Part shown: positions 1 through 64,000 of the stretch, in pieces
Position numbering within the stretch: the first letter of the stretch is position 1
Layout of the letters: each line of letters begins with the position of its first letter
Assembly (NCBI RefSeq): GCF_013376045.1
Contig: NZ_JABMJG010000005.1
Coordinates: forward strand, 1-64,000
Source of the DNA: Variovorax sp. SG517
Lineage (GTDB): Bacteria > Pseudomonadota > Gammaproteobacteria > Burkholderiales > Burkholderiaceae_C
Length of the DNA: 64,000 nucleotides
Direction: 5' to 3'
Position numbers and translations under genes: made by a program
Notes under the pieces: model-generated
What the model was told of the DNA's origin: nothing
Seen by the model: only the letters and a program-made list of their open reading frames with translations
Database searches by the model: none

Positions 1-161
1 TCCATCCTGGCTGCGCCTGCCGCTATCAATTCCCCCAAGATGTCTTCAGTCAGTCGGTCCAGTTCGACATCGCCGAAAAAACGCTTGCGAATCGCTGTCG
101 GATAAGGCGTCGATTCCGAGATTGCGCCTGGGTCAGCCAACTCGATTAGCTGACCGACCAC
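1..161 (-). CDS. Partial hypothetical protein, C-terminal part outside the window
   Basis: The minus strand is open from about position 194 to the window edge. The most sensible start is GTG at 161, giving a fragment that begins VVGQLIELADPG and continues as mixed hydrophobic and charged sequence with a helical-looking stretch ELDRLTEDILGELIAAG near the edge. An in-frame ATG at 194 also exists but lies inside the PEPCK terminator hairpin, so it is less credible. I do not recognise the family. The gene would lie downstream of pckG on the same strand, behind that terminator. Composition looks protein-like, but only about 53 codons are visible, so a chance open frame is possible. Confidence 0.3.
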   Translation of the reverse strand, partial: MVGQLIELADPGAISESTPYPTAIRKRFFGDVELDRLTEDILGELIAAGAARM

Positions 162-178
162 AAAATTCGCGACAACAA

Positions 179-209
179 AAAAGCCCGATGGCATCGCCAC
201 CGGGCTTTT
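179..209 (-). terminator. Rho-independent terminator downstream of pckG
   Basis: AAAAGCCCG at 179-187 pairs with CGGGCTTTT at 201-209, with a second inner stem TGGC/GCCA around an ATC loop. On the minus strand the hairpin is followed by six T residues, 20 bases after the pckG stop. The symmetrical A and T runs mean it could also act on plus-strand transcripts. Confidence 0.85.
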
Positions 210-229
210 GCTTTCAGAGCCGCTTGTTA

Positions 230-2101
230 TCAGGCCGCCAGACGCTGCTCGATCGCAGCCTTCGTCTCCGGCAGTTCCTTCGGCAGATGGTGCTCCAGCT
301 GCTTGAACAATTCGGCATGCAGCTTCAGCTCAGCCTGCCAGGCCGCCTTGTCGATGCTGGTCACCGTGGCGAATTGCTCCGCACTGAAGTTCAAGCCAGT
401 CCAGTTCAGGTCTTCGTAGCGCGGGCTGATGCCGGTGATGTGCTCCACGCCTTCGGTCTTGTTGCCCTCGACGCGATCGATCATCCACTTCAGCACGCGC
501 ATGTTCTCGCCATAGCCAGGCCAGACGAACTTGCCGTCGGCGCCCTTGCGGAACCAGTTCGTGGTGTAGATCTTCGGGAGCTTGGCGCCCGAGGCTTCGA
601 GCTTCATGCCCAGGTCGAGCCAATGCTGGAAGTAGTCGCTCATGTTGTAGCCCATGAAGGGCAGCATCGCGAAGGGATCGCGGCGGACCACGCCTTGCTG
701 GCCGGCCGCGGCTGCAGTCGTCTCGGAGCCCATCGTCGCCGCCATGTAGACGCCTTCGACCCAGTTGCGGGCTTCCGTCACCAGCGGCACGGTGTTCGAG
801 CGGCGGCCGCCAAAGATGAAAGCGTCGATGGTCACGCCCTTCGGGTCGTCCCATGCTTCGTCGAGCGCGGGGTTGTTGGTCGCGGCGACCGTGAAGCGGG
901 CGTTCGGATGGGCGGCCTTCGCGCCGGTTTCCTTGGCGATCTGCGGCGTCCAGTCCTTGCCTTGCCAGTCGATCAGGTGCGCCGGCAGCGCCTTGCCGGG
1001 TGCGTCCTGCTCCATGCCTTCCCACCAGACGTCTCCGTCGTCCGTCAGCGCGACGTTGGTGAAGATCACGCCCTGGTCCAGGCTGCGCATGCAGTTCGGG
1101 TTGGTCAGCATGTTGGTGCCCGGCGCGACGCCGAAATAGCCGGCCTCCGGGTTGATAGCACGCAGGGTGCCATCAGCCTGCGGCTTGATCCAGGCAATGT
1201 CGTCGCCGATGGTCGTGACCTTCCAGCCCTCGAAGCCTGCCGGCGGCACCAGCATCGAGAAGTTGGTCTTGCCGCAGGCGCTGGGGAAGGCCGCTGCTAC
1301 GTGGTACTTCTTGCCCTCGGGATTCGTCACGCCCAGGATGAGCATGTGCTCGGCCAGCCAGCCCTCGTCGCGGCCCATGTTGGAGGCAATGCGCAGCGCG
1401 AAGCACTTCTTGCCCAGCAGCGCGTTGCCGCCGTAGCCGGAGCCATAGCTCCAGATCTCGCGCGTCTCGGGGTAGTGGACGATGTACTTGGTCTTGTTGC
1501 ACGGCCAGGAGACGTCCTTCTGCCCGGGCTCGAGCGGCGCTCCAACGGTGTGCACGCAGGGCACGAAATCGCCATCGGCGCCCAGCACGTCGTAAACGGC
1601 CTTGCCCATGCGGGTCATGATGCGCATGTTGACCGCCACATAGGGCGAGTCGGAAAGCTCGATGCCGATGTGGGCGATCGGCGAACCCAGCGGGCCCATG
1701 CTGAAGGGCACGACGTACATCGTGCGGCCCTTCATGCAGCCGTCGAACAGCGGCTGCAGGGTCGCGCGCATCTCGGCGGGAGCCATCCAGTTGTTGGTGG
1801 GGCCAGCGTTTTCCTTCTGCTCGGAGCAGATGTAGGTGCGGTCTTCGACGCGCGCGACGTCGCTCGGATCGGACAGCGCGAGGAACGAATTGGGCCGCTT
1901 GGCGGGATCGAGCTTCCGGAAGGTGCCGGTGTCGACCAGTTGCTGGCACAGGCGGTCGTACTCTTCCTTGCTTCCGTCGCACCAGTGGATGGCTTCGGGT
2001 TTGCACAGCGCGGCCATGTCGGCCACCCAGGCAATCAGCTTTGCGTTCTTGACGTATGAGGGCGCCTGAATGGTGAGGCCCTTCATCGTGGGTGCGTTCA
2101 T
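230..2101 (-). CDS. pckG: Phosphoenolpyruvate carboxykinase (GTP)
   Basis: Cytosolic enzyme converting oxaloacetate and GTP to phosphoenolpyruvate, CO2 and GDP, the first committed step of gluconeogenesis. The 623 residues match the usual length of the GTP-dependent family (about 600-620). Visible hallmarks are the nucleotide-binding kinase motif [13 protein letters not shown] (residues 272-284), containing the hyper-reactive cysteine of the GTP family, and the substrate-binding [16 protein letters not shown] segment around residues 218-233. The start has a good AGGAG ribosome site 9 bases upstream. The gene is monocistronic, ending at the hairpin terminator at 179-209. A gluconeogenic enzyme fits an organism that lives on amino and organic acids, as the hut and nicotinate loci suggest. 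No truncation or odd residue was seen. Confidence 0.97.
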
Positions 2102-2254
2102 CGGAAAATCTCCTAAGTTGAAAAATCGTCTTTCCGAACGGGACGCCGCGCCAGCTCAGGCACGGAGGTCCGTTTGAGAAAACGTTTCGCTTCGGGAGAT
2201 TGCGTCAATGCGGGCCGCACCGCCCGCAGACAAAGGCGCTAACGCCTGTCAGCT

Positions 2255-2407
2255 TCAGGCCATGTAGACGGCGATGGAAGCCAGCAGCAGCATCAGCACG
2301 CCACCGGCCAGGGGAAGCACCAGCGGCATCAGGTGAACGACCGACTCTACGGCATCGTGTTCGACGGCCGCGCCTTGGCTCGGCTCGACGGGAGTGGGAT
2401 TGGACAT
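2255..2407 (-). CDS. Small single-span membrane protein, 50 residues
   Basis: A short protein, MSNPTPVEPSQGAAVEHDAV and onward, with a soluble, proline-rich and acidic N-terminal half and one strongly hydrophobic C-terminal helix (about residues 25-49, LMPLVLPLAGGVLMLLLASI). Such a tail is typical of tail-anchored or single-pass inner-membrane peptides. The start at 2407 is chosen over the upstream TTG at 2437 because GAGGA lies directly before it. A small hairpin (AGGCG/CGCCT, 2234-2247) follows the stop and may terminate transcription. I do not recognise the family. It sits alone between ilvA and pckG on the same strand, so no function can be inferred. Confidence 0.6.
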   Translation of the reverse strand: MSNPTPVEPSQGAAVEHDAVESVVHLMPLVLPLAGGVLMLLLASIAVYMA

Positions 2408-2526
2408 CGGGAAATTCCTCGAATACGCAATTGACAAACTGATGGCATTTTACCGGCGGGGCGCCCGGAGCCGGTCTAGGGGGTTGCGAGCCCCCGAATG
2501 GGGCATTCCAGGGTTGATCTTGCAGC

Positions 2527-3756
2527 TCAATGCTGCTCTTCCGCCTCGAAGCCGGCGTCCTTCAGCGCAGCCAGCACGCCAGCCAGGTGGGCCCGCCCGC
2601 GAGTCTGCAGCACGAGTTCGACGTCCACGTTCTGCGCGGCCAGCATCGTGAAGGCGCGTTGGTGATGAACCTCGTCGACGTTAGCGCCCGCTTCGGCCAC
2701 GGTGGCTGTGATCCGGGCGAGTGAGCCGGGAACGTCGCGCGCGCTGACCCGCACCCGGGCCAGCCGTCCGGCCCTGACCATCCCGCGTTCGATGATGGCC
2801 GCGAGCAGCAGCGGATCGATATTGCCCCCGGACAGAACCAGCCCCACGCGCTTGCCCCTGAAGCGCTCCGGATGCCGGATCAGCGCCGCCAGGCCCGCAG
2901 CGCCAGCGCCTTCGACCAGCGTTTTCTCGATCTCGAGCAGCATCAGCACGCCTTGCTCGATGTCGCCTTCGTCCACCAGCAGCAGGTCGTCGACCTTGCT
3001 CGCGATGATCTGCTGCGTCAGCACGCCAGGAGTGCCCACCGCGATGCCCTCGGCGATGGTGCTGTTGCCCTGCGCGTGGTGCGTGCCCTTCACGGCATTG
3101 ACCATCGCCGGAAAGCGCGTCGTCTGCACGCCCACGATCTCGATGCCAGGCTTGCGCTCTCGCGCGGCCACCGCCATGCCGGCGATCAGCCCGCCGCCGC
3201 CCACCGACACCACCAGCGCGTCGAGATCGGGCACGGCGTCCAGCATCTCCAGCGCCACGGTGCCCTGGCCCGCGATGATCGCCTCGTCGTCGTAAGGGTG
3301 CACGAAGGTCAGTCCCTCGCGCTGCGCGAGCTCGAAGGCATGGGTACGAGCGGCTTCCAGCGTGTCGCCGTGCAGCACCACCTCGGCGCCGAAGCCTCGC
3401 GTGCGTTCGATCTTCACGCCGGGCGTGAAGCGCGGCATCACGATCAGCGCCCGCAATCCGAGCCGCTGCGCGTGATAGGCCACACCCTGCGCATGGTTGC
3501 CGGCAGACATGGCGATCACTCCGCGTGTACCGTTCTCGGAAAGATCCACCAGCTTGTTGCACGCCCCCCGCTCCTTGAACGAGGATGTGAACTGCAGGTT
3601 CTCGAATTTCAGGAACACCTGCGCGCCGACGATTTCCGAAAGGGTGCGTGATTCCACGCACGGCGTGTTGAGCACCTGCCCCTGGAGGCGCGCCGCGGCG
3701 CGTTCGATTTCCTGGATTCCGACCATGCCGCGCATTGTGGCTGGAATCGCACCCAT
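2527..3756 (-). CDS. ilvA: Threonine ammonia-lyase (threonine dehydratase), with ACT domain
   Basis: PLP enzyme deaminating L-threonine to 2-oxobutanoate and ammonia, feeding isoleucine synthesis or threonine catabolism. The N-terminal two thirds form the fold-type II PLP domain, with the cofactor lysine in SFKERGA and the phosphate-gripping glycine loop SVGGGGLIAG. The last ~75 residues (RVRVSARDVPGSLARIT and onward) are a single ACT domain, as in the short ~400-residue TdcB/IlvA form rather than the 500-residue E. coli IlvA with a long regulatory region. I use ATG 3756, with an AGGGG ribosome site; a longer frame starts at 3897 but has no support, and ATG 3726 is possible. It diverges from the AAA+ gene across 86 bp. 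Whether the role is biosynthetic or catabolic cannot be decided here. Confidence 0.9.
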   Translation of the reverse strand: MGAIPATMRGMVGIQEIERAAARLQGQVLNTPCVESRTLSEIVGAQVFLKFENLQFTSSFKERGACNKLVDLSENGTRGVIAMSAGNHAQGVAYHAQRLGLRALIVMPRFTPGVKIERTRGFGAEVVLHGDTLEAARTHAFELAQREGLTFVHPYDDEAIIAGQGTVALEMLDAVPDLDALVVSVGGGGLIAGMAVAARERKPGIEIVGVQTTRFPAMVNAVKGTHHAQGNSTIAEGIAVGTPGVLTQQIIASKVDDLLLVDEGDIEQGVLMLLEIEKTLVEGAGAAGLAALIRHPERFRGKRVGLVLSGGNIDPLLLAAIIERGMVRAGRLARVRVSARDVPGSLARITATVAEAGANVDEVHHQRAFTMLAAQNVDVELVLQTRGRAHLAGVLAALKDAGFEAEEQH

Positions 3757-3842
3757 CAGGGTTTTTCCCCTTTCACGGTCTTCCCGAAGCCAAAAGTCTG
3801 CGTTATGGTCTCTCCGAAATTGTCCTCGTTGGAGGTTGCCTG

Positions 3843-6170
3843 ATGGCCAAGCGTGCGGGTGTCGATGTCGTGGCTGCTGCGGTTCGCGGGCAGGCATTGC
3901 CGTCGCCCGGGCTCAAGGAAGCACCGGTGCTCGAGCTCATGTGCTCGCACTTCGTGCTGACCCTGGCCGCCAAGCAAGGGCCGCGCTTCAACGTGCGGCG
4001 TGACATCAACGGCCTGCTCTCGCTCACGGGGCGGCACCTGGTATGGCCCGCCGCGGTGCTGCAGCGGCTGCGCGAATTCCTGGGGCGGCGTTGCGCGGGC
4101 AACGAAGCCTGGAAGGGCGTCGAAGACTTCGACGGCCGCACGCTGCTGGAGCGCCACGGCGTGTGGCGCGGTCCCTACGAGGAAGGCACGCTCTTCTTCT
4201 ATCTCGACGAATACGCGAAGGACCAGCCCAAGGATTTGCTCTCGGTGCTGGCCGTCACGCGCGACTGGCTCACGCATGCGCTGCGAAAGCAGTCGACGCT
4301 GGTCGAGAAGAACATCGATGCCCTCGCGGGCCTGCTGCAGCTCAACAAGGCCGAGCGCGCGCTGCTGCTGTACGGCACGCTCGCGCGCTACCAGCGCGAC
4401 TTGCGCTCGCTGCTGGTCGAGTTCAAGGTCAACAACGCGCCCGAGGCCTATGCCGCCATCGCCGACATCGCCGGCGTGAACGCGAGCGACGTGGGCGAGG
4501 CGCTGCGCGCCGGCTCGCGGCTCGAGCGCATCGGGCTCGTCGAGAACCTCATCTCGGAGCACAACATCACCGACCTCGCCGACCTGATGAAGGTCAGCGA
4601 GAAGCTGCCGCCGGTGCTCATGCGCGAGTACCGCGACCACAACGAGCTGATGGCCGTGTTCACGCGCCCCTCGGCCAAGAGCGCGCTCACGCCGCACGAC
4701 TTCTCCTTCGTGCAGGAAGACGCGCAGATGCTCGTCAGGCTGCTGCGCGCGGCGGTCGCGCGCAAGGAGCCGGGCGTCAACGTGCTGCTCTACGGCCCGC
4801 CCGGCACGGGCAAGACCGAACTCGCCAAGGTGGTCGCGCAGGCCGCCGGGCTCGAGCTCTTCGAGGTCGAGTACGCCGACCGCGACGGCAATTCGCTCAG
4901 CGGCCGCGACCGCTACCGTTCGCTGCAGATCGCGCAGGTGTTCCTCAAGGGCAGCGCGCAGGCCGCGCTGCTGTTCGACGAGGTCGAGGACGTGTTCCCG
5001 CCCATCAGCACCGAGGCCGCGCAGTTCATGGCGCGCGCCGAGCAGATTCCGGCGCCCACCAGCGGCAGCGTCAGCGGCAAGGCCTGGGTCAACCAGATCC
5101 TCGAGGCCAACCCCGTGCCCACGCTGTGGGTCACCAACCGCATCGAGCAGATCGACCCGGCATTCCGGCGCCGCTTCGCCTATCACCTCGAACTCAAGTC
5201 GCCGCCGCCGGGCGCGCGCGAGCAGCTCGTGAAGAAGACGCTCGAAGGCGTGGTCGTGTCCGAGGCCTTCACCGCCAAGCTGGCCGGACGCAAGGGCCTC
5301 ACGCCCGCGCAGATCCGCACGGCGGTGCGCTTCGCCGGGCTGGCCCGCACCGAGGACGATGCCTCGATGGAAGCGCTCATCGAGCGCCAGCTGCGCAACG
5401 CCGACCTGGCCCTCGGCACCGCCGACGCCGCGCGCGGCGAGCGCCGCAGCGTCACCACCTACGACCTCGACATGCTCAACGTCGAGACCCGCTTCGAGAT
5501 CCCGCGCATCGTCGAGGCGCTGAAGGCGCGCGGCCACGGCACGCTGTGCTTCTACGGCGCACCCGGCACCGGCAAGACGGCGCTGGCCGAGCACATCGCC
5601 AAGGCCGTGGGCCGCCCGCTGATCGTGAAGCAGGCCAGCGACCTCATGAGCAAGTACGTCGGCGAGACCGAGCAGAACATGGCCGCCATGTTTCGCGAGG
5701 CAGAGGCAGAAAAGGCCGTGCTGCTGCTCGACGAGGCCGACAGCTTCCTGCAGGACCGCCGCGGCGCGCAGCGCACCTACGAGGTCACCGAGGTCAACGA
5801 GATGCTGCAGGGCATGGAGCGCTTCAACGGCGTCTTCGTCTGCACCACCAACCTGCTCGACCGGCTCGACCAGGCGGCGCTGCGGCGCTTCACCTTCAAG
5901 ATCAAGTTCATGCCGCTGACCGCCGCGCAGCGCGAGCGCATGTTCATCACCGAGGCGCTCGCGGGCGACGCCGAGCTCATGACAAATGCCATGCGCTCGC
6001 GGCTCGCTCAGCTGGCACAGCTGTGCCCAGGGGATTTCGCCGCGGTGAAACGACAGACCGATATCCTCGCGGCGGAGTTCTCCGCGAGCGAGTTCCTGGA
6101 CCAGCTCGAGGCCGAGCACCGCATCAAGCCCGAAGTGCGCGAGTCGCGCGGCATGGGCTTCGTGCAGTAG
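3843..6170 (+). CDS. Tandem AAA+ ATPase of unknown function
   Basis: A 775-residue protein with two AAA+ modules. The first has Walker A GPPGTGKT near residues 318-325, Walker B LLFDEVED and an FRRRF arginine region. The second has GAPGTGKT near residues 571-578, Walker B LLLDEADS and LRRFTFKIKF. The first ~300 residues match no domain I recognise and are rich in charged helices. A tandem-module layout is typical of Cdc48/VAT-like unfoldases, but the N-terminus differs, so the substrate is unknown. ATG 3843 is preferred to the upstream in-frame start at 3735 because GGAGG precedes it by 8 bases. It is divergent from ilvA and followed by a secreted protease gene, which gives no clear context. 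Cytosolic, with no signal peptide or membrane segment. Confidence 0.75.
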   Translation: MAKRAGVDVVAAAVRGQALPSPGLKEAPVLELMCSHFVLTLAAKQGPRFNVRRDINGLLSLTGRHLVWPAAVLQRLREFLGRRCAGNEAWKGVEDFDGRTLLERHGVWRGPYEEGTLFFYLDEYAKDQPKDLLSVLAVTRDWLTHALRKQSTLVEKNIDALAGLLQLNKAERALLLYGTLARYQRDLRSLLVEFKVNNAPEAYAAIADIAGVNASDVGEALRAGSRLERIGLVENLISEHNITDLADLMKVSEKLPPVLMREYRDHNELMAVFTRPSAKSALTPHDFSFVQEDAQMLVRLLRAAVARKEPGVNVLLYGPPGTGKTELAKVVAQAAGLELFEVEYADRDGNSLSGRDRYRSLQIAQVFLKGSAQAALLFDEVEDVFPPISTEAAQFMARAEQIPAPTSGSVSGKAWVNQILEANPVPTLWVTNRIEQIDPAFRRRFAYHLELKSPPPGAREQLVKKTLEGVVVSEAFTAKLAGRKGLTPAQIRTAVRFAGLARTEDDASMEALIERQLRNADLALGTADAARGERRSVTTYDLDMLNVETRFEIPRIVEALKARGHGTLCFYGAPGTGKTALAEHIAKAVGRPLIVKQASDLMSKYVGETEQNMAAMFREAEAEKAVLLLDEADSFLQDRRGAQRTYEVTEVNEMLQGMERFNGVFVCTTNLLDRLDQAALRRFTFKIKFMPLTAAQRERMFITEALAGDAELMTNAMRSRLAQLAQLCPGDFAAVKRQTDILAAEFSASEFLDQLEAEHRIKPEVRESRGMGFVQ

Positions 6171-6262
6171 CGCCGGCATCGGCGGCAAGCCGAAGGCGCG
6201 GGCGGCCGTCGCCGCGCAGAACGAAAACATCCGCCCGCCATCGCGGGCAAGAGGAGGAGCGC

Positions 6263-7885
6263 ATGGTGGGATCTCGCAAGGTCGACGACGCGCGGCAGCT
6301 GCCGCTTCCAGGTGCATGGGCTGCCGCCGGCGCGGCGCTCGCTGCCGCTTTCCTCCTGGCGGGCTGCGGGGGCGGTGGAGGAGGGGGCGGCGGCGGTGGC
6401 CTGCCGATCGGCCTGATCCCCGGCACCACGACGCCACCGGCAACAACCCCCCCGAGCAGCGGCGACGGCATCGTCGCCTCGGCCACTGTCGCGGGCCTGT
6501 GCGCATCGCCGCGCAGCGGCATCAATCCGGACACCAATGCGGCCTACCCCGACCGCGGCGGCACGCTCGACAACGAGAAGAGCTGGGTGCGCGGCTGGAT
6601 CGACGAAACCTACCTCTGGTACGGCGAAGTGCCCACCACCCTCAAGGCCGCCGACTACGCCACGCCCGTCACCTGGTTCAACGTGCTCAAGACGACGGCC
6701 ACCACGCCCTCGGGCCGCGCCAAGGACCGCTTCCACTTCACCTACGACACCGAGGCCTACCGGCAACTCACGCAGGGCGGCGTCTCCGCCGGCTACGGCA
6801 TGGAGACGGCCGCGATACGCAGCTCGCCCCCGCGCGACATCCGCATCGCCTTCGTCGAGCCGAATTCGCCGGCCAACACTGCGGGACTGCTGCGCGGCGC
6901 GAAGATCCTCACGATCGACGGCATCAACGTTGTCAGCAGCACCGGCACCGCCAACGTCAACGCGATCAACGGGGCGCTGTCGCCCAAGGCCGTCGGCGAA
7001 TCGCACACCTTCACCTTCGAGGTGAACGGGGTGGCGCAATCGCCCGTGCAGCTGACGGCCGCGAAGATCACCAGCACGCCGGTGCAGAACGTGCAGGTCA
7101 TCGACACCGGCAGCGGCCGCGTGGGCTACCTGCTGTTCAACGACCACATCACCACGTCGGAGACGCAGCTCATCAACGCCGTCAACAGCTTCAAGCAGGG
7201 CGCCGGCATCCAGGACCTGGTGCTCGACATGCGCTACAACGGCGGCGGGCAACTGCTCATTGCGAGCCGGCTGGCCTACATGATCGCCTCGCCGTCCGTG
7301 ACCGCGGGCAAGACCTTCGAGCAGCTGGTCTTCAACGACAAGAACCCGTTCCGGCTCTCCGTCGCGCAGACCCTGACGCCCTTCGTGAGCACCAGCCGCA
7401 GCGGGCAGCCGCTGCCCACGCTGGGCCTGTCGCGCGTGACCGTGCTCACCGGCCCCGACACCTGCTCGGCGAGCGAGTCGGTCGTCAACAGCCTGCGCGG
7501 CGTGGGTGTCACCGTCAACCTGGTCGGCGGCACCACCTGCGGCAAGCCCTACGGCTTCTATCCGCAGGACAACTGCGGCACCACCTACTTCGCGATCCAG
7601 TTCAAGGGCGTGAACCAGAAGGGCGAAGGCGACTACGGCGACGGCATGGCGCCGAATGCCGGCTGCGTCGTGGCCGACGACTTCAGCCACCAGCTCGGCG
7701 ACAAGGCCGAGGCGCGGCTCGCTGCCGCGCTCGCGCTGCGCAGCTCGGGCTCCTGCTCCGTCTCCGCCAAGACGACCGTCCAGGGCCTGGAGAAGGCGGC
7801 CGAGCCTGAAGCGGAGCAGCCCTACCTGCCGGGCCGATCGCCGCTGCGCGAGAACCGGCTGGTCGGCCTGCCCGATCCGGCCTGA
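6263..7885 (+). CDS. S41-family peptidase lipoprotein with PDZ domain
   Basis: A 540-residue exported lipoprotein. A signal peptide ends in the lipobox LLAGC with the acylated cysteine at residue 35, followed by 11 glycines and a Pro/Thr-rich linker that probably holds the enzyme away from the membrane. The middle contains a PDZ-like segment (IAFVEPNSPANTAGLLRGAK). The C-terminal half has the S41 (tail-specific/C-terminal processing protease) fold, with LVLDMRYNGGG and the probable nucleophile serine in TCSASESVV. Start ATG 6263 has a GAGGAG ribosome site; the frame is open far upstream only by chance through the AAA+ gene. Paired cysteines in the C-terminal part (TTCGKP, DNCGTT) suit a periplasmic protein. 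The substrate is unknown. Confidence 0.85.
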   Translation: MVGSRKVDDARQLPLPGAWAAAGAALAAAFLLAGCGGGGGGGGGGGLPIGLIPGTTTPPATTPPSSGDGIVASATVAGLCASPRSGINPDTNAAYPDRGGTLDNEKSWVRGWIDETYLWYGEVPTTLKAADYATPVTWFNVLKTTATTPSGRAKDRFHFTYDTEAYRQLTQGGVSAGYGMETAAIRSSPPRDIRIAFVEPNSPANTAGLLRGAKILTIDGINVVSSTGTANVNAINGALSPKAVGESHTFTFEVNGVAQSPVQLTAAKITSTPVQNVQVIDTGSGRVGYLLFNDHITTSETQLINAVNSFKQGAGIQDLVLDMRYNGGGQLLIASRLAYMIASPSVTAGKTFEQLVFNDKNPFRLSVAQTLTPFVSTSRSGQPLPTLGLSRVTVLTGPDTCSASESVVNSLRGVGVTVNLVGGTTCGKPYGFYPQDNCGTTYFAIQFKGVNQKGEGDYGDGMAPNAGCVVADDFSHQLGDKAEARLAAALALRSSGSCSVSAKTTVQGLEKAAEPEAEQPYLPGRSPLRENRLVGLPDPA

Positions 7886-7966
7886 GCCGCCGCGAGCTGC
7901 CTGAGCGGCTCTGAAAGCCCTCCCGGGCTCACCTTCGGGCTCGCGGAAAACCCCTAGCGCTGGTGC

Positions 7967-7996
7967 TTGCCACCCCTGTCGCTAGCGCCGTAGAGT
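7967..7996 (+). promoter_or_regulatory. Candidate sigma70 promoter of the nucleoside hydrolase gene
   Basis: TTGCCA at 7967-7972 (5 of 6 to the -35 consensus) and TAGAGT at 7991-7996 (4 of 6 to -10) are spaced by 18 bp. The predicted transcription start falls at the left edge of the 32-bp palindrome, the position expected for a repressor-controlled promoter. Confidence 0.45.
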
Positions 7997-8001
7997 GGGT
8001 G

Positions 8002-8033
8002 AAACGTTTGCGCAAAGCTTTGCGCAAACGTTT
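8002..8033. promoter_or_regulatory. Perfect 32-bp palindrome, probable LacI-family double operator
   Basis: The sequence from AAACGTTTGCGCAAAG (8002-8017) is followed by its exact reverse complement (8018-8033). Each half contains AAACGTTT with a central CG, the signature of LacI/PurR-type operators, so two operators may lie head to head, centred about 24 bp apart. It lies just downstream of the candidate promoter and 64 bp before the nucleoside hydrolase start. No LacI-family gene is in the window, so the regulator would act from elsewhere. Confidence 0.65.
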
Positions 8034-8097
8034 GTATCTCGGAGCGGCACGGCTTGCCCGGCCTGAGAACCAACTTCCTAGTACCTGGAGAGCAAAG

Positions 8098-9300
8098 ATG
8101 CGCAAATGGATCGGGGCGATGTTCATCGCCGTCATCACGGTATTGGCGGGCTGCGGCGGTGGTGGCAATGGAGGCGGCGGGATCGGCCTCGGCCCGGGTT
8201 GGGGCGGCGGTGGTGGCGGCGGATCGGGCGGCGGCACCGGCCCGCAGAAGATCATCATCGACAGCGACTACAACACCATGAGCGACGACGGCCAGCTCGG
8301 CGTGATGGCCGCGCAGCTGCAGGCCGAGGGCAAGGTGCGGGTGATGGGCATCAGCGTGGTCTCGGGCAACCAGTGGCTGAAGCAGGGCGTGGCCGATGCG
8401 CTGATGTCGGTGGAGCGCCTGGGCGTGGGCGACCGCATCGGCATCTACTCGGGCGCGAACTACGCGCTGAACCACACTTACGCCGACGTCCAGGCCGAGA
8501 TGGCCGCCGGTGCTGGCGGCGACGGCTACCTCGGCGCCTGGGGCGGCCCCGAGCCCAAGACCGACGCCGACCTCAAGCCCTCGCCCGACGGCTTCGCGAA
8601 ACACACCGTGGTGCAGCGCAAGACGGCGGTCGATTTCATCGTCGACACCGTGAAGGCCAACCCCGGCGAGATCACCATCCTGGCCATCGGCCCGCTCACC
8701 AACATCGCGCTCGCGGTGAAGCAGAACCCCGAGATCGTGCCGCTCATCAAGAAGATCATCTACATGGGCGGCGCCATCGACGTGCCCGGCAACACCACCA
8801 AGGCCGCCGAGTTCAACTGGTGGTTCGACCCCGACGCGGCGCAGTTCGTGGTGCGGCTGCCGATCCCGCAGGTGGTGGTGCCGCTGGACGTGACCGACAC
8901 CGTGTTCCTCACCAAGCCCATCTACGACCGCATCGCGCACCCGGCCAAGCCCACGGCCGTGACCGACGTGTTCCAGAAGCTCAACGGCTACGGCTTCGAC
9001 GGCAAGAACGGCTTCGAGACCAACCCCAACTACACGCAGAACATCTGGGACACGCTCACGCTGGCCTACCTGATCGATCCCAGCTACGCCACGCAGACGG
9101 TGGAGCGCTACGTCGACGTGATCGCCAAGCCGGGCGCCGCCGACAACGGCCGCTCGATCGGCTATTCGTCGCAGCCCGCCGGGTCGACGCTGCAGAAGAT
9201 GACGGTGGTGAAGAAGTTCGACAACGCGCGCTTCTTCGAGCTCTACGTCGACCTGCTGACGCGGCCGGTGCCGGTCGTGCTGCCCTTGACGGCGAACTGA
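8098..9300 (+). CDS. Nucleoside hydrolase, exported lipoprotein form
   Basis: A 400-residue member of the inosine/uridine-preferring nucleoside hydrolase family, which splits the N-glycosidic bond of nucleosides to ribose and base. The calcium- and ribose-binding N-terminal motif appears as IIIDSDYNTMSDDGQLG, a slightly expanded version of the usual DTDxxxDD. AIGPLTNIALA and the IYMGGA strand are also typical. Unlike most of the family, it carries a lipoprotein signal (ITVLAGC, cysteine at residue 19) and a glycine-rich linker of about 25 residues, so it should act outside the inner membrane, salvaging extracellular nucleosides. The start has GGAG upstream. The palindromic operator upstream suggests induction by a nucleoside or sugar. 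Base specificity cannot be read from the sequence. Confidence 0.88.
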   Translation: MRKWIGAMFIAVITVLAGCGGGGNGGGGIGLGPGWGGGGGGGSGGGTGPQKIIIDSDYNTMSDDGQLGVMAAQLQAEGKVRVMGISVVSGNQWLKQGVADALMSVERLGVGDRIGIYSGANYALNHTYADVQAEMAAGAGGDGYLGAWGGPEPKTDADLKPSPDGFAKHTVVQRKTAVDFIVDTVKANPGEITILAIGPLTNIALAVKQNPEIVPLIKKIIYMGGAIDVPGNTTKAAEFNWWFDPDAAQFVVRLPIPQVVVPLDVTDTVFLTKPIYDRIAHPAKPTAVTDVFQKLNGYGFDGKNGFETNPNYTQNIWDTLTLAYLIDPSYATQTVERYVDVIAKPGAADNGRSIGYSSQPAGSTLQKMTVVKKFDNARFFELYVDLLTRPVPVVLPLTAN

Positions 9301-9327
9301 GCGTCGACGGGTGGCGGCCGCGCGGCC

Positions 9328-11220
<1,893 letters not shown>

Positions 11221-11363
11221 GGGCAGCGGGCGGGGGGAAGTCGGAAAGACGGAGGAGAAGGGAGGAGGAGGGAGGAAGAGAGCGGCCGTCGATTGTCCCC
11301 CAGCGCTGCAGATATGACTGTGGCACGAGCTTTGCAATGGTTGCCGCCGTCCTGTGTCCTTTC

Positions 11364-11375
11364 CTGTCTAGACAG
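11364..11375. promoter_or_regulatory. HutC-like operator copy 1
   Basis: CTGTCTAGACAG is a perfect 12-bp palindrome whose core TGTCTAGACA differs at one position from the core of the hutH-proximal site (TGTATAGACA, 14955-14964). It lies about 160 bp upstream of the first hut transporter gene. Confidence 0.5.
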
Positions 11376-11381
11376 CAAATG

Positions 11382-11406
11382 GGTGCATTTTCGAAGGAAG
11401 TGCACC
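11382..11406. promoter_or_regulatory. Inverted repeat in the recQ-hut intergenic region
   Basis: GGTGCA at 11382-11387 pairs with TGCACC at 11401-11406 around 13 bases. The repeat lies between the two HutC-like sites in the 315-bp gap 11221-11535 that separates recQ from the divergent hut locus. It may be a second regulator site. Apart from these three sites, the gap shows only a G- and A-rich stretch next to recQ. Confidence 0.3.
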
Positions 11407-11427
11407 AAAAATGACCTTTCGGGTTAT

Positions 11428-11441
11428 CCTGTATATACAAG
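11428..11441. promoter_or_regulatory. HutC-like operator copy 2
   Basis: CCTGTATATACAAG, read on the other strand as CTTGTATATACAGG, matches 13 of 14 positions of the site in front of hutH. Its core TGTATATACA is a perfect palindrome. The AT-rich core could also overlap a -10 element. It sits about 95 bp upstream of the transporter operon start codon. Confidence 0.65.
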
Positions 11442-11535
11442 TTGGGGCGCCTGGCAACAATGCGAGGCGTGCGTGACCCGGCCTTCGGGCGCCGCCGCCG
11501 AGCCTTTCCCCAAAGAACAGACCCCAGGAGTACCC

Positions 11536-12507
11536 ATGGTCAAGACGGTAGTTGTGAAGTTCGCCTCGCTGGTTGCAGCGGGCGCATGTGCGGCGGGCAT
11601 GGCCGGAACGGCCGCCGCCCAGGATCTGACGAAGATCTCGCTCGGCATGTCCGGCTGGACCGGCTTCGCGCCACTCTCGCTGGCGGACAAGGCCGGCATC
11701 TTCAAGAAGAACGGCCTGGACGTCGAACTCAAGATGATCCCGCAGAAGGACCGCCACCTCGCGCTGGCCTCCGGCGCCATCCAGTGCGCGGCCACCACCG
11801 TCGAGACGCACGTGGCCTGGAACGCCAACGGCGTGCCGATCGTGCAGATCTTCCAGATGGACAAGTCCTACGGCGCCGACGGCCTCGCGGTGCGCGGCGA
11901 CGTCAGCAAGTTCTCCGACCTCAAGGGCAAGACCATCGGCGTCGACGCGCCCGGCACCGCGCCCTACTTCGGCCTGGCCTGGATGCTCAGCAAGAACGGC
12001 ATGACGCTGAAGGACGTGAAGACCACCACGCTGTCGCCGCAGGCCTCGGCCCAGGCCTTCGTGGCCGGCCAGAACGACGCCGCCATGACCTACGAGCCGT
12101 ACCTCTCGACGGTGCGCGCCAACCCCGCCGCCGGCAAGATCCTGGCCACCACGCTCGACTACCCGATGGTGATGGACACCGTCGGCTGCGCGCCCACCTG
12201 GCTCAAGGCCAACGCCAAGGCCGCCGCCGCGCTCACCAAGTCGTACTTCGACGCGCTCGACATGATCAAGGCCGAGCCCGAGAAGTCCAACGAGCTCATG
12301 GGCTCGGCCGTGAAGCAGAGCGGCGAGCAGTTCGCCAAGTCGTCGGCCTTCCTGCGCTGGCAGGACAAGGCGGCCAACCAGAAGTTCTTTGCGGGCGAAC
12401 TCACCAGCTTCATGAAGGAGGCCACGCCCATCCTTCTGGAAGCCGGCGTGATCCGCAAGGCGCCCGAGGACTTCTCGGCCACCTTCGATGCAAGCTTCGT
12501 CAAGTAA
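11536..12507 (+). CDS. ABC transporter substrate-binding protein of the hut locus (NMT1/SsuA-like)
   Basis: Periplasmic binding protein, 323 residues, with a cleavable signal ending MAGTAAAQD near residue 28. The fold is the NMT1/THI5/SsuA type: the GMSGWTGFAPLSLADKAGIF opening and DLKGKTIGVDAPGTAPYFGL hinge are characteristic. It starts the operon binding protein, permease, ATPase, hutC, immediately downstream of HutC-like operators, so histidine, urocanate or a related imidazole is the likely ligand (inference from context). ATG 11536 has a CAGGAG ribosome site. The family otherwise imports taurine, sulfonates or pyrimidine precursors, which remains an alternative. Confidence 0.85.
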   Translation: MVKTVVVKFASLVAAGACAAGMAGTAAAQDLTKISLGMSGWTGFAPLSLADKAGIFKKNGLDVELKMIPQKDRHLALASGAIQCAATTVETHVAWNANGVPIVQIFQMDKSYGADGLAVRGDVSKFSDLKGKTIGVDAPGTAPYFGLAWMLSKNGMTLKDVKTTTLSPQASAQAFVAGQNDAAMTYEPYLSTVRANPAAGKILATTLDYPMVMDTVGCAPTWLKANAKAAAALTKSYFDALDMIKAEPEKSNELMGSAVKQSGEQFAKSSAFLRWQDKAANQKFFAGELTSFMKEATPILLEAGVIRKAPEDFSATFDASFVK

Positions 12508-12511
12508 GACC

Positions 12512-13378
12512 ATGTCGCAGATGCCTTCCGCAGCAGCAGCGGTCGCGGCGCCTGCGCCGCAGCAGGCCGCCGCCAGGGCCGCGGCGCCGGCCCGCCGCCG
12601 CGCGCTCGCGCCGCTCGAACCCATCGGCACGCGCGCCCGCGTGCTGCTGGGGCTCGCTTTCTTCGTCGTCTTCGTGCTCGTGTGGGCCATCGCCACGCTC
12701 GGCGGCTTCGTGCCGCCGACCTTCCTCGCGAGCCCGCCGACCATGGTCAAGGAAGGCTGGCTGCTCTTCACCGAGTACGGCTTCATCGGCGACATCGGCA
12801 TGACCGTGTGGCGCGTGTTCGGCGGCTTCCTGCTGGCGGCCGTGTTCGCGGTGCCGCTGGGCATCGCCATGGGCACCTGGAAGGCCGTGGAAGCCTTCTT
12901 CGAGCCCTTCGTCTCGTTCTGCCGCTACCTGCCGGCCTCGGCCTTCATCCCGCTGCTCATCCTGTGGGCGGGCCTGGGCGAAATGCAGAAGCTGCTGGTG
13001 ATCTTCATCGGCTCCTTCTTCCAGATCGTGCTGATGGTGGCCGTCACCGTGGGCGGCGCGCGGCGCGACCTCGTGGAGGCCGCCTACACGCTGGGCGCCA
13101 ACAGCCGCGGCATCGTGGCGCGCGTGCTCATCCCGGGCGCGGCGCCGGGCATCGCCGAGACGCTGCGCCTCGTGCTCGGCTGGGCATGGACCTACGTGAT
13201 CGTGGCGGAGCTCATCGGCTCATCCTCGGGCATCGGCCACATGATCACCGACAGCCAGGCGCTGCTGAACACCGGCCAGATCATCTTCGGGATCATCGTG
13301 ATCGGCGTCATCGGCCTTTTGTCCGACTTCGCCTTCAAGGCAATCAACCGCCGTCTCTTCGCGTGGGCAGCACTGTGA
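12512..13378 (+). CDS. ABC transporter permease of the hut locus
   Basis: Inner-membrane permease of the SsuC/TauC (BPD_transp_1) type, 288 residues. An alanine- and proline-rich cytoplasmic N-terminus (~45 residues) precedes about six hydrophobic segments. The ATPase-contacting EAA loop is readable as EAAYTLGANSRGIVARVLIPGAAPGI. It starts 4 bases after the binding protein stop and its stop codon shares one base with the next start (TGATG), so the three transport genes are translationally coupled. It should form the channel for the imidazole substrate bound by the upstream protein. Confidence 0.88.
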   Translation: MSQMPSAAAAVAAPAPQQAAARAAAPARRRALAPLEPIGTRARVLLGLAFFVVFVLVWAIATLGGFVPPTFLASPPTMVKEGWLLFTEYGFIGDIGMTVWRVFGGFLLAAVFAVPLGIAMGTWKAVEAFFEPFVSFCRYLPASAFIPLLILWAGLGEMQKLLVIFIGSFFQIVLMVAVTVGGARRDLVEAAYTLGANSRGIVARVLIPGAAPGIAETLRLVLGWAWTYVIVAELIGSSSGIGHMITDSQALLNTGQIIFGIIVIGVIGLLSDFAFKAINRRLFAWAAL

Positions 13379-14163
13379 TGTCGCAGAACCAACTTTCCAT
13401 CCAGGGCGTCTCGCGCGTCTTCACCGGCACCAAGGGCCAGCGCACGCAGGCGCTGCAGCCGATCGACTTCGAGGTGAAGGAGAACGACTTCGTCACCATC
13501 CTCGGCCCCTCCGGCTGCGGCAAGTCGACGCTGCTGCGCATCGTGGCGGGGCTCGACTTCCCGACCACCGGCCAGGTGCTGCTCGATGGCCAGCGCATCG
13601 AAGGCCCGGGCGCCGACCGTGGCGTGGTGTTCCAGAGCTACACGCTCTTTCCGTGGCTCACGGTGGCGCAGAACATCCGCTTCGGCCTGCGCGAGCGCGG
13701 CATGAGCGAGGCCGACCAGAAGGAGCGCAGCGAGTTCTTCATCGCCAAGGTCGGCCTGCGCGGCTTCGAGAACCACTTCCCGAAGCAGCTCTCCGGCGGC
13801 ATGCAGCAGCGCACCGCCATCGCGCGCGCGCTGGCCAACGACCCCAAGATGCTGCTGCTCGACGAGCCCTTCGGCGCGCTCGACAACCAGACCCGCGTGC
13901 TCATGCAGGAGCTGCTGCTGGGCATCTGGGAGTCGGCGCAGAAGACGGTGCTGTTCGTCACGCACGACATCGACGAGGCCATCTTCATGGCCAACCGCGT
14001 GGCGGTGTTCAGCGCGCGGCCAGGGCGCATCAAGACCGAGATCGCGGTCGACTTCCCGCATCCGCGCAGCTACACCATCAAGACCTCGCCGGAGTTCATG
14101 GAGATCAAGGCGCGCCTGACCGAAGAGATCCGCGCCGAATCGATGGCCGCGGCGGAGCATTGA
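13378..14163 (+). CDS. ABC transporter ATP-binding protein of the hut locus
   Basis: Cytoplasmic ATPase subunit, 261 residues, with Walker [11 protein letters not shown]-loop [12 protein letters not shown], signature [15 protein letters not shown], Walker [13 protein letters not shown] and the switch histidine in [12 protein letters not shown]. It is of the SsuB/TauB class, fitting the neighbouring permease. Its ATG overlaps the permease stop by one base; an in-frame GTG directly before is an alternative. The last codon abuts the hutC frame. It might also energise the second hut-region permease at 20018, which has no ATPase gene of its own, but the two systems belong to different ABC subfamilies, so this is unlikely. 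Confidence 0.92.
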
Positions 14164-14174
14164 CTGAAAGCCAG

Positions 14175-14912
14175 ATGAAACGCGACCTGCCGACCCTCGC
14201 GCTCTACGCGCAAGTCATGGATCACATCTCCCGCAAGATCCAGGACGGGACGTGGCCGCCCGGCCACCGCCTGCCGTCGGAGCACGAACTGGTCGCGCAG
14301 TTCGGCATGGCGCGCATGACGGTGAACCGCGCGCTGCGCGAGCTGGTGGAGCAGGGCCGCATCGTGCGCGTGGCGGGCGTCGGCAGCTTCGTGGCGGAGA
14401 ACAAGCCGCAGTCCACGCTGCTGCAGATCGCCAACATCGCCAGCGAGATCCGCCAGCGCGGGCACGACTACCGCTGCGAGATGATCGCGGTCGAGCGCCT
14501 CGCCGCCTCGACCGACGTGGCCGCATGGCTCGACAAGCGCGCCGGCGACTCGGTGTTCCACAGCGTGTGCCTGCACCTGGAGAACGGCACGCCGGTGCAG
14601 CTGGAGGAGCGCTTCGTCAATCCGCAGGTGGTGCCCGACTACCTCGAGCAGGACTTCACCGCGATGCCGCCCAGCGAGTACCTGGTGCGCAACGTGCCCT
14701 TCGACCAGATCGAGCACGTGGTCGACGCCGTGCTGCCCAACGCCGAGCAGGCCGAGCGCCTCGCGATGACGCCCACCGACCCGTGCCTGCTGCTCACGCG
14801 CCGCACCTGGTCGCGCAACGTTCCCGTGACGTGGGTGCGCTGCCTGCACCCCGGTTCGCGCTACAGCCTGGGAAGCCGCTTCAAAGCCGACGGCAACCCC
14901 AGCTTCGGTTGA
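14175..14912 (+). CDS. hutC: Histidine utilisation repressor
   Basis: GntR-family regulator, 245 residues. The N-terminal winged helix reads [20 protein letters not shown] and [20 protein letters not shown]. The C-terminal UTRA ligand domain includes [11 protein letters not shown] and the closing [15 protein letters not shown] typical of HutC, where urocanate acts as inducer. It closes the importer operon and directly precedes hutH, the usual arrangement for a local repressor. Matching operator-like sites lie upstream of the importer operon and hutH. ATG 14175 is used; an in-frame TTG at 14160, overlapping the ATPase stop, would add five residues. Confidence 0.93.
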
Positions 14913-14952
14913 TTTTTTCGTCCTCAGAGACCTCAGCTTTCACTCGCAACTA

Positions 14953-14966
14953 CTTGTATAGACAGG
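14953..14966 (+). promoter_or_regulatory. HutC-like operator overlapping the hutH ribosome site
   Basis: CTTGTATAGACAGG lies 5 bases before the hutH ATG, matching the reverse complement of copy 2 at 13 of 14 positions and copy 1 in its core. The terminal CAGG is also the only Shine-Dalgarno-like sequence for hutH. A bound repressor would sit over the promoter and start region. Confidence 0.65.
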
Positions 14967-14971
14967 TTCAC

Positions 14972-16531
14972 ATGACAAGCAAACACACCGCCCATCCAGA
15001 TGCCAACTTGATCCTCACGCCCGGCAAGGTCGATCTCGCCACGCTGCGTCGCATCCAGGCCGGCGGCGTGCAGCTTTCGCTCGACGCGTCCGTGCGCGAA
15101 GGCATGCAGCGCGCCGAGGCCGCCGTGCGCCACATCGTCGAGAACGACCAGGTCGTCTACGGCATCAACACCGGCTTCGGCAAGCTCGCGAGCACACGCA
15201 TCGGCAACGACCACCTGGCCGAGCTGCAGCGCAACCTGGTGCTCTCGCACAGCGTGGGCACCGGCGAGCCGCTGGCCGCGCCTGTCGTGCGCATGATCCT
15301 CGCGACCAAGGCGGTGAGCCTGGCGCGCGGCCATTCGGGCGTGCGTCCGGCCCTGGCCGATGCGCTGCTGGCGTTGTTCAACGCGGGCGTGATGCCGCGC
15401 ATTCCGGCCAAGGGCTCGGTCGGCGCCTCGGGTGACCTCGCGCCGCTCGCGCATCTGGCCTGCGTGCTGATCGGCGAAGGCGAGGCGACGCTGCCCGACG
15501 GCCGCGTGGTGAGCGGCGCCGAGGCGATGAAGCACATCGGCCTCGAACCCTTCGTGCTCGGCCCCAAGGAAGGCCTCGCGCTGCTCAACGGCACGCAGGT
15601 GTCGACCGCGCTCGCGCTGGCGGGTCTCTTCGGTGCGGAAGACGTGTTCGCCTCGGCGCTGATGTCGGGCGCGCTGTCGCTCGAAGCCATCCAGGGCTCC
15701 ATCAAGCCCTTCGACGCGCGCATCCACGCCGCGCGCGGCCAGCCGGGCCAGATCGCGGTGGCGGGCGCGGTGCGCACGCTGCTCGAAGGCAGCGAGATCG
15801 TTCCCTCGCACGCCGACTGCGGCCGCGTGCAGGACCCGTATTCCGTGCGCTGCATCCCGCAGGTGATGGGCGCCTGCCTCGACAACCTCGCGCACGCCGC
15901 GCGCGTGCTGGTGATCGAGGCCAATGCCGCATCGGACAACCCGCTGGTCTTCACCGACACGGGCGAGGTCATCTCGGGCGGCAACTTCCACGCCGAGCCC
16001 GTCGCCTTCGCGGCCGACATCGTGGCGCTGGCCGTGAGCGAAGTGGGTGCGATCTCCGAGCGCCGCCTCGCGTTGCTGCTCGACAGCGGCCTCTCGGGCC
16101 TGCCGCCCTTCCTCGTGCGCGACGGCGGCCTCAACTCGGGCTTCATGATCGCGCAGGTCACGGCCGCGGCGCTCGCCTCGGAGAACAAGTCGCTCGCGCA
16201 CCCCGCCAGCGTCGACAGCCTGCCCACCTCCGCGAACCAGGAAGACCACGTGTCGATGGCCACCTTCGCGGGCCGGCGCCTGGCCGACATGGTCAACAAC
16301 ACGGCCGTGGTCGTCGGCATCGAAGCGATGGCCGCCGCGCAGGGCATCGAGCTCAAGCGCAAGCTCAAGAGCTCGCCGCTGGTCGAAGCCGAATTCGCCG
16401 CCATCCGCCAGAAGGTCGCCTTCCTGGAGACCGACCGCTACCTCGCCCCCGACATTGAAGCCATGCGCCAGTGGGCGCTGAAGGCCGAGCTGCCGGCCGC
16501 GCTGCTCGACATCCTGCCCAGCCACTCGTAA
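14972..16531 (+). CDS. hutH: Histidine ammonia-lyase
   Basis: Converts L-histidine to trans-urocanate and ammonia, the first step of histidine catabolism, in the cytosol. The 519 residues match the family. The Ala-Ser-Gly triad that cyclises to the MIO electrophile is in [14 protein letters not shown] (residues 152-154). The catalytic tyrosine loop [14 protein letters not shown] is at residues 61-74, and the C-terminal [11 protein letters not shown] segment is intact. The start follows the HutC-like operator directly. hutU follows after 27 bases. Nothing unusual in the protein. Confidence 0.97.
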
Positions 16532-16558
16532 AACACACCCCGATTAGGAGAACCCGCC

Positions 16559-18286
<1,728 letters not shown>

Positions 18287-18365
18287 GAAGTGAGGAAGTG
18301 ACGACGGGTGGCGCCACGAAAAACGGCGCAGCCTTAAGCCGAAGGTAGAAAGAAAAAGCAGGCCC

Positions 18366-18384
18366 ATTCCCACTCGCTGGGAAT
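18366..18384. promoter_or_regulatory. Inverted repeat upstream of the IclR regulator
   Basis: ATTCCCA-CTCGC-TGGGAAT is a perfect 7-5-7 inverted repeat about 67 bp before the iclR-type start. A further half-like GTGGGAA follows at 18397-18403. This matches the size and spacing of IclR-family operators, suggesting autoregulation and possibly control of the downstream importer. Confidence 0.5.
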
Positions 18385-18450
18385 ACGGGCTTGGAAGTGG
18401 GAACGGCGGGCAAGATACTGCACGCCGGTTCCATCCATCCGACCGATCGC

Positions 18451-19182
18451 ATGACGACCCCGACCGACGCCCCCGCCAACGACCGCGCGCTCTTCGTGCT
18501 GTCGGTGCTGGCGCAGAGCAAGGCGGCGATGACGGCGGCCGAGCTGGTGCGGGCCACCGGCCTGTCGCAGAGCACGCTGTACCGGCAGATCGCCACGCTG
18601 CGCCGCTGGGGCTTCGTGATGGAGTCCGACGGCCGCTACTCGCCGGGCCCAGTCAGCGTGCAACTGGCCACCGGCTTCGACGGCAACTCCGACCTCGTGA
18701 TGGCGGCGCGCGCCGACATGCGCCTGCTGGCGCAGCAAAGCCACGAGAGCGTGGCGCTGGTCACGGCGGTGAACGAGCGCGTCGTGTGCCTGGAGATGAT
18801 CGACAGCGAACAGTCGCTGCGCTGCTCCTTCGACCGCGGCCGCAGCGTGCCCGCGCGCGACGGCGCCAGCGCCAAGTGCCTGCTGGCCCACATGCCGCTC
18901 GACCAGCGCGACGCCCTGCTCGACGGCCTCGGCGAGAGCCCCGAACGCCGCGCCGAGCGCGCGGCCGAACTCGACGCCATCCGCGAGGCCGGCCATGCCG
19001 TGACCCACGGCGAGGTCGACGCCGGCGTGTGGGGCGCGAGCGCGCCGGTGCTCTCTTCGGGCCGGCGCCTGCGCGGCGCGATCACGCTGATGGCGCCGCT
19101 CACGCGCGTCGAGGGCATGGAAGCTGCATTGCTGCACATGACCGTCGTCACGGCGGCGCGCATCTCGCGGGCGCTGCAGTAG
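18451..19182 (+). CDS. IclR-family transcriptional regulator of the hut region
   Basis: A 243-residue regulator with an N-terminal winged helix (VLSVLAQSKAAMTAAELVRA, then LSQSTLYRQIATLRRWGFV) and a C-terminal IclR effector domain (RADMRLLAQQSHESVALVTAV to GRRLRGAITLMAPLTR). It separates hutHU from the second importer and the hutDIFG genes and is transcribed with them. ATG 18451 gives the normal IclR length; an in-frame TTG at 18391 lies inside the operator-like repeat and is unlikely. Presumed ligand is a histidine-pathway compound (inference from position only). Confidence 0.85.
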   Translation: MTTPTDAPANDRALFVLSVLAQSKAAMTAAELVRATGLSQSTLYRQIATLRRWGFVMESDGRYSPGPVSVQLATGFDGNSDLVMAARADMRLLAQQSHESVALVTAVNERVVCLEMIDSEQSLRCSFDRGRSVPARDGASAKCLLAHMPLDQRDALLDGLGESPERRAERAAELDAIREAGHAVTHGEVDAGVWGASAPVLSSGRRLRGAITLMAPLTRVEGMEAALLHMTVVTAARISRALQ

Positions 19183-19194
19183 CGGCGCCGCTCG

Positions 19195-19239
19195 TTTTCT
19201 TTCTCCTTCCTCTTCCTTCCTTCTTTCCTCCTCCTCCTC
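19195..19239 (+). other. Polypyrimidine tract upstream of the binding-protein gene
   Basis: About 45 consecutive bases are C or T only (runs such as TTTTCTTTCTCCTTCC), ending 18 bases before the start codon at 19258. The transcript would be unstructured here, with no purines. The function is unknown: it may keep the ribosome site of the binding-protein mRNA open or act as a binding site for an RNA-binding protein, or it may be simple-sequence drift. Confidence 0.7.
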
Positions 19240-19257
19240 ACCACGAAAGCTCCTGCC

Positions 19258-20010
19258 ATGAACACCCGCCGCTCCATCGTCGCCGCCACTCTTTCCGGCC
19301 TTGCCATCCTCGGTTTCGCGGGCGCCGCGCACGCGCAGGGCGAGCCGCTGCGCGTGGCCACCGACGCGACCTTCCCGCCGATGGAGTTCGTGGAGAACGG
19401 CAAGCGCACCGGCTTCGACGTGGAGCTGGTCGAGGCCATCGGCAAGACGCTGGGCCGCAAGATCGAGTGGATCGACATCGACTTCAAGGGCCTGGTGCCG
19501 GGCCTGATCTCGAAGCGCTTCGACATGGCCGTCTCGGGCATCTACATCACCGACGAGCGCAAGAAGGTGGTCGACTTCACCGTGCCCTACTACGCAGGCG
19601 GCCTCGTCGTGATGGTGAAGGACGGCAACACCGCGATCAAGACGCCGGCCGACATCAACGGCAAGAAGGTCAGCGTGCAGGTGGGCACCAAGTCGGTGAG
19701 CTACACGAAGGAGAAATTCCCGCAGGTTCAGCTGATGGAAGTCGAGAAGAACCAGGAGATGTTCAACCTCGTCGACATCGGCCGCGCCGACGCCGCCGTG
19801 ACCGGCAAACCCGCCGCCTACCAGTACGTGCGCACGCGCGGCGGCCTGAAGGTGCTGCCCGAGCAGATCACCACCGAGGAATACGGCATGGCCATCCGCA
19901 AGGACACGCCAGAGCTGACCAAGGCGGTGAACGGCGCCATCGAGAAGCTCAAGGCAGACGGCACCTACGACCAGATCGTCAAGAAGTGGTTCAGCACGGC
20001 TGCCAAGTAA
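19258..20010 (+). CDS. Amino-acid ABC transporter substrate-binding protein (family 3)
   Basis: A 250-residue periplasmic binding protein of the lysine/arginine/ornithine/histidine (SBP_bac_3) family. The signal peptide ends GAAHAQGE near residue 26. The ligand-binding domain opens RVATDATFPPMEFVENGKRTG and contains MAVSGIYITDERKKVVDFT, in which the serine and arginine are the usual contacts for an amino-acid ligand. Within the hut locus histidine is the most likely ligand. The permease follows 7 bases later, but no ATPase gene is adjacent. Upstream lies a pyrimidine-only tract. Confidence 0.9.
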   Translation: MNTRRSIVAATLSGLAILGFAGAAHAQGEPLRVATDATFPPMEFVENGKRTGFDVELVEAIGKTLGRKIEWIDIDFKGLVPGLISKRFDMAVSGIYITDERKKVVDFTVPYYAGGLVVMVKDGNTAIKTPADINGKKVSVQVGTKSVSYTKEKFPQVQLMEVEKNQEMFNLVDIGRADAAVTGKPAAYQYVRTRGGLKVLPEQITTEEYGMAIRKDTPELTKAVNGAIEKLKADGTYDQIVKKWFSTAAK

Positions 20011-20017
20011 GCCCGCC

Positions 20018-20686
20018 ATGGATCTCGATTTCTCGCCCGTCTGGGAAGGCTGGCCCGACCTGCTGCGCGGTGCGCTCGTCACGGTGGAGATCACCGCCTG
20101 CGCGCTCGCGCTGGGCTGCGTGCTGGGCCTCTTGGTCGGCATTGGCCGGCTGAACCCGAAGCGGCGCTGGCTCTACGGCGCATGCACGGCCTACGTGGCG
20201 GCCATCCGCGGCACGCCGCTGCTGGTGCAGCTGTTCATTCTGTTCTTCGGCCTGCCGCACTTCGGCATCCTGCTGCCGGCCTTCGTGTGCGGCGTGCTGG
20301 GGCTCGGCGTGTACTCGGGCGCCTACGTGTCGGAGATCGTGCGCGGCGCGATCCAGTCGATCGACAAGGGCCAGACCATGGCGGCGCAGTCGCTGGGCAT
20401 GACGCCCGGCCTCGCGATGCGCCACATCGTGCTGCCGCAGGCGGTGGTGCGCATGATCCCGCCGCTGGGCAACGAGTTCATCGCGCTGATCAAGAACTCG
20501 GCGCTGGTGTCGCTGCTGACCATCCACGACGTGATGCACGAGGGGCAGAAGATCATCAGCGTGTCGTACCGCTCGCTGGAGGTGTATCTGGCCATCGCGG
20601 TCGTGTACTTCGTGCTCACCGGCACGATGACGCTGGTGCTGCGGCACTTCGAGCAGCGACTGCGCCAGGGCGGGATGGTGCGATGA
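20018..20686 (+). CDS. Amino-acid ABC transporter permease (HisM/GlnP type)
   Basis: A 222-residue inner-membrane permease with about five hydrophobic segments. The family signature reads RGTPLLVQLFILFFGLP and the EAA-like loop QSLGMTPGLAMRHIVLPQAVVRMIPPLGNE. One permease gene is present, so it would work as a homodimer, as GlnP does. It is coupled to the binding protein upstream, and its stop overlaps the hutD start (ATGA). The cognate ATP-binding subunit is missing from the window and must come from elsewhere. Confidence 0.92.
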   Translation: MDLDFSPVWEGWPDLLRGALVTVEITACALALGCVLGLLVGIGRLNPKRRWLYGACTAYVAAIRGTPLLVQLFILFFGLPHFGILLPAFVCGVLGLGVYSGAYVSEIVRGAIQSIDKGQTMAAQSLGMTPGLAMRHIVLPQAVVRMIPPLGNEFIALIKNSALVSLLTIHDVMHEGQKIISVSYRSLEVYLAIAVVYFVLTGTMTLVLRHFEQRLRQGGMVR

Positions 20687-21258
20687 GCGGCGTGCTTCGT
20701 CGTTTCTCGCGCGCCTCGCTGCCCGCCACGCCATGGAAAAACGGCGGCGGCACCACGCAGGAGATCGCCAGCTGGCCCCAGGGCACGGGGCTCGACAGCT
20801 TCGGCTGGCGTGTGAGCATCGCCACCATCGCGGCGGCGGGGCCGTTCTCGGTGTTCGCGGGCGTGGACCGCAGCATCACGCTGCTCGAAGGCGACGGCGT
20901 GCGGCTCTTCACGCATGACGGGCGCATCGAGCATCGGCTCGACGTTGCGCTGCAGCCCTTCGCCTTCAGCGGCGACGAGCCGATCGACTGCACACTGCTC
21001 GGCGGCGCCTCGAACGACTTCAACGTGATGACGCGACGTGGCCAATGGCGCGCCGACGTGCGTGTGCTCGACCGTGCCGCGGCCCTCGCGCCCGCGCCGC
21101 ACGGCGTGCTGCTCGCGCTTCGCGGCGCATGGCGCCTCGACGACGAAGTCTTCGGCGAAGGCGAGGGCCTGCAGTGGACCGACGGGGCACGGGCCTGGCA
21201 TGCACTGCCCGAGGGCCCCGAGGCACGGCTGCTCGCGGTGCGCATCCTGCCGGCCTGA
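20683..21258 (+). CDS. hutD: HutD family protein
   Basis: A 191-residue cupin-like protein of the HutD/VES family. The opening PATPWKNGGGTTQEIASWP and the following GWRVSIATIAAAGPFSVFAGVDR are diagnostic. HutD is conserved in hut operons; work in Pseudomonas proposes that it limits hut expression at high inducer levels, but no reaction is firmly assigned. It is cytosolic with no signal sequence. Start and stop overlap the permease gene by 4 bases, so it is co-translated with histidine uptake, and hutI follows after 27 bases. Confidence 0.9.
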   Translation: MSGVLRRFSRASLPATPWKNGGGTTQEIASWPQGTGLDSFGWRVSIATIAAAGPFSVFAGVDRSITLLEGDGVRLFTHDGRIEHRLDVALQPFAFSGDEPIDCTLLGGASNDFNVMTRRGQWRADVRVLDRAAALAPAPHGVLLALRGAWRLDDEVFGEGEGLQWTDGARAWHALPEGPEARLLAVRILPA

Positions 21259-21285
21259 GCTGCCAACGCAACAACAGGAACGACG

Positions 21286-22512
21286 ATGAAACCCGTCAAC
21301 GAATTCCCCTCGGCCGACGGCCTCTGGACCGGCATCCGCCTTGCCGCCGACGCGAACGTCGAAGGCGCCATCGTGGTGGAGCAGGGCGCGATCCGCTGGG
21401 TCGGCGCCCGAAGCGCGCTGCCTGCCGAGTTCGCCAAGCTGAAGCCGCACGACGGCGGCGGCGCACTCGTCACGCCGGGGCTGGTCGACTGCCACACGCA
21501 CCTGGTCTACGGCGGCCAGCGCGCCAACGAATTCGCGATGCGCCTGGCCGGCGCCACGTACGAGGAAGTGGCGAAGGCCGGGGGCGGCATCGTCTCGTCG
21601 GTGCGCGCCACGCGCGAGGCCGACGAAGACACGCTCTTCGCGCAGTCGGCGCCGCGGCTCGAACAGCTGCTGGCCGACGGCGTGTGCGCCATCGAGATCA
21701 AGTCGGGCTACGGCCTCTCGCTGGAGCACGAGCGCAAGCAGCTGCGCGTGGCGCGGCGCCTGGGCGAGGCCTATGGCGTGACGGTGCGCACCACCTTCCT
21801 CGGCGCGCATGCGCTGCCCCCCGAGTACGCGGGTCGCAGCGGCGACTACATCGACCTCGTCTGCAACCAGATGCTGCCCGCGCTCGCGGCCGAAGGGTTG
21901 GTCGACGCGGTGGACGTGTTCTGCGAACGCATCGCCTTCTCGCTTGCCGAGACCGAGCAGGTCTTCAAGGCCGCGAAGGCGCTGGGCCTGCCGGTGAAGC
22001 TGCATGCGGAGCAGCTCTCGGACATGGGCGGCGCCGCGCTGGCCGCGCGCTACGGCGCGCTGTCGTGCGACCACATCGAGCACCTGTCGGCCGAGGGCAT
22101 CGAGGCGATGCGCCAGTCCGGCACCGTGGCCGTGCTGCTGCCGGGCGCCTACTACACGCTGCGCGACACGCACCTGCCGCCCATCGACGCATTGCGCGCC
22201 GCGGGCGTGCCGATGGCGGTGTCCACCGACCACAACCCCGGCACCTCGCCCGCGCTGAGCCTGCTGCTGATGGTGAACATGGCCTGCACGCTGTTCCGCC
22301 TCACCGTGCCCGAGGCGCTCGACGGCGTCACCGTGCACGCCGCGCGCGCGCTGGGCCTGCAGGACACGCACGGCGCCATCACGCCCGGCATGCCCGCCAA
22401 CTTCGTGCTGTGGAACGTGCGCGAGGCGGCCGAGCTCGCCTACTGGTTCGGACAGCAGCCAGTACGTGCAGTCGTGCGCCAGGGGCGCATCGCCATCGGA
22501 GCCAAGGAATGA
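21286..22512 (+). CDS. hutI: Imidazolonepropionase
   Basis: Amidohydrolase-superfamily enzyme hydrolysing 4-imidazolone-5-propionate to N-formimino-L-glutamate. 408 residues, as expected. The metal-binding HTH of [11 protein letters not shown] is at residues 70-72. The substrate-arginine/tyrosine loop [19 protein letters not shown], the second metal histidine in KLHAEQLSD and the metal aspartate in [10 protein letters not shown] are all present. An AACAGGAACG ribosome site precedes the start. The stop overlaps the hutF start by 4 bases (ATGA). Confidence 0.97.
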
Positions 22513-23891
22513 CGCAAAAATTATTCGCAGCCGACGCGCTGCTGCCCGAAGGCTGGGCCCGCAACGTCCTGCTGGCGTGGGACGACGCGGGCCGGCTCAC
22601 GCAGGTGCAGGCCGGCGCGCAACGGCCCACGGACACGCAGGCTGCCAGCGGCCCCGTGATCCCGGGCATGCCCAACCTGCATTCGCACGCCTTCCAGCGC
22701 GCCTTCGCGGGCCTCACCGAGCACCGCGCCGAGCAGCACGACAGCTTCTGGAGCTGGCGCACGCTGATGTACCGCTTTGCCGCGCGCCTGGGCCCGCAGC
22801 ACATGGAAGCCATCGCGACCTGGCTCTATGCCGAGATGCTCGAAGCCGGCTACACCGGCGTGTGCGAGTTCCAGTACGTGCACCACGACCTGGACGGCCG
22901 CCCCTACGCCGACGACGCCACGCTGAGCCTCGCGCTGCTGCGCGCGGCGAAGAAGGTGGGCATCGGCTTCACGCTGCTGCCGGTGCTCTACCAGACCGGC
23001 GGCTTCGGCGAACAGCCGCCCACCGAAGGGCAGCGCCGCTTCGTGCGCTCCACCGAATCGATGCTGCGCCTGCTCGAAGCGCTCAAGCCGCAGTGCGACG
23101 CGCAGGGCGCGCGCCTGGGCCTTGCGCCGCATTCGCTGCGCGCCGTGCCGCCCGAGGGCCTGCGCGATGCCGTCGCGGGGCTCGAAGCTATCGACCGCAC
23201 CGCGCCCATCCACATCCACATCGCCGAGCAGACCAAGGAGGTGGACGACTGCGTGGCCTGGAGCGGCCTGCGCCCCGTCGAGTGGCTGCTCGACCACGCC
23301 CCGGTCGACGAGCGCTGGTGCCTCGTGCACGCCACGCACATGAACGACGCCGAATACGAATACGCGGCCCGCAGCGGCGCGGTGGCGGGCCTGTGCCCGA
23401 CCACCGAGGCGAACCTGGGCGACGGCATCTTCGACTTCGCCAAGTGGCGCAGCCACGGCGGCGCCTGGGGCGTGGGCTCCGACAGCCACGCCAGCGTGAA
23501 TGCGGCCGAGGAGCTGCTGATGCTCGAATACAGCCAGCGCCTTGCGAAGCGCCAGCGCAACGTCGGCGCCAGCGCGGCGCAGCCGCACGTCGCGACCGCG
23601 CTCACGCTGGAGGCGGTGCAGGGCGGGGCGAGGGCCTCTGGCCGCGCCACGGGCGGGCTTGCGGCAGGGCAGCAGGCCGATTTCGCGGTGCTCGACGCCT
23701 CGCACATCGCGCTGCAGGGCCTGAGCGCGCCCGATATGCTTTCCGCCCACGTCTTCGCGAGCCATCGCACCTCGGCCGTCGAGGGCGTCTGGGTCGCGGG
23801 CCGGCCGCGCGTCTCGGCCGGGCGCCACGTGCTGCACGATGAAGCCGCCGCCGCCTTCGTGGCCGCGCGCACCCAACTACTCCAGGATTGA
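22509..23891 (+). CDS. hutF: Formimidoylglutamate deiminase
   Basis: Converts N-formimino-L-glutamate to N-formyl-L-glutamate and ammonia. Amidohydrolase superfamily, 460 residues, with metal ligands in [12 protein letters not shown] (residues 58-60), the [14 protein letters not shown] loop, VHATHMND and the aspartate in GSDSHASV. Presence of hutF with hutG, and no hutG-type formiminoglutamase of the arginase family, shows that this organism uses the five-step pathway releasing formate rather than formamide. The start overlaps the hutI stop. Confidence 0.95.
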
Positions 23892-23902
23892 TCGACCCCA
23901 CC

Positions 23903-24718
23903 ATGGCCTTCACCACCGCCGAACCGCCTTTCCGCTTCCGCCAGGGCACCCGCCCGCTGCTGATCTCGATGCCGCACGTCGGCACGCACGTGCCGCCCGC
24001 GCTGGCCGCGCGCCTGACCGACGAGGCGCGCCAGGTGCCCGACACCGACTGGCACCTCGAGCGGCTCTACGACTTCGCCGACGAACTGGGCGCCTCTGTG
24101 CTGGTGGCGACGCACTCGCGCTACGTGATCGACCTGAACCGTCCGCCGGACGGCGCGAGCCTCTACCCCGGCCAGAGCGTGACGGGCCTGTGCCCGGTCG
24201 ACACCTTCGACGACACGCCGCTGTATGCCGACCCCGCCGACGTGCCGGGCGACGCGGAAGTCGCCGAACGCCGCGACGCCATCTGGCAGCCCTACCACGC
24301 CAAGCTGGCCGAGGAGCTCGCCCGCATCCGCGCGCAGCACGGCGTGGCCGCGCTGTGGGACGCGCACTCGATCCGCTCGGTGCTGCCGCGCTTCTTCGAC
24401 GGCAAGCTGCCCGACCTGAACCTTGGCACTGGCAAGGGCATCAGCTGCGACCCGGCGCTGGCGCAGACGCTGCTGGGCATCGCCGAGAGCGCCACCGGCT
24501 ACACCGGCGTGCTCAACGGCCGCTTCACCGGCGGCTACATCACGCGCAACTACGGCAACCCCGCGCAGAACGTGCACGCGGTGCAGCTGGAGATGACGCA
24601 GTCGAGCTACATGCAGGAGAAGCTGCCCTTCGACTACCTGCCCGAGGTGGCGGCGGGCGTGCAGCCGCACGTGCGGCGGATGATCGAGGCGGTGCTGGCC
24701 TTCGTCGAAGGCCGTTGA
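23903..24718 (+). CDS. hutG: N-formylglutamate amidohydrolase
   Basis: Final step of the five-step histidine pathway: N-formylglutamate to glutamate and formate. 271 residues of the FGase family, with LLISMPHVGTHVPPAL, the HSRYVIDLNRPPDGASLYPG motif and WDAHSIRSVLPRFFDG, whose histidines and acid residues bind the metal. ATG 23903 is used; an in-frame TTG at 23888 sits on the hutF end and would add five residues. It is the last gene of the hut locus; no clear terminator follows, only a dispersed repeat. Confidence 0.95.
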   Translation: MAFTTAEPPFRFRQGTRPLLISMPHVGTHVPPALAARLTDEARQVPDTDWHLERLYDFADELGASVLVATHSRYVIDLNRPPDGASLYPGQSVTGLCPVDTFDDTPLYADPADVPGDAEVAERRDAIWQPYHAKLAEELARIRAQHGVAALWDAHSIRSVLPRFFDGKLPDLNLGTGKGISCDPALAQTLLGIAESATGYTGVLNGRFTGGYITRNYGNPAQNVHAVQLEMTQSSYMQEKLPFDYLPEVAAGVQPHVRRMIEAVLAFVEGR

Positions 24719-24741
24719 CGTCAACGGCCTTGGGTGTTCAG

Positions 24742-24836
24742 GTGGAACGCCGTCGAACCGGCTTTGCCGGGCGACTGGCGTTGCCCCCGGTAGGGGGGAG
24801 GAGAAGCGACACGAAGTGCGCGTAGCCTGGGGGCGA
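24742..24836 (+). repeat. Dispersed ~100-bp repeat, family A, copy 1
   Basis: Shares with copies near 46.4, 50.1 and 63.4 kb the blocks AACCGGCTTTGCCGGGC, TTGCCCCC, GCGACACGAAGTGCGCG and AGCCTGGGGG in the same order. It contains a short CCGGCTTTGCCGG hairpin. It fills the gap between hutG and the first metH gene and ends about 15 bases before the metH start, upstream of its own AGGAGG site. Confidence 0.85.
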
Positions 24837-24852
24837 GCGAGAATAGGAGGTT

Positions 24853-25905
24853 ATGAAGCCCCTTGTCTATACCCGCGGCCAGGCCCTGCCCGGCATCCTC
24901 GCCAAGCGCATCGCCATCCTCGACGGCGCCATGGGCACGATGATCCAGCGCTTCAAGCTGACGGAAGAGCAGTACCGCGGCGAGCGCTTCAAGGACTTCG
25001 AGCGAGACATCAAGGGCAACAACGAGTTGCTGTCGCTCACGCGGCCCGACGTGATCCGCGACATCCACGAGGGCTACCTCGCGGCGGGCGCCGACCTCAT
25101 CGAGACCAACACCTTCGGCGCGACCACCATCGCGCAGGAGGACTACAAGATGGCGCATCTGGCGCGCGAGATGAACCTTGAATCGGCCAAGCTCGCGCGC
25201 GCGGCCTGCGACAAGTTCAGCACGCCCGACAAGCCGCGCTTCGTGGCCGGCGCCCTCGGCCCGACGCCCAAGACGGCGAGCATCAGCCCCGACGTGAACG
25301 ACCCGGGCGCGCGCAACGTCAACTTCGAGGAGTTGCGTGCGGCCTACTACGAGCAGACCGAGGCGCTGGTCGAGGGCGGCGCCGACGTGATCCTGGTCGA
25401 GACCATCTTCGACACGCTCAACGCCAAGGCCGCGCTGTTTGCGGTCGACGAGTATTTCCATAACAGCGGGCAGCGCCTGCCGCTCATCATCAGCGGCACG
25501 GTGACCGATGCCTCGGGCCGCATCCTCAGCGGCCAGACCGTCACCGCTTTCTGGCACAGCGTGCGCCACGCGCAGCCGCTGGCCATCGGCTTGAACTGCG
25601 CGCTGGGCGCGGCGCTGATGCGCCCCTACATCCAGGAACTGGCGCGCGTGGCCGGCGACACCTTCATCAGCTGCTACCCGAACGCAGGCCTGCCCAACCC
25701 GATGAGCGACACCGGCTTCGACGAGACGCCCGAGGTCACCTCGCGCCTGCTGCACGAGTTCGCCTCCGAGGGGCTCGTGAACATCGTGGGCGGCTGCTGC
25801 GGCACCACGCCGGACCACATCGCGGCGATCGGCAAGGCGGTCGAGCCGATGGCCGGACGGGTGCTGGGCAGCAACGCGGCTGGCTTCTACAAGGAAGCGG
25901 CATAG
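24853..25905 (+). CDS. metH: Methionine synthase, homocysteine-binding module as a separate protein
   Basis: A 350-residue protein equal to the N-terminal homocysteine S-methyltransferase domain of cobalamin-dependent MetH. It opens [20 protein letters not shown]. The zinc-binding cysteines are Cys249 in GLNCALG and Cys315-Cys316 in [10 protein letters not shown]. It lacks the folate, B12 and activation modules, which are encoded by the gene at 32222. The two proteins must assemble to transfer the methyl group from methylcobalamin to homocysteine. AGGAGG precedes the ATG. Ends cleanly after the domain, so it is a genuine split rather than a truncation. A non-cobalamin homocysteine methyltransferase role is possible but less likely, given the complementary half. 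Confidence 0.9.
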
Positions 25906-25910
25906 CTAGC

Positions 25911-25972
25911 TCTCCCCCAAGGCTGCGCGCACTTGCGGCCCGGCGAAGCCGGTTCCGCAGTGTTTCTGGAAT
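25911..25972 (-). repeat. Dispersed repeat, family A, copy 2 (internally deleted)
   Basis: Reads on the plus strand CTCCCCCAAGGCTGCGCGCA, then the CGGCGAAGCCGGTTCCG block, but lacks the central CGTGTCGCTTCGCCAAC and CCCCCTT...GGGGG part seen in the full copies. It lies directly after the first metH gene in inverse orientation to copy 1, so the metH module is bracketed by two copies. Confidence 0.7.
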
Positions 25973-26021
25973 CAGGTCTGCGCTGATTGACGGGCTGGGA
26001 GCCCCGGCCTAGGCTGGGGCG

Positions 26022-26756
26022 ATGAACTCACTCGCACAACGCTGGGCTGCCGCAGGCGCGCTGGCCCTGGCGCTTCCGCTCGCGGCGCAGGCGCAGCAGG
26101 CTTTCACGCGCGGCGGGGTCAACCTGCGCGCGGGGCCCTCGGGCGACTATCCGCTGGTGGCGCGGCTCGGGCCGGGCCAGCCGCTGGAGGTGGTCGGCTG
26201 CACCAGCGGCTACGGCTGGTGCGACGTGGTGCTGCCCGACGGCGGGCGCGGTTGGGTCTGGGCGCGCAGCCTCGACTACGCCTACCAGGAACAGCGCGTG
26301 CCGCTGGTGACGTACGGCGCGCTGATCGGCGTGCCGATCATCGGCTTCGCGATCGGCAGCTACTGGGCCGACTACTACCGCGACCGGCCCTGGTACGGCG
26401 ACCGGCGCTGGTGGGGCAGCCGGCCGCCTCCGCCGCCCGTGGCGGGCTGGCGTCCGCCGCCGCCGGTGCGCCCGGGCTGGCAGCCGCATCCGTGGCAGCC
26501 GGGGCCCGGTTTCCGTCCACCCGCTCCGGGCTTCCGCCCGCCGCCCGGCCCCGGGGTTCGGCCGCCGCATCCGCCCGGCGTTCGCCCGCCGATCGATCCG
26601 GGCGTCAGGCCGCCACGTCCGCAGCCGGGGTTCCGCCCGGGGCCGCCGCCGGGCATGCCGCATCCGCACCCGGGCGGCGGAGGGCATCGCGGGGGCGGCC
26701 ATGGCGGCCATGGAGAAGGTCGCGGAGGCGGCCACGGAGGCGGGCACCGGCACTGA
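26022..26756 (+). CDS. SH3-domain protein with proline-rich and Gly/His-rich tail
   Basis: A 244-residue exported protein. A signal peptide ends LAAQAQQA near residue 26. Residues ~28-88 form a bacterial SH3 (SH3b) domain: GGVNLRAGPSGDYPLVARLG, GCTSGYGWCDVVL and GWVWARSL. A hydrophobic glycine-rich segment (YGALIGVPIIGFAIGSYWAD) follows, then ~100 residues of proline-rich near-repeats of the type PGFRPPAPGFRPPPG, ending in a Gly/His-rich tail (HRGGGHGGHGEGRG). Similar SH3b-plus-tail proteins are common in Burkholderiales envelopes; the tail may bind metal or cell wall, but this is a guess. No operon partner is apparent. Confidence 0.7.
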   Translation: MNSLAQRWAAAGALALALPLAAQAQQAFTRGGVNLRAGPSGDYPLVARLGPGQPLEVVGCTSGYGWCDVVLPDGGRGWVWARSLDYAYQEQRVPLVTYGALIGVPIIGFAIGSYWADYYRDRPWYGDRRWWGSRPPPPPVAGWRPPPPVRPGWQPHPWQPGPGFRPPAPGFRPPPGPGVRPPHPPGVRPPIDPGVRPPRPQPGFRPGPPPGMPHPHPGGGGHRGGGHGGHGEGRGGGHGGGHRH

Positions 26757-26774
26757 CGGCCCAGCCCGTCCGTC

Positions 26775-27824
26775 TCAATCTCCGGCGACGCGCACCACGC
26801 GCTTGCCGACGTTGCGGCCCTGCAGCAGGCCGATGAATGCGGCCGGCGCGTTCTCCAGGCCGTTAATGCGGTCCTCGCGCAGCGTGATCCTGCCGGCCCC
26901 CACCCATTCGTCCATCTCGCGCCGGAACGCATCGAAGCGCTCGCCGTAGTGGTCGAGGATGACGAAGCCCTGCATGCGGATGCGCTTCTGCAGCAGCGCC
27001 GCAGTCAACAGCGGCAGCCGGTTGGGGCCCGGGGGCAGCGCCTCGCTGTTGTAGTCGGCGATGTGCCCGCACACCGGCACGCGCGCGCCGATGTTGAGCA
27101 GCGGCAGCACCGCGTCGAACACCGCGCCGCCGACGTTCTCGAAGTAGACGTCGATGCCCTCGGGGCAGGCGGCCGCGAGGCGCGCTGCGAATTCCGGATC
27201 GTGGCGGTCGATGCAGGCGTCGAAGCCCAGCACCTCGACCGCGTGGCGGCACTTGTCCGCACCGCCCGCGATGCCGACCACGCGCGCGCCCTTCAACCTG
27301 GCGATCTGCCCGACCACCGAGCCCACCGCGCCGGTCGCGGCGGCCACCACCACCGTCTCGCCGGGCTTGGGCTGGCCAATGTCGAGCAGGCCGACGTGGG
27401 CGGTAAAGGCCGGCATGCCGAGCCCGCCCAGCGCCAGCGAGGGCTGGGCCATGTCGCCCAGCGGCATCAGGTCCTGGCCGTCGGACAGCGCGTAGTCCTG
27501 CCAGCCGGCGTTGCCGAGCACGAGGTCGCCGGGGCGGAACTGCGGATTCCGGGACTCGACGACGCGGTTGACCGTGCCGCCCGGCATCGGCTCGCCCACT
27601 TGCACCGAGGCGGGCGCATAGAGCGGCGGCACCTCGTCCATCAGCTGCCGCATGTACGGATCGAGCGACAGATGCAGCGTGCGCAGCAGCACCTGGCCCT
27701 CGCCGGGCGCGGGAACAGCGGTTTTCTCCAGCCGGAAGTTCTCCGGCGTCGGAAGGCCGCGCGGCCGGGCGGCGAGGACGATGCGGCGGTTGATGGTGTC
27801 GACGGCGTTGCTCTTCTGGGACAT
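26775..27824 (-). CDS. NADP-dependent oxidoreductase (CurA/leukotriene B4 dehydrogenase-like)
   Basis: A 349-residue zinc-independent medium-chain reductase. The N-terminal half has the PTPENFRLE and LSLDPYMRQLMDE features of the prostaglandin reductase/CurA group. The Rossmann motif AAATGAVGSVVGQIARLKGA marks NADP binding, and the C-terminal IRMQGFVILDHYGERF segment is family-typical. It likely reduces C=C bonds of enones or reactive aldehydes. Immediately upstream is an operator (27846-27860) identical to the one before the TetR gene at 27916-28542, so it is probably derepressed by an electrophile sensed by that regulator. No operon partner downstream. Confidence 0.88.
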   Translation of the reverse strand: MSQKSNAVDTINRRIVLAARPRGLPTPENFRLEKTAVPAPGEGQVLLRTLHLSLDPYMRQLMDEVPPLYAPASVQVGEPMPGGTVNRVVESRNPQFRPGDLVLGNAGWQDYALSDGQDLMPLGDMAQPSLALGGLGMPAFTAHVGLLDIGQPKPGETVVVAAATGAVGSVVGQIARLKGARVVGIAGGADKCRHAVEVLGFDACIDRHDPEFAARLAAACPEGIDVYFENVGGAVFDAVLPLLNIGARVPVCGHIADYNSEALPPGPNRLPLLTAALLQKRIRMQGFVILDHYGERFDAFRREMDEWVGAGRITLREDRINGLENAPAAFIGLLQGRNVGKRVVRVAGD

Positions 27825-27845
27825 GGGGCGTGGCTCCTTGGTTAA

Positions 27846-27860
27846 TAGACCAGTCGTCTA
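27846..27860. promoter_or_regulatory. TetR operator before the oxidoreductase gene
   Basis: TAGACCAGTCGTCTA (arms TAGAC and GTCTA) lies 22 bases upstream of the oxidoreductase start. The same 15 bases occur at 28564-28578 before the tetR gene. The arms resemble the NemR-type box, which senses quinones and aldehydes. Confidence 0.8.
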
Positions 27861-27871
27861 GTGGGTGGGCG

Positions 27872-27902
27872 AAAAAAAAGCGGGAGCGCGCTTGCCTCCC
27901 GC
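27872..27902 (-). terminator. Rho-independent terminator after the tetR gene
   Basis: On the minus strand GCGGGAG pairs with CTCCCGC around a 9-base loop and is followed by eight T residues. It lies 13 bases after the tetR stop and just upstream of the oxidoreductase operator, so the two genes are separate transcripts. Confidence 0.88.
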
Positions 27903-27915
27903 CGGGTGATTTCCT

Positions 27916-28542
27916 TCAGTGGTCCGACGACAGGCCCAGCTGCTGCCGGGTGTCGCGCATCGCTGCGTCCAGCGACGAGCGGTCGCGCGTGATCTTGGCC
28001 AGCAGGCTGGCGCCGAGCCAGCGCTGGTAGAGCGCGACGGCGACGCCCTGGGCGTCCTGCCCCTGCTGCATCGCCTTGATCGAGCCGTCGGCCTGGCCGG
28101 CCTCGATGCAGCCGGCGAGCCGGTCGGTGATGCCGCGGGTGCCGCGCGCCAGCGCCGCGCGCATGCTCTCGGACAGGTCGCAGACCTCGGCGCCGAGCTT
28201 GACGACGAGGCAGCGGCTCTGCGCCTCCTCGCCGGTCTGGGAGTCGAGCCAGTCGTCGAAGTAGGCGATCAGGCGCTGGGCGGCGGTGCCGGAACCCTCG
28301 GTCAGCAGGGCGTCGGTGCGCCCGAGGTACTCGCCGAAGTAGGCCTCCAGCACCGCCTCGCCGAACACTTCCTTGGAGCCGAAGTAGTGATAGAACGAGC
28401 CCTTCGGCACCTTCGCCGCGGCCAGCACCTCGGCCAGCCCGACGCCGGTGAAGCCCTTTCGCAGCAGCAGCGGATGGGCCACGTCGAGGATGTGCTGGCG
28501 GACGTCGGTGATGGGAGTGGTGGGAGCTGCGACGGCGTTCAT
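27916..28542 (-). CDS. TetR-family repressor (NemR/AcuR-like)
   Basis: A 208-residue regulator. The helix-turn-helix reads GFTGVGLAEVLAAAKVPKGSFYHYFGSKEVFGE. The C-terminal domain contains a single cysteine context (QSRCLVVKLGAEVCDL) similar to the TetR_C group around NemR/AcuR, where cysteines sense electrophiles. Operator copies lie 22 bases before its own start and before the neighbouring oxidoreductase gene, implying autoregulation and control of that enzyme. ATG 28542 is used; GTG at 28551 is in frame. It terminates at the hairpin at 27872-27902. Confidence 0.88.
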   Translation of the reverse strand: MNAVAAPTTPITDVRQHILDVAHPLLLRKGFTGVGLAEVLAAAKVPKGSFYHYFGSKEVFGEAVLEAYFGEYLGRTDALLTEGSGTAAQRLIAYFDDWLDSQTGEEAQSRCLVVKLGAEVCDLSESMRAALARGTRGITDRLAGCIEAGQADGSIKAMQQGQDAQGVAVALYQRWLGASLLAKITRDRSSLDAAMRDTRQQLGLSSDH

Positions 28543-28563
28543 GGGCCGCACTCTAGCGTCTAT

Positions 28564-28578
28564 TAGACCAGTCGTCTA
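28564..28578. promoter_or_regulatory. TetR operator before the tetR gene
   Basis: TAGACCAGTCGTCTA, identical to the copy at 27846-27860, lies 22 bases upstream of the tetR ATG. It overlaps the stop codon of the upstream lysR gene (28576-28578), so the operator has been built into the end of a coding region. Confidence 0.8.
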
Positions 28579-29517
28579 GTTCGCCGAGCCGGTGGTATCG
28601 CCGCTGACTTTAGGGCTGCATTCGCCCGCCGCGGCCCGTCCCTTGGCGATCAGATTCACGAAATGCTGGGCTCCCAGGCCGAGTGGGCGCTCACGTGACC
28701 ACACCACGTCCACCCACAGGTCGAGCCCGTTGCTGAGGTTCTCGAAGGGAATCTCGACCAGCGCGCCCGCCGCCACGTGCGGCCGCGCGAAGTTGCGCGG
28801 CAGCCAGCCCCAGCCCAGTCCGGCGGTGATCAGGCTCAGCGCGGCCAGCGCGTTGTCGGAGCGCCAGACGTGGCGCGCGAAGACGAATCGCGGGTCGCTG
28901 GTGGCGAGGTCGCGCCCGGCCACGACGATCTGGCGGGTGTTGGTCAGGTGGTCCTCGCGCAGCCGGCCGCCGTTGGCCGCGAGCACCGGGTGGTCGGGCG
29001 CCATCACCGCCACCATGAGTTCGCTGCCGACTTCCTGGAAGCCTTCGCGCCCGTCGAGGCTGGGGCGCTCGAACACCAGCGCCAGCTGTGCGCGCCCGCT
29101 GTGCAGCAGCGCCAGCGCATCGGCCTGCGGCGCGGCAAGCACCTCGACCTGCAGCAGCGGATGCTCCCGCGCCAGTTCCGACAGCGGACCGGTCCAGGGC
29201 GCGGCCAGCAGCTCGGGCGCGATGGCCAGGGTGAGCCGGTCTTCCAGCCCCTGGGTGAGCGCGAGCGCCTGCACCTGCAGCTGCCTGAGCTGCGCCGCCA
29301 GCAGCCGCGCCTGCGGTTCCAGCGAGCGCGCGGCGGCCGTGGGCTGGGGCTCGCGGCCGCTGCGGTCGAACAGCTGCAGGTCGAGCTCGGCCTCCAGGTT
29401 GGCGATGGCCATGCTGACCGCCGACGGCACTCGGCGCAGCGCCCGCGCGGCGGCCGAGAAGGAGCCGTGGTCGATCACGGCCAGGAAGACTTCGACGTTG
29501 TCGCTGGAAAAAGCCAT
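28576..29517 (-). CDS. LysR-family regulator, probable controller of the PACE efflux gene
   Basis: A 313-residue LysR-type protein. The N-terminal helix-turn-helix reads VEVFLAVIDHGSFSAAARAL and VPSAVSMAIANLEAELDLQLFDR; the effector domain follows to residue ~295. It is transcribed divergently from the PACE efflux gene, like the aceR/aceI pair of Acinetobacter, so it probably activates that gene. ATG 29517 is chosen for normal family length; TTG 29538 is in frame. The 101-bp intergenic region is AT-rich and holds AAGTTAACTT (29547-29556), a possible regulator site. Confidence 0.88.
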   Translation of the reverse strand: MAFSSDNVEVFLAVIDHGSFSAAARALRRVPSAVSMAIANLEAELDLQLFDRSGREPQPTAAARSLEPQARLLAAQLRQLQVQALALTQGLEDRLTLAIAPELLAAPWTGPLSELAREHPLLQVEVLAAPQADALALLHSGRAQLALVFERPSLDGREGFQEVGSELMVAVMAPDHPVLAANGGRLREDHLTNTRQIVVAGRDLATSDPRFVFARHVWRSDNALAALSLITAGLGWGWLPRNFARPHVAAGALVEIPFENLSNGLDLWVDVVWSRERPLGLGAQHFVNLIAKGRAAAGECSPKVSGDTTGSAN

Positions 29518-29618
29518 GGCGCCCGATCTATCAGTCAAACTGAAACAAGTTAACTTTTTATATCAGCAGATCACAAATAAAGTCCAGTCATCGCCTCAAC
29601 GAACACAGAGAGAAAGCC

Positions 29619-30059
29619 ATGCAAGGGATCCAGCGTCGCATCGTCTACATCAGCCTTTATGAAGGCATCGCCATCGTGGCCGCCAGCGCCGGGCTGGCCC
29701 TGATGACGGACGCCGGGCTGGGCCATTCGGGCGTCCTGGCGGTGGCCGCCTCGGTCATCGCGGTGATCTGGAACCTGGTCTTCAACTCGCTCTTCGAGCG
29801 CTGGGAGTCGCGCCAGGCCGTGCGCGGACGCAGCCTGCGCCGCCGCATCGCGCACGCCATCGGCTTCGAGGGCGGCCTGATCGCCTTCCTGGTGCCGATG
29901 TTCGCCTGGGGCCTGGGCGTGTCGCTCTGGCAGGCGCTGGTGATGGACCTGGGGCTGGTGGTGTTCTTCCTGGTCTACACCTTCGTCTTCAACTGGGCCT
30001 TCGACCGCGTGTTCGGCCTGCCGGCTTCGGCCGCGGCGAAGGTGCCGGTGGCGGCCTGA
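29619..30059 (+). CDS. PACE-family proton-coupled multidrug/biocide efflux transporter
   Basis: A 146-residue inner-membrane protein with four predicted helices as two tandem bacterial transmembrane pair domains. The family motifs are clear: the R-x-x-H-A-x-x-F-E motif appears as RIAHAIGFE and the W-N-x-x-x-N motif as WNLVFNSLFERWE, with FNWAFDRVFG in the second unit. PACE proteins such as AceI export chlorhexidine and other biocides or polyamines. The divergent lysR gene suggests inducible expression. It converges on limK, with a terminator shared in the limK 3' end. Confidence 0.9.
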   Translation: MQGIQRRIVYISLYEGIAIVAASAGLALMTDAGLGHSGVLAVAASVIAVIWNLVFNSLFERWESRQAVRGRSLRRRIAHAIGFEGGLIAFLVPMFAWGLGVSLWQALVMDLGLVVFFLVYTFVFNWAFDRVFGLPASAAAKVPVAA

Positions 30060-30083
30060 CCGCCCACAGGCCAAGGGCAGGGA

Positions 30084-31013
30084 TCAAGGCGGCGCGGCCG
30101 CCTTTTTCTTTGCGTCGGCCGCCCGCATCTCCAGCGCGGCCTGCAGGCGCAGCGCCTCCTGCGGCGTGAAGAGCTCGGCCTGCAGCTGCACCCGCGTGGC
30201 CTCGTCGGCGGCGGCGTAGCGCGAGAGGCGGCCCTGCCAGTCCTGCTCCTGCTGGTCGAGCGCGGCGAGCCGCTGCGCCGCCTCGTAGCCGTATTGTTTC
30301 GAGCGCTCCTCGAAGCGCTCCTGCGGGCTGGCGCCGCGTGCTTCCAGCGCGGCGGTCTGCTCGCCCACAGCCAGCTGCGCGACGGAGGCCGTGCGGTCGG
30401 CGCGCTGCTCGGGCGTGAGCCAGGTTTCCTCGGTCTTCGCCAGCGCCTGGCGTTTCTGCTCAGGCGTGAGGTTCGCGTTGCGCTCGATCTCCAGCTTCTC
30501 GACGCTGAAGCGGTCGAATTTCTCCTCGGCGCCGAACAGGCCCTCGACCTCCTCGGGCGCGAAGTAGCGCGAGCGGATGCCGGCGCGCGCATCGAGGATC
30601 CGGCGCAGCCCGGCCGGGTCGCCGATGCTGGCCGCCGGCAGCGCCTCGAGCGCGGTGCGGTAGTCGATGTAGCGCTCCAGCAGGCCCAGCGCGCGCACCC
30701 GCCATTCGGGCGGCAGGTACTTGTTGATCTTCGCGCGCATCTCGGCCATCAGGCCTTCCTTGTCGCGGGCCTGGCTGCCGTCGAGCATCTGCTCGAAGGT
30801 GCGCAGCAGGGCGGGCGTCAGCAGCGGATCGGGGGCGTGCGGGCCTGCGCCCGACGCGGATCTGGAGACAGCGGGCAGGTCTGAAGAGGTGGCCGGCGGG
30901 GCCGCGGATGCGACCCCGGGAGCCGGTGCTTCCTCGCCCCCGGCCAGCCACCACGCCGCGCCCGCAGCCAGCACCACCGCCGCCGCGAGCGGCCACAGGA
31001 GCTTGCGGGGCAT
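30084..31013 (-). CDS. Lipase chaperone (foldase), LimK/Lif family
   Basis: A 309-residue steric foldase for the neighbouring lipase. It has an N-terminal membrane anchor (LLWPLAAAVVLAAGAAWWLAGG, residues ~5-26), a Pro/Ala/Ser-rich linker, and an extended, strongly helical charged region with many Arg/Glu/Gln. Conserved landmarks include INKYLPPEWRVRALGLLERYIDYRTAL and RYFAPEEVEGLFGAEEKFDRF. The usual RxxFDYxLSA motif is degenerate here (LRTFEQMLDGSQA). The start has GGAGACG upstream; it starts 7 bases after the lipase stop, giving the standard lipA-lif order. Confidence 0.88.
   Translation of the reverse strand: MPRKLLWPLAAAVVLAAGAAWWLAGGEEAPAPGVASAAPPATSSDLPAVSRSASGAGPHAPDPLLTPALLRTFEQMLDGSQARDKEGLMAEMRAKINKYLPPEWRVRALGLLERYIDYRTALEALPAASIGDPAGLRRILDARAGIRSRYFAPEEVEGLFGAEEKFDRFSVEKLEIERNANLTPEQKRQALAKTEETWLTPEQRADRTASVAQLAVGEQTAALEARGASPQERFEERSKQYGYEAAQRLAALDQQEQDWQGRLSRYAAADEATRVQLQAELFTPQEALRLQAALEMRAADAKKKAAAPP
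30086..30107 (+). terminator. Terminator for the PACE gene within the limK 3' end
   Basis: AAGGCGGC and GCCGCCTT pair around a three-base GCG loop, followed by TTT, C and TT. It lies 26 bases after the PACE stop and encodes the Ala/Lys tail of LimK on the other strand. Confidence 0.65.
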
Positions 31014-31020
31014 CGTCTCC

Positions 31021-32013
31021 TCAGAGGCCGAGCTGCTTCAGCTTCGCCGCCTGGTTCACGTACAGCGTCACCGGGCTCACCGAGAACAGGTCGCGCAGCC
31101 CGAGCATCTGGTTGACCTCGTCCAGGTGGTTCTGCCTGTAGCTGCCGAGGTAGGTGCCCAGGTGCGAGCTGCAGGCCGAGGCGAGGCCGTCGTTGGGCTC
31201 GCCGTGCACCACGCTCAGCAGCGACAGCGGGTAGTCGGAGGCGTCGAACACGTTGGTCAGCGGCTGGGTGCCCGACCAGGAGAAGTAGCGCACGCCGTTG
31301 ACCAGCTCGGCCCCGTTGCCGCAGGCGGTGGTGGGCACGCCGTCGGGGAACTTGGCGTTGAACTTCGCCGAGCCGGCGGTGTTGAGTGAGTTCAGCGCGC
31401 CAAGGCCGCTCTGCGGCGTGTTGTTGCCCGAAAGAATGCCGATGAGGCTGGAGAAGGCATTCACCGCGCTCGCCACCACCGCGCGGCTCAGGCTGCCTTC
31501 GGGCAGCGTGTTGCCCAGCAGGTCGGCCACCTTGCTGCCCTTGTGCGGGCTGCCCACGGTGGTGACGGATGCCACCAGCTGCGGCGCCACGCCCGAGACG
31601 TAGCGCGCCGTGGGGCCGCCGTGCGAATGGCCGATCAGGTTGACCTTGCTCGCGCCGGTCAGCGCCAGCACGTCCTTGACCTGCTTGAGCAGCTGCTCGC
31701 CGCGCACCTCGCTGCTGTTGGTGGCCGCCACCTCGGCGACGAAGACCTTCGCGCCCTGCGCGCGCAGCTCCCCCGGAATGCCGTACCAGTAGTCGATGCC
31801 GGCGATGGTGTCGAAGCCCAGCATGCCGTGCACCAGCACGATCGGATAGGCCGTCTGCGCACCGGTGCCGGCCGCCTGCGCCGTCTGCGCCAGGGGCGCG
31901 AGCGCGAGCATGCCGCCCACCAGCAGCGCGCCGGCCATCCGCCGGGCCGCGCCGTCCTTCCTGCCTGCCGTCCTCGTGCTCGCAGCCGCAATCCTCTTCG
32001 CCAGTCGAATCAT
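31021..32013 (-). CDS. Secreted triacylglycerol lipase (family I.1/I.2 type)
   Basis: A 330-residue exported alpha/beta hydrolase of the Pseudomonas/Burkholderia lipase group that hydrolyses long-chain triacylglycerols. An extended basic N-region and a hydrophobic core give a signal ending TAQAAGTG near residue 48. The oxyanion segment is PIVLVHGMLGFD, the nucleophile is Ser130 in GHSHGG, the catalytic His is in QNHLDEVNQ, and an Asp in EPNDGLASACS. Two cysteines (TTACGNG and SACSSH) can form the family disulfide. GGGAG precedes ATG 32013; the longer frame to 32124 is unsupported. The foldase gene follows 7 bases downstream. Confidence 0.93.
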   Translation of the reverse strand: MIRLAKRIAAASTRTAGRKDGAARRMAGALLVGGMLALAPLAQTAQAAGTGAQTAYPIVLVHGMLGFDTIAGIDYWYGIPGELRAQGAKVFVAEVAATNSSEVRGEQLLKQVKDVLALTGASKVNLIGHSHGGPTARYVSGVAPQLVASVTTVGSPHKGSKVADLLGNTLPEGSLSRAVVASAVNAFSSLIGILSGNNTPQSGLGALNSLNTAGSAKFNAKFPDGVPTTACGNGAELVNGVRYFSWSGTQPLTNVFDASDYPLSLLSVVHGEPNDGLASACSSHLGTYLGSYRQNHLDEVNQMLGLRDLFSVSPVTLYVNQAAKLKQLGL

Positions 32014-32096
32014 CGGAACTCCCTTGTGGGTTGATCGGTTGGGGGGCACGCAAAAACGAACGAGCGTGCACTTTTCATTCTGCGAAACCGACCGGG

Positions 32097-32110
32097 CCGG
32101 ATCGATCCGG
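32097..32110. promoter_or_regulatory. 14-bp palindrome in the lipase-metH divergent region
   Basis: CCGGATCGATCCGG is a perfect palindrome midway in the 208-bp gap 32014-32221 between the divergent lipase and second metH genes. It could be an operator for either. No cobalamin or S-adenosylmethionine riboswitch was recognised in the gap. Confidence 0.35.
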
Positions 32111-32221
32111 ACTTTCCCTTTCATGATTCGGACTTACTCCTGCAGCCCCTGCGGCGCATGCGAGGGCGATAGACTCCCCCAACCCGCGCACGAATAACCG
32201 CTTTTGCCTCCGAGTCCAACC

Positions 32222-34960
<2,739 letters not shown>

Positions 34961-35012
34961 ACCTGCCGGCCGGTGCGGCCGCCCGGCGCGGGGAGTTGTT
35001 ATTCAGAAGCTG

Positions 35013-36839
35013 ATGTTTGCAGCCGCGCAGTACGCGGCACTGGCGGTCTTCGTGATGGGCTGCTGGGGCTATGGACGCGCACTGCTGGGCCGCCTGGCGC
35101 CGCCCCCGCGCCGCGACGCGGGGCTCGAGGCCGCCATGGCCGTGGCGCTGGGCGTGGGCCTGTTCATCTGCGCGTTCCAGGCGCTGGCCATCTTCGGAGC
35201 CTTCAAGGCGGGTGCGACCGCGGTCCTCGTCGCGGTGGGCGTGCTGGCCGCGGCGGTGCAGCTTCCGGGCTGGCTGCGCGAGCGGCGCGCGCTGCTCGCC
35301 AACGTGCAGGCCTTGCCCTGGAGCTACCCGGAACGTGTCGCGGCGATCGCGCTGGCCCTGGTCGCGCTGCCGGCGCTCGTGGCGCCGCTCGCCCCGCCCA
35401 TCGCCTTCGACGAGCTGATGTACCACCTGCCCTATGCGCGGCAGGTCGCCGAGCAGGGCTCGCTGGGCATCCACGACTGGCTGCGCTACCCCTGGTTCCC
35501 GTACAACTACAACCTGCTGTACGCCGGTGCGCTGCAACTGGGCGACGACGTGCTGCCGCACTTCCTCAACGGGCTGGCCGGCGCGCTGTCGGTGGTCATG
35601 ATCTACCGTCTTGGCATGCTGCACGCCAACCGGCTCACCGCCTGCATCGGCGCGGCCATCTGGCTGGGGCTCGGCGACTATTCCAACGCACTCATCGACA
35701 TGGGCGTGGCGCTCTTCGTGCTGTCGGCCTGCGTGGCGCTTTGGTGGTGGCGCGAGTCCGAGATCGGCAAGCCGGTGCACGGCGGCATCCGCTGGCTCGG
35801 CGTCGCGGCCTTCTGCCTGGGCGTGGCCGCGGGCTCGAAGTACCAGGCGCTGGTCTTCCTGCCGCTGGTGGCGCCCTTCGTCTTCCGTCACGAGCGCAGC
35901 CTCAAGGCCTGGGCGCTGGTGTTCGCCTGCTTCCTGATTCCCTGCGTGTACTGGTACGCGCGCAACGCCATCATGACGGGCGACCCGTTCAACCCCATCG
36001 GCGCGCGCGTGTTCGGCTTCACCGAATGGACGCCGGCCGACTACGTGCAGCAGGTGGCCGACGTGCGCGTGCATGCCGAGCTGCCCAATGCGCTGCTCTG
36101 GTCGGTGTTCTTCGCGCCGTTCAGCGTGCTGTGGAAGCGATCCGCGGCGGTGCGCGCGGCCGGCTGGTTCTGCCTGTACTCGGTGGTGGTCTGGGTCGTG
36201 ACCTCGCGCTATCCGCGCTACCTGACGGCATCTTTCCCGCTGCTGGCGGCCATCGCGGCCATCGGCTGGCAGGTGGTGTTCGGATGGGCGATGTCGGGCG
36301 TGAGGCGGCTTTTCGGTTCGAAGGCGCAAGAGCCGCAGAAGCCGCCGCAGCCGCAGGATGCCGGTGCCGCCGTGGCGCGTTCCGGCGCCCGCGTGGGCGA
36401 CTGGGTGCTCGTGCTGCTGCTGGCCGCGATGGCCGCCGTCTCCGTGCGGCAGACCGCGGTCAAGGTCTCGATGGTCGCGGTCACACCCGAAGCCCGCGAG
36501 GCCGTGCTGCGCAAGCATGTGCCGGGCTATGCCGTCATGGACTACCTGCGCCGCACCGCCAAGGGCCGCGTCTACCAGATCGCGCTGAACGAGGCGATCT
36601 ACTACGGCCCCAATCCCATCTGGGGCGACACCCTCGGGCCCTGGCGCTACACCGACTTCGGGCGCCTGTCGGGCGGCGACCTCGCGCGCAAGCTCTCGGG
36701 CCTGGGCTTCGTGGCGATCGTCCTCCCCGACTCCGTGGTGCCGGTGTTCACCGCGCGCATCGATTTCGACAAGTACTTCGCAGTGGAATACGAGAAGGAC
36801 GGCAGCCGCGTCTACCGTATCCTTCCCGCCGCACCATGA
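35013..36839 (+). CDS. Multi-pass membrane glycosyltransferase-like protein (GT-C fold)
   Basis: A 608-residue protein with about 10-12 hydrophobic segments. The loop after the early helices reads PIAFDELMYHLPYARQVAEQ, in which the acidic pair resembles the catalytic Asp/Glu of GT-C enzymes (PMT/ArnT-like) that use polyprenyl-phosphate sugars. A cytosolic Pro/Gln-rich linker (KAQEPQKPPQPQDAG) precedes a last membrane helix and a ~100-residue extracytoplasmic tail. Its stop overlaps the GT2 gene (ATGA), which in turn overlaps GtrA; together they look like a polyprenyl-linked sugar transfer set. The acceptor is unknown. Confidence 0.7.
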   Translation: MFAAAQYAALAVFVMGCWGYGRALLGRLAPPPRRDAGLEAAMAVALGVGLFICAFQALAIFGAFKAGATAVLVAVGVLAAAVQLPGWLRERRALLANVQALPWSYPERVAAIALALVALPALVAPLAPPIAFDELMYHLPYARQVAEQGSLGIHDWLRYPWFPYNYNLLYAGALQLGDDVLPHFLNGLAGALSVVMIYRLGMLHANRLTACIGAAIWLGLGDYSNALIDMGVALFVLSACVALWWWRESEIGKPVHGGIRWLGVAAFCLGVAAGSKYQALVFLPLVAPFVFRHERSLKAWALVFACFLIPCVYWYARNAIMTGDPFNPIGARVFGFTEWTPADYVQQVADVRVHAELPNALLWSVFFAPFSVLWKRSAAVRAAGWFCLYSVVVWVVTSRYPRYLTASFPLLAAIAAIGWQVVFGWAMSGVRRLFGSKAQEPQKPPQPQDAGAAVARSGARVGDWVLVLLLAAMAAVSVRQTAVKVSMVAVTPEAREAVLRKHVPGYAVMDYLRRTAKGRVYQIALNEAIYYGPNPIWGDTLGPWRYTDFGRLSGGDLARKLSGLGFVAIVLPDSVVPVFTARIDFDKYFAVEYEKDGSRVYRILPAAP

Positions 36840-37846
36840 CCGACGACGCCAACCTCCCCACCAGCAGCCGGAGCCGCGCCGGCGGCGGCCTGCGCATCGC
36901 CGTGGTCATCCCCTGCTACAACGAGGCGCTCGCCATCGCGCAGGTGGTGCACGGTTTTCGCGCCGCGCTGCCCGGGGCCGAGATCCACGTCTTCGACAAC
37001 AACTCCAGCGACGACACCGCCGCCGTGGCGCGTGCGGCCGGCGCCACGGTCACGCACGTTGCCCTGCGCGGCAAGGGCAACGTGGTGCGGCGCATGTTCG
37101 CCGACGTCGATGCCGACGTGTACGTGATGACCGACGGCGATGCCACCTACGACGCCGGCGCCGCGCCGCGCCTCATCGACCGCCTGGTGAGCGACAACCT
37201 CGACATGGTCGTCGGCAGCCGCGCGGACGACGGCCAGGACGTGCACACCTACCGCGCCGGCCACCGGTTCGGCAACCGTATGCTCACGGGCGCGGTGGCG
37301 CAGCTCTTCGGCGGCGGGCTCACCGACATGCTCTCGGGCTACCGCGTGTTCTCGCGGCGCTATGCCAAGTCGTTCCCGGCGCTGTCGCGGGGCTTCGAGA
37401 CCGAGACCGAGCTCACCGTGCACGCGCTCGAGCTGCGCATGCCCTATGCGGAGGAAGCCACGGCCTACAGCACGCGCCCCGAGGGCTCGGTGAGCAAGCT
37501 CTCGACCTACCGCGACGGCTGGCGCATCCTCAAGACCATCTGCAAGCTGTTCGTGAGCGAGCGGCCGCTGCAGTTCTTCTCGATCATCGGCGGGCTGCTG
37601 GCGCTGATGTCGATCGTGCTGGTCGTGCCGGTCGTCATGACCTACGTGCACACCGGCCTGGTGCCCCGGCTCCCTACGGCGGTGCTGGCCACCGGCGCGA
37701 TGCTGGCGGCCATGCTGTCCTTCGTGTGCGGTGTCGTCATGCAGGCCATCACCCTGGGTCGGCGCGAGGCCAAGCGGCTGAGCTACCTTGCCATACCGAG
37801 CGTGCGCGAGCACGTGTCGCGCGCCCTCGGCGGCGGGCGGGAATGA
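36836..37846 (+). CDS. GT2 glycosyltransferase, polyprenyl-phosphate sugar synthase type
   Basis: A 336-residue family 2 glycosyltransferase resembling DPM1/GtrB. The N-terminal catalytic domain opens IAVVIPCYNEALAIAQVV, with the nucleotide-binding DxD region as MTDGDATYDAG and a later FETETELTVHALE acceptor loop. The C-terminus carries two transmembrane helices (FSIIGGLLALMSIVLVVPVV and the following ATGAMLAAMLSFVCGVVM). It probably charges undecaprenyl phosphate with a sugar on the cytosolic side for the neighbouring GT-C and GtrA proteins. Its ATG overlaps the upstream stop and its stop overlaps gtrA, so all three are coupled. Confidence 0.85.
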   Translation: MTDDANLPTSSRSRAGGGLRIAVVIPCYNEALAIAQVVHGFRAALPGAEIHVFDNNSSDDTAAVARAAGATVTHVALRGKGNVVRRMFADVDADVYVMTDGDATYDAGAAPRLIDRLVSDNLDMVVGSRADDGQDVHTYRAGHRFGNRMLTGAVAQLFGGGLTDMLSGYRVFSRRYAKSFPALSRGFETETELTVHALELRMPYAEEATAYSTRPEGSVSKLSTYRDGWRILKTICKLFVSERPLQFFSIIGGLLALMSIVLVVPVVMTYVHTGLVPRLPTAVLATGAMLAAMLSFVCGVVMQAITLGRREAKRLSYLAIPSVREHVSRALGGGRE

Positions 37847-38244
37847 AAATCGGCCGCGAGTTCCTGGCGTTCGCCGCCGTTGGCGTGATCGGGCTCGTGG
37901 TCGACGTGGTGGTGCTGTACCTCCTGGCGCCGCTGCTGGGCTGGTATGCCGCGCGCGTGGTGTCGTTCCTCGCCGCGGCGACCACCACCTGGGCCTTCAA
38001 TCGCCGCTACACCTTCGCGGCGAGCGCGGCCGCCAGCCGTTCGATCTGGCGCGAGTACCTCGGCTACCTGACGACCATGGCGGCCGGCGCGGTGCTCAAC
38101 TACGGCGCCTACGTACTCACGCTGCACTGGGTGGAAGGCCGCTGGGCCGCGGCGCTCGGCGTGGCACTGGGCAGCCTTGCCGGCATGAGCGCCAACTTCC
38201 TGTCGGCGCGCTATCTCGTCTTCCGCTCGCACCGCAACGGCTGA
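37843..38244 (+). CDS. GtrA-family small membrane protein, probable lipid-linked sugar flippase
   Basis: A 133-residue protein with four predicted helices and the GtrA hallmarks FAAVGVIGLVVDVVVLYLL, TTTWAFNRRYTF and SANFLSARYLVFR. GtrA proteins are thought to flip undecaprenyl-phosphate sugars to the periplasm. It completes the GT-C/GT2/GtrA trio by a 4-base overlap. It converges on the enamidase gene, with only 19 bp between stops and no visible terminator. Confidence 0.85.
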   Translation: MKIGREFLAFAAVGVIGLVVDVVVLYLLAPLLGWYAARVVSFLAAATTTWAFNRRYTFAASAAASRSIWREYLGYLTTMAAGAVLNYGAYVLTLHWVEGRWAAALGVALGSLAGMSANFLSARYLVFRSHRNG

Positions 38245-38263
38245 GGCCGGCGGCGCGGTGCGC

Positions 38264-39463
38264 TCAGTGCGCGCCCGAGACGACCACCGGAATCTCGGTG
38301 GCCGGCGGCGTGTTGCGGCTGCGGCCGCAGCGCACGATGCCGTCGATCATCACCATGCCCACGCCCGGGATGTCGCCGAGCTGCACGCTCTCGAGCAGGC
38401 CCGGCGCCGGCGAATGCTGCGCGCGGTCCATGAAGACGAAGTCGGCGGCACGGCCCGTTTCGATGAGGCCGCAGTTGAGCTTGCGGATCTTCGCGGTGTT
38501 GCCGGTCGCGAAGCAGAACACCAGCTCGGCCGGGATGTTCGCAATGGACGACAGCATCGCCACCATGCGCAGGATGCCCAGCGGCTGCACGCCCGAGCCC
38601 GCCGGGCCGTCGGTGCCGAGGATCACGCGGTGCGGGCACTTGAGTTCCAGCGCGGCCTTCGCCGCCGCGATGGCTACCTTCTCGTTGCCGTTGTGCACGA
38701 TCTCGATGGCGCGCGAGCTCTTCTCGCACAGCTCGCACACATGCGCCTCGGGCAGCGAGGTGTGGCCGCCGTTGATGTGGCCGATGACGTCGGCGTCGGC
38801 CTCGAGCACCACGTCCTTGTCGATCAGGCCCGAGCCCGGAATCGACGGGCCGCCGGTGTGGATCGTGCTCTGGATGCCGTACTTGCGCGCCCAGGCCACC
38901 ATCTCCTTGGCCTCGTAGCCGGCCTTGACCGAGCCCAGGCCCACTTCGCCGAGCAGGCCCACGCCGGCCTCGGCGAGTTCCTTGAAGTCGCTCTCGACCA
39001 TGCCCTTCTCGATGACGGGCGCGCCCGCCAGAACCTTCACGCCGCCGGGACGGAAGTTGTCGAAGGCGCGCTGCGCGGTGATGGCCAGCGCCTTCAGGCC
39101 AACGATGTCCTTCGGTCGGCCGGGCAGGTGCACCTCGCCGGCGGAAATCATCGTCGTCACGCCGCCGTGCATGGTGGAGTCGATCCAGCCGAGCTGGCCC
39201 TGGCGCGGCGTCCAGTCGCCGAACACCGGGTGCACGTGGCTGTCGATCAGGCCGGGCGCGACGCAGGTCTTCTTCGCGTCGATGACGGTGGCGGCGCCTT
39301 CGAAGTCGCAGTCCTTTTCCTTGCCGACCGCCACGATCAGGCCGTCGTTCACGACGATGGTGTCGGCGTCGAGGATGGGCTTGTCGATGTCGCCCGAGAG
39401 CAGCAGCCCGATGTTCTTTATGACGACCTTGCCCGACTTGCCGCCGGCTGCGATTTCTGCCAT
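38264..39463 (-). CDS. Enamidase (6-oxo-tetrahydronicotinate hydrolase)
   Basis: A 399-residue amidohydrolase-superfamily enzyme. The strand reading GKVVIKNIGLLLSGDIDKPI, then TTMISAGEVHLPGRPKD and QSTIHTGGPSIPGSG, closely resembles enamidase of Eubacterium barkeri as I remember its sequence; that enzyme opens 1,4,5,6-tetrahydro-6-oxonicotinate to 2-formylglutarate. Metal ligands His76 and His78 are in LIDSHVHP; others lie in GEVGLG, HTGG, HINGG and GTDGPAGSG. It is the last gene of the fpr-tetR-enamidase operon and starts inside the tetR 3' end (46-base overlap), with a GAGGA ribosome site. Context with 6-hydroxynicotinate reductase supports the assignment; a dihydropyrimidinase-like activity is the alternative. 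Confidence 0.8.
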   Translation of the reverse strand: MAEIAAGGKSGKVVIKNIGLLLSGDIDKPILDADTIVVNDGLIVAVGKEKDCDFEGAATVIDAKKTCVAPGLIDSHVHPVFGDWTPRQGQLGWIDSTMHGGVTTMISAGEVHLPGRPKDIVGLKALAITAQRAFDNFRPGGVKVLAGAPVIEKGMVESDFKELAEAGVGLLGEVGLGSVKAGYEAKEMVAWARKYGIQSTIHTGGPSIPGSGLIDKDVVLEADADVIGHINGGHTSLPEAHVCELCEKSSRAIEIVHNGNEKVAIAAAKAALELKCPHRVILGTDGPAGSGVQPLGILRMVAMLSSIANIPAELVFCFATGNTAKIRKLNCGLIETGRAADFVFMDRAQHSPAPGLLESVQLGDIPGVGMVMIDGIVRCGRSRNTPPATEIPVVVSGAH

Positions 39464-40197
39464 TTCGATGTGTCCTCGTGGGATGGGGTGGAGTTGTTCT
39501 CTTCGTCCTGCGGCTCGTCGGCGTCGGCGCGCACGGTGCGCAGCAGCGTCTCGATCACGAAGTCTTCCCAGTGCGCGATCGCCTCGGGCGACTCCAGCGG
39601 CTCCCCGAGGAAGGCGGTGAGCGTGTGCCGGTTGGAGGTGTAGAAGTAGCCCGTGGACGCGATCAGCAGGTAGATGTCGCGCGCCACCAGGTCCTTGCGG
39701 AACAAGCCCTTCGAGGCGCCGCTCGCCAGGATCTCCGCGATGATCGCCACCGCGCGCGACGAATATTCGCGGGCGCGCAGCGACTTCGAAATGTGCCGGC
39801 CCTTGTGCAGGTTCTCGGTGTTCAGCAGCGTGACGAACTCGGGGTTCTTGCGGTAGTAGCCCAGCACGAAGCGGATGACTTCGGTGAGCGCGTCCACCGG
39901 CCGCGAGGTGTCGAGCGCGATGGCGGCCTCGGCGTCGTCCATGCGCTGGTAGATGCCTTCGAGCACTGCAATGAAGAGGCCTTCCTTGCTGCCGAAGTAG
40001 TAGTAGATCATCCGGTCGTACGACTTCGCGGCCTTGGAGATCTTCTCCACGCTGCCGCCGTCGTAGCCGTACTTGGCGAAGACCTTGGTCGCGGCCTTCA
40101 GGATGCTGTCGCGCGTGGCCTGGGCAGCCGCTTCGCGCACGCCCGTGCGGCGCTGCGGCTTGGGCTTGTGTGAGGCGGAGCGGCTGTTGTCGGCCAT
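39418..40197 (-). CDS. TetR-family regulator of the nicotinate cluster
   Basis: A 259-residue TetR-type protein, longer than average because of a basic N-terminal extension (SHKPKPQRRTGVREAAAQAT) and a Ser/Lys-rich tail. The DNA-binding domain reads FAKYGYDGGSVEKISKAAKSYDRMIYYYFGSKEGLF. The C-terminal domain is of the TetR_C type found near catabolic genes. It is co-transcribed with fpr and the enamidase and so probably represses the divergent fpr/hnr promoters; the repeated TGTAG sites at 41183-41220 are candidate operators. The ligand is presumably nicotinate or a pathway intermediate (inference). Confidence 0.85.
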   Translation of the reverse strand: MADNSRSASHKPKPQRRTGVREAAAQATRDSILKAATKVFAKYGYDGGSVEKISKAAKSYDRMIYYYFGSKEGLFIAVLEGIYQRMDDAEAAIALDTSRPVDALTEVIRFVLGYYRKNPEFVTLLNTENLHKGRHISKSLRAREYSSRAVAIIAEILASGASKGLFRKDLVARDIYLLIASTGYFYTSNRHTLTAFLGEPLESPEAIAHWEDFVIETLLRTVRADADEPQDEENNSTPSHEDTSKWQKSQPAASRARSS

Positions 40198-40228
40198 CTA
40201 TCTGTCTGTGCGCGCGATGCCGTGCTTC

Positions 40229-41002
40229 TTACTTCTCTGCGAAGGCGCGCTCGACGACGTAGTCGCCGGGCGTCGAGGTGTTGCCTTCCTTGAAGCCGCG
40301 CTTTTCCAGGATGTGCTTCAGGTCCACCAGCAGGCCGGGGCTGCCGCACAGCATGACGCGGTCTTCCTCGACGTTCAGCGGCGGCAGGCCCAGGTCGTCG
40401 GTGAGCTTGTTGCTCTCGATCAGGTCGGTGATGCGGCCCTGGTTGCGGAACTCCTCGCGCGTGACCGTGGGGTAGTACAGCAGCTGCTTCTCGATCATCT
40501 CGCCCAGGAACTCGTGCTTGGGCAGGTGGTCGGTCACGAGGTCGTGGTAGGCCAGCTCGTCGACCTGGCGCACGCCGTGCACCAGGATGACCTGCTCGAA
40601 CTTCTCGTAGGTGTCCGGGTCGCGGATGATGCTCATGAACGGTGCGAGGCCGGTGCCGGTGCCGAACAGGTACAGGCGCTTGGCCGGCAGCGTGTAGTCG
40701 ATCAGCAGCGTGCCCGTGGGCTTGCGGCCTACGATGATGGTGTCGCCCACCTGGATGTGCTGCAGCCTCGAGGTCAGCGGGCCGTCTTCCACCTTGATGC
40801 TCAGGAACTCGAGATGCTCCTCGTAGTTCGGGCTCACGATGCTGTAGGCGCGCAGCAGGGGCTTGTTGTTGACCTTCAGGCCGATCATCGTGAAATGACC
40901 GTTCGAGAAGCGCAGGGCCGGGTCGCGCGTGGTGGTGAAGGTGAACAGGCGATCGGTCCAGTGGTGGACGCTCAGGACGCGTTCTTCGCTGAATGCACTC
41001 AT
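40229..41002 (-). CDS. fpr: Ferredoxin--NADP+ reductase
   Basis: A 257-residue FAD enzyme of the bacterial subclass I/Fpr type, moving electrons between NADPH and ferredoxin or flavodoxin. The FAD-binding RAYSIVSPNYEEHLEF and NADP-binding LFGTGTGLAPFMSIIRD motifs are clear, and the protein ends DYVVERAFAEK, with the aromatic or hydrophobic tail typical of the class. It leads the operon with tetR and the enamidase and faces 6-hydroxynicotinate reductase, a ferredoxin-dependent enzyme in the anaerobic precedent. It may therefore supply that reductase, though it may equally serve general redox needs. No ferredoxin gene is in the cluster. Confidence 0.88.
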   Translation of the reverse strand: MSAFSEERVLSVHHWTDRLFTFTTTRDPALRFSNGHFTMIGLKVNNKPLLRAYSIVSPNYEEHLEFLSIKVEDGPLTSRLQHIQVGDTIIVGRKPTGTLLIDYTLPAKRLYLFGTGTGLAPFMSIIRDPDTYEKFEQVILVHGVRQVDELAYHDLVTDHLPKHEFLGEMIEKQLLYYPTVTREEFRNQGRITDLIESNKLTDDLGLPPLNVEEDRVMLCGSPGLLVDLKHILEKRGFKEGNTSTPGDYVVERAFAEK

Positions 41003-41166
41003 ACGGAACTCAAGAGTTGGTTGGTAACAGGGGAGGTTGGCTGAGCCTGCGTGCACGCCTTTGGGGCGAAAGCCGCCGGCCGGCTCCGAACCCTCCATTG
41101 TCGTTGGTCGGAGAAAACCCGATGAACACCGCTAGAAAACACCATTGCAAGCATCGGGCCCGTTTG

Positions 41167-41220
41167 CTACATTGACCTTTGATGTAGTGAATGCAACATG
41201 AAAGTGTAGGGAATGCTACA
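41167..41220. promoter_or_regulatory. Operator-like repeats in the fpr-hnr divergent region
   Basis: The 323-bp gap 41003-41325 holds three related elements. CTACAT (41167-41172) and ATGTAG (41182-41187) are inverted. TGTAGTGAATGCAACA (41183-41198) and TGTAGGGAATGCTACA (41205-41220) are near-identical, 22 bp apart (two helical turns), and the second has TGTAG/CTACA arms. They would suit a TetR dimer bound in tandem. No firm -35/-10 pair could be assigned; the rest of the gap is featureless apart from codon-like fragments. Confidence 0.55.
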
Positions 41221-41325
41221 CAAACGGAAGTCGATGCACAAGCGGGCGGACGGCACGTTTGTTGCAAACCCCGACAGCCCGGATTCGCACTTCGCCCAAC
41301 ACCGAACGCCCACGAGATCGCCCCG

Positions 41326-42939
41326 ATGACAGAACACACCAAGACAGACGGCCTCCCCGGCATGGACATGCCCGTGGTGGCCGAAGCCGGCAGCAGTGCC
41401 TTCGGCAAGGCACCGCCGCGCAACGAGCGCATGAGCACGGCCAAGGTCGAGTGCAACGCCTGCCCGGTGCTGTGCCAGATCTCCGATGGCCGCACCGGCG
41501 CCTGCGACCGCTACGCCAATAAAGAGGGCGTGCTGGTGCGGGTCGATCCCGTCGTGCTGCTGCGCCGAACCGTCGAGAGCGAGAAGCCCGCGCTCGTGCC
41601 CTTCGACCGCCCCGGCGCCGATTCTTCCGATGCCGCCCCCGACTGGAACGGCGACCTGCTGCATGCCGACGAAGTCTTCGTCACCGGCGTGGGCTCCTCC
41701 ACCACCTACCCCGACTACAAGCCCGCGCCCTTCATCGTGGCTTCCAAGGCCCAGGGCGTGGACATGGTCACCGTCGTCACCGAAGGCATCTTCAGCTACT
41801 GCAGCTTCAAGGTGAAGATCGACACCGACCGCTTCCTCGGCCCCGAGCAGGCCAACGTGCGCTACCGCGGCGAGGTCGTGGGCCACGTCACCACGGCCGA
41901 ATACGGCTCGCAGATGCTCTCGCTCGGCGGCGTGCACCACCTCACCGGCGGCAGCAAGAAGGAAGGCCGCATGACGGCCGAGCTGATGCAGCTGCTGGGC
42001 AACAAGAAGGCGGTGGAGTGCACCATCGACGGCGGCTCCACCCTCGTCATTCAGGCGGGCAAGGCGCCCATCGTCAACGGCGTGGAAGAGCAGCGCATGC
42101 GCGTGGGCTGCGGCTCGGCCGCGGTCGGCATCTTCGCGCGCCAGTTCGCGGGCGTGGCCGACGAGGTGGTGGTGGTCGACGACCACATCACCGGCGTGCT
42201 CACCGAGCACCAGGCCGGCCGCTGCCTCGACATGGCGCCCTCGGGTATCCAGATGCTGGGGCGCAAGTCCACGCCGGGGCGCTACTTCCAGGTGGCGAAC
42301 CCGGGCAACGGCTGGGGCGGCACCGACATCGCCGATCCGCTCGCGATCATCGAAGGCTGGGAAGAGGGCGTCGCACGCCCCGGCATGCGCCTGCTCATGA
42401 CGTCGACCACCGGCGAGCATGCCCAGTGGTATGTGCTCGACGACGCGCTCAAGCCCGTCGAACAGCCGATGCCGCCGGAGGTGAAGCGCATCGTCGATCG
42501 CATCGGCGAGAACTGCGAACCCTCGCTGTGCACGGTGCTGTTCCTGGGTGGTGCGGGCGGCAGCCTGCGCGCGGGCGTCACCGAGAACCCGGTGCTGCTC
42601 ACGCGCGCCATCAAGCGCGCGCTAGTCAACGTCACCTGCGGCGGCGCGCCGGCCTACGTATGGCCCGGCGGCGGCATCACCGTGATGGCCGACGTCATGC
42701 GCATGCCCGACAACAGCTTCGGCACCGTGCCCACGCCCGCCATCGTCGCACCCATCGAGTTCAGCATGCGGCGCGACGACTACGAGGCGCTCGGCGGCCA
42801 CGTCGAACACATCTTCCCGCTCGAGCAGGCGCTCGCCCGCGGTGCATGGCAGGAAGACGGCGCACCGCTCGCGCGCCAATGGCTCGCGGCGGACGACGCC
42901 AACCCGTGGCCCTTGGGCCACGCCCCCATGCTGGGCTGA
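41326..42939 (+). CDS. hnr: 6-Hydroxynicotinate reductase
   Basis: A 537-residue iron-sulfur protein resembling 6-hydroxynicotinate reductase of Eubacterium barkeri, which uses reduced ferredoxin to convert 6-hydroxynicotinate to 1,4,5,6-tetrahydro-6-oxonicotinate. The N-terminal ferredoxin-like site has cysteines 43, 46, 50 and 60 (CNACPVLC, then TGAC). Later conserved regions include GVGSSTTYPDYKPAPFI, EGIFSYCSFKVKIDTDR and TCGGAPAYVWPGGGI. ATG 41326 is chosen; an in-frame ATG at 41191 falls in the operator region. It leads the plus-strand operon and faces the fpr-tetR-enamidase operon, so its substrate and product both have enzymes nearby. The assignment rests on remembered similarity plus context. 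Confidence 0.8.
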   Translation: MTEHTKTDGLPGMDMPVVAEAGSSAFGKAPPRNERMSTAKVECNACPVLCQISDGRTGACDRYANKEGVLVRVDPVVLLRRTVESEKPALVPFDRPGADSSDAAPDWNGDLLHADEVFVTGVGSSTTYPDYKPAPFIVASKAQGVDMVTVVTEGIFSYCSFKVKIDTDRFLGPEQANVRYRGEVVGHVTTAEYGSQMLSLGGVHHLTGGSKKEGRMTAELMQLLGNKKAVECTIDGGSTLVIQAGKAPIVNGVEEQRMRVGCGSAAVGIFARQFAGVADEVVVVDDHITGVLTEHQAGRCLDMAPSGIQMLGRKSTPGRYFQVANPGNGWGGTDIADPLAIIEGWEEGVARPGMRLLMTSTTGEHAQWYVLDDALKPVEQPMPPEVKRIVDRIGENCEPSLCTVLFLGGAGGSLRAGVTENPVLLTRAIKRALVNVTCGGAPAYVWPGGGITVMADVMRMPDNSFGTVPTPAIVAPIEFSMRRDDYEALGGHVEHIFPLEQALARGAWQEDGAPLARQWLAADDANPWPLGHAPMLG

Positions 42940-42941
42940 TC

Positions 42942-43859
42942 ATGCCTGCCGAACGCACGGCGCTCGACAAGAGCCGCTGGCACTTCAACCACGGCCCGAT
43001 CGACATCGTGGCCGAGGCGCACGGCGACCCGTACGCCGTGGCCGCCGCGCACGACGCGGCGTGGGCGCGCTTCGTCCACGTGCTCGACGAGCTGGTGCAC
43101 GAGCTGCCGCTGCTGCGACTGCCCGTCACCGACAGGATGCGCCCGCGCAACGTGGTGGCGCGCCGCATGTGGGACGCCTGCGCTGCGTTCTCGCCGACCT
43201 TCATCACGCCGATGGCGGCGGTGGCCGGCTCCGTGGCGCAGGAGCTCATCGCCTTCTACGAGCGCCCCGGCGTCGAGCGCGCGTGGATCAACAACGGCGG
43301 CGACATCGCGCTGCATCTCGCGCCCGGGCAGTCCGCGCGCGTGGGCGTGTTCGCCGACATCGCGCGCTTCGACCTGCGCAGCCATCTCGCCGGCGAGGGC
43401 GGGATCCTCACCACCGACGGCCAGTTCGAGCTGCGCGCCGACCAGCCCGTGCGCGGCGTCGCCACCAGCGGCTGGCGCGGACGCAGCTTCTCGCTGGGCA
43501 TCGCCGACAGCGTGACGGTGCTGGCCGCCACCGCGGCTCAGGCCGACGCCGCGGCGACAGTGATCGCCAACGCCGTCGACGTGGACGACGAAGCCATCGC
43601 GCGCCGCCCCGCGAACGAGTGCAAGGACGACAGCGACCTGTGCGACACGCTCGTCACCGTCGACGTGCCCGCGCTGGCCCCCGCGCAGGTGCGCAGCGCA
43701 CTCGATACGGGCGCGGTGTGCGCCAAGGTCCTGCAAAAAGGCGGGCTCGTGTGGGCCGCTCTACTCGTTTGCCAGGGGCAGTGGAGACTTGTCGAGCCCT
43801 TATGCTCGAAGGCGCTCGGCACAGCGTTGCCCAGATCCGTTGGTTCAGTATTTGCTTAA
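42942..43859 (+). CDS. UPF0280/ApbE-like protein
   Basis: A 305-residue protein of the UPF0280 family, distantly related to ApbE, the FMN transferase that attaches flavin covalently to target proteins. Recognisable segments are ITPMAAVAGSVAQELIAFY, INNGGDIALHL and GVATSGWRGRSFSLG, the last matching the ApbE core. It starts 2 bases after hnr, implying tight coupling; a role in maturing the hnr flavin site is plausible but I saw no clear ApbE target motif in Hnr. It carries no signal peptide, so it acts in the cytosol. The C-terminal third (from about residue 210) is less conserved and has no known function. Confidence 0.75.
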   Translation: MPAERTALDKSRWHFNHGPIDIVAEAHGDPYAVAAAHDAAWARFVHVLDELVHELPLLRLPVTDRMRPRNVVARRMWDACAAFSPTFITPMAAVAGSVAQELIAFYERPGVERAWINNGGDIALHLAPGQSARVGVFADIARFDLRSHLAGEGGILTTDGQFELRADQPVRGVATSGWRGRSFSLGIADSVTVLAATAAQADAAATVIANAVDVDDEAIARRPANECKDDSDLCDTLVTVDVPALAPAQVRSALDTGAVCAKVLQKGGLVWAALLVCQGQWRLVEPLCSKALGTALPRSVGSVFA

Positions 43860-43880
43860 CGAAAAGCAAGGTTCTTTTTC

Positions 43881-44522
43881 ATGATCGAAATCCGCCGCGT
43901 CTTCACCCATGTCGAGCACATCCACCACGAGTTCGGACCGCGCGCCGACACCCCGCTGGTGCGTGGTGCCATCGGCGCGGTGCTGACCAATCCGTTCGCC
44001 GGCCGCTACGAGCCCGACATCCTGCCGATGATGGCGCTGCTCGACCCGGTGGGCGTCGACATGGCGCACCGGCTGCACGCCGCCATGGACGTGCCGCTGG
44101 AGCGGATCGCCACCTACGGCAAGGGCGCCATCGTCGGCGCCGACGGCGAGCTGGAGCACGGTGCGCTGTGGCACGTGCCGGGCGGCTACGCCATGCGCGA
44201 ACTGCTGGGCTGGAAGGGCAGCCGCGCCGCCTACACCGCAGGCAAGGCTGAAGAGAAGACCGGCCAGCCCGGCAATGCGCTCTCGATCGTGCCCTCGACC
44301 AAGAAGGTCGGCCCGCCCGGCGCCGCGCTCGACGTGCCGCTGACCAACATCAACGCCAGCTACGTGCGCGGCCAGTTCGACGCCATCGAGGTGCGCGTGC
44401 CCGGCGCGCCGGCGGCCGACGAGATCGTCTTCATCCTCGCGATGAGCACCGGCTACCGCGTCCACGCACGCGTAGGTGGCCTGCTCGCCAAAGACATCAG
44501 CAAATGGGATGGCCTGCGCTGA
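43881..44522 (+). CDS. DUF1185 (amino acid synthesis family) protein, paralogue 1
   Basis: A 213-residue protein of DUF1185 (Pfam AA_synth). It opens IEIRRVFTHVEHIHHEFG and carries AIGAVLTNPFAGRYEPDILPMM, YGKGAIVGADGELEHGALW and ALDVPLTNINASYVRGQFDAIE. No biochemical function is established for the family. It lacks signal or membrane segments. It follows UPF0280 by 21 bases and precedes a second, clearly related copy, so the two may form a heteromeric complex. Position in a nicotinate cluster suggests a step after or around ring opening, but this is inference only. Confidence 0.8.
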   Translation: MIEIRRVFTHVEHIHHEFGPRADTPLVRGAIGAVLTNPFAGRYEPDILPMMALLDPVGVDMAHRLHAAMDVPLERIATYGKGAIVGADGELEHGALWHVPGGYAMRELLGWKGSRAAYTAGKAEEKTGQPGNALSIVPSTKKVGPPGAALDVPLTNINASYVRGQFDAIEVRVPGAPAADEIVFILAMSTGYRVHARVGGLLAKDISKWDGLR

Positions 44523-44558
44523 GCCGCAGCATCCATACAGAGACAAGGAACACAGAAC

Positions 44559-45143
44559 ATGACCGCCAACATCCGCAAGCTCGTAGTACAGGTCGATGAA
44601 ACCCGCCGCGAAATGGGCAAGGACATCACGCCGCCCACGCGCCGCGCCGTCGCCATCGCCGTGATCGAGAACCCCTACGCCGGCCGCTACAGCGAGAACC
44701 TCGACGACCTGATCGCCATCGGCGAGGAACTCGGCGCCCTTCTGGGTCAGAAGGCCGTGAAGGCGCTGAGCATCGAGCCCGGCCAGGCGCAGAGCTACGG
44801 CAAGGCCGCCATCGTCGGCGAGCGCGGCGAGCTCGAGCATGCCGCCGCCATCCTGCATCCCAAGCTGGGCGCGCCGCTGCGCGTGGCGGTCGAGAAGGGT
44901 GCGGCGCTCGTGCCCTCGGCCAAGAAGCAGGGCACGCTGGGCACCGCCATCGACGTGCCGCTGGGCCACAAAGACGCCGCCTTCGTGCGCAGCCATTTCG
45001 ACGCCGTCGAGGCTCGCGTGAGCGACGCCCCGCGCGCCAACGAGATCGTGGTGGCGGTGGCCGTCACCGACAGCGGCCGTCCTCTGCCGCGCATCGGCGG
45101 CCTGCAGGTCCATGAGATCAAGGGCGAAGACGGTCTTCGCTGA
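44559..45143 (+). CDS. DUF1185 (amino acid synthesis family) protein, paralogue 2
   Basis: A 194-residue relative of the preceding gene. Matching segments are RAVAIAVIENPYAGRYSENLD, YGKAAIVGERGELEHAAA, PSAKKQGTLGTAIDVPLGHK and RSHFDAVEARVSDAPRANEI. It is about 20 residues shorter, lacking the tail around the first copy's LLGWKGSRAAYT segment. A tandem duplication followed by divergence is the likely origin. AAGGAA precedes the start. It is followed by the first Liv-type binding protein gene after 70 bp. Function unknown; see the first copy. Confidence 0.8.
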   Translation: MTANIRKLVVQVDETRREMGKDITPPTRRAVAIAVIENPYAGRYSENLDDLIAIGEELGALLGQKAVKALSIEPGQAQSYGKAAIVGERGELEHAAAILHPKLGAPLRVAVEKGAALVPSAKKQGTLGTAIDVPLGHKDAAFVRSHFDAVEARVSDAPRANEIVVAVAVTDSGRPLPRIGGLQVHEIKGEDGLR

Positions 45144-45213
45144 TCGTTTCTTCCGCCCTTCCAGCCCATTCACGGTGTTTCCTTTCCTCTTTCGATTTCA
45201 AGGAGCTTTTCCC

Positions 45214-46419
45214 ATGACCCCATTGCGTCACGTCTTCAGCGCCGCAGCCCTCGCAGCGCTGACCACTGCTCTCGTTCCCGCGCATGCGCAGGGCGTGATC
45301 AAGATCGGCGAAGTCAACAGCTACAAGGCCCAGCCCGCCTTCCTCGAGCCCTACAAGAAGGGCATGGAGCTGGCCGTCGAAGAGATCAACGCCAAGGGTG
45401 GCGTGAACGGAAAGAAGGTCGAGCTCATCATGCGCGACGACAACGCCAACCCCGGCGACGCCGTGCGCGTGGCCGAAGAACTGGTGGCGCGCGAGAAGAT
45501 CGACGTGCTCACCGGCACCTTCCTGTCGAACACCGGCCTGGCCGTGGCCGACTTCGCCAAGCAGAAGAAGATCTTCTTCCTGGCCGGTGAACCGCTGACC
45601 GACAAGATGACCTGGCAGGGCGGCAACGAATACACCTACCGCCTGCGTCCCGGCACCTACATGCAGGCCGCGATGCTGGTACCGGAAGCCGTCAAGCTCA
45701 AGAAGAAGCGCTGGGCCGTCGTGTACCCCAACTACGAATACGGCCAATCGGCCGTGGCCGCATTCAAGACACTGCTGAAGGCCGCGCAGCCCGACGTCGA
45801 GTTCGTCGCCGAGCAGGCGCCGCCGCTCGGCAAGGTCGACGCGGGCGCCGTCGCCCAGGCGCTGGCCGACGCCAAGCCCGATGCGATCTTCAACGTGCTC
45901 TTCGGCGCCGACCTCTCGAAGTTCGTGCGCGAAGGCAACACCCGCGGCCTCTTCAAGGACCGCTCGGTCGTCAGCGTGCTGACCGGCGAGCCCGAGTACC
46001 TCGATCCGCTGAAGGACGAAACGCCCAACGGCTGGATCGTGACCGGCTACCCCTGGTACGGCATCCAGACGCCCGAGCACAAGGCCTTCTTCCTCGCGTA
46101 CCACGCCAAGTACAACGATTACCCGCGCCTGGGCTCGGTGGTCGGCTACAGCATGATCAAGTCCGTCGCGGCCGGCGTGGTCAAGGCCAAGGGCACCGAA
46201 ACGCCGAAGCTCGTCGAAGCCTTCAAGGGCCTGCAGGTCGATACGCCGTTCGGCAAGATCAGCTACCGCGCCGAAGACCACCAGTCCACCATGGGCGCCT
46301 TCGTCGGCAAGACGAAGAACGAGAACGGCAAGGGCGTGATGGTCGACTACACCTACTTCGACGGTGCCAAGTTCCAGCCCTCCGCCGCCGACGTCAAGAA
46401 ATCGCGCGCCGCCGACTGA
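45214..46419 (+). CDS. Liv-type ABC transporter substrate-binding protein 1
   Basis: A 401-residue periplasmic binding protein of the branched-chain amino acid (Peripla_BP_6) class. The signal ends PAHAQGV near residue 26. GVIKIGEVNSYKAQPAFLEP, then GMELAVEEINAKGGVNGKKVEL, is family-typical. It is the first gene of the SBP1-livHM-livG-livF set and follows the DUF1185 genes in the same direction, so nicotinate or a related aromatic acid is a likely ligand, as this class often imports aromatic acids. AAGGAG precedes the ATG. A 222-bp gap with two dispersed repeats follows. Confidence 0.88.
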   Translation: MTPLRHVFSAAALAALTTALVPAHAQGVIKIGEVNSYKAQPAFLEPYKKGMELAVEEINAKGGVNGKKVELIMRDDNANPGDAVRVAEELVAREKIDVLTGTFLSNTGLAVADFAKQKKIFFLAGEPLTDKMTWQGGNEYTYRLRPGTYMQAAMLVPEAVKLKKKRWAVVYPNYEYGQSAVAAFKTLLKAAQPDVEFVAEQAPPLGKVDAGAVAQALADAKPDAIFNVLFGADLSKFVREGNTRGLFKDRSVVSVLTGEPEYLDPLKDETPNGWIVTGYPWYGIQTPEHKAFFLAYHAKYNDYPRLGSVVGYSMIKSVAAGVVKAKGTETPKLVEAFKGLQVDTPFGKISYRAEDHQSTMGAFVGKTKNENGKGVMVDYTYFDGAKFQPSAADVKKSRAAD

Positions 46420-46423
46420 TATG

Positions 46424-46520
46424 GCTCGCCCCCAGGCTGCGCGCACTTCGTGTCGCTTCGCCAACCCCCTTCCGGGGGCAACACCAACGGCCCGGCAAAG
46501 CCGGTTCCGTGGTGTTCCCC
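46424..46520 (-). repeat. Dispersed ~100-bp repeat, family A, copy 3
   Basis: A full-length copy in reverse orientation relative to copy 1, starting CTCGCCCCCAGGCTGCGCGC and ending with the AAAGCCGGTTCCGTGGTGTT block. It fills most of the gap between SBP1 and livHM. Confidence 0.88.
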
Positions 46521-46526
46521 GAATTT

Positions 46527-46563
46527 CTCCCTCCCCTTTTGGGGGAGGGTCGGGGTGGGGGCA
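46527..46563. repeat. Family B inverted repeat, half element
   Basis: CTCCCTCCCC-TTTT-GGGGGAGGG followed by TCGGGGTGGGGGCA. This is one arm of the family B element seen complete at 52707-52822 and 55170-55272. It directly abuts the family A copy, so the two families can be neighbours. Confidence 0.7.
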
Positions 46564-46641
46564 CGACGGCGCCAACCGCGGGGCTGCGTTGAATGCGGAT
46601 GCTCCTCCCATGAATGAAAACCGCCACCAGAAGGCCTTCGG

Positions 46642-48576
46642 ATGAGTCTTTCTTCATTGCTGCTTCAGTTCCTCACCGGGCTGTCGTCGGCTTCGTCGCT
46701 GTTCCTCGTGGGGGCTGGCCTTTCGCTGATCTTCGGCGTCACGCGCATCGTCAACTTTGCGCATGGCTCCTTCTTCATGGTCGGCATCTACCTTGCCTAC
46801 ACGCTGGTCGAGAAGCTCGGCGGCGGCATGGCCTTCTGGCCGGCGGTGGTGCTTTCCGCGATTGCGGTCGGCATCCTCGGCGCGCTGATCGAAATGGTGC
46901 TGCTGCGCCGCATCTACAAGTCGCCGGAGCTGTTCCAGCTGCTGGCGACCTTCGCACTGGTTCTCGTCATCAAGGACGCGGTGCTCTACATCTGGGGGCC
47001 TGACGAGCTGCTCGGGCCGCGCGCGCCGGGCCTGTCGGGCTCGGTCGAAATCCTGGGCCGGCAGTTTCCGACCTATGACCTGTTTCTGATCGTCGTCGGC
47101 CCGGTCGTGCTCGGCCTCATGTGGCTGCTGCTCACGCGCACCCGCTGGGGCACGCTGGTGCGCGCCGCCACGCAAGACCGCGAGATGGTCAGCGCGCTGG
47201 GCGTGAACCAGGCCTGGCTCTTCACCGCGGTGTTCGGGCTCGGCGCCATGCTCGCGGGCCTGGGCGGCGCGCTGCAGCTGCCGCGCGAACCGGCCACGCT
47301 CGCGATGGACCTCAACACCATCGGCGCGGCCTTCGTGGTGGTGGTGGTGGGCGGCATGGGCTCCATTCCGGGTGCCTATGCAGCCGCGCTGCTGATCTCC
47401 GAAATCAAGGCCGTGTGCATCTGGCTTGGCGTGGTTGAAATCTTCGGCTACAGCGTGTCGTTCTCGAAGCTCACGCTGGTGGTCGACTTCATCGTCATGG
47501 CCATCGTGCTGGTGTGGCGCCCGTGGGGCCTGTTCGGCAGGCCGCAGGCGCCCAGCCGCTACGTGGGCATGGCCGAGGAGCCGCTGCGCCGCGCGAGCAA
47601 GGGCTACCTGTGGCTGGTGGCCGCGCTGGGCGTGGCGCTCATGGCCATGCCTCTGCTTACCGCCGGCTCGCCCTACACCACGGTGCTGATGATCGACCTG
47701 CTGATCGCCGCCCTGTTCGCCGCCAGCCTGCACTTCATCATGGGCCCGGCCGGCATGCACTCGTTCGGCCACGCCGCCTACTTCGGCCTCGGGGCCTATG
47801 GCGCCGCGCTGCTGGTGCGCTCCAGCGGCCTGCCGATGGAAGCGGCGCTCATCGTGGCCCCGCTGGTCGCGGCCATCGGCGCCCTGGTCTACGGCTGGTT
47901 CGCGGTGCGGCTGTCGGGCGTGTACCTGGCCATGCTCACGCTGGCGTTCGCGCAGATCACCTGGGCCGTCGTCTACCAGTGGGATTCGTTCACCGGCGGC
48001 AGCAACGGCCTTACGGGCGTGTGGCCGTCGGAGTGGCTGTCGGACAAGCGCACCTACTACTGGCTCACGCTGGTGCTCGTGGCCGCCGGCATCCTGATGC
48101 TGCGCCGCGTGCTGTTCTCGCCCTTCGGCTATGCATTGCGCGCGGGCCGCGACTCGCTGCTTCGCGCCGACGCCATCGGCATCGACGTCAAGCGCATGCA
48201 GTGGACCGCCTTCGTCGTCGCCGGCGCTGCGGCCGGTCTGGCCGGCTCGCTCTATGCTTTTTCCAAGGGCAGCATCTCGCCCGAAAGTCTCAGCGTCGAC
48301 AAGTCGGTCGACGGGCTGGTGATGGTGCTGCTGGGCGGCATCCAGACCCTGGCCGGGCCGGTGGTCGGCGCCGTCACCTTCAGTTGGCTGCACGACACCG
48401 TGGCGCGCAACACCGACTACTGGCGCGCGACGCTCGGCGCCATCATCCTGATCCTCGTGCTGCTGTTCCCGCAGGGTATTGCAGGCTTTGCCAAGCAGCT
48501 GACCGACAAGCTGCTGCGCCGCGGCAAGCCCGAAACGGCGCCGTCGGTGCCTGAGGTGAAGGAGGCCAAGGCATGA
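46642..48576 (+). CDS. Fused LivH-LivM type ABC transporter permease
   Basis: A 644-residue protein joining two permeases that are usually separate. Residues ~1-295 resemble LivH (LSLIFGVTRIVNFAHGSFFM; NTIGAAFVVVVVGGMGSIPG). Residues ~320-625 resemble LivM (FIMGPAGMHSFGHAAYFGLG; YALRAGRDSLLRADAIGID; LVMVLLGGIQTLAGPVVG). Each half has about eight membrane helices. One polypeptide thus supplies the whole channel of the importer. Its stop overlaps livG by 4 bases. Such fusions occur in other proteobacteria; the linker around residues 296-320 (RPQAPSRYVGMAEEPLRRAS) is clearly in frame, so this is not a sequencing artefact. Confidence 0.92.
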   Translation: MSLSSLLLQFLTGLSSASSLFLVGAGLSLIFGVTRIVNFAHGSFFMVGIYLAYTLVEKLGGGMAFWPAVVLSAIAVGILGALIEMVLLRRIYKSPELFQLLATFALVLVIKDAVLYIWGPDELLGPRAPGLSGSVEILGRQFPTYDLFLIVVGPVVLGLMWLLLTRTRWGTLVRAATQDREMVSALGVNQAWLFTAVFGLGAMLAGLGGALQLPREPATLAMDLNTIGAAFVVVVVGGMGSIPGAYAAALLISEIKAVCIWLGVVEIFGYSVSFSKLTLVVDFIVMAIVLVWRPWGLFGRPQAPSRYVGMAEEPLRRASKGYLWLVAALGVALMAMPLLTAGSPYTTVLMIDLLIAALFAASLHFIMGPAGMHSFGHAAYFGLGAYGAALLVRSSGLPMEAALIVAPLVAAIGALVYGWFAVRLSGVYLAMLTLAFAQITWAVVYQWDSFTGGSNGLTGVWPSEWLSDKRTYYWLTLVLVAAGILMLRRVLFSPFGYALRAGRDSLLRADAIGIDVKRMQWTAFVVAGAAAGLAGSLYAFSKGSISPESLSVDKSVDGLVMVLLGGIQTLAGPVVGAVTFSWLHDTVARNTDYWRATLGAIILILVLLFPQGIAGFAKQLTDKLLRRGKPETAPSVPEVKEAKA

Positions 48577-49379
48577 CTTCCCCCAATAGCTCCAACGTAC
48601 CTCTGCTGAAGGTCGAGAACCTCGGCAAGTCCTTCGGCGGCGTGAAGGCCGTGGACGGCATCAGCTTCGAACTGCATGCCGGCGAACTGCTGGCCCTCAT
48701 CGGCCCCAACGGCGCCGGCAAGTCGACCACCTTCAACATGGTCAACGGCCAGCTCAAGGCCGACCAGGGCTCGATCCTGTTCGACGGGCACGAGCTCGTC
48801 GGCCAGAAGCCGCGCGCCATCTGGCGCAAAGGCGTGGGCCGAACCTTCCAGATCGCCGAGACCTTCGCCTCGCTCACCGTGGCCGAGAACGTGCAGATGG
48901 CGCTGCTGTCGCACGACGGCAAGCTGTTCTCGATGTGGCGCCGCGCGGCTGAACACAAGCGCGAGGAAGCGCTCGCGCTGCTCGACCAGGTCGGCATGAA
49001 GTCGCAGGCCGACCGACCCTGCAGCGTGCTCGCCTACGGCGACGTGAAGCGCGTCGAGCTCGCCATCGCGATGGCCAACTCGCCCAAGCTGCTGCTGATG
49101 GACGAGCCCACCGCCGGCATGGCGCCCAAGGAGCGCAATTCGCTCATGGCGCTGACCAAGGATCTCGTCATCCAGCGCGGCCTGGCCGTGCTGTTCACGG
49201 AGCACAGCATGGACGTGGTGTTCGCGTACGCCGACCGCATGATCGTGCTCGCGCGCGGTCGCCTCATCGCGCAGGGAAAGCCGCTCGAGATCCGCGACCA
49301 CCCCAAGGTGCAGGAGGTGTATTTCGGAAGCGGCAAGACCTTCGAGAAGAAAGCCGAAGCAGTTGGAGAAGCCGCATGA
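48573..49379 (+). CDS. ABC transporter ATP-binding protein, LivG type
   Basis: A 268-residue ATPase with Walker A GPNGAGKSTTFN, Q-loop FQIAETFASLTV, a rather diverged signature (LAYGDVKRVELAIAMA in place of LSGGQ), Walker B LLLMDEPTAGMA and switch histidine in FTEHSMDVVF. This is the normal LivG pattern. It pairs with LivF to power the fused LivHM permease. ATG overlaps the livHM stop, and its own stop overlaps livF, so the three are translationally coupled. Confidence 0.93.
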   Translation: MTSPNSSNVPLLKVENLGKSFGGVKAVDGISFELHAGELLALIGPNGAGKSTTFNMVNGQLKADQGSILFDGHELVGQKPRAIWRKGVGRTFQIAETFASLTVAENVQMALLSHDGKLFSMWRRAAEHKREEALALLDQVGMKSQADRPCSVLAYGDVKRVELAIAMANSPKLLLMDEPTAGMAPKERNSLMALTKDLVIQRGLAVLFTEHSMDVVFAYADRMIVLARGRLIAQGKPLEIRDHPKVQEVYFGSGKTFEKKAEAVGEAA

Positions 49380-50110
49380 GCACACACGAACCTTTGTTGC
49401 AGGCCAAGGCCCTGTGCGCCTGGTACGGCGCCGCGCAGATCCTCTACGACGTCGATCTCGAAGTGCGCCGCGGCGAAGTGGTCGCGCTCATGGGCCGCAA
49501 CGGCGCGGGCAAGTCGACCACGCTGAAGGCGCTGATCGGCATGCTGGCCAAGCGCCGCGGCGCCGTGCGCTTCCTGGGCCACGACATCTCCAAGAGCGAG
49601 CCGCACCACGCAGCGCGACTGGGCCTGGGCTTCGTGCCTGAAGACCGCCGCGTGTTCACCGACCTCACGGTGATGGAGAACCTCGAGGTCGGAAAGCAGC
49701 CCGCGCGCCGCTGGGCCGACGGCAGCGACGCGCCGCTATGGACGCCCGAGCGCCTGTTCAAGCTCTTCCCCAACCTCGGCGAGATGCCGAACCGTCCGGG
49801 CGGGCGCATGAGCGGTGGCGAGCAGCAGATGCTCACGGTCGCGCGCACGCTCATGGGCAACCCGTATCTCGTGCTGCTCGACGAACCGTCCGAGGGCGTG
49901 GCGCCGGTGATCGTCGAGCAGATGGCCAACATGATCCTGGAGCTCAAGGCGCAGGGCGTGAGCATCCTGCTGTCGGAGCAGAACATGCACTTCGCCGAAC
50001 TGGTGTCCGACCGCGCCTACGTGCTCGAGAAGGGCCAGATCCGCTATCACGCCACGATGGCCGAGCTCGCGGCGAACGACGAAGTTCGCCGCGCCTACCT
50101 CAGCGTCTAG
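49376..50110 (+). CDS. ABC transporter ATP-binding protein, LivF type
   Basis: A 244-residue ATPase with Walker A GRNGAGKSTTLKAL, signature MSGGEQQMLTVARTL, Walker B LVLLDEPSEGVA and the switch region ILLSEQNMHFA, all typical of LivF. An insert (RRWADGSDAPLWTPERLF, about residues 107-124) lengthens the helical domain slightly. It ends the transporter core, after which a family A repeat separates it from the nicotinamidase gene. Substrate assignment follows the cluster: nicotinate or an analogue. Confidence 0.93.
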   Translation: MSTHEPLLQAKALCAWYGAAQILYDVDLEVRRGEVVALMGRNGAGKSTTLKALIGMLAKRRGAVRFLGHDISKSEPHHAARLGLGFVPEDRRVFTDLTVMENLEVGKQPARRWADGSDAPLWTPERLFKLFPNLGEMPNRPGGRMSGGEQQMLTVARTLMGNPYLVLLDEPSEGVAPVIVEQMANMILELKAQGVSILLSEQNMHFAELVSDRAYVLEKGQIRYHATMAELAANDEVRRAYLSV

Positions 50111-50120
50111 CATGAAGCAC

Positions 50121-50216
50121 ACCCCCAGTCTTCGCGCACTTCGTGTCGCTTCGCCAACCCCCTTGCAGGGGGCAACACCGACGGCCCGGCAAAGCCGGTT
50201 CCGTGGTGTTCCTGGA
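50121..50216 (-). repeat. Dispersed ~100-bp repeat, family A, copy 4
   Basis: A full copy in the same orientation as copy 3, from ACCCCCAGTCTTCGCGCACT to the GGTTCCGTGGTGTTCCTGG block. It lies between livF and the nicotinamidase gene and is over 90% identical by eye to the reverse complement of copy 5. Confidence 0.9.
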
Positions 50217-50272
50217 AAGTTTCTCTTGTCCTGATTCAAGTTCCCCTTCCAGTCCTACCAGGAGTCCACGCC

Positions 50273-50998
50273 ATGCATCGCAGAACCCTCGTGAAATCCG
50301 CCGCCGCCTTCGGGCTGGCCGGTGGCCTCGGCAGTGTCGCCTTCAACGCCTTCGCGGCCGGCAAGATCAAGCCCGGCGCCAAGGCGGCGCTGATCGTGGT
50401 CGACGTGCAGAACTGCTTTCTCGACGGCGGCACGCTGGCGGTGAAGGGCGGCAACGAGGTCATCCCGGTGATCAACGCGCTCGCGCCGGCCTTCGAGAAC
50501 ATCGTGGTCACGCAGGACTGGCACACGGCGGGCCATGCATCTTTCGCCAGCACCTACAGCGGCAAGAAGCCTTTCGAGACCACCAAGCTCAGCTACGGTA
50601 CGCAGGTGCTGTGGCCCGATCACTGCGTGCAGGGCACCGACGATGCGGCGCTCGGCAAGGACCTGAAGGTGCCCACCGCGCAGCTCGTCATCCGCAAGGG
50701 CTTCCACAAGGACATGGACAGCTACTCGGCCTTCGAGGAAGCCGACCACAAGACGGCCACCGGCCTGGCCGGCTACCTGAAGGCGCGCGGCATCAAGACG
50801 GTGTTCGTCACCGGCCTGGCCACCGACTTCTGCGTGGCCTGGACCGCGATGGACGCGCGCAAGGCTGGCTTCGAGGCCTACGTGATCGAGGACGCCACGC
50901 GCGGCATCGACCTCAACGGCTCGCTGGCCGCCGCGTGGAAGCAGATGACGGCCAAGGGCGTCAAGCGCATCCAGTCCGCGGACATCCAGACCGCCTGA
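50273..50998 (+). CDS. Nicotinamidase (isochorismatase superfamily) with twin-arginine signal
   Basis: A 241-residue hydrolase converting nicotinamide to nicotinate and ammonia. Metal ligands are Asp82, His84 and His88 in TQDWHTAGH, as in PncA. The catalytic triad is Asp44 (VVDVQNCF), a lysine in VIRKGFHKD and Cys187 in LATDFCVAW. Unlike cytosolic PncA, it starts MHRRTLVKSAAAFGLAGGLG, a twin-arginine-like signal, suggesting folded export to the periplasm. There it would convert nicotinamide to nicotinate for the adjacent importer. AGGAG precedes the start. Export is inferred from the signal only. Confidence 0.88.
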   Translation: MHRRTLVKSAAAFGLAGGLGSVAFNAFAAGKIKPGAKAALIVVDVQNCFLDGGTLAVKGGNEVIPVINALAPAFENIVVTQDWHTAGHASFASTYSGKKPFETTKLSYGTQVLWPDHCVQGTDDAALGKDLKVPTAQLVIRKGFHKDMDSYSAFEEADHKTATGLAGYLKARGIKTVFVTGLATDFCVAWTAMDARKAGFEAYVIEDATRGIDLNGSLAAAWKQMTAKGVKRIQSADIQTA

Positions 50999-51046
50999 AC
51001 GCGCCCCCGCAAGAACGACAAGAACGAACCACGAGGCTCAGGACGC

Positions 51047-52216
51047 ATGAAGCTTTCCATCACAAGGCGCGCCATGGTCGCGGGTGGCGCCGCCCTTGCA
51101 CTCGGCCCTGGGCTGCTGCGTTCGGCGCGCGCGGACAACGGCACGAACGGTGTGACTGACACCACCATCCGCATCGGCCAGTCGGCCGTGTTCAGCGGGC
51201 CGGCCAAAGACTTCGGCATCGACTACCGCGCGGGCATCAAGCTCTACTTCGACAGGGTCAACAAGTCGGGTGGCGTGAACGGCCGCAAGATCGAGCTGGT
51301 CACCTACGACGACGCCTACGACCCCGCGAAGACGGCCGTCAACACCGCCAAGCTGATCGACGAGGACAAGGTCTTCGCGCTCACCGGCTACGTGGCCACC
51401 GGCAATCTCGCCGCGGCGATGCCGCTCGCCGAGAAGGCCGGCGTGCCGATGTTCGCGCCGCTGGTGGGCACCACGTCGTTCCGCACCAAGGTCAACCGCT
51501 ACCTGTTCCACGTGCGCGCGGGCTACGACCTGGAGCTGCGCAAGATCATCAGCCACCTCTCGACCATCGGCATCCAGTCGATCGCGGTGGTCTACCAGGA
51601 CAGCGCCTTCGGCAAGTCGAACCTCGCCACCTGCGAGGAGCTCGCGGCCGACTACAAGGTGAAGGTGCTCAAGACCTTCCCGCTGGCCATCGCGGCCGAG
51701 GACGCGAAGCAGGTCGTCACCGGCCTCGCCGACGCGAAGCCGGGCGCGGTCGTGATGATCATGGCCGGGCGCATGGTGGAAGTGTTCATGCGCGACTACC
51801 GCGCCAGCGCCGTGGGTTCGCCGCTGTACACGCTGTCGGTCGGCATCACCGATGCGGCCGGCTCGGCCAAGCGGCTCGACGGCAAGCTCGCGGGCCTGGT
51901 CACGGCCAGCATCGTGCCGCCGCCGCAGGCGCTGCGCGTGCCCATCGTGGCCGACTACCAGCGCGACCGCGCCGAGTTCGGCGAGAAGATCGACAGCTAC
52001 ACCGCGCTGGAGGGCTACATCGTCGCGCGCGTCATGGTCGAGGGCCTGCGCCGCGCGGGCAAGACGCCCACGCGCGACAGCTTCATCGCCGGGCTGGAGA
52101 GCATCGGCAGCACGCGCTTCGGCGAATTCCCCATCGAGTACAGCGCGAAGAACCACAACGGCTCGACCTTCGTCGATCTGGAGATATACGCCCGTGACGG
52201 CCAGCTGCGGCGCTGA
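51047..52216 (+). CDS. Liv-type ABC transporter substrate-binding protein 2
   Basis: A 389-residue periplasmic binding protein of the Peripla_BP_6 class, different from the one at 45214. It opens with a twin-arginine-like signal SITRRAMVAGGAALALGPG. The body contains IRIGQSAVFSGPAKDFGIDY, LYFDRVNKSGGVNGRKIEL and FALTGYVATGNLAAAMPLAE. It is in the same operon, after the nicotinamidase, so the importer seems to be served by two receptors with different ligands or affinities. The nicA start GTG lies inside its last codons, 23 bases before its end. Confidence 0.88.
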   Translation: MKLSITRRAMVAGGAALALGPGLLRSARADNGTNGVTDTTIRIGQSAVFSGPAKDFGIDYRAGIKLYFDRVNKSGGVNGRKIELVTYDDAYDPAKTAVNTAKLIDEDKVFALTGYVATGNLAAAMPLAEKAGVPMFAPLVGTTSFRTKVNRYLFHVRAGYDLELRKIISHLSTIGIQSIAVVYQDSAFGKSNLATCEELAADYKVKVLKTFPLAIAAEDAKQVVTGLADAKPGAVVMIMAGRMVEVFMRDYRASAVGSPLYTLSVGITDAAGSAKRLDGKLAGLVTASIVPPPQALRVPIVADYQRDRAEFGEKIDSYTALEGYIVARVMVEGLRRAGKTPTRDSFIAGLESIGSTRFGEFPIEYSAKNHNGSTFVDLEIYARDGQLRR

Positions 52217-52694
52217 GCCGCTGCGCCTGCTGGTCAACGGCCGGGCGCAATCGATAACGGGCGTGCCGCGCGAGGCGACGCTGCTTCACCTGCTGCGCAA
52301 CGACCTGGGGCTGAACGGCCCCAAGTACGGCTGTGGTCTGGGACAGTGTGGCGCCTGCACCGTGCACGTGGACGGCGTGGCCGCGCGCTCGTGCGTGATT
52401 CCGGCGCACGGCGTGGCGGGGCGTGCCATCACCACGCTCGAAGGCCTGGGCTCGCGCGGCAGCTGGCACCCAGTGCAGGCCGCCTTCGAGGATGCGCAGG
52501 CCGCGCAGTGCGGCTATTGCCTCAACGGCATGGTGATGCAGGCGGCGGCGCTGCTCGCGCGCGATCCGCAGGCGAGCGAAGTGCGCATCCGCGCCGAGCT
52601 GTCGGGCAACCTGTGCCGCTGCGGCACGCACATCGAGATCCTCGACGCGGTGCAGCGCGCGGCGGTGCGCATGCGCGCGGAGGCGAGCGCATGA
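52194..52694 (+). CDS. nicA: Nicotinate dehydrogenase small [2Fe-2S] subunit
   Basis: A 166-residue subunit of the xanthine-oxidase family, corresponding to NicA of Pseudomonas putida. It carries two [2Fe-2S] sites: the plant-type ferredoxin cluster with cysteines 47, 52, 55 and 67, and the helical-bundle cluster with cysteines 106, 109, 141 and 143 (QCGYC, LCRC). It passes electrons from the molybdenum centre of NicB to the cytochrome part. I use GTG 52194, which has GGAG 11 bases upstream and overlaps the previous gene by 23 bases; no ATG fits the family start. The role on nicotinate is inferred from the cluster. Confidence 0.82.
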   Translation: MTASCGAEPLRLLVNGRAQSITGVPREATLLHLLRNDLGLNGPKYGCGLGQCGACTVHVDGVAARSCVIPAHGVAGRAITTLEGLGSRGSWHPVQAAFEDAQAAQCGYCLNGMVMQAAALLARDPQASEVRIRAELSGNLCRCGTHIEILDAVQRAAVRMRAEASA

Positions 52695-52706
52695 GTTTCG
52701 GGTCTT

Positions 52707-52822
52707 CTCCCCTCTCCCTCTGGGAGAGGGCCAGGGTGAGGGCATCGGCCTTTGCCGAAGCGCAGCCATTGCTATCGCCGCCGGCCCTCACCCCAACCCT
52801 CTCCCGCAAGCGGGAGAGGGGG
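52707..52822. repeat. Family B inverted repeat, full element
   Basis: Left arm CCCTCTGGGAGAGGGCCAGG plus GTGAGGGCA; right arm CCCTCACCCCAACCCTCTCC then CGCAAGCGGGAGAGGG. The arms can fold into a large hairpin with two inner hairpins. It fills the nicA-nicB gap, and its right end supplies the AGAGGGGG that serves as the ribosome site of nicB. Confidence 0.85.
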
Positions 52823-52830
52823 CAAATTCC

Positions 52831-55800
52831 ATGACGCGCCGCGCCGACCTGCCTCAGACGCGCGCCGAGTTCCTTGCCGCCACCGGCGTGCTGCTGGTGC
52901 TGCGCGAGACCCCGCCGCCGCCAGCCCCGGCCAAGGGTCAGCCTGCCTTCATCGCCAGCAACCCCGCCGAAGGCGACGAGGTGCTGCTTGCCGTGTGGGA
53001 CGACGGCAGCGCCTCCGCGCTCAACGGACACGTCGACCTCGGCACCGGCATCCAGACGGCGCTGGGCCAGATCGTGGCCGAGGAGCTCGATCTCGGCATG
53101 CCCTGCGTGCGCGTGATGCTCGGCGACACCGCGCGCGCGCCCAACCAGGGCGCGACCATCGCCAGCGCCTCGATCCAGATCCACGCACAGCCGCTGCGGC
53201 TGGCCGCGGCGCAGGCGCGCGCATGGCTGCTGGCGCGTGCGGCCGAGCGCCTGGGCGTGGCCGAGGATGCGCTGCAGGTGCGCAACGGCGTGGTGCGCGT
53301 CGCGCAGGCGCCGGACCGGCATGTCAGCTACGCCGACCTCGTGGCCGGCCAGCGGACCGTGCTGCGGCTCGATCCGAACGCGAAGCCCAAGGACCCGGCC
53401 GACTACCGCGTCGTCGGTACGCGGCAGGCGCGCGTCGACATCCCGGCCAAGCTCGCGGGCGAACTCGTGTTCGTGCACGACATGCGCGTGCCCGGCATGC
53501 TGCACGGCCGCGTGGTGCGCCCGCCGTATGCGGGCGCGGACCACGGCGAGTTCATCGGCAACACGCTGGAGTCGGTCGACGAGTCGTCGATCGCGCACAT
53601 CCCCGGCATCCGCGCGGTGGTCGTCATCCGCGACTTCGTCGGCATCGTGGCCGAACGCGAGGAACACGCCGAGCAGGCGCTGCGCGAGCTGCGCGTGAAG
53701 TGGAAGCCATGGCCCGGCATGCCCGACCTCGGCGACCTCGCGAAGGCCCTGCGCGACAACCCCTCCACGCAGCGGTTGCTGGTCGACGAAGGCGATGTCG
53801 ACGGCGCCATCGCATCGGCGGCGCAGCCCATGCACCGCACCTACGTGTGGCCCTACCAGATGCATGCGTCCATCGGCCCGTCGTGCGCTCTGGCCGAATG
53901 GCAGCCCGCCGACGGCAGCGCCATGCAGCTGCGCTGCTGGGCCGGCTCGCAGAATCCGCATGTGCTGCGCGCCGATCTTGCGAAGCTCATGGGCGTGGAG
54001 GATGTGCAGGTCGACGTGGTGCGCATGGAGGCCGCGGGCTGCTACGGCCGCAACGGCGCCGACGACGTGGCCGCCGACGCGGCGCTGCTTGCGCGCGCGG
54101 TGGGCGCACCGGTGCGCGTGCAGCTCACGCGCGAGCAGGAGCATGCGTGGGAGCCCAAGGGCGCCGCGCAGCTGATGGAAATCGACGGCGGCCTCATGGC
54201 CGACGGCAGCGTCGCCGCCTACGACTTCGAGACCTCGTACCCGTCGAACGGCGCGCCCACGCTCGCGCTGCTGCTCACGCGCACCATCGAGCCGGTGGCG
54301 CAGGCCTTCGAGATGGGCGACCGCACGGCGCGTCCGCCCTACAGCTACGACAACCTGCGCGTGAAGGTCAACGACATGGCGCCGATCGTGCGCGCCTCGT
54401 GGCTGCGCGGCGTGTCGGCGCTGCCGAGTTCGTTCGCGCACGAGTCGTACATCGACGAGCTGGCGACGGCGGCGGGCGTCGACCCGGTGCAGTTCAGGCT
54501 GCGGCATCTGAAGGACCCGCGCGCCGTCGAGCTCGTGCAGGCCACCGCGCAGAAGGCCGGCTGGCGCATGCGCACCGGGCCGCAGGAGAACGCCGACGGT
54601 GGGCTCGGCGAGGGCGGCGACATCCTCTTCGGCCAGGGCTTCGCCTATGCGCGCTACGTCCACAGCAAGTGGCCGGGCTTCGGCGCGGCGTGGGCCGCGT
54701 GGGTGGCCGACGTGGAGGTCAACCGCAAGACCGGCGAGGTGCACGTGCGCCGCGTGGTGGTGGGGCATGACGCCGGCCTGATGATCAACCCGGCGGGCGT
54801 CGAGCACCAGGTGCACGGCAACGTGATCCAGACGACGAGCCGGGCGCTCAAGGAGCGGGTGGAGTTCGCGCCGCAACAGCAGCAACAGCAAGGCACGGCG
54901 GCGGGCGCGCAGCTGCCGGGCGTGCTGCCTTCCGGCGTGGTCGCGAGCCGCGAGTGGGGCGGCTACCCGATCATCAACTTCCGCGAAGTGCCGGTGATCG
55001 AGGTGATGCACATGCCGCGGCCCGGCGAGCCTTCGCTGGGCGCGGGCGAGTCGTCGTCGGTGCCCGGCACGGCGGCGATTGCGAATGCGATCTTCGATGC
55101 GACGGGCGTGCGGTTCCGCTCGCCGCCTTTCACGCCGGAGACAGTGCTGGCCGAATTGAACCGGGGTTCGCTCCCTCCCCCCCTGGGGGAGGGCGGGGAT
55201 GGGGGCATACGGCGCTCAAATGGCGACGCTGCCGTGCCCCCATCCCAACCTTCGCCCAAGGGGGGAAGGAGCAATGCGCCATGGCCTCGGCGCAAGGGCG
55301 TATGGGCGACGGGCGCGGCGCTGGTCGTCGGCGGCATCGGCGTCATCGCGGGACTGCTCGGCTGGCGCTCGGCCATCGCGCCGGTGTCGCTCACCGCGCC
55401 GGTCTACAGCCAGGCCACCATCGAGCGCGGCCGTGTGCTCGCCGCGGTGGGCGACTGCGCCGTGTGCCACACCGCACCCGGCGGCACGGCCAACGCGGGC
55501 GGCCGTGCCATGGACACGCCCTTCGGCACGCTCTACACCACCAACCTCACGCCGGATGCGGAAACGGGCCTCGGCCGCTGGTCCTTCAGCGCCTTCCAGC
55601 GCGCGATGCGCGAGGGCGTCTCGCGCGACGGCCACTACCTGTATCCCGCGTTCCCCTACACCGCCTTCGCGAAGACCAGCGACGACGACCTGCACGCGCT
55701 GTACGCGTACTTCATGTCGCTGCCTGCCGTGCGCGCGGAAACGCCGAAGTCCGAGCTCAAGTTCCCGTTCAGCATCCGGCCGCTGATGGCCGGCTGGAAC

Positions 55801-56586
55801 GCGCTCTTCCACGATCCGGCGCCGATGCAGCCCGTGGCCACGCAGAGCGCGGAGTGGAACCGCGGCGCATACCTCGTCAATGGCCTCGGGCATTGCGGCG
55901 CCTGCCATACGCCGCGCAACGCGCTCGGCGCGGAGCAGGGCGGCAGCGCCTTCCTCTCGGGCGCGATGGTCGATGGCTGGGAGGCGCCGGCGCTCACGCA
56001 GCTGGCGTCGAAGTCGGCGGTGCCGTGGGATGCCGACGAGCTCTACCGCTACCTGCGCCACGGCCACACGCAGCGCCACGGCATCGCGGGCGGGCCGATG
56101 GCCGAGGTGGTGCGCGAGCTCGCGCAGGTGCCCGATGAGGACATCCGCGCGATGGCGACCTACCTCGGCTCGTTCAATCCCCCGCCTGTCGCGCAGCCCG
56201 CAGCCGTCGCGCAGCAGGTGGTCGACAACGCCGCACGCACGCAGGGGCAGCTGCTGGGCCCCGCACAGCGCATGTTCGACAGTGCCTGCGCCTCCTGCCA
56301 CCACGACGGCAACGGCCCCACGCTGCTCGGCGTCAACACGCCGCTCGCGCTCAACAGCAACCTCACCAGCGCGCGGCCCGACAACCTGCTGCGCACCATC
56401 CTCGACGGCGTGCGCGAACCCGCGAGCCGCGACATCGGCTTCATGCCCGGCTTCCGCGAGGTGCTCGACGACCGGCAGATCGCCGAACTCGCCGGCTACA
56501 TGCGCGCGCGCTTCGCGCCGCAGGAGCCGGCGTGGACCAACCTGCCCGCCGAGGTGGCGCGCGTGCGCGCGACGCCGGGGCACTGA
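52831..56586 (+). CDS. nicB: Nicotinate dehydrogenase large subunit, molybdopterin plus cytochrome c
   Basis: A 1251-residue fusion corresponding to NicB of Pseudomonas putida, which hydroxylates nicotinate at C6 and passes electrons to cytochrome c instead of NAD. Residues ~1-770 are the aldehyde oxidase/xanthine dehydrogenase molybdopterin domain, ending with the catalytic glutamate motif GAGESSSVPGTAA. A linker with a membrane helix (VWATGAALVVGGIGVIAGLL) leads to three c-type heme sites, CAVCH, CGACH and CASCH. The linker around residues 780-814 is encoded by a family B repeat. Start ATG 52831 uses a ribosome site from another family B element. Substrate identity is inferred; isoquinoline- or aldehyde-oxidising relatives share this design. 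Confidence 0.85.
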   Translation: MTRRADLPQTRAEFLAATGVLLVLRETPPPPAPAKGQPAFIASNPAEGDEVLLAVWDDGSASALNGHVDLGTGIQTALGQIVAEELDLGMPCVRVMLGDTARAPNQGATIASASIQIHAQPLRLAAAQARAWLLARAAERLGVAEDALQVRNGVVRVAQAPDRHVSYADLVAGQRTVLRLDPNAKPKDPADYRVVGTRQARVDIPAKLAGELVFVHDMRVPGMLHGRVVRPPYAGADHGEFIGNTLESVDESSIAHIPGIRAVVVIRDFVGIVAEREEHAEQALRELRVKWKPWPGMPDLGDLAKALRDNPSTQRLLVDEGDVDGAIASAAQPMHRTYVWPYQMHASIGPSCALAEWQPADGSAMQLRCWAGSQNPHVLRADLAKLMGVEDVQVDVVRMEAAGCYGRNGADDVAADAALLARAVGAPVRVQLTREQEHAWEPKGAAQLMEIDGGLMADGSVAAYDFETSYPSNGAPTLALLLTRTIEPVAQAFEMGDRTARPPYSYDNLRVKVNDMAPIVRASWLRGVSALPSSFAHESYIDELATAAGVDPVQFRLRHLKDPRAVELVQATAQKAGWRMRTGPQENADGGLGEGGDILFGQGFAYARYVHSKWPGFGAAWAAWVADVEVNRKTGEVHVRRVVVGHDAGLMINPAGVEHQVHGNVIQTTSRALKERVEFAPQQQQQQGTAAGAQLPGVLPSGVVASREWGGYPIINFREVPVIEVMHMPRPGEPSLGAGESSSVPGTAAIANAIFDATGVRFRSPPFTPETVLAELNRGSLPPPLGEGGDGGIRRSNGDAAVPPSQPSPKGGRSNAPWPRRKGVWATGAALVVGGIGVIAGLLGWRSAIAPVSLTAPVYSQATIERGRVLAAVGDCAVCHTAPGGTANAGGRAMDTPFGTLYTTNLTPDAETGLGRWSFSAFQRAMREGVSRDGHYLYPAFPYTAFAKTSDDDLHALYAYFMSLPAVRAETPKSELKFPFSIRPLMAGWNALFHDPAPMQPVATQSAEWNRGAYLVNGLGHCGACHTPRNALGAEQGGSAFLSGAMVDGWEAPALTQLASKSAVPWDADELYRYLRHGHTQRHGIAGGPMAEVVRELAQVPDEDIRAMATYLGSFNPPPVAQPAAVAQQVVDNAARTQGQLLGPAQRMFDSACASCHHDGNGPTLLGVNTPLALNSNLTSARPDNLLRTILDGVREPASRDIGFMPGFREVLDDRQIAELAGYMRARFAPQEPAWTNLPAEVARVRATPGH
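55170..55272. repeat. Family B inverted repeat inside the nicB reading frame
   Basis: GCTCCCTCC...GGGGATGGGGGCA is followed, after 25 bases, by TGCCCCCATCCC...GGGGGGAAGGAGC. The element is read through in frame as a Pro/Gly/Ser linker (SLPPPLGEGGDGG and PSQPSPKGGRS) between the molybdopterin and cytochrome parts of NicB. Confidence 0.85.
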
Positions 56587-56682
56587 CTGCGGACGGAGAA
56601 AAGGCGAAGCAGGCCGCGCCGTCTCCCGTGTGCGCCGCTACGATGCGGCACAGCGCACACCCATCCACGGAGACACCACGCC

Positions 56683-57864
56683 ATGCCGCTCGACCTTTCC
56701 ATCTCTTCCTGCCTTCCCCGCGACGCCGAACGCGCCACCCTCGTCGGACGCCTCTGGCAGCCCGGCGTCGGCCCCGTGCTTGTTGCCGTTCACGAAGGCG
56801 GCCTGCACGACCTGTCGAAGCTCGCGCCCACCATGAGCGATCTGCTCGAAGGCAAGGAAGCGCCTGCACAGGCCGTTCGCCGCGCATTGCAGGGCGCACC
56901 GCGCATCGCGGCGCTCGATGAGGTCCTTGCCAACAGCGACGAGACCGCGCGCGATGCGGCCAGACCATGGCTGCTCGCGCCCTGCGACCTGCAGGCCGTG
57001 AAGGCCAGCGGGGTCACATTTGTTGCGAGCCTGCTCGAACGCGTGATCGAGGAGCAGGCGCGCGGCGATGCGTCGAAGGCCGAGGCCACGCGCGCGGCCA
57101 TCGGCAGCGTGCTCGGCGACAACCTCGCGGACATCGTGCCCGGATCGCCCGAGGCAATGAAGGTCAAGGAAGTGTTGATTGCGCAGGGCGCGTGGTCGCA
57201 GTACCTCGAAGTGGGCATCGGACCCGACGCGGAGATCTTCACGAAGGCGCCGGTGCTCTCCGCCGTGGGCACCGGCGCGGACGTGGGCATCCATTCGGGT
57301 TCCGCGTGGAACAACCCTGAGCCCGAGGTCGTGCTCGCGGTGAACAGCCGCGGCGAAACCCTCGGCGCCGCGCTGGGCAACGACGTCAACCTGCGCGACT
57401 TCGAAGGCCGCAGCGCACTGCTGCTGGGCAAGGCGAAGGACAACAACGCCTCCTGCGCGATCGGCCCTTTCATACGCTTGTTCGATGAGCACTTCGGCAT
57501 CGCGGACGTGCGCCGCATCACCGTTGCGCTGGAAGTGACGGGGCCCGAAGGCTTCGTGCTCGAGGGATCGAGTTCTCTATCGAAGATCAGCCGCGATCCG
57601 CTCGATCTCGTGTCGCAAACCATAGGAGTAAATCACGCTTATCCCGATGGCTTCATGTTGTATCTGGGAACGATGTTCGCTCCGACACAAGACCGTCACG
57701 GGCCTGGGCAAGGATTCACCCACGTCGTGGGTGACCGGGTGCGCATTGCCGCTCCGGAACTCGGCGCGCTGGTCAATCGCGTGGTGCACGCGGACAAGGC
57801 GCCGATGTGGACTTTTGGTATCAGTGCGTTGATGCGCAATTTGGCTGCTCGCGGTTTGCTGTGA
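56683..57864 (+). CDS. Fumarylacetoacetate-hydrolase-family protein (AraD1-like)
   Basis: A 393-residue FAH-superfamily protein. The N-terminal ~170 residues contain APCDLQAVKASGVTFVASLL. The C-terminal FAH domain has GIGPDAEIFTKAPVLSAVGTG, WNNPEPEVVLAVN, the metal-binding ALGNDVNLRDFEGRSALLLG and AIGPFIRLFDEH. The overall length and motifs suit the AraD1 group, which dehydrates 2-keto-3-deoxy sugar acids; a role in acyl-pyruvate or enol hydrolysis is an alternative. GGAG precedes the start. It follows nicB by 96 bp in the same direction but has its own ribosome site, so whether it belongs to the nicotinate operon is unclear. Confidence 0.8.
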   Translation: MPLDLSISSCLPRDAERATLVGRLWQPGVGPVLVAVHEGGLHDLSKLAPTMSDLLEGKEAPAQAVRRALQGAPRIAALDEVLANSDETARDAARPWLLAPCDLQAVKASGVTFVASLLERVIEEQARGDASKAEATRAAIGSVLGDNLADIVPGSPEAMKVKEVLIAQGAWSQYLEVGIGPDAEIFTKAPVLSAVGTGADVGIHSGSAWNNPEPEVVLAVNSRGETLGAALGNDVNLRDFEGRSALLLGKAKDNNASCAIGPFIRLFDEHFGIADVRRITVALEVTGPEGFVLEGSSSLSKISRDPLDLVSQTIGVNHAYPDGFMLYLGTMFAPTQDRHGPGQGFTHVVGDRVRIAAPELGALVNRVVHADKAPMWTFGISALMRNLAARGLL

Positions 57865-58016
57865 ACGAGGTGTAGTCGTTCTGTTTGAATTTCAAAAGGA
57901 GTTGTACTTCTTAGTAATTCATACGCGCCGTGTTGCAATCTGTTGCTGTTGACCGCATCACTTGTTCCCCTCAAGATTGCTGTTGTTAGGAAACGTTTGA
58001 ACGAGGGGAGCAGAGG

Positions 58017-59111
58017 TTGGCGCAGAGCGAGATCGATCTATTGCAGGTGCCTGTGGAGGGCCCGCTGCCTTGCGGTGAAGACCTGGAATACGACCCCGAT
58101 TTCATGGCGTTGCACCAGGCAACGGCGGGTAAGCGCGAGCAGCAGTTCGGCTCGACCATCATTCCCGCCGAGCCGCCCGATTGGGCTCGCGTCGAGCGCA
58201 TCGCGAAGCAGTTGTGCACACGCACGCGCGACCTGCGGGTGCTGGTGCCCCTCACGCTGGCGTGGACCGAGAACCGTGGCTTGCCGGGTTACGTCGAAGG
58301 ACTGCAACTCGTCGACGTGGTGCTGCAGAAATTCTGGGACGACGTGCATCCGCGCGTCGTCGACGGCGGCTTTGAGGACCCGCTGCCGCGCATGAATGCG
58401 CTGGCCGCGCTGGCCGAAGCCGAGGGACTCGGACGCAGTGTGCGCGATGCGCGGCTGGTCGACGACGGCGGCGCATCGATGAGCCTGCGGCAGGTCGAGG
58501 CCTTGCTCGATTCGAGCAAGACCGACCATCAGATCGACTACCCGGGCGGCATCGGCCGGCTCAGGGACACGGTGCGGCGCGCACAGGAAAAGTCGGCGCC
58601 TCCGGTGGTGGCGTTGCGTGCGGCACTCGAGCTGCTGCAGCGCATCCGGGAGACCTGCGAACGCGCGCTCGGCCAGAGCTGGGCGCCCGACTTCTCGCGG
58701 CTCGAGCGCTCGCTGCGAACCGTGGCCCAGCTGCTGCCGGAGCAGGTACAGGCCGAAGAGCCAGTACCCGGCGAGGCCCGCTCGGCAGCCGGTGCGCAAG
58801 GGGTCGACGTCGCGGGAGCGGTTGCGAACGGTGCGGCCGCGGGGCCCGCAAATGGCGGTGCAGGCCTACGTCCGGTGCTCATTAAGGATATTGAAATATC
58901 GAGCCGTGAAGATGTGCAGGTGTTGCTCGAAAAGGCTTGCCAGTTCATGGAGCGAACGGAGCCCAGCCATCCGGCGCCCATGCTCATCCGCAGGGCGCAG
59001 CGGCTGCTGGACCTGAACTTCTTCCAGATCATCGAAGAGCTCGTGCCCGAGGGTTTGCAGAAGATAGAAAGTCTTGCAGGACGGCCGTTGAACGGCGGCC
59101 AGGCCGAATAA
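58017..59111 (+). CDS. tssA: Type VI secretion protein TssA (ImpA)
   Basis: A 364-residue cap/priming protein for sheath assembly. The ImpA N-terminal domain (residues ~10-120) includes EGPLPCGEDLEYDPDFMALH and VPLTLAWTENRGLPGYVEGL. An Ala/Gly-rich linker precedes the short C-terminal segment SSREDVQVLLEKACQFMERTEPSHPAP. No ATG fits the family start; TTG 58017, with GGGGAG 8 bases upstream, is the best choice. It heads the T6SS operon after a 152-bp gap (57865-58016) with TTGACC (57949-57954) as a possible -35 but a poor -10. Confidence 0.88.
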   Translation: MAQSEIDLLQVPVEGPLPCGEDLEYDPDFMALHQATAGKREQQFGSTIIPAEPPDWARVERIAKQLCTRTRDLRVLVPLTLAWTENRGLPGYVEGLQLVDVVLQKFWDDVHPRVVDGGFEDPLPRMNALAALAEAEGLGRSVRDARLVDDGGASMSLRQVEALLDSSKTDHQIDYPGGIGRLRDTVRRAQEKSAPPVVALRAALELLQRIRETCERALGQSWAPDFSRLERSLRTVAQLLPEQVQAEEPVPGEARSAAGAQGVDVAGAVANGAAAGPANGGAGLRPVLIKDIEISSREDVQVLLEKACQFMERTEPSHPAPMLIRRAQRLLDLNFFQIIEELVPEGLQKIESLAGRPLNGGQAE

Positions 59112-59180
59112 CGGTAACGACAAGGCGCACGAAGGCCGACGGGGCGCACCCGCACGCATTACAGATTCAAGAGGAAGCTT

Positions 59181-59759
59181 ATGGCAGACAACCGTGTCAG
59201 AAACAGTGGTCAGAAGTTCATTGCGCGCAACCGCGCGCCGCGCGTGCAGATCGAGTACGACGTCGAGATCTACGGCAGCGAACGCAAGATCCAGCTGCCC
59301 TTCGTGATGGGCGTCATCGCCGATCTCGCGGGCAAGCAGATCGACCCCATGCCCGATCTCGCCGAGCGCGAATTCATGCCCGTCGACATCGACAACTTCG
59401 ACGACCGCATGAAGGCCATCAAGCCGCGCGTCGCCTTCCAGGTGCCCAACACGCTCACCGGCGAAGGCCAGATGAACGTCGACATCACCTTCGACAGCAT
59501 GGACGACTTCTCGCCCGCGCGCATCGCCCGCCAGGTCGGCGCGCTGCAGCAGCTGCTCGAGGCGCGCACCGAGCTGTCGAACCTGCTTTCGTACATGGAC
59601 GGCAAGAACGGCGCCGAACAACTGATCGCGCAGGCGCTGCAGAACCCCGGGCTCCTGAAGTCGCTGGCGTCGGCGCCCAACCCGGCCGTTGCCAAGGCGG
59701 TGGAAGCCGCGAACGAAAAGGCCGGCAATCCCGGCACCCCTTCCGACTCTTCCGAGTAA
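59181..59759 (+). CDS. tssB: Type VI secretion sheath small subunit TssB
   Basis: A 192-residue subunit of the contractile sheath, forming heterodimers with TssC that wrap the Hcp tube. Signature segments are RVQIEYDVEIYGSERKIQLP, MPVDIDNFDDRMKAIKPRV and the sheath helix DLAERE. The C-terminal helix is followed by a flexible Ala/Glu/Ser tail (AANEKAGNPGTPSDSSE) longer than usual. AGAGGAAG precedes the ATG; tssC starts 30 bases after the stop. Confidence 0.95.
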   Translation: MADNRVRNSGQKFIARNRAPRVQIEYDVEIYGSERKIQLPFVMGVIADLAGKQIDPMPDLAEREFMPVDIDNFDDRMKAIKPRVAFQVPNTLTGEGQMNVDITFDSMDDFSPARIARQVGALQQLLEARTELSNLLSYMDGKNGAEQLIAQALQNPGLLKSLASAPNPAVAKAVEAANEKAGNPGTPSDSSE

Positions 59760-59789
59760 GCGCGAGCAGCAGCAAGGACCGCCACCATC

Positions 59790-61298
59790 ATGAGCACCGC
59801 CCCCAAACAGACCACCGCGCGCGCACCGGCCTCCGTCGAGACGCTGGAGCCGAACGAGTTCTCGAACCTGCTGCAGCGCGAGTTCAAGCCCAAGACCGAC
59901 CAGGCCCGCGAGGCGGTGGAGAACGCCGTCAAGACGCTGGCCGTGCAGGCGCTCGAAAGCACCGTCACCGTCTCCAACGACGCCTATCGCACCGTCCAGG
60001 CCATCATCACCGAGATCGACCGCAAGCTCTCCGAGCAGATCAACCAGATCCTGCACCACGAGGACTTCCAGCAGCTCGAAGGCGCGTGGCGCGGCCTGCA
60101 CTACCTCGTGAACAACACCGAGACCGACGAGCAGCTCAAGATCCGCGTGATGTGCGCATCGAAGCGCGAAGTCGCGCGCTCGCTCAAGCGCCACAAGGGC
60201 ATCGGCTGGGACCAGAGCCCGCTGTTCAAGAAGATCTACGAAGCCGAGTACGGCCAGTTCGGCGGCGAGCCCTTCGGTGCGCTGATCGGCGACTTCCACT
60301 TCGACCACAGCCCGCCCGACGTCGAGATGCTCGGCGAGATGGCCAAGATCGCCGCCGCTGCGCACTGCCCCTTCATTGCGGGCGCGTCGCCCACGGTGAT
60401 GCAGATGGATTCGTGGCAGGAACTGTCGAACCCGCGCGACCTGACCAAGATCTTCCAGAACACCGAGCACACCGCATGGCGCTCGCTGCGCGACTCGGAA
60501 GACGCGCGCTACATCGGCCTGGCCATGCCGCGCTTCCTGGCACGCCTGCCGTATGGCGCACGCACCAATCCGGTCGACGAGTTCGAGTTCGAGGAAGAAA
60601 CCGACTCGGCGGCGCACAACCGCTACACCTGGGCCAACTCGGCCTATGCGATGGGCGTGAACATCAACCGCTCGTTCAAGCAGTACGGCTGGTGCACGTC
60701 GATCCGCGGCGTCGAATCGGGCGGTGCGGTCGAGAACCTGCCCACGCACACCTTCCCGACCGACGACGGCGGCGTGGACATGAAGTGCCCGACCGAGATC
60801 GCCATCAGCGACCGCCGCGAGGCCGAGCTCGCCAAGAACGGCTTCATGCCGCTGGTGCACCGCAAGAACTCCGACTTCGCGGCCTTCATCGGCGCGCAGT
60901 CGCTGCAGTTGCCGGCCGAGTACTACGACGCCGACGCGACGGCCAACGCGAACCTCGCGGCACGCCTGCCGTATCTCTTCGCCTGCTGCCGCTTCGCGCA
61001 CTACCTGAAGTGCATCGTGCGGGACAAGATCGGTTCGTTCCGCGAGCGCGAGGACATGGAGCGCTGGCTCAACGACTGGATCATGAACTACGTCGACGGC
61101 AGCCCCGGCACCTCGTCGCAGGACACGAAGGCAATGAAGCCGCTGGCGGCGGCGGAAGTCCAGGTGGAAGCCATCGAGGACAACCCCGGCTACTACGCCG
61201 CCAAGTTTTTTCTCCGGCCGCACTATCAGCTCGAAGGGCTGACGGTGTCGTTGCGGCTGGTTTCGAAGCTGCCATCCAACAAGAAGGACAGCAGCTAA
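59790..61298 (+). CDS. tssC: Type VI secretion sheath large subunit TssC
   Basis: A 502-residue sheath protein, normal in length. Conserved parts include EGAWRGLHYLVNNTETDEQL, LIGDFHFDHSPPDVEMLGEM, GLAMPRFLARLPYG, GWCTSIRGVESGG and the C-terminal ANLAARLPYLFACCRFAHYLK. With TssB it forms the contractile sheath on which the ClpV ATPase acts. AAGGA is upstream. The gene is followed 49 bases later by hcp, which has its own GGGGG ribosome site. Confidence 0.96.
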   Translation: MSTAPKQTTARAPASVETLEPNEFSNLLQREFKPKTDQAREAVENAVKTLAVQALESTVTVSNDAYRTVQAIITEIDRKLSEQINQILHHEDFQQLEGAWRGLHYLVNNTETDEQLKIRVMCASKREVARSLKRHKGIGWDQSPLFKKIYEAEYGQFGGEPFGALIGDFHFDHSPPDVEMLGEMAKIAAAAHCPFIAGASPTVMQMDSWQELSNPRDLTKIFQNTEHTAWRSLRDSEDARYIGLAMPRFLARLPYGARTNPVDEFEFEEETDSAAHNRYTWANSAYAMGVNINRSFKQYGWCTSIRGVESGGAVENLPTHTFPTDDGGVDMKCPTEIAISDRREAELAKNGFMPLVHRKNSDFAAFIGAQSLQLPAEYYDADATANANLAARLPYLFACCRFAHYLKCIVRDKIGSFREREDMERWLNDWIMNYVDGSPGTSSQDTKAMKPLAAAEVQVEAIEDNPGYYAAKFFLRPHYQLEGLTVSLRLVSKLPSNKKDSS

Positions 61299-61347
61299 TC
61301 CAACGGCGTCCCGGAATCGGGCGCAAATAACTCTGGGGGTTTAAATC

Positions 61348-61830
61348 ATGGCAGTAGACATGTTCATGCGCGTTGAAGGCGCGAACGGCGAATCGAAGGA
61401 CTCGAACCACAAGGAGTGGACGGACATCAAGTCGTTTGCGTGGGGAGCAACGCAGCCTGGAAACATGGTCAGCGGCGGTGGCGGTGGCGTTGGCAAGGCC
61501 AGCTTCAACGACCTGCAGGTGCTCGCGCGCATCGACAAGGCGGCACCTTCGGTGCTGAAGAACTGCGCCAGCGGCAAGCACCTGAGCAAGGTGGAGGTAT
61601 CGGTGTGCAAGGCGGGGGGCTCGCAGATCGAATACACGCGCGTCACGCTCGAAGAGGTGCTGGTGACCTCGGTGCAGTACACGGCAGAACAAGGCTCCGA
61701 CGCCGTGTTCGTGCAGTACGCATTCCAGGCCGCCAAGGTGAAGCAGCAGTACTGGGAACAGACCGACAAGGGTGGCAAGGGCGCCGAGACGGTTCTGGCC
61801 TGGAACATCAAGGAAAACAAGGAAGCCTGA
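61348..61830 (+). CDS. hcp: Hcp tube protein (TssD)
   Basis: A 160-residue Hcp that stacks as hexameric rings to form the inner tube of the T6SS and is itself secreted. It opens MAVDMFMRVEGANGESKDSN, with the later KEWTDIKSFAWGATQPGNM and YEQ-like strand features of Hcp1. No signal peptide is expected or seen. It is followed by a strong terminator within the operon, so it can be made in excess over the downstream genes. Standard imp-type gene order supports the assignment. Confidence 0.95.
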   Translation: MAVDMFMRVEGANGESKDSNHKEWTDIKSFAWGATQPGNMVSGGGGGVGKASFNDLQVLARIDKAAPSVLKNCASGKHLSKVEVSVCKAGGSQIEYTRVTLEEVLVTSVQYTAEQGSDAVFVQYAFQAAKVKQQYWEQTDKGGKGAETVLAWNIKENKEA

Positions 61831-61847
61831 TCCTTTTTCCCTGTGCG

Positions 61848-61879
61848 CGGCCGGCCCACGGGCCGGCCGTGATTTTTTT
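61848..61879 (+). terminator. Strong terminator after hcp inside the T6SS operon
   Basis: CGGCCGGCCC and GGGCCGGCCG form a 10-bp perfect stem around AC, followed by TGA and seven T residues. It lies 18 bases after the hcp stop and 75 bases before the tagJ start, so it probably partly terminates transcription to adjust subunit ratios. Confidence 0.88.
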
Positions 61880-61953
61880 CCCGACGGCCTCCGCGGCCGT
61901 CCTTTGCACACAGGCCTTCGCGCCGTGTGCCAGCCAGTCAGCGAGGAAGCTTC

Positions 61954-62814
61954 ATGGGCGATGGGTTTGCAGTACTGGGCGAGCGCTCGGTGGCGGAGCA
62001 CACCGAATGGGTACAGCGGCAGATTCGCGCCAATCCCCAGAATGCCAGCCTGCGTCTTGCGCTGTGCCATTTCCTTGCACTGCGCGGCGATTGGCAGCGG
62101 GCCGAGGACCAGCTCAAGCTGGCCACCAAGCTCGATCCCACTTTCACTCCCGCCAGCGTCACGTGTTCGATGGCGCTCGCGGGCGAGCGCCATCGCAGCG
62201 ACTTCTGGTCAGGCGGGCGCGCACCGGCCATCGTCAGCGGCAACGCGGAATGGGTCGAGCAGCTGATCGCCGCGGCGGCCCTGCCGGCCGACCGTGCCGA
62301 TGAAGCCGCCGCCCTGCGCGAGACCGCGCGGCAGGCCGCACCCGCACTGCGCGGCGCCATCACCAGCGTCGACCGCTCCGACTCGCGCGCCGTGCAGGCG
62401 CTCGACGGGGAGCCGGTGGAGCGCAGCAGCTTCGAATGGCTGTGCGATGGCGACGTGCGCATCGGTGCGGTGTTCGAGCTGCTCACGCCCTCGGGCTATG
62501 CCTGGCTGCCCCTGCCCGAGGTGCGCCGCATCAAGTTCTCGCGTCCGCAGCATCTGGTCGACCTGCTGTGGGCGCCCACCGAGTTCGAGCTGCACGACGG
62601 CCGCGCGCTCAACGGCCTGGTGCCCGTGCGCTATCCGGGCCAGCTCGAAGGCCTCGACGACGAAACCACGCTGGGCCGCCGCACCGACTGGCTGCCGCTG
62701 TCCGGCGAAGACCAGTACGCGGGCCTGGGCCAGCGCACGCTGATCAGCGAGGCCGGCGACCATTCGCTGCTCGACCTGCGCCTCATCGAGTTCTCGCGCG
62801 AGGGCGCTGCCTGA
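61954..62814 (+). CDS. tagJ: Type VI secretion accessory protein TagJ (ImpE)
   Basis: A 286-residue ImpE/SciE protein. The N-terminal third is tetratricopeptide-like (EWVQRQIRANPQNASLRLAL, RGDWQRAEDQLKLATKLDP). The rest includes ERSSFEWLCDGDVRIGAVFE, PLPEVRRIKFSRPQHLVDLL and LNGLVPVRYPG. TagJ binds the TssB sheath subunit and aids ClpV recruitment in some systems. GAGGA precedes ATG 61954, and its stop shares one base with the tssE start (TGATG). A short upstream GTG frame (61927) is unlikely. Confidence 0.9.
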   Translation: MGDGFAVLGERSVAEHTEWVQRQIRANPQNASLRLALCHFLALRGDWQRAEDQLKLATKLDPTFTPASVTCSMALAGERHRSDFWSGGRAPAIVSGNAEWVEQLIAAAALPADRADEAAALRETARQAAPALRGAITSVDRSDSRAVQALDGEPVERSSFEWLCDGDVRIGAVFELLTPSGYAWLPLPEVRRIKFSRPQHLVDLLWAPTEFELHDGRALNGLVPVRYPGQLEGLDDETTLGRRTDWLPLSGEDQYAGLGQRTLISEAGDHSLLDLRLIEFSREGAA

Positions 62815-63353
62815 TGAGTGGAATGATGGACACCGACGGCGACCAGCAGGAAAGCGTCGCGCGCGACCGCCTGCAGCCGGTGCTGCTCGACCGGCTCACC
62901 GACAAGGCGCCGCAGACCCGCCAGGAGCGCGCGGGTGCCTTCCTCATGAGCGGCAGGCTGCTGCGCGACTCGGTGCTGCGCGACCTGCAGTGGCTGCTCA
63001 ACACCACCAACTTCGGTACCGAGCACGACATCAACGCCATGCCGCGCGCGCGCCGCTCGGTGCTGAACTTCGGCGTTCGCGGCTGGGCCGGCGGGCGCAT
63101 GTCGGAGGTCGACTTCGCGGACGTCGAGGCGGCCATCCGCGCGGCCATCATCGACTTCGAGCCGCGCATCATGAAGGACAGCATCGACGTGCGCTGCGTG
63201 ACCGACGCCACCGATCTCGAGCACCACAACCTGCTCGCGCTGGAGATCCGCGGCACGCTGTGGTCGGTGCCGTACCCCATCGAATTCATCCTGCGCTCCG
63301 AGCTCGACCTCGAAAGCGGGCACATGGTGCTGCGGCCGACAGGAGGACTCTGA
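62814..63353 (+). CDS. tssE: Type VI secretion baseplate protein TssE (gp25-like)
   Basis: A 179-residue GPW/gp25 family baseplate wedge protein. After a ~25-residue N-terminal region with LLDRLTDK, the fold includes SVLRDLQWLLNTTNFGTEHD, RRSVLNFGVRG and a C-terminal LEIRGTLWSVPYPIEFILRSELDL. It is coupled to tagJ by a one-base overlap. Its stop overlaps an ATG that would begin a 40-codon frame through the family A repeat, so the original coupling to tssF appears to have been broken by the repeat. Confidence 0.92.
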   Translation: MSGMMDTDGDQQESVARDRLQPVLLDRLTDKAPQTRQERAGAFLMSGRLLRDSVLRDLQWLLNTTNFGTEHDINAMPRARRSVLNFGVRGWAGGRMSEVDFADVEAAIRAAIIDFEPRIMKDSIDVRCVTDATDLEHHNLLALEIRGTLWSVPYPIEFILRSELDLESGHMVLRPTGGL

Positions 63354-63372
63354 TGACGGAATTGTCTTGCCG

Positions 63373-63471
63373 TGGAACGCCGCGGAACCGGCTTTGCCGG
63401 GCCGCAGGTGTTGCCCCCTGCAAGGGGGTTGGCGCAGCGACACGAAGTGCGCGAAGCCTGGGGGTGAGCAA
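63373..63471 (+). repeat. Dispersed ~100-bp repeat, family A, copy 5
   Basis: A full copy in the same orientation as copy 1, with CGGAACCGGCTTTGCCGGGC, TTGCCCCCTGCAAGGGGG, GCGACACGAAGTGCGCGAAG and CCTGGGGGTGAG. It separates tssE from tssF, which would otherwise be coupled, and ends 3 bases before the tssF ATG, so its GGGGGTGAG serves as the tssF ribosome site. Confidence 0.92.
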
Positions 63472-63474
63472 CTG

Positions 63475-64000
63475 ATGGATGCGAGGCTGCTCGACTACTA
63501 CAACCGCGAGCTCACGTACATGCACGAGCTCGGGGCCGAGTTCGCGCAGCGCTACCCGAAGATCGCGGGGCGCCTGGGCATGCGCGGCATCGAGGTCAGC
63601 GACCCCTACGTGGAGCGGCTGCTCGAAGGCTTCAGCTTCCTCACCGCGCGCATCCAGCTCAAGATGGACGCCGAGTTCCCGCGCTTCTCGCAGCGGCTGC
63701 TCGAAGTGGTGTACCCCAACTTCCTCGCGCCGCTGCCCGCCATGGCGGTGGTGCAGATCGACGGCAACCTCAACGAAGGCTCGCTGAAGGCCGGCTACGA
63801 GCTGCCGCGCCACACCATCCTGCGCGGGCGCATGATCAAGGGCGAGCAGACGGCCTGCGAATTCCGCACCGGCCATGCCGTCACGCTGTGGCCGATCCGC
63901 ATCGCCGAAGCCGGAGTCGGCCCGGTGCCGGCGGAGATCGCGCACGCCATGCCGGCGGTCGCGCGCCAGGCGAAGAGCGCCATCACCATCAAGCTCGAGG
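63475..64000 (+). CDS. tssF: Type VI secretion baseplate protein TssF (ImpG), N-terminal part
   Basis: The first 175 residues of TssF, cut by the window end (the family is ~600 residues). It opens MDARLLDYYNRELTYMHELG, typical of TssF, followed by FAQRYPKIAGRLGMRGIEVS and the KMDAEFPRFSQRLLEVVYPN segment. TssF with TssG and TssE builds the baseplate wedge. The ribosome site (GGGGGTGAG) comes from the preceding family A repeat, an unusual origin. Downstream genes of the operon (tssG, clpV and others) should lie beyond the window. Confidence 0.93.
   Translation, partial: MDARLLDYYNRELTYMHELGAEFAQRYPKIAGRLGMRGIEVSDPYVERLLEGFSFLTARIQLKMDAEFPRFSQRLLEVVYPNFLAPLPAMAVVQIDGNLNEGSLKAGYELPRHTILRGRMIKGEQTACEFRTGHAVTLWPIRIAEAGVGPVPAEIAHAMPAVARQAKSAITIKLE

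Follow-up and report, generated by a model that had tools for sequence, protein, structure and literature searches.

Can a single bacterial locus join an oxygen-linked first attack on nicotinate to a subsequent reduction of the ring, and, if so, what do its unnamed genes contribute? This question is raised by a nicotinate/nicotinamide gene set spanning positions 38264-56586 of the window, that is, the whole stretch of 64,000 nucleotides of Variovorax DNA that was analysed. The preliminary description had read the locus as a hybrid of an aerobic NicAB-type hydroxylase with a reductive route through 6-hydroxynicotinate reductase (Hnr) and enamidase. The route fits every named gene. However, the hybrid is not a discovery, since it is the Azorhizobium-type route, already established through a conserved cluster in Azorhizobium, Bradyrhizobium, Rhodopseudomonas and SG-6C that is described as encoding the first three steps as well as an importer (PMC3511419, 2012). 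The pathway is already known in related bacteria, and the Variovorax locus is a further member. Very probably we are dealing with a nicotinamide/nicotinate catabolic cluster of this known type.

All the named genes are in place, on the strands given for them; what had been overlooked were a TetR gene, a UPF0280 gene, two PF06684 genes and a pair of tandem palindromes. The layout of the locus is not due to chance: the same genes recur across 80 named relatives. What the analysis shows is the family of each gene, the conserved order and the co-occurrence. Hnr, UPF0280, the ferredoxin--NADP reductase (Fpr) and the first PF06684 copy are present in 80 of the 80 relatives, and the enamidase in 78, the two misses being short contigs. 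NicA was found in 72 and NicB in 60 of them, where the misses coincide with the ends of contigs or of fetched stretches. The nicotinamidase occurs in 69; among the 11 misses, L043, L077 and L078 lack the gene even though nicA follows. Only 36 relatives have the second substrate-binding protein.

The enamidase (38264..39463, - strand), a member of the amidohydrolase family, was confirmed by comparison with the solved Eubacterium barkeri enzyme (PDB 2VUN, E=4e-110, residues 11-390), and the HxH, GEVGLG, HTGG and GTDGP motifs are all present. Hnr (41326..42939, + strand) was recognised through annotated relatives that carry this name. At E<=0.001 neither Pfam nor NCBIfam matches it, sequence comparison gave no relative in the PDB, and its AF2 model, based on an alignment of 41 close relatives, is poor (pLDDT 48). 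GCV_T_C weakly matches all five of five Hnr proteins near residues 160-195 (E 0.003-0.06), which is below its cut-off, and the match was not used. Homology of Hnr to DUF39 was also considered and rejected, as HcyBio gave no match at E<=10. The probable electron source for Hnr is Fpr (40229..41098, - strand), which matches PF00970/PF00175 and scores 143.7 bits against PRK10926, below the cut-off of 390; no ferredoxin gene was found among the scanned cluster genes.

Beside Hnr lies the UPF0280/COG2122 protein (42942..43859, + strand), which has the ApbE fold and is a candidate Hnr maturation factor. Its linkage suggests a factor dedicated to Hnr, perhaps one that installs the covalent flavin of that enzyme. 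The protein resembles the ApbE/Ftp flavin transferases and DVU1097 (2o34) in fold and in the NNGGD, ATSG and ADxxAT motifs, but differs from ApbE/Ftp in that the catalytic histidine is not conserved and the neighbouring Hnr is without the ApbE target motif. PF02424 (cut-off 25.6 bits) is not reached, with 17.6 bits for the protein of the window and 21.3 for the best of five. We take the catalytic histidine of ApbE to lie after the TSG motif. A histidine directly after TSG or TSGR is found in three of 16 UPF0280 rows (two distinct genes), and the protein of the window has none between ATSG and ADxxAT; in ApbE the catalytic histidine is reported to be important (PMC12052999). None of the 43 Hnr rows, which represent 31 distinct genes, contains the target motif Dxx[ST]GA[ST]; the nearest look-alike is DHITGV, which is present in all 43. 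The missing histidine and the missing target motif both favour another chemistry, in which UPF0280 would act on Hnr via iron-sulfur or persulfide chemistry and not via flavin attachment. COG2122 is, moreover, described as required together with a ferredoxin-linked DUF39 system, for which a persulfide role has been proposed (PMC5764234), and we regard this alternative as tenable, though not as probable. Our literature search, outside of which most subscription papers lie, returned no paper naming UPF0280, nor is the name found among the matches listed for the ApbE and flavin literature, to which the same scope applies. The genome also encodes its own ApbE (L082).

The other end of the locus would supply the substrate of Hnr. 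A LIV-type ABC importer, as in the Azorhizobium/SG-6C-type cluster, spans 45214-50110 on the + strand and is composed of a substrate-binding protein (45214..46419, Peripla_BP_6), a fused LivH-LivM permease (46642..48576, BPD_transp_2 in two stretches) and ATPases of the LivG type (48573..49379, ABC_tran and BCA_ABC_TP_C) and of the LivF type (49376..50110, ABC_tran). It is followed, on the same strand, by the nicotinamidase (50273..50998; PRK11609 183 bits, cut-off 174), which has a twin-arginine-like leader, a loose RR pattern being found near the start in 67 of the 69 relatives having the gene, and by the second substrate-binding protein (51047..52216, Peripla_BP_6). The hydroxylase consists of a NicA-like 2x[2Fe-2S] subunit with Fer2 and Fer2_2 domains (52194..52694, + strand, start codon uncertain) and a NicB-like Mo-cofactor subunit (52831..56586, + strand) with MoCoBD_1/2 and, at its C-terminus, a triheme cytochrome c domain (Cytochrom_C) whose CxxCH sites are at residues 876, 1022 and 1153. 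The MoCoBD, Fer2/Fer2_2 and c-type heme domains are the hydroxylase features of the Azorhizobium/SG-6C-type cluster, with the substrate predicted. The nearest solved structures of NicB are subunits of aldehyde, glucose, fructose and alcohol dehydrogenases, so its substrate assignment rests on context.

From this gene content we infer the substrates, the electron path and the roles of UPF0280 and the PF06684 proteins as follows. Nicotinamide would lose its amide group, probably in the periplasm, and the LIV-type system would take up nicotinate. NicAB would then convert nicotinate to 6-hydroxynicotinate, with its cytochrome c domain relaying electrons to the respiratory chain, after which electrons from NADPH would flow through Fpr and ferredoxin to Hnr, matured by UPF0280, so that the ring would be reduced to 1,4,5,6-tetrahydro-6-oxonicotinate. 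The enamidase would open it to 2-formylglutarate and ammonia, the PF06684 pair would act at or just after this step, and later breakdown is presumably encoded elsewhere.

The Pseudomonas putida nic cluster combines the NicAB architecture with a maleamate branch. The architecture is common to both, but nicC, nicX, nicD, nicE and nicF are absent from the scanned cluster genes, as the preliminary description had stated. A partial search of the genome gave no match to PF02073, presumably the family linked to NicX, and one gene of the Amdase/maleate-isomerase family on another contig (C11); the latter was rejected as NicE, its neighbours, judged by eye from their first residues, looking like other families. 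With the nicotinate fermentation of E. barkeri the locus shares Hnr and enamidase homologues, whereas the first enzyme there is described as a four-subunit NdhFSLM dehydrogenase (PMC10331938) instead of a cytochrome-linked NicAB, and no later fermentation genes were identified in the Variovorax cluster. In Azorhizobium caulinodans and Bradyrhizobiaceae SG-6C the nicotinate cluster, according to PMC3511419, has in common with this locus the genes of the first three steps, an Hnr homologue, an ABC importer, a set of conserved proteins without assigned function and the reductive tetrahydro-6-oxonicotinate route; the same paper gives 42% identity between the SG-6C homologue and its E. counterpart, and cites later breakdown through glutarate in Azorhizobium. 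By gene content, and as far as that cluster is described, Variovorax differs in having a TetR gene and in carrying, within the cluster, a nicotinamidase whose leader is Tat-like. Could the cluster, then, mainly degrade another pyridine, such as a substituted nicotinate, with nicotinate as a side substrate? SG-6C is reported to channel 6-chloronicotinate into the same route (PMC3511419), and nicotinate dehydrogenases to vary in substrate range (PMC10331938). However, 69 of 80 relatives have the nicotinamidase inside the cluster and no additional entry enzyme is present among the scanned genes, and we consider such a specialization improbable.

Other genomes show which of these genes occur together. 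UPF0280 exceeds its cut-off in 32 of 398 Pseudomonadota genomes, exactly the 32 with Hnr, and in the one plasmid exception it is preceded by what is left of an Hnr C-terminus, with IS1071 alongside. Both observations, as well as the occurrence of DUF39/HcyBio, the partner, in 0 of the 398 genomes, led us to reject as very unlikely that UPF0280 works in homocysteine synthesis, the role of COG2122 in Desulfovibrio, with its adjacency to hnr incidental, although that family role is described as genetically supported (PMC5764234). Of 299 genomes, 11 have enamidase orthologues at E<=1e-120, every one of them Hnr-positive, and no enamidase was found in 14 of the 32 Hnr genomes. All of these 14 carry one type of HyuB (hydantoinase/oxoprolinase), which is found in 0 of 366 Hnr-less genomes, and on 26 Hnr plasmids the enamidase and this HyuB type are exactly complementary. 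The HyuB type lies near hnr in only seven of the 16 genomes having it. The entry enzyme does not predict the ring opener, since G386 combines NicAB with HyuAB, and G008 and G339 combine an XDH-type enzyme with the enamidase. In the nicotinate literature the word hydantoinase is absent among the matches listed, most subscription papers being outside the search.

The PF06684 genes (43881..44522 and 44559..45143, both + strand) score 211 and 238 bits against a Pfam gathering score of 27, and the second matches PDB 2qtp (E=3.5e-86). Proteins of this family are found paired with enamidase-like genes also where Hnr is absent; the two of this locus are predicted to work at or just after ring opening. 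Relatives in the same family are 2qtp/SPO0826 and TgnF/HcdD, and the role here is predicted. TgnF, which belongs to trigonelline breakdown, is cited as a stimulator of a semialdehyde oxidation; for HcdD, according to the same paper, no such stimulation could be seen (PMC2954203, PMC7913881).

These observations may be combined into a joint reading, which we offer tentatively, as possible and short of probable. The pathway would be modular round an invariant Hnr-UPF0280 pair, preceded by NicAB or an XDH-type enzyme and followed by the enamidase or by an ATP-dependent HyuAB replacing it, after which the formyl acid left by ring opening would be the concern of the PF06684 proteins. UPF0280 would be a protein modifier with the ApbE fold but of a second kind, one that serves a single client and installs the covalent flavin of Hnr at a non-canonical site; in anaerobes, the related COG2122 would play the equivalent part for the homocysteine enzyme DUF39. 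Three widely annotated unknowns would thereby be placed concretely in a pathway. UPF0280/COG2122, which has a proposed role alongside the DUF39 enzyme, would gain one client, an enzyme whose cofactor is unusual, and the hydantoinase/oxoprolinase type a predicted substrate, tetrahydro-6-oxonicotinate. PF06684, whose naming after amino-acid synthesis stems partly from adjoining branched-chain-type transporter genes, more likely takes part in catabolism as a partner in ring opening. Since these helper genes are tightly tied to individual steps, their roles are testable. The soil bacterium Variovorax would live on vitamin B3 through an initial step linked to oxygen, with ring reduction following.

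A FAH-family gene (56683-57864) was rejected as a pathway step, because it lies after nicB in the close relative G379 and not near nicB in G207. The TetR-family regulator (39418..40197, - strand; PF00440 and PF17938) overlaps the enamidase gene. Between fpr and hnr, two palindromes, TGTAG-N6-CAACA and TGTAG-N6-CTACA, stand 22 bp apart (41183..41220) and are probably a regulator operator. The pattern TGTAG-N6-CNACA or TGTNG-N6-CTACA has at least one match in the fpr-hnr gap of 80 of the 80 relatives, 51 of which have two matches spaced by exactly 22 bp. Outside the gap, 1.6 Mb of sequence from these loci holds a single match.

The divergent cluster extends over both strands from 38264 to 56586, and all the genes that the preliminary description placed there (NicAB, Hnr, enamidase, ferredoxin-NADP reductase (Fpr), importer and nicotinamidase) are present. 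The left arm, on the minus strand, carries the enamidase, a TetR regulator and Fpr. The right arm, on the plus strand, runs from Hnr through UPF0280 and a pair of PF06684 genes to a LIV-type ABC system, whose permease is fused, and the nicotinamidase; it ends with a further binding protein followed by NicA and NicB. These genes fit the proposed hybrid of aerobic NicAB with the reductive Hnr/enamidase route, but that route is already known, to which the window adds another member; PMC9304392 gives a similar comparison. The cluster is a typical representative of this known pathway, and there is a strong genomic case that three poorly understood families, UPF0280, PF06684 and HyuB, have specific jobs in it.

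Over nearly its full length the enamidase aligns with the E. barkeri enamidase of solved structure (E=4e-110). For Hnr, neither a Pfam/NCBIfam match at E<=0.001 nor a PDB relative by sequence was found; its relatives in annotated records are named "6-hydroxynicotinate reductase", and the closest, 93-99% identical, occur in Variovorax genomes (that of SG517 has 7.42 Mb in 31 contigs). Both 2Fe-2S domains were found in NicA, while NicB has the Mo-cofactor domains, a hydrophobic stretch ahead of the heme part and three CxxCH motifs (876, 1022 and 1153). Among solved proteins, the best relatives of NicB are subunits (cytochrome and large) of dehydrogenases for aldehyde, glucose, fructose and alcohol, and the medium subunit of E. 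barkeri nicotinate dehydrogenase is matched at E=3.5e-27, which is why its substrate is assigned from context. Directly upstream of hnr, six loci (L116, L119, L120, L121, L125 and L126) carry, instead of NicAB, a Mo-hydroxylase of the XDH type that has a FAD subunit of its own. The nicotinamidase (50273-50998) starts with a twin-arginine-like leader (MHRRTLVKSAAAFGLAGG...), and a loose RR pattern occurs near the start in 67 of the 69 relatives having the gene; judged from this sequence feature, the enzyme is possibly periplasmic, acting ahead of the importer.

UPF0280 belongs to Hnr. It lies downstream of hnr on the same strand in all 80 named loci, with a gap between the matches of 6-174 bases in 78 and of 558 and 661 in the other two, and it is present in all 30 loci taken from the phylum sample, the window being one. 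With the top three to five candidates scored per genome, Hnr (E<=1e-20) and UPF0280 (above cut-off) were each found in 32 of 398 Pseudomonadota genomes, and these are the same 32; per genus, with phylogeny not taken into account, co-occurrence is 15/15 versus 0/197. Sub-threshold UPF0280 matches of 20-22 bits occur without Hnr in two genomes of one genus (G293 and G373). By coordinates the two genes are together in 32/32 genomes, with a MarR gene in between in G167, and some copies look damaged (Hnr split in G016, an in-frame stop in UPF0280 of G386). Among plasmids, Hnr occurs in 26 records and UPF0280 in 27, namely the same 26 and a Hydrogenophaga plasmid, pBPS33-1 (L187), where UPF0280 lies beside IS1071 after a frame of 44 residues left over from the C-terminus of Hnr (its local score of 63 compares with at most 48 in 1000 shuffles). 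This plasmid has UPF0280 at four places, and the two copies read (3108-4040 and 13917-14849) belong to IS1071-linked repeats that also hold Rieske oxygenase genes and the Hnr remnant.

The enamidase, at E<=1e-40, was found in 18 of the 32 Hnr genomes; at E<=1e-120, its orthologues occur in 11 of 299 genomes, all 11 on the Hnr list. HyuB, of the hydantoinase/oxoprolinase family and located beside hnr in Neorhizobium, has orthologues of 65-82% identity in 16 of the 32, the next best matches falling to 45%, and at E<=1e-180 this type occurs in only those 16 of the 398 genomes. All 14 Hnr genomes in which enamidase was not found have HyuB, and two (G123 and G194) carry both. The 26 Hnr plasmids, which are not independent since 12 are from Sulfitobacter, have either enamidase (16) or HyuB (10), never both or neither. 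The switch is seen repeatedly within families f38 and f55, and HyuAB lies near hnr, with no enamidase found in the same genome or plasmid, in L118, L122, L125, L158, L161 and other Hnr loci. The simplest reading is a predicted non-orthologous replacement of enamidase by HyuAB, a lactam hydrolase that would be ATP-dependent, judging from its family. Of the 16 genomes, only 7 have HyuB at a distance of up to about 20 kb from hnr, the other 9 having it elsewhere, and 8 of 18 HyuB plasmids (six of S. medicae, R. rhododendri and Rhizobium sp. Q54) have no Hnr on the same record. One in-frame stop each was seen in HyuB of G194 and G197 and in enamidase of G322 and G339.

PF06684 is present in 31 of the 32 Hnr genomes; the exception, G139, also has the weakest HyuB (65%), 1.4 Mb away from hnr. 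In plasmid records without Hnr, as checked by tblastn inside the fetched stretches, PF06684 is directly upstream of an enamidase-like gene in 5 of 9 (Agrobacterium vitis, Mariluticola, Mesorhizobium, Thermomicrobium and Shinella), two of the five having a succinate-semialdehyde dehydrogenase gene close by; it was not found upstream of that gene in the Prescottella, two Rhodococcus and Haloarcula records. In S. medicae and R. rhododendri it adjoins HyuAB, with no Hnr in the vicinity, and in G123 and G194 a PF06684 pair is beside an enamidase on a different contig from hnr. In PMC7913881 the homologue TgnF is cited as a stimulator of semialdehyde oxidation in trigonelline breakdown, although the authors of that paper could demonstrate no such stimulation for their own homologue, HcdD. 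From these associations we infer that PF06684 is tied to ring opening or to the step after it, either enamine hydrolysis or 2-formylglutarate decarboxylation. Its amino-acid label came, according to PMC2954203, from the fold and from genome context including branched-chain-type transporter genes; these nicotinate clusters contain such genes too, and by sequence the solved SPO0826 (2qtp) closely resembles paralogue 2 (E=3.5e-86). In two roseobacters the PF06684 pair is separated from the importer by a Rieske oxygenase gene (L157, 15607-16677; L159, 15555-16625).

Between fpr and hnr there are two palindromes, TGTAG-N6-CAACA and TGTAG-N6-CTACA, spaced by 22 bp. All 80 relatives have at least one match to the pattern TGTAG-N6-CNACA or TGTNG-N6-CTACA in this gap, and 51 have a pair spaced by exactly 22 bp; the relatives are not independent, being mostly Comamonadaceae. 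Outside the gap, these loci, 1.6 Mb in all, gave a single match. The density, far over background, fits a putative operator of the adjacent TetR.

In the flank, 3' of nicB, lies an FAH-family gene (56683-57864; E=3.5e-133 to 9kkt), which is kept in one close relative and was not found near nicB of another. Type VI secretion genes (ImpA_N, VipA and VipB; 58017-61295) begin shortly 3' of the cluster. The stretch 16559-25902, with genes for urocanase, an amidohydrolase and a member of the homocysteine S-methyltransferase family, may be a histidine-utilisation region.
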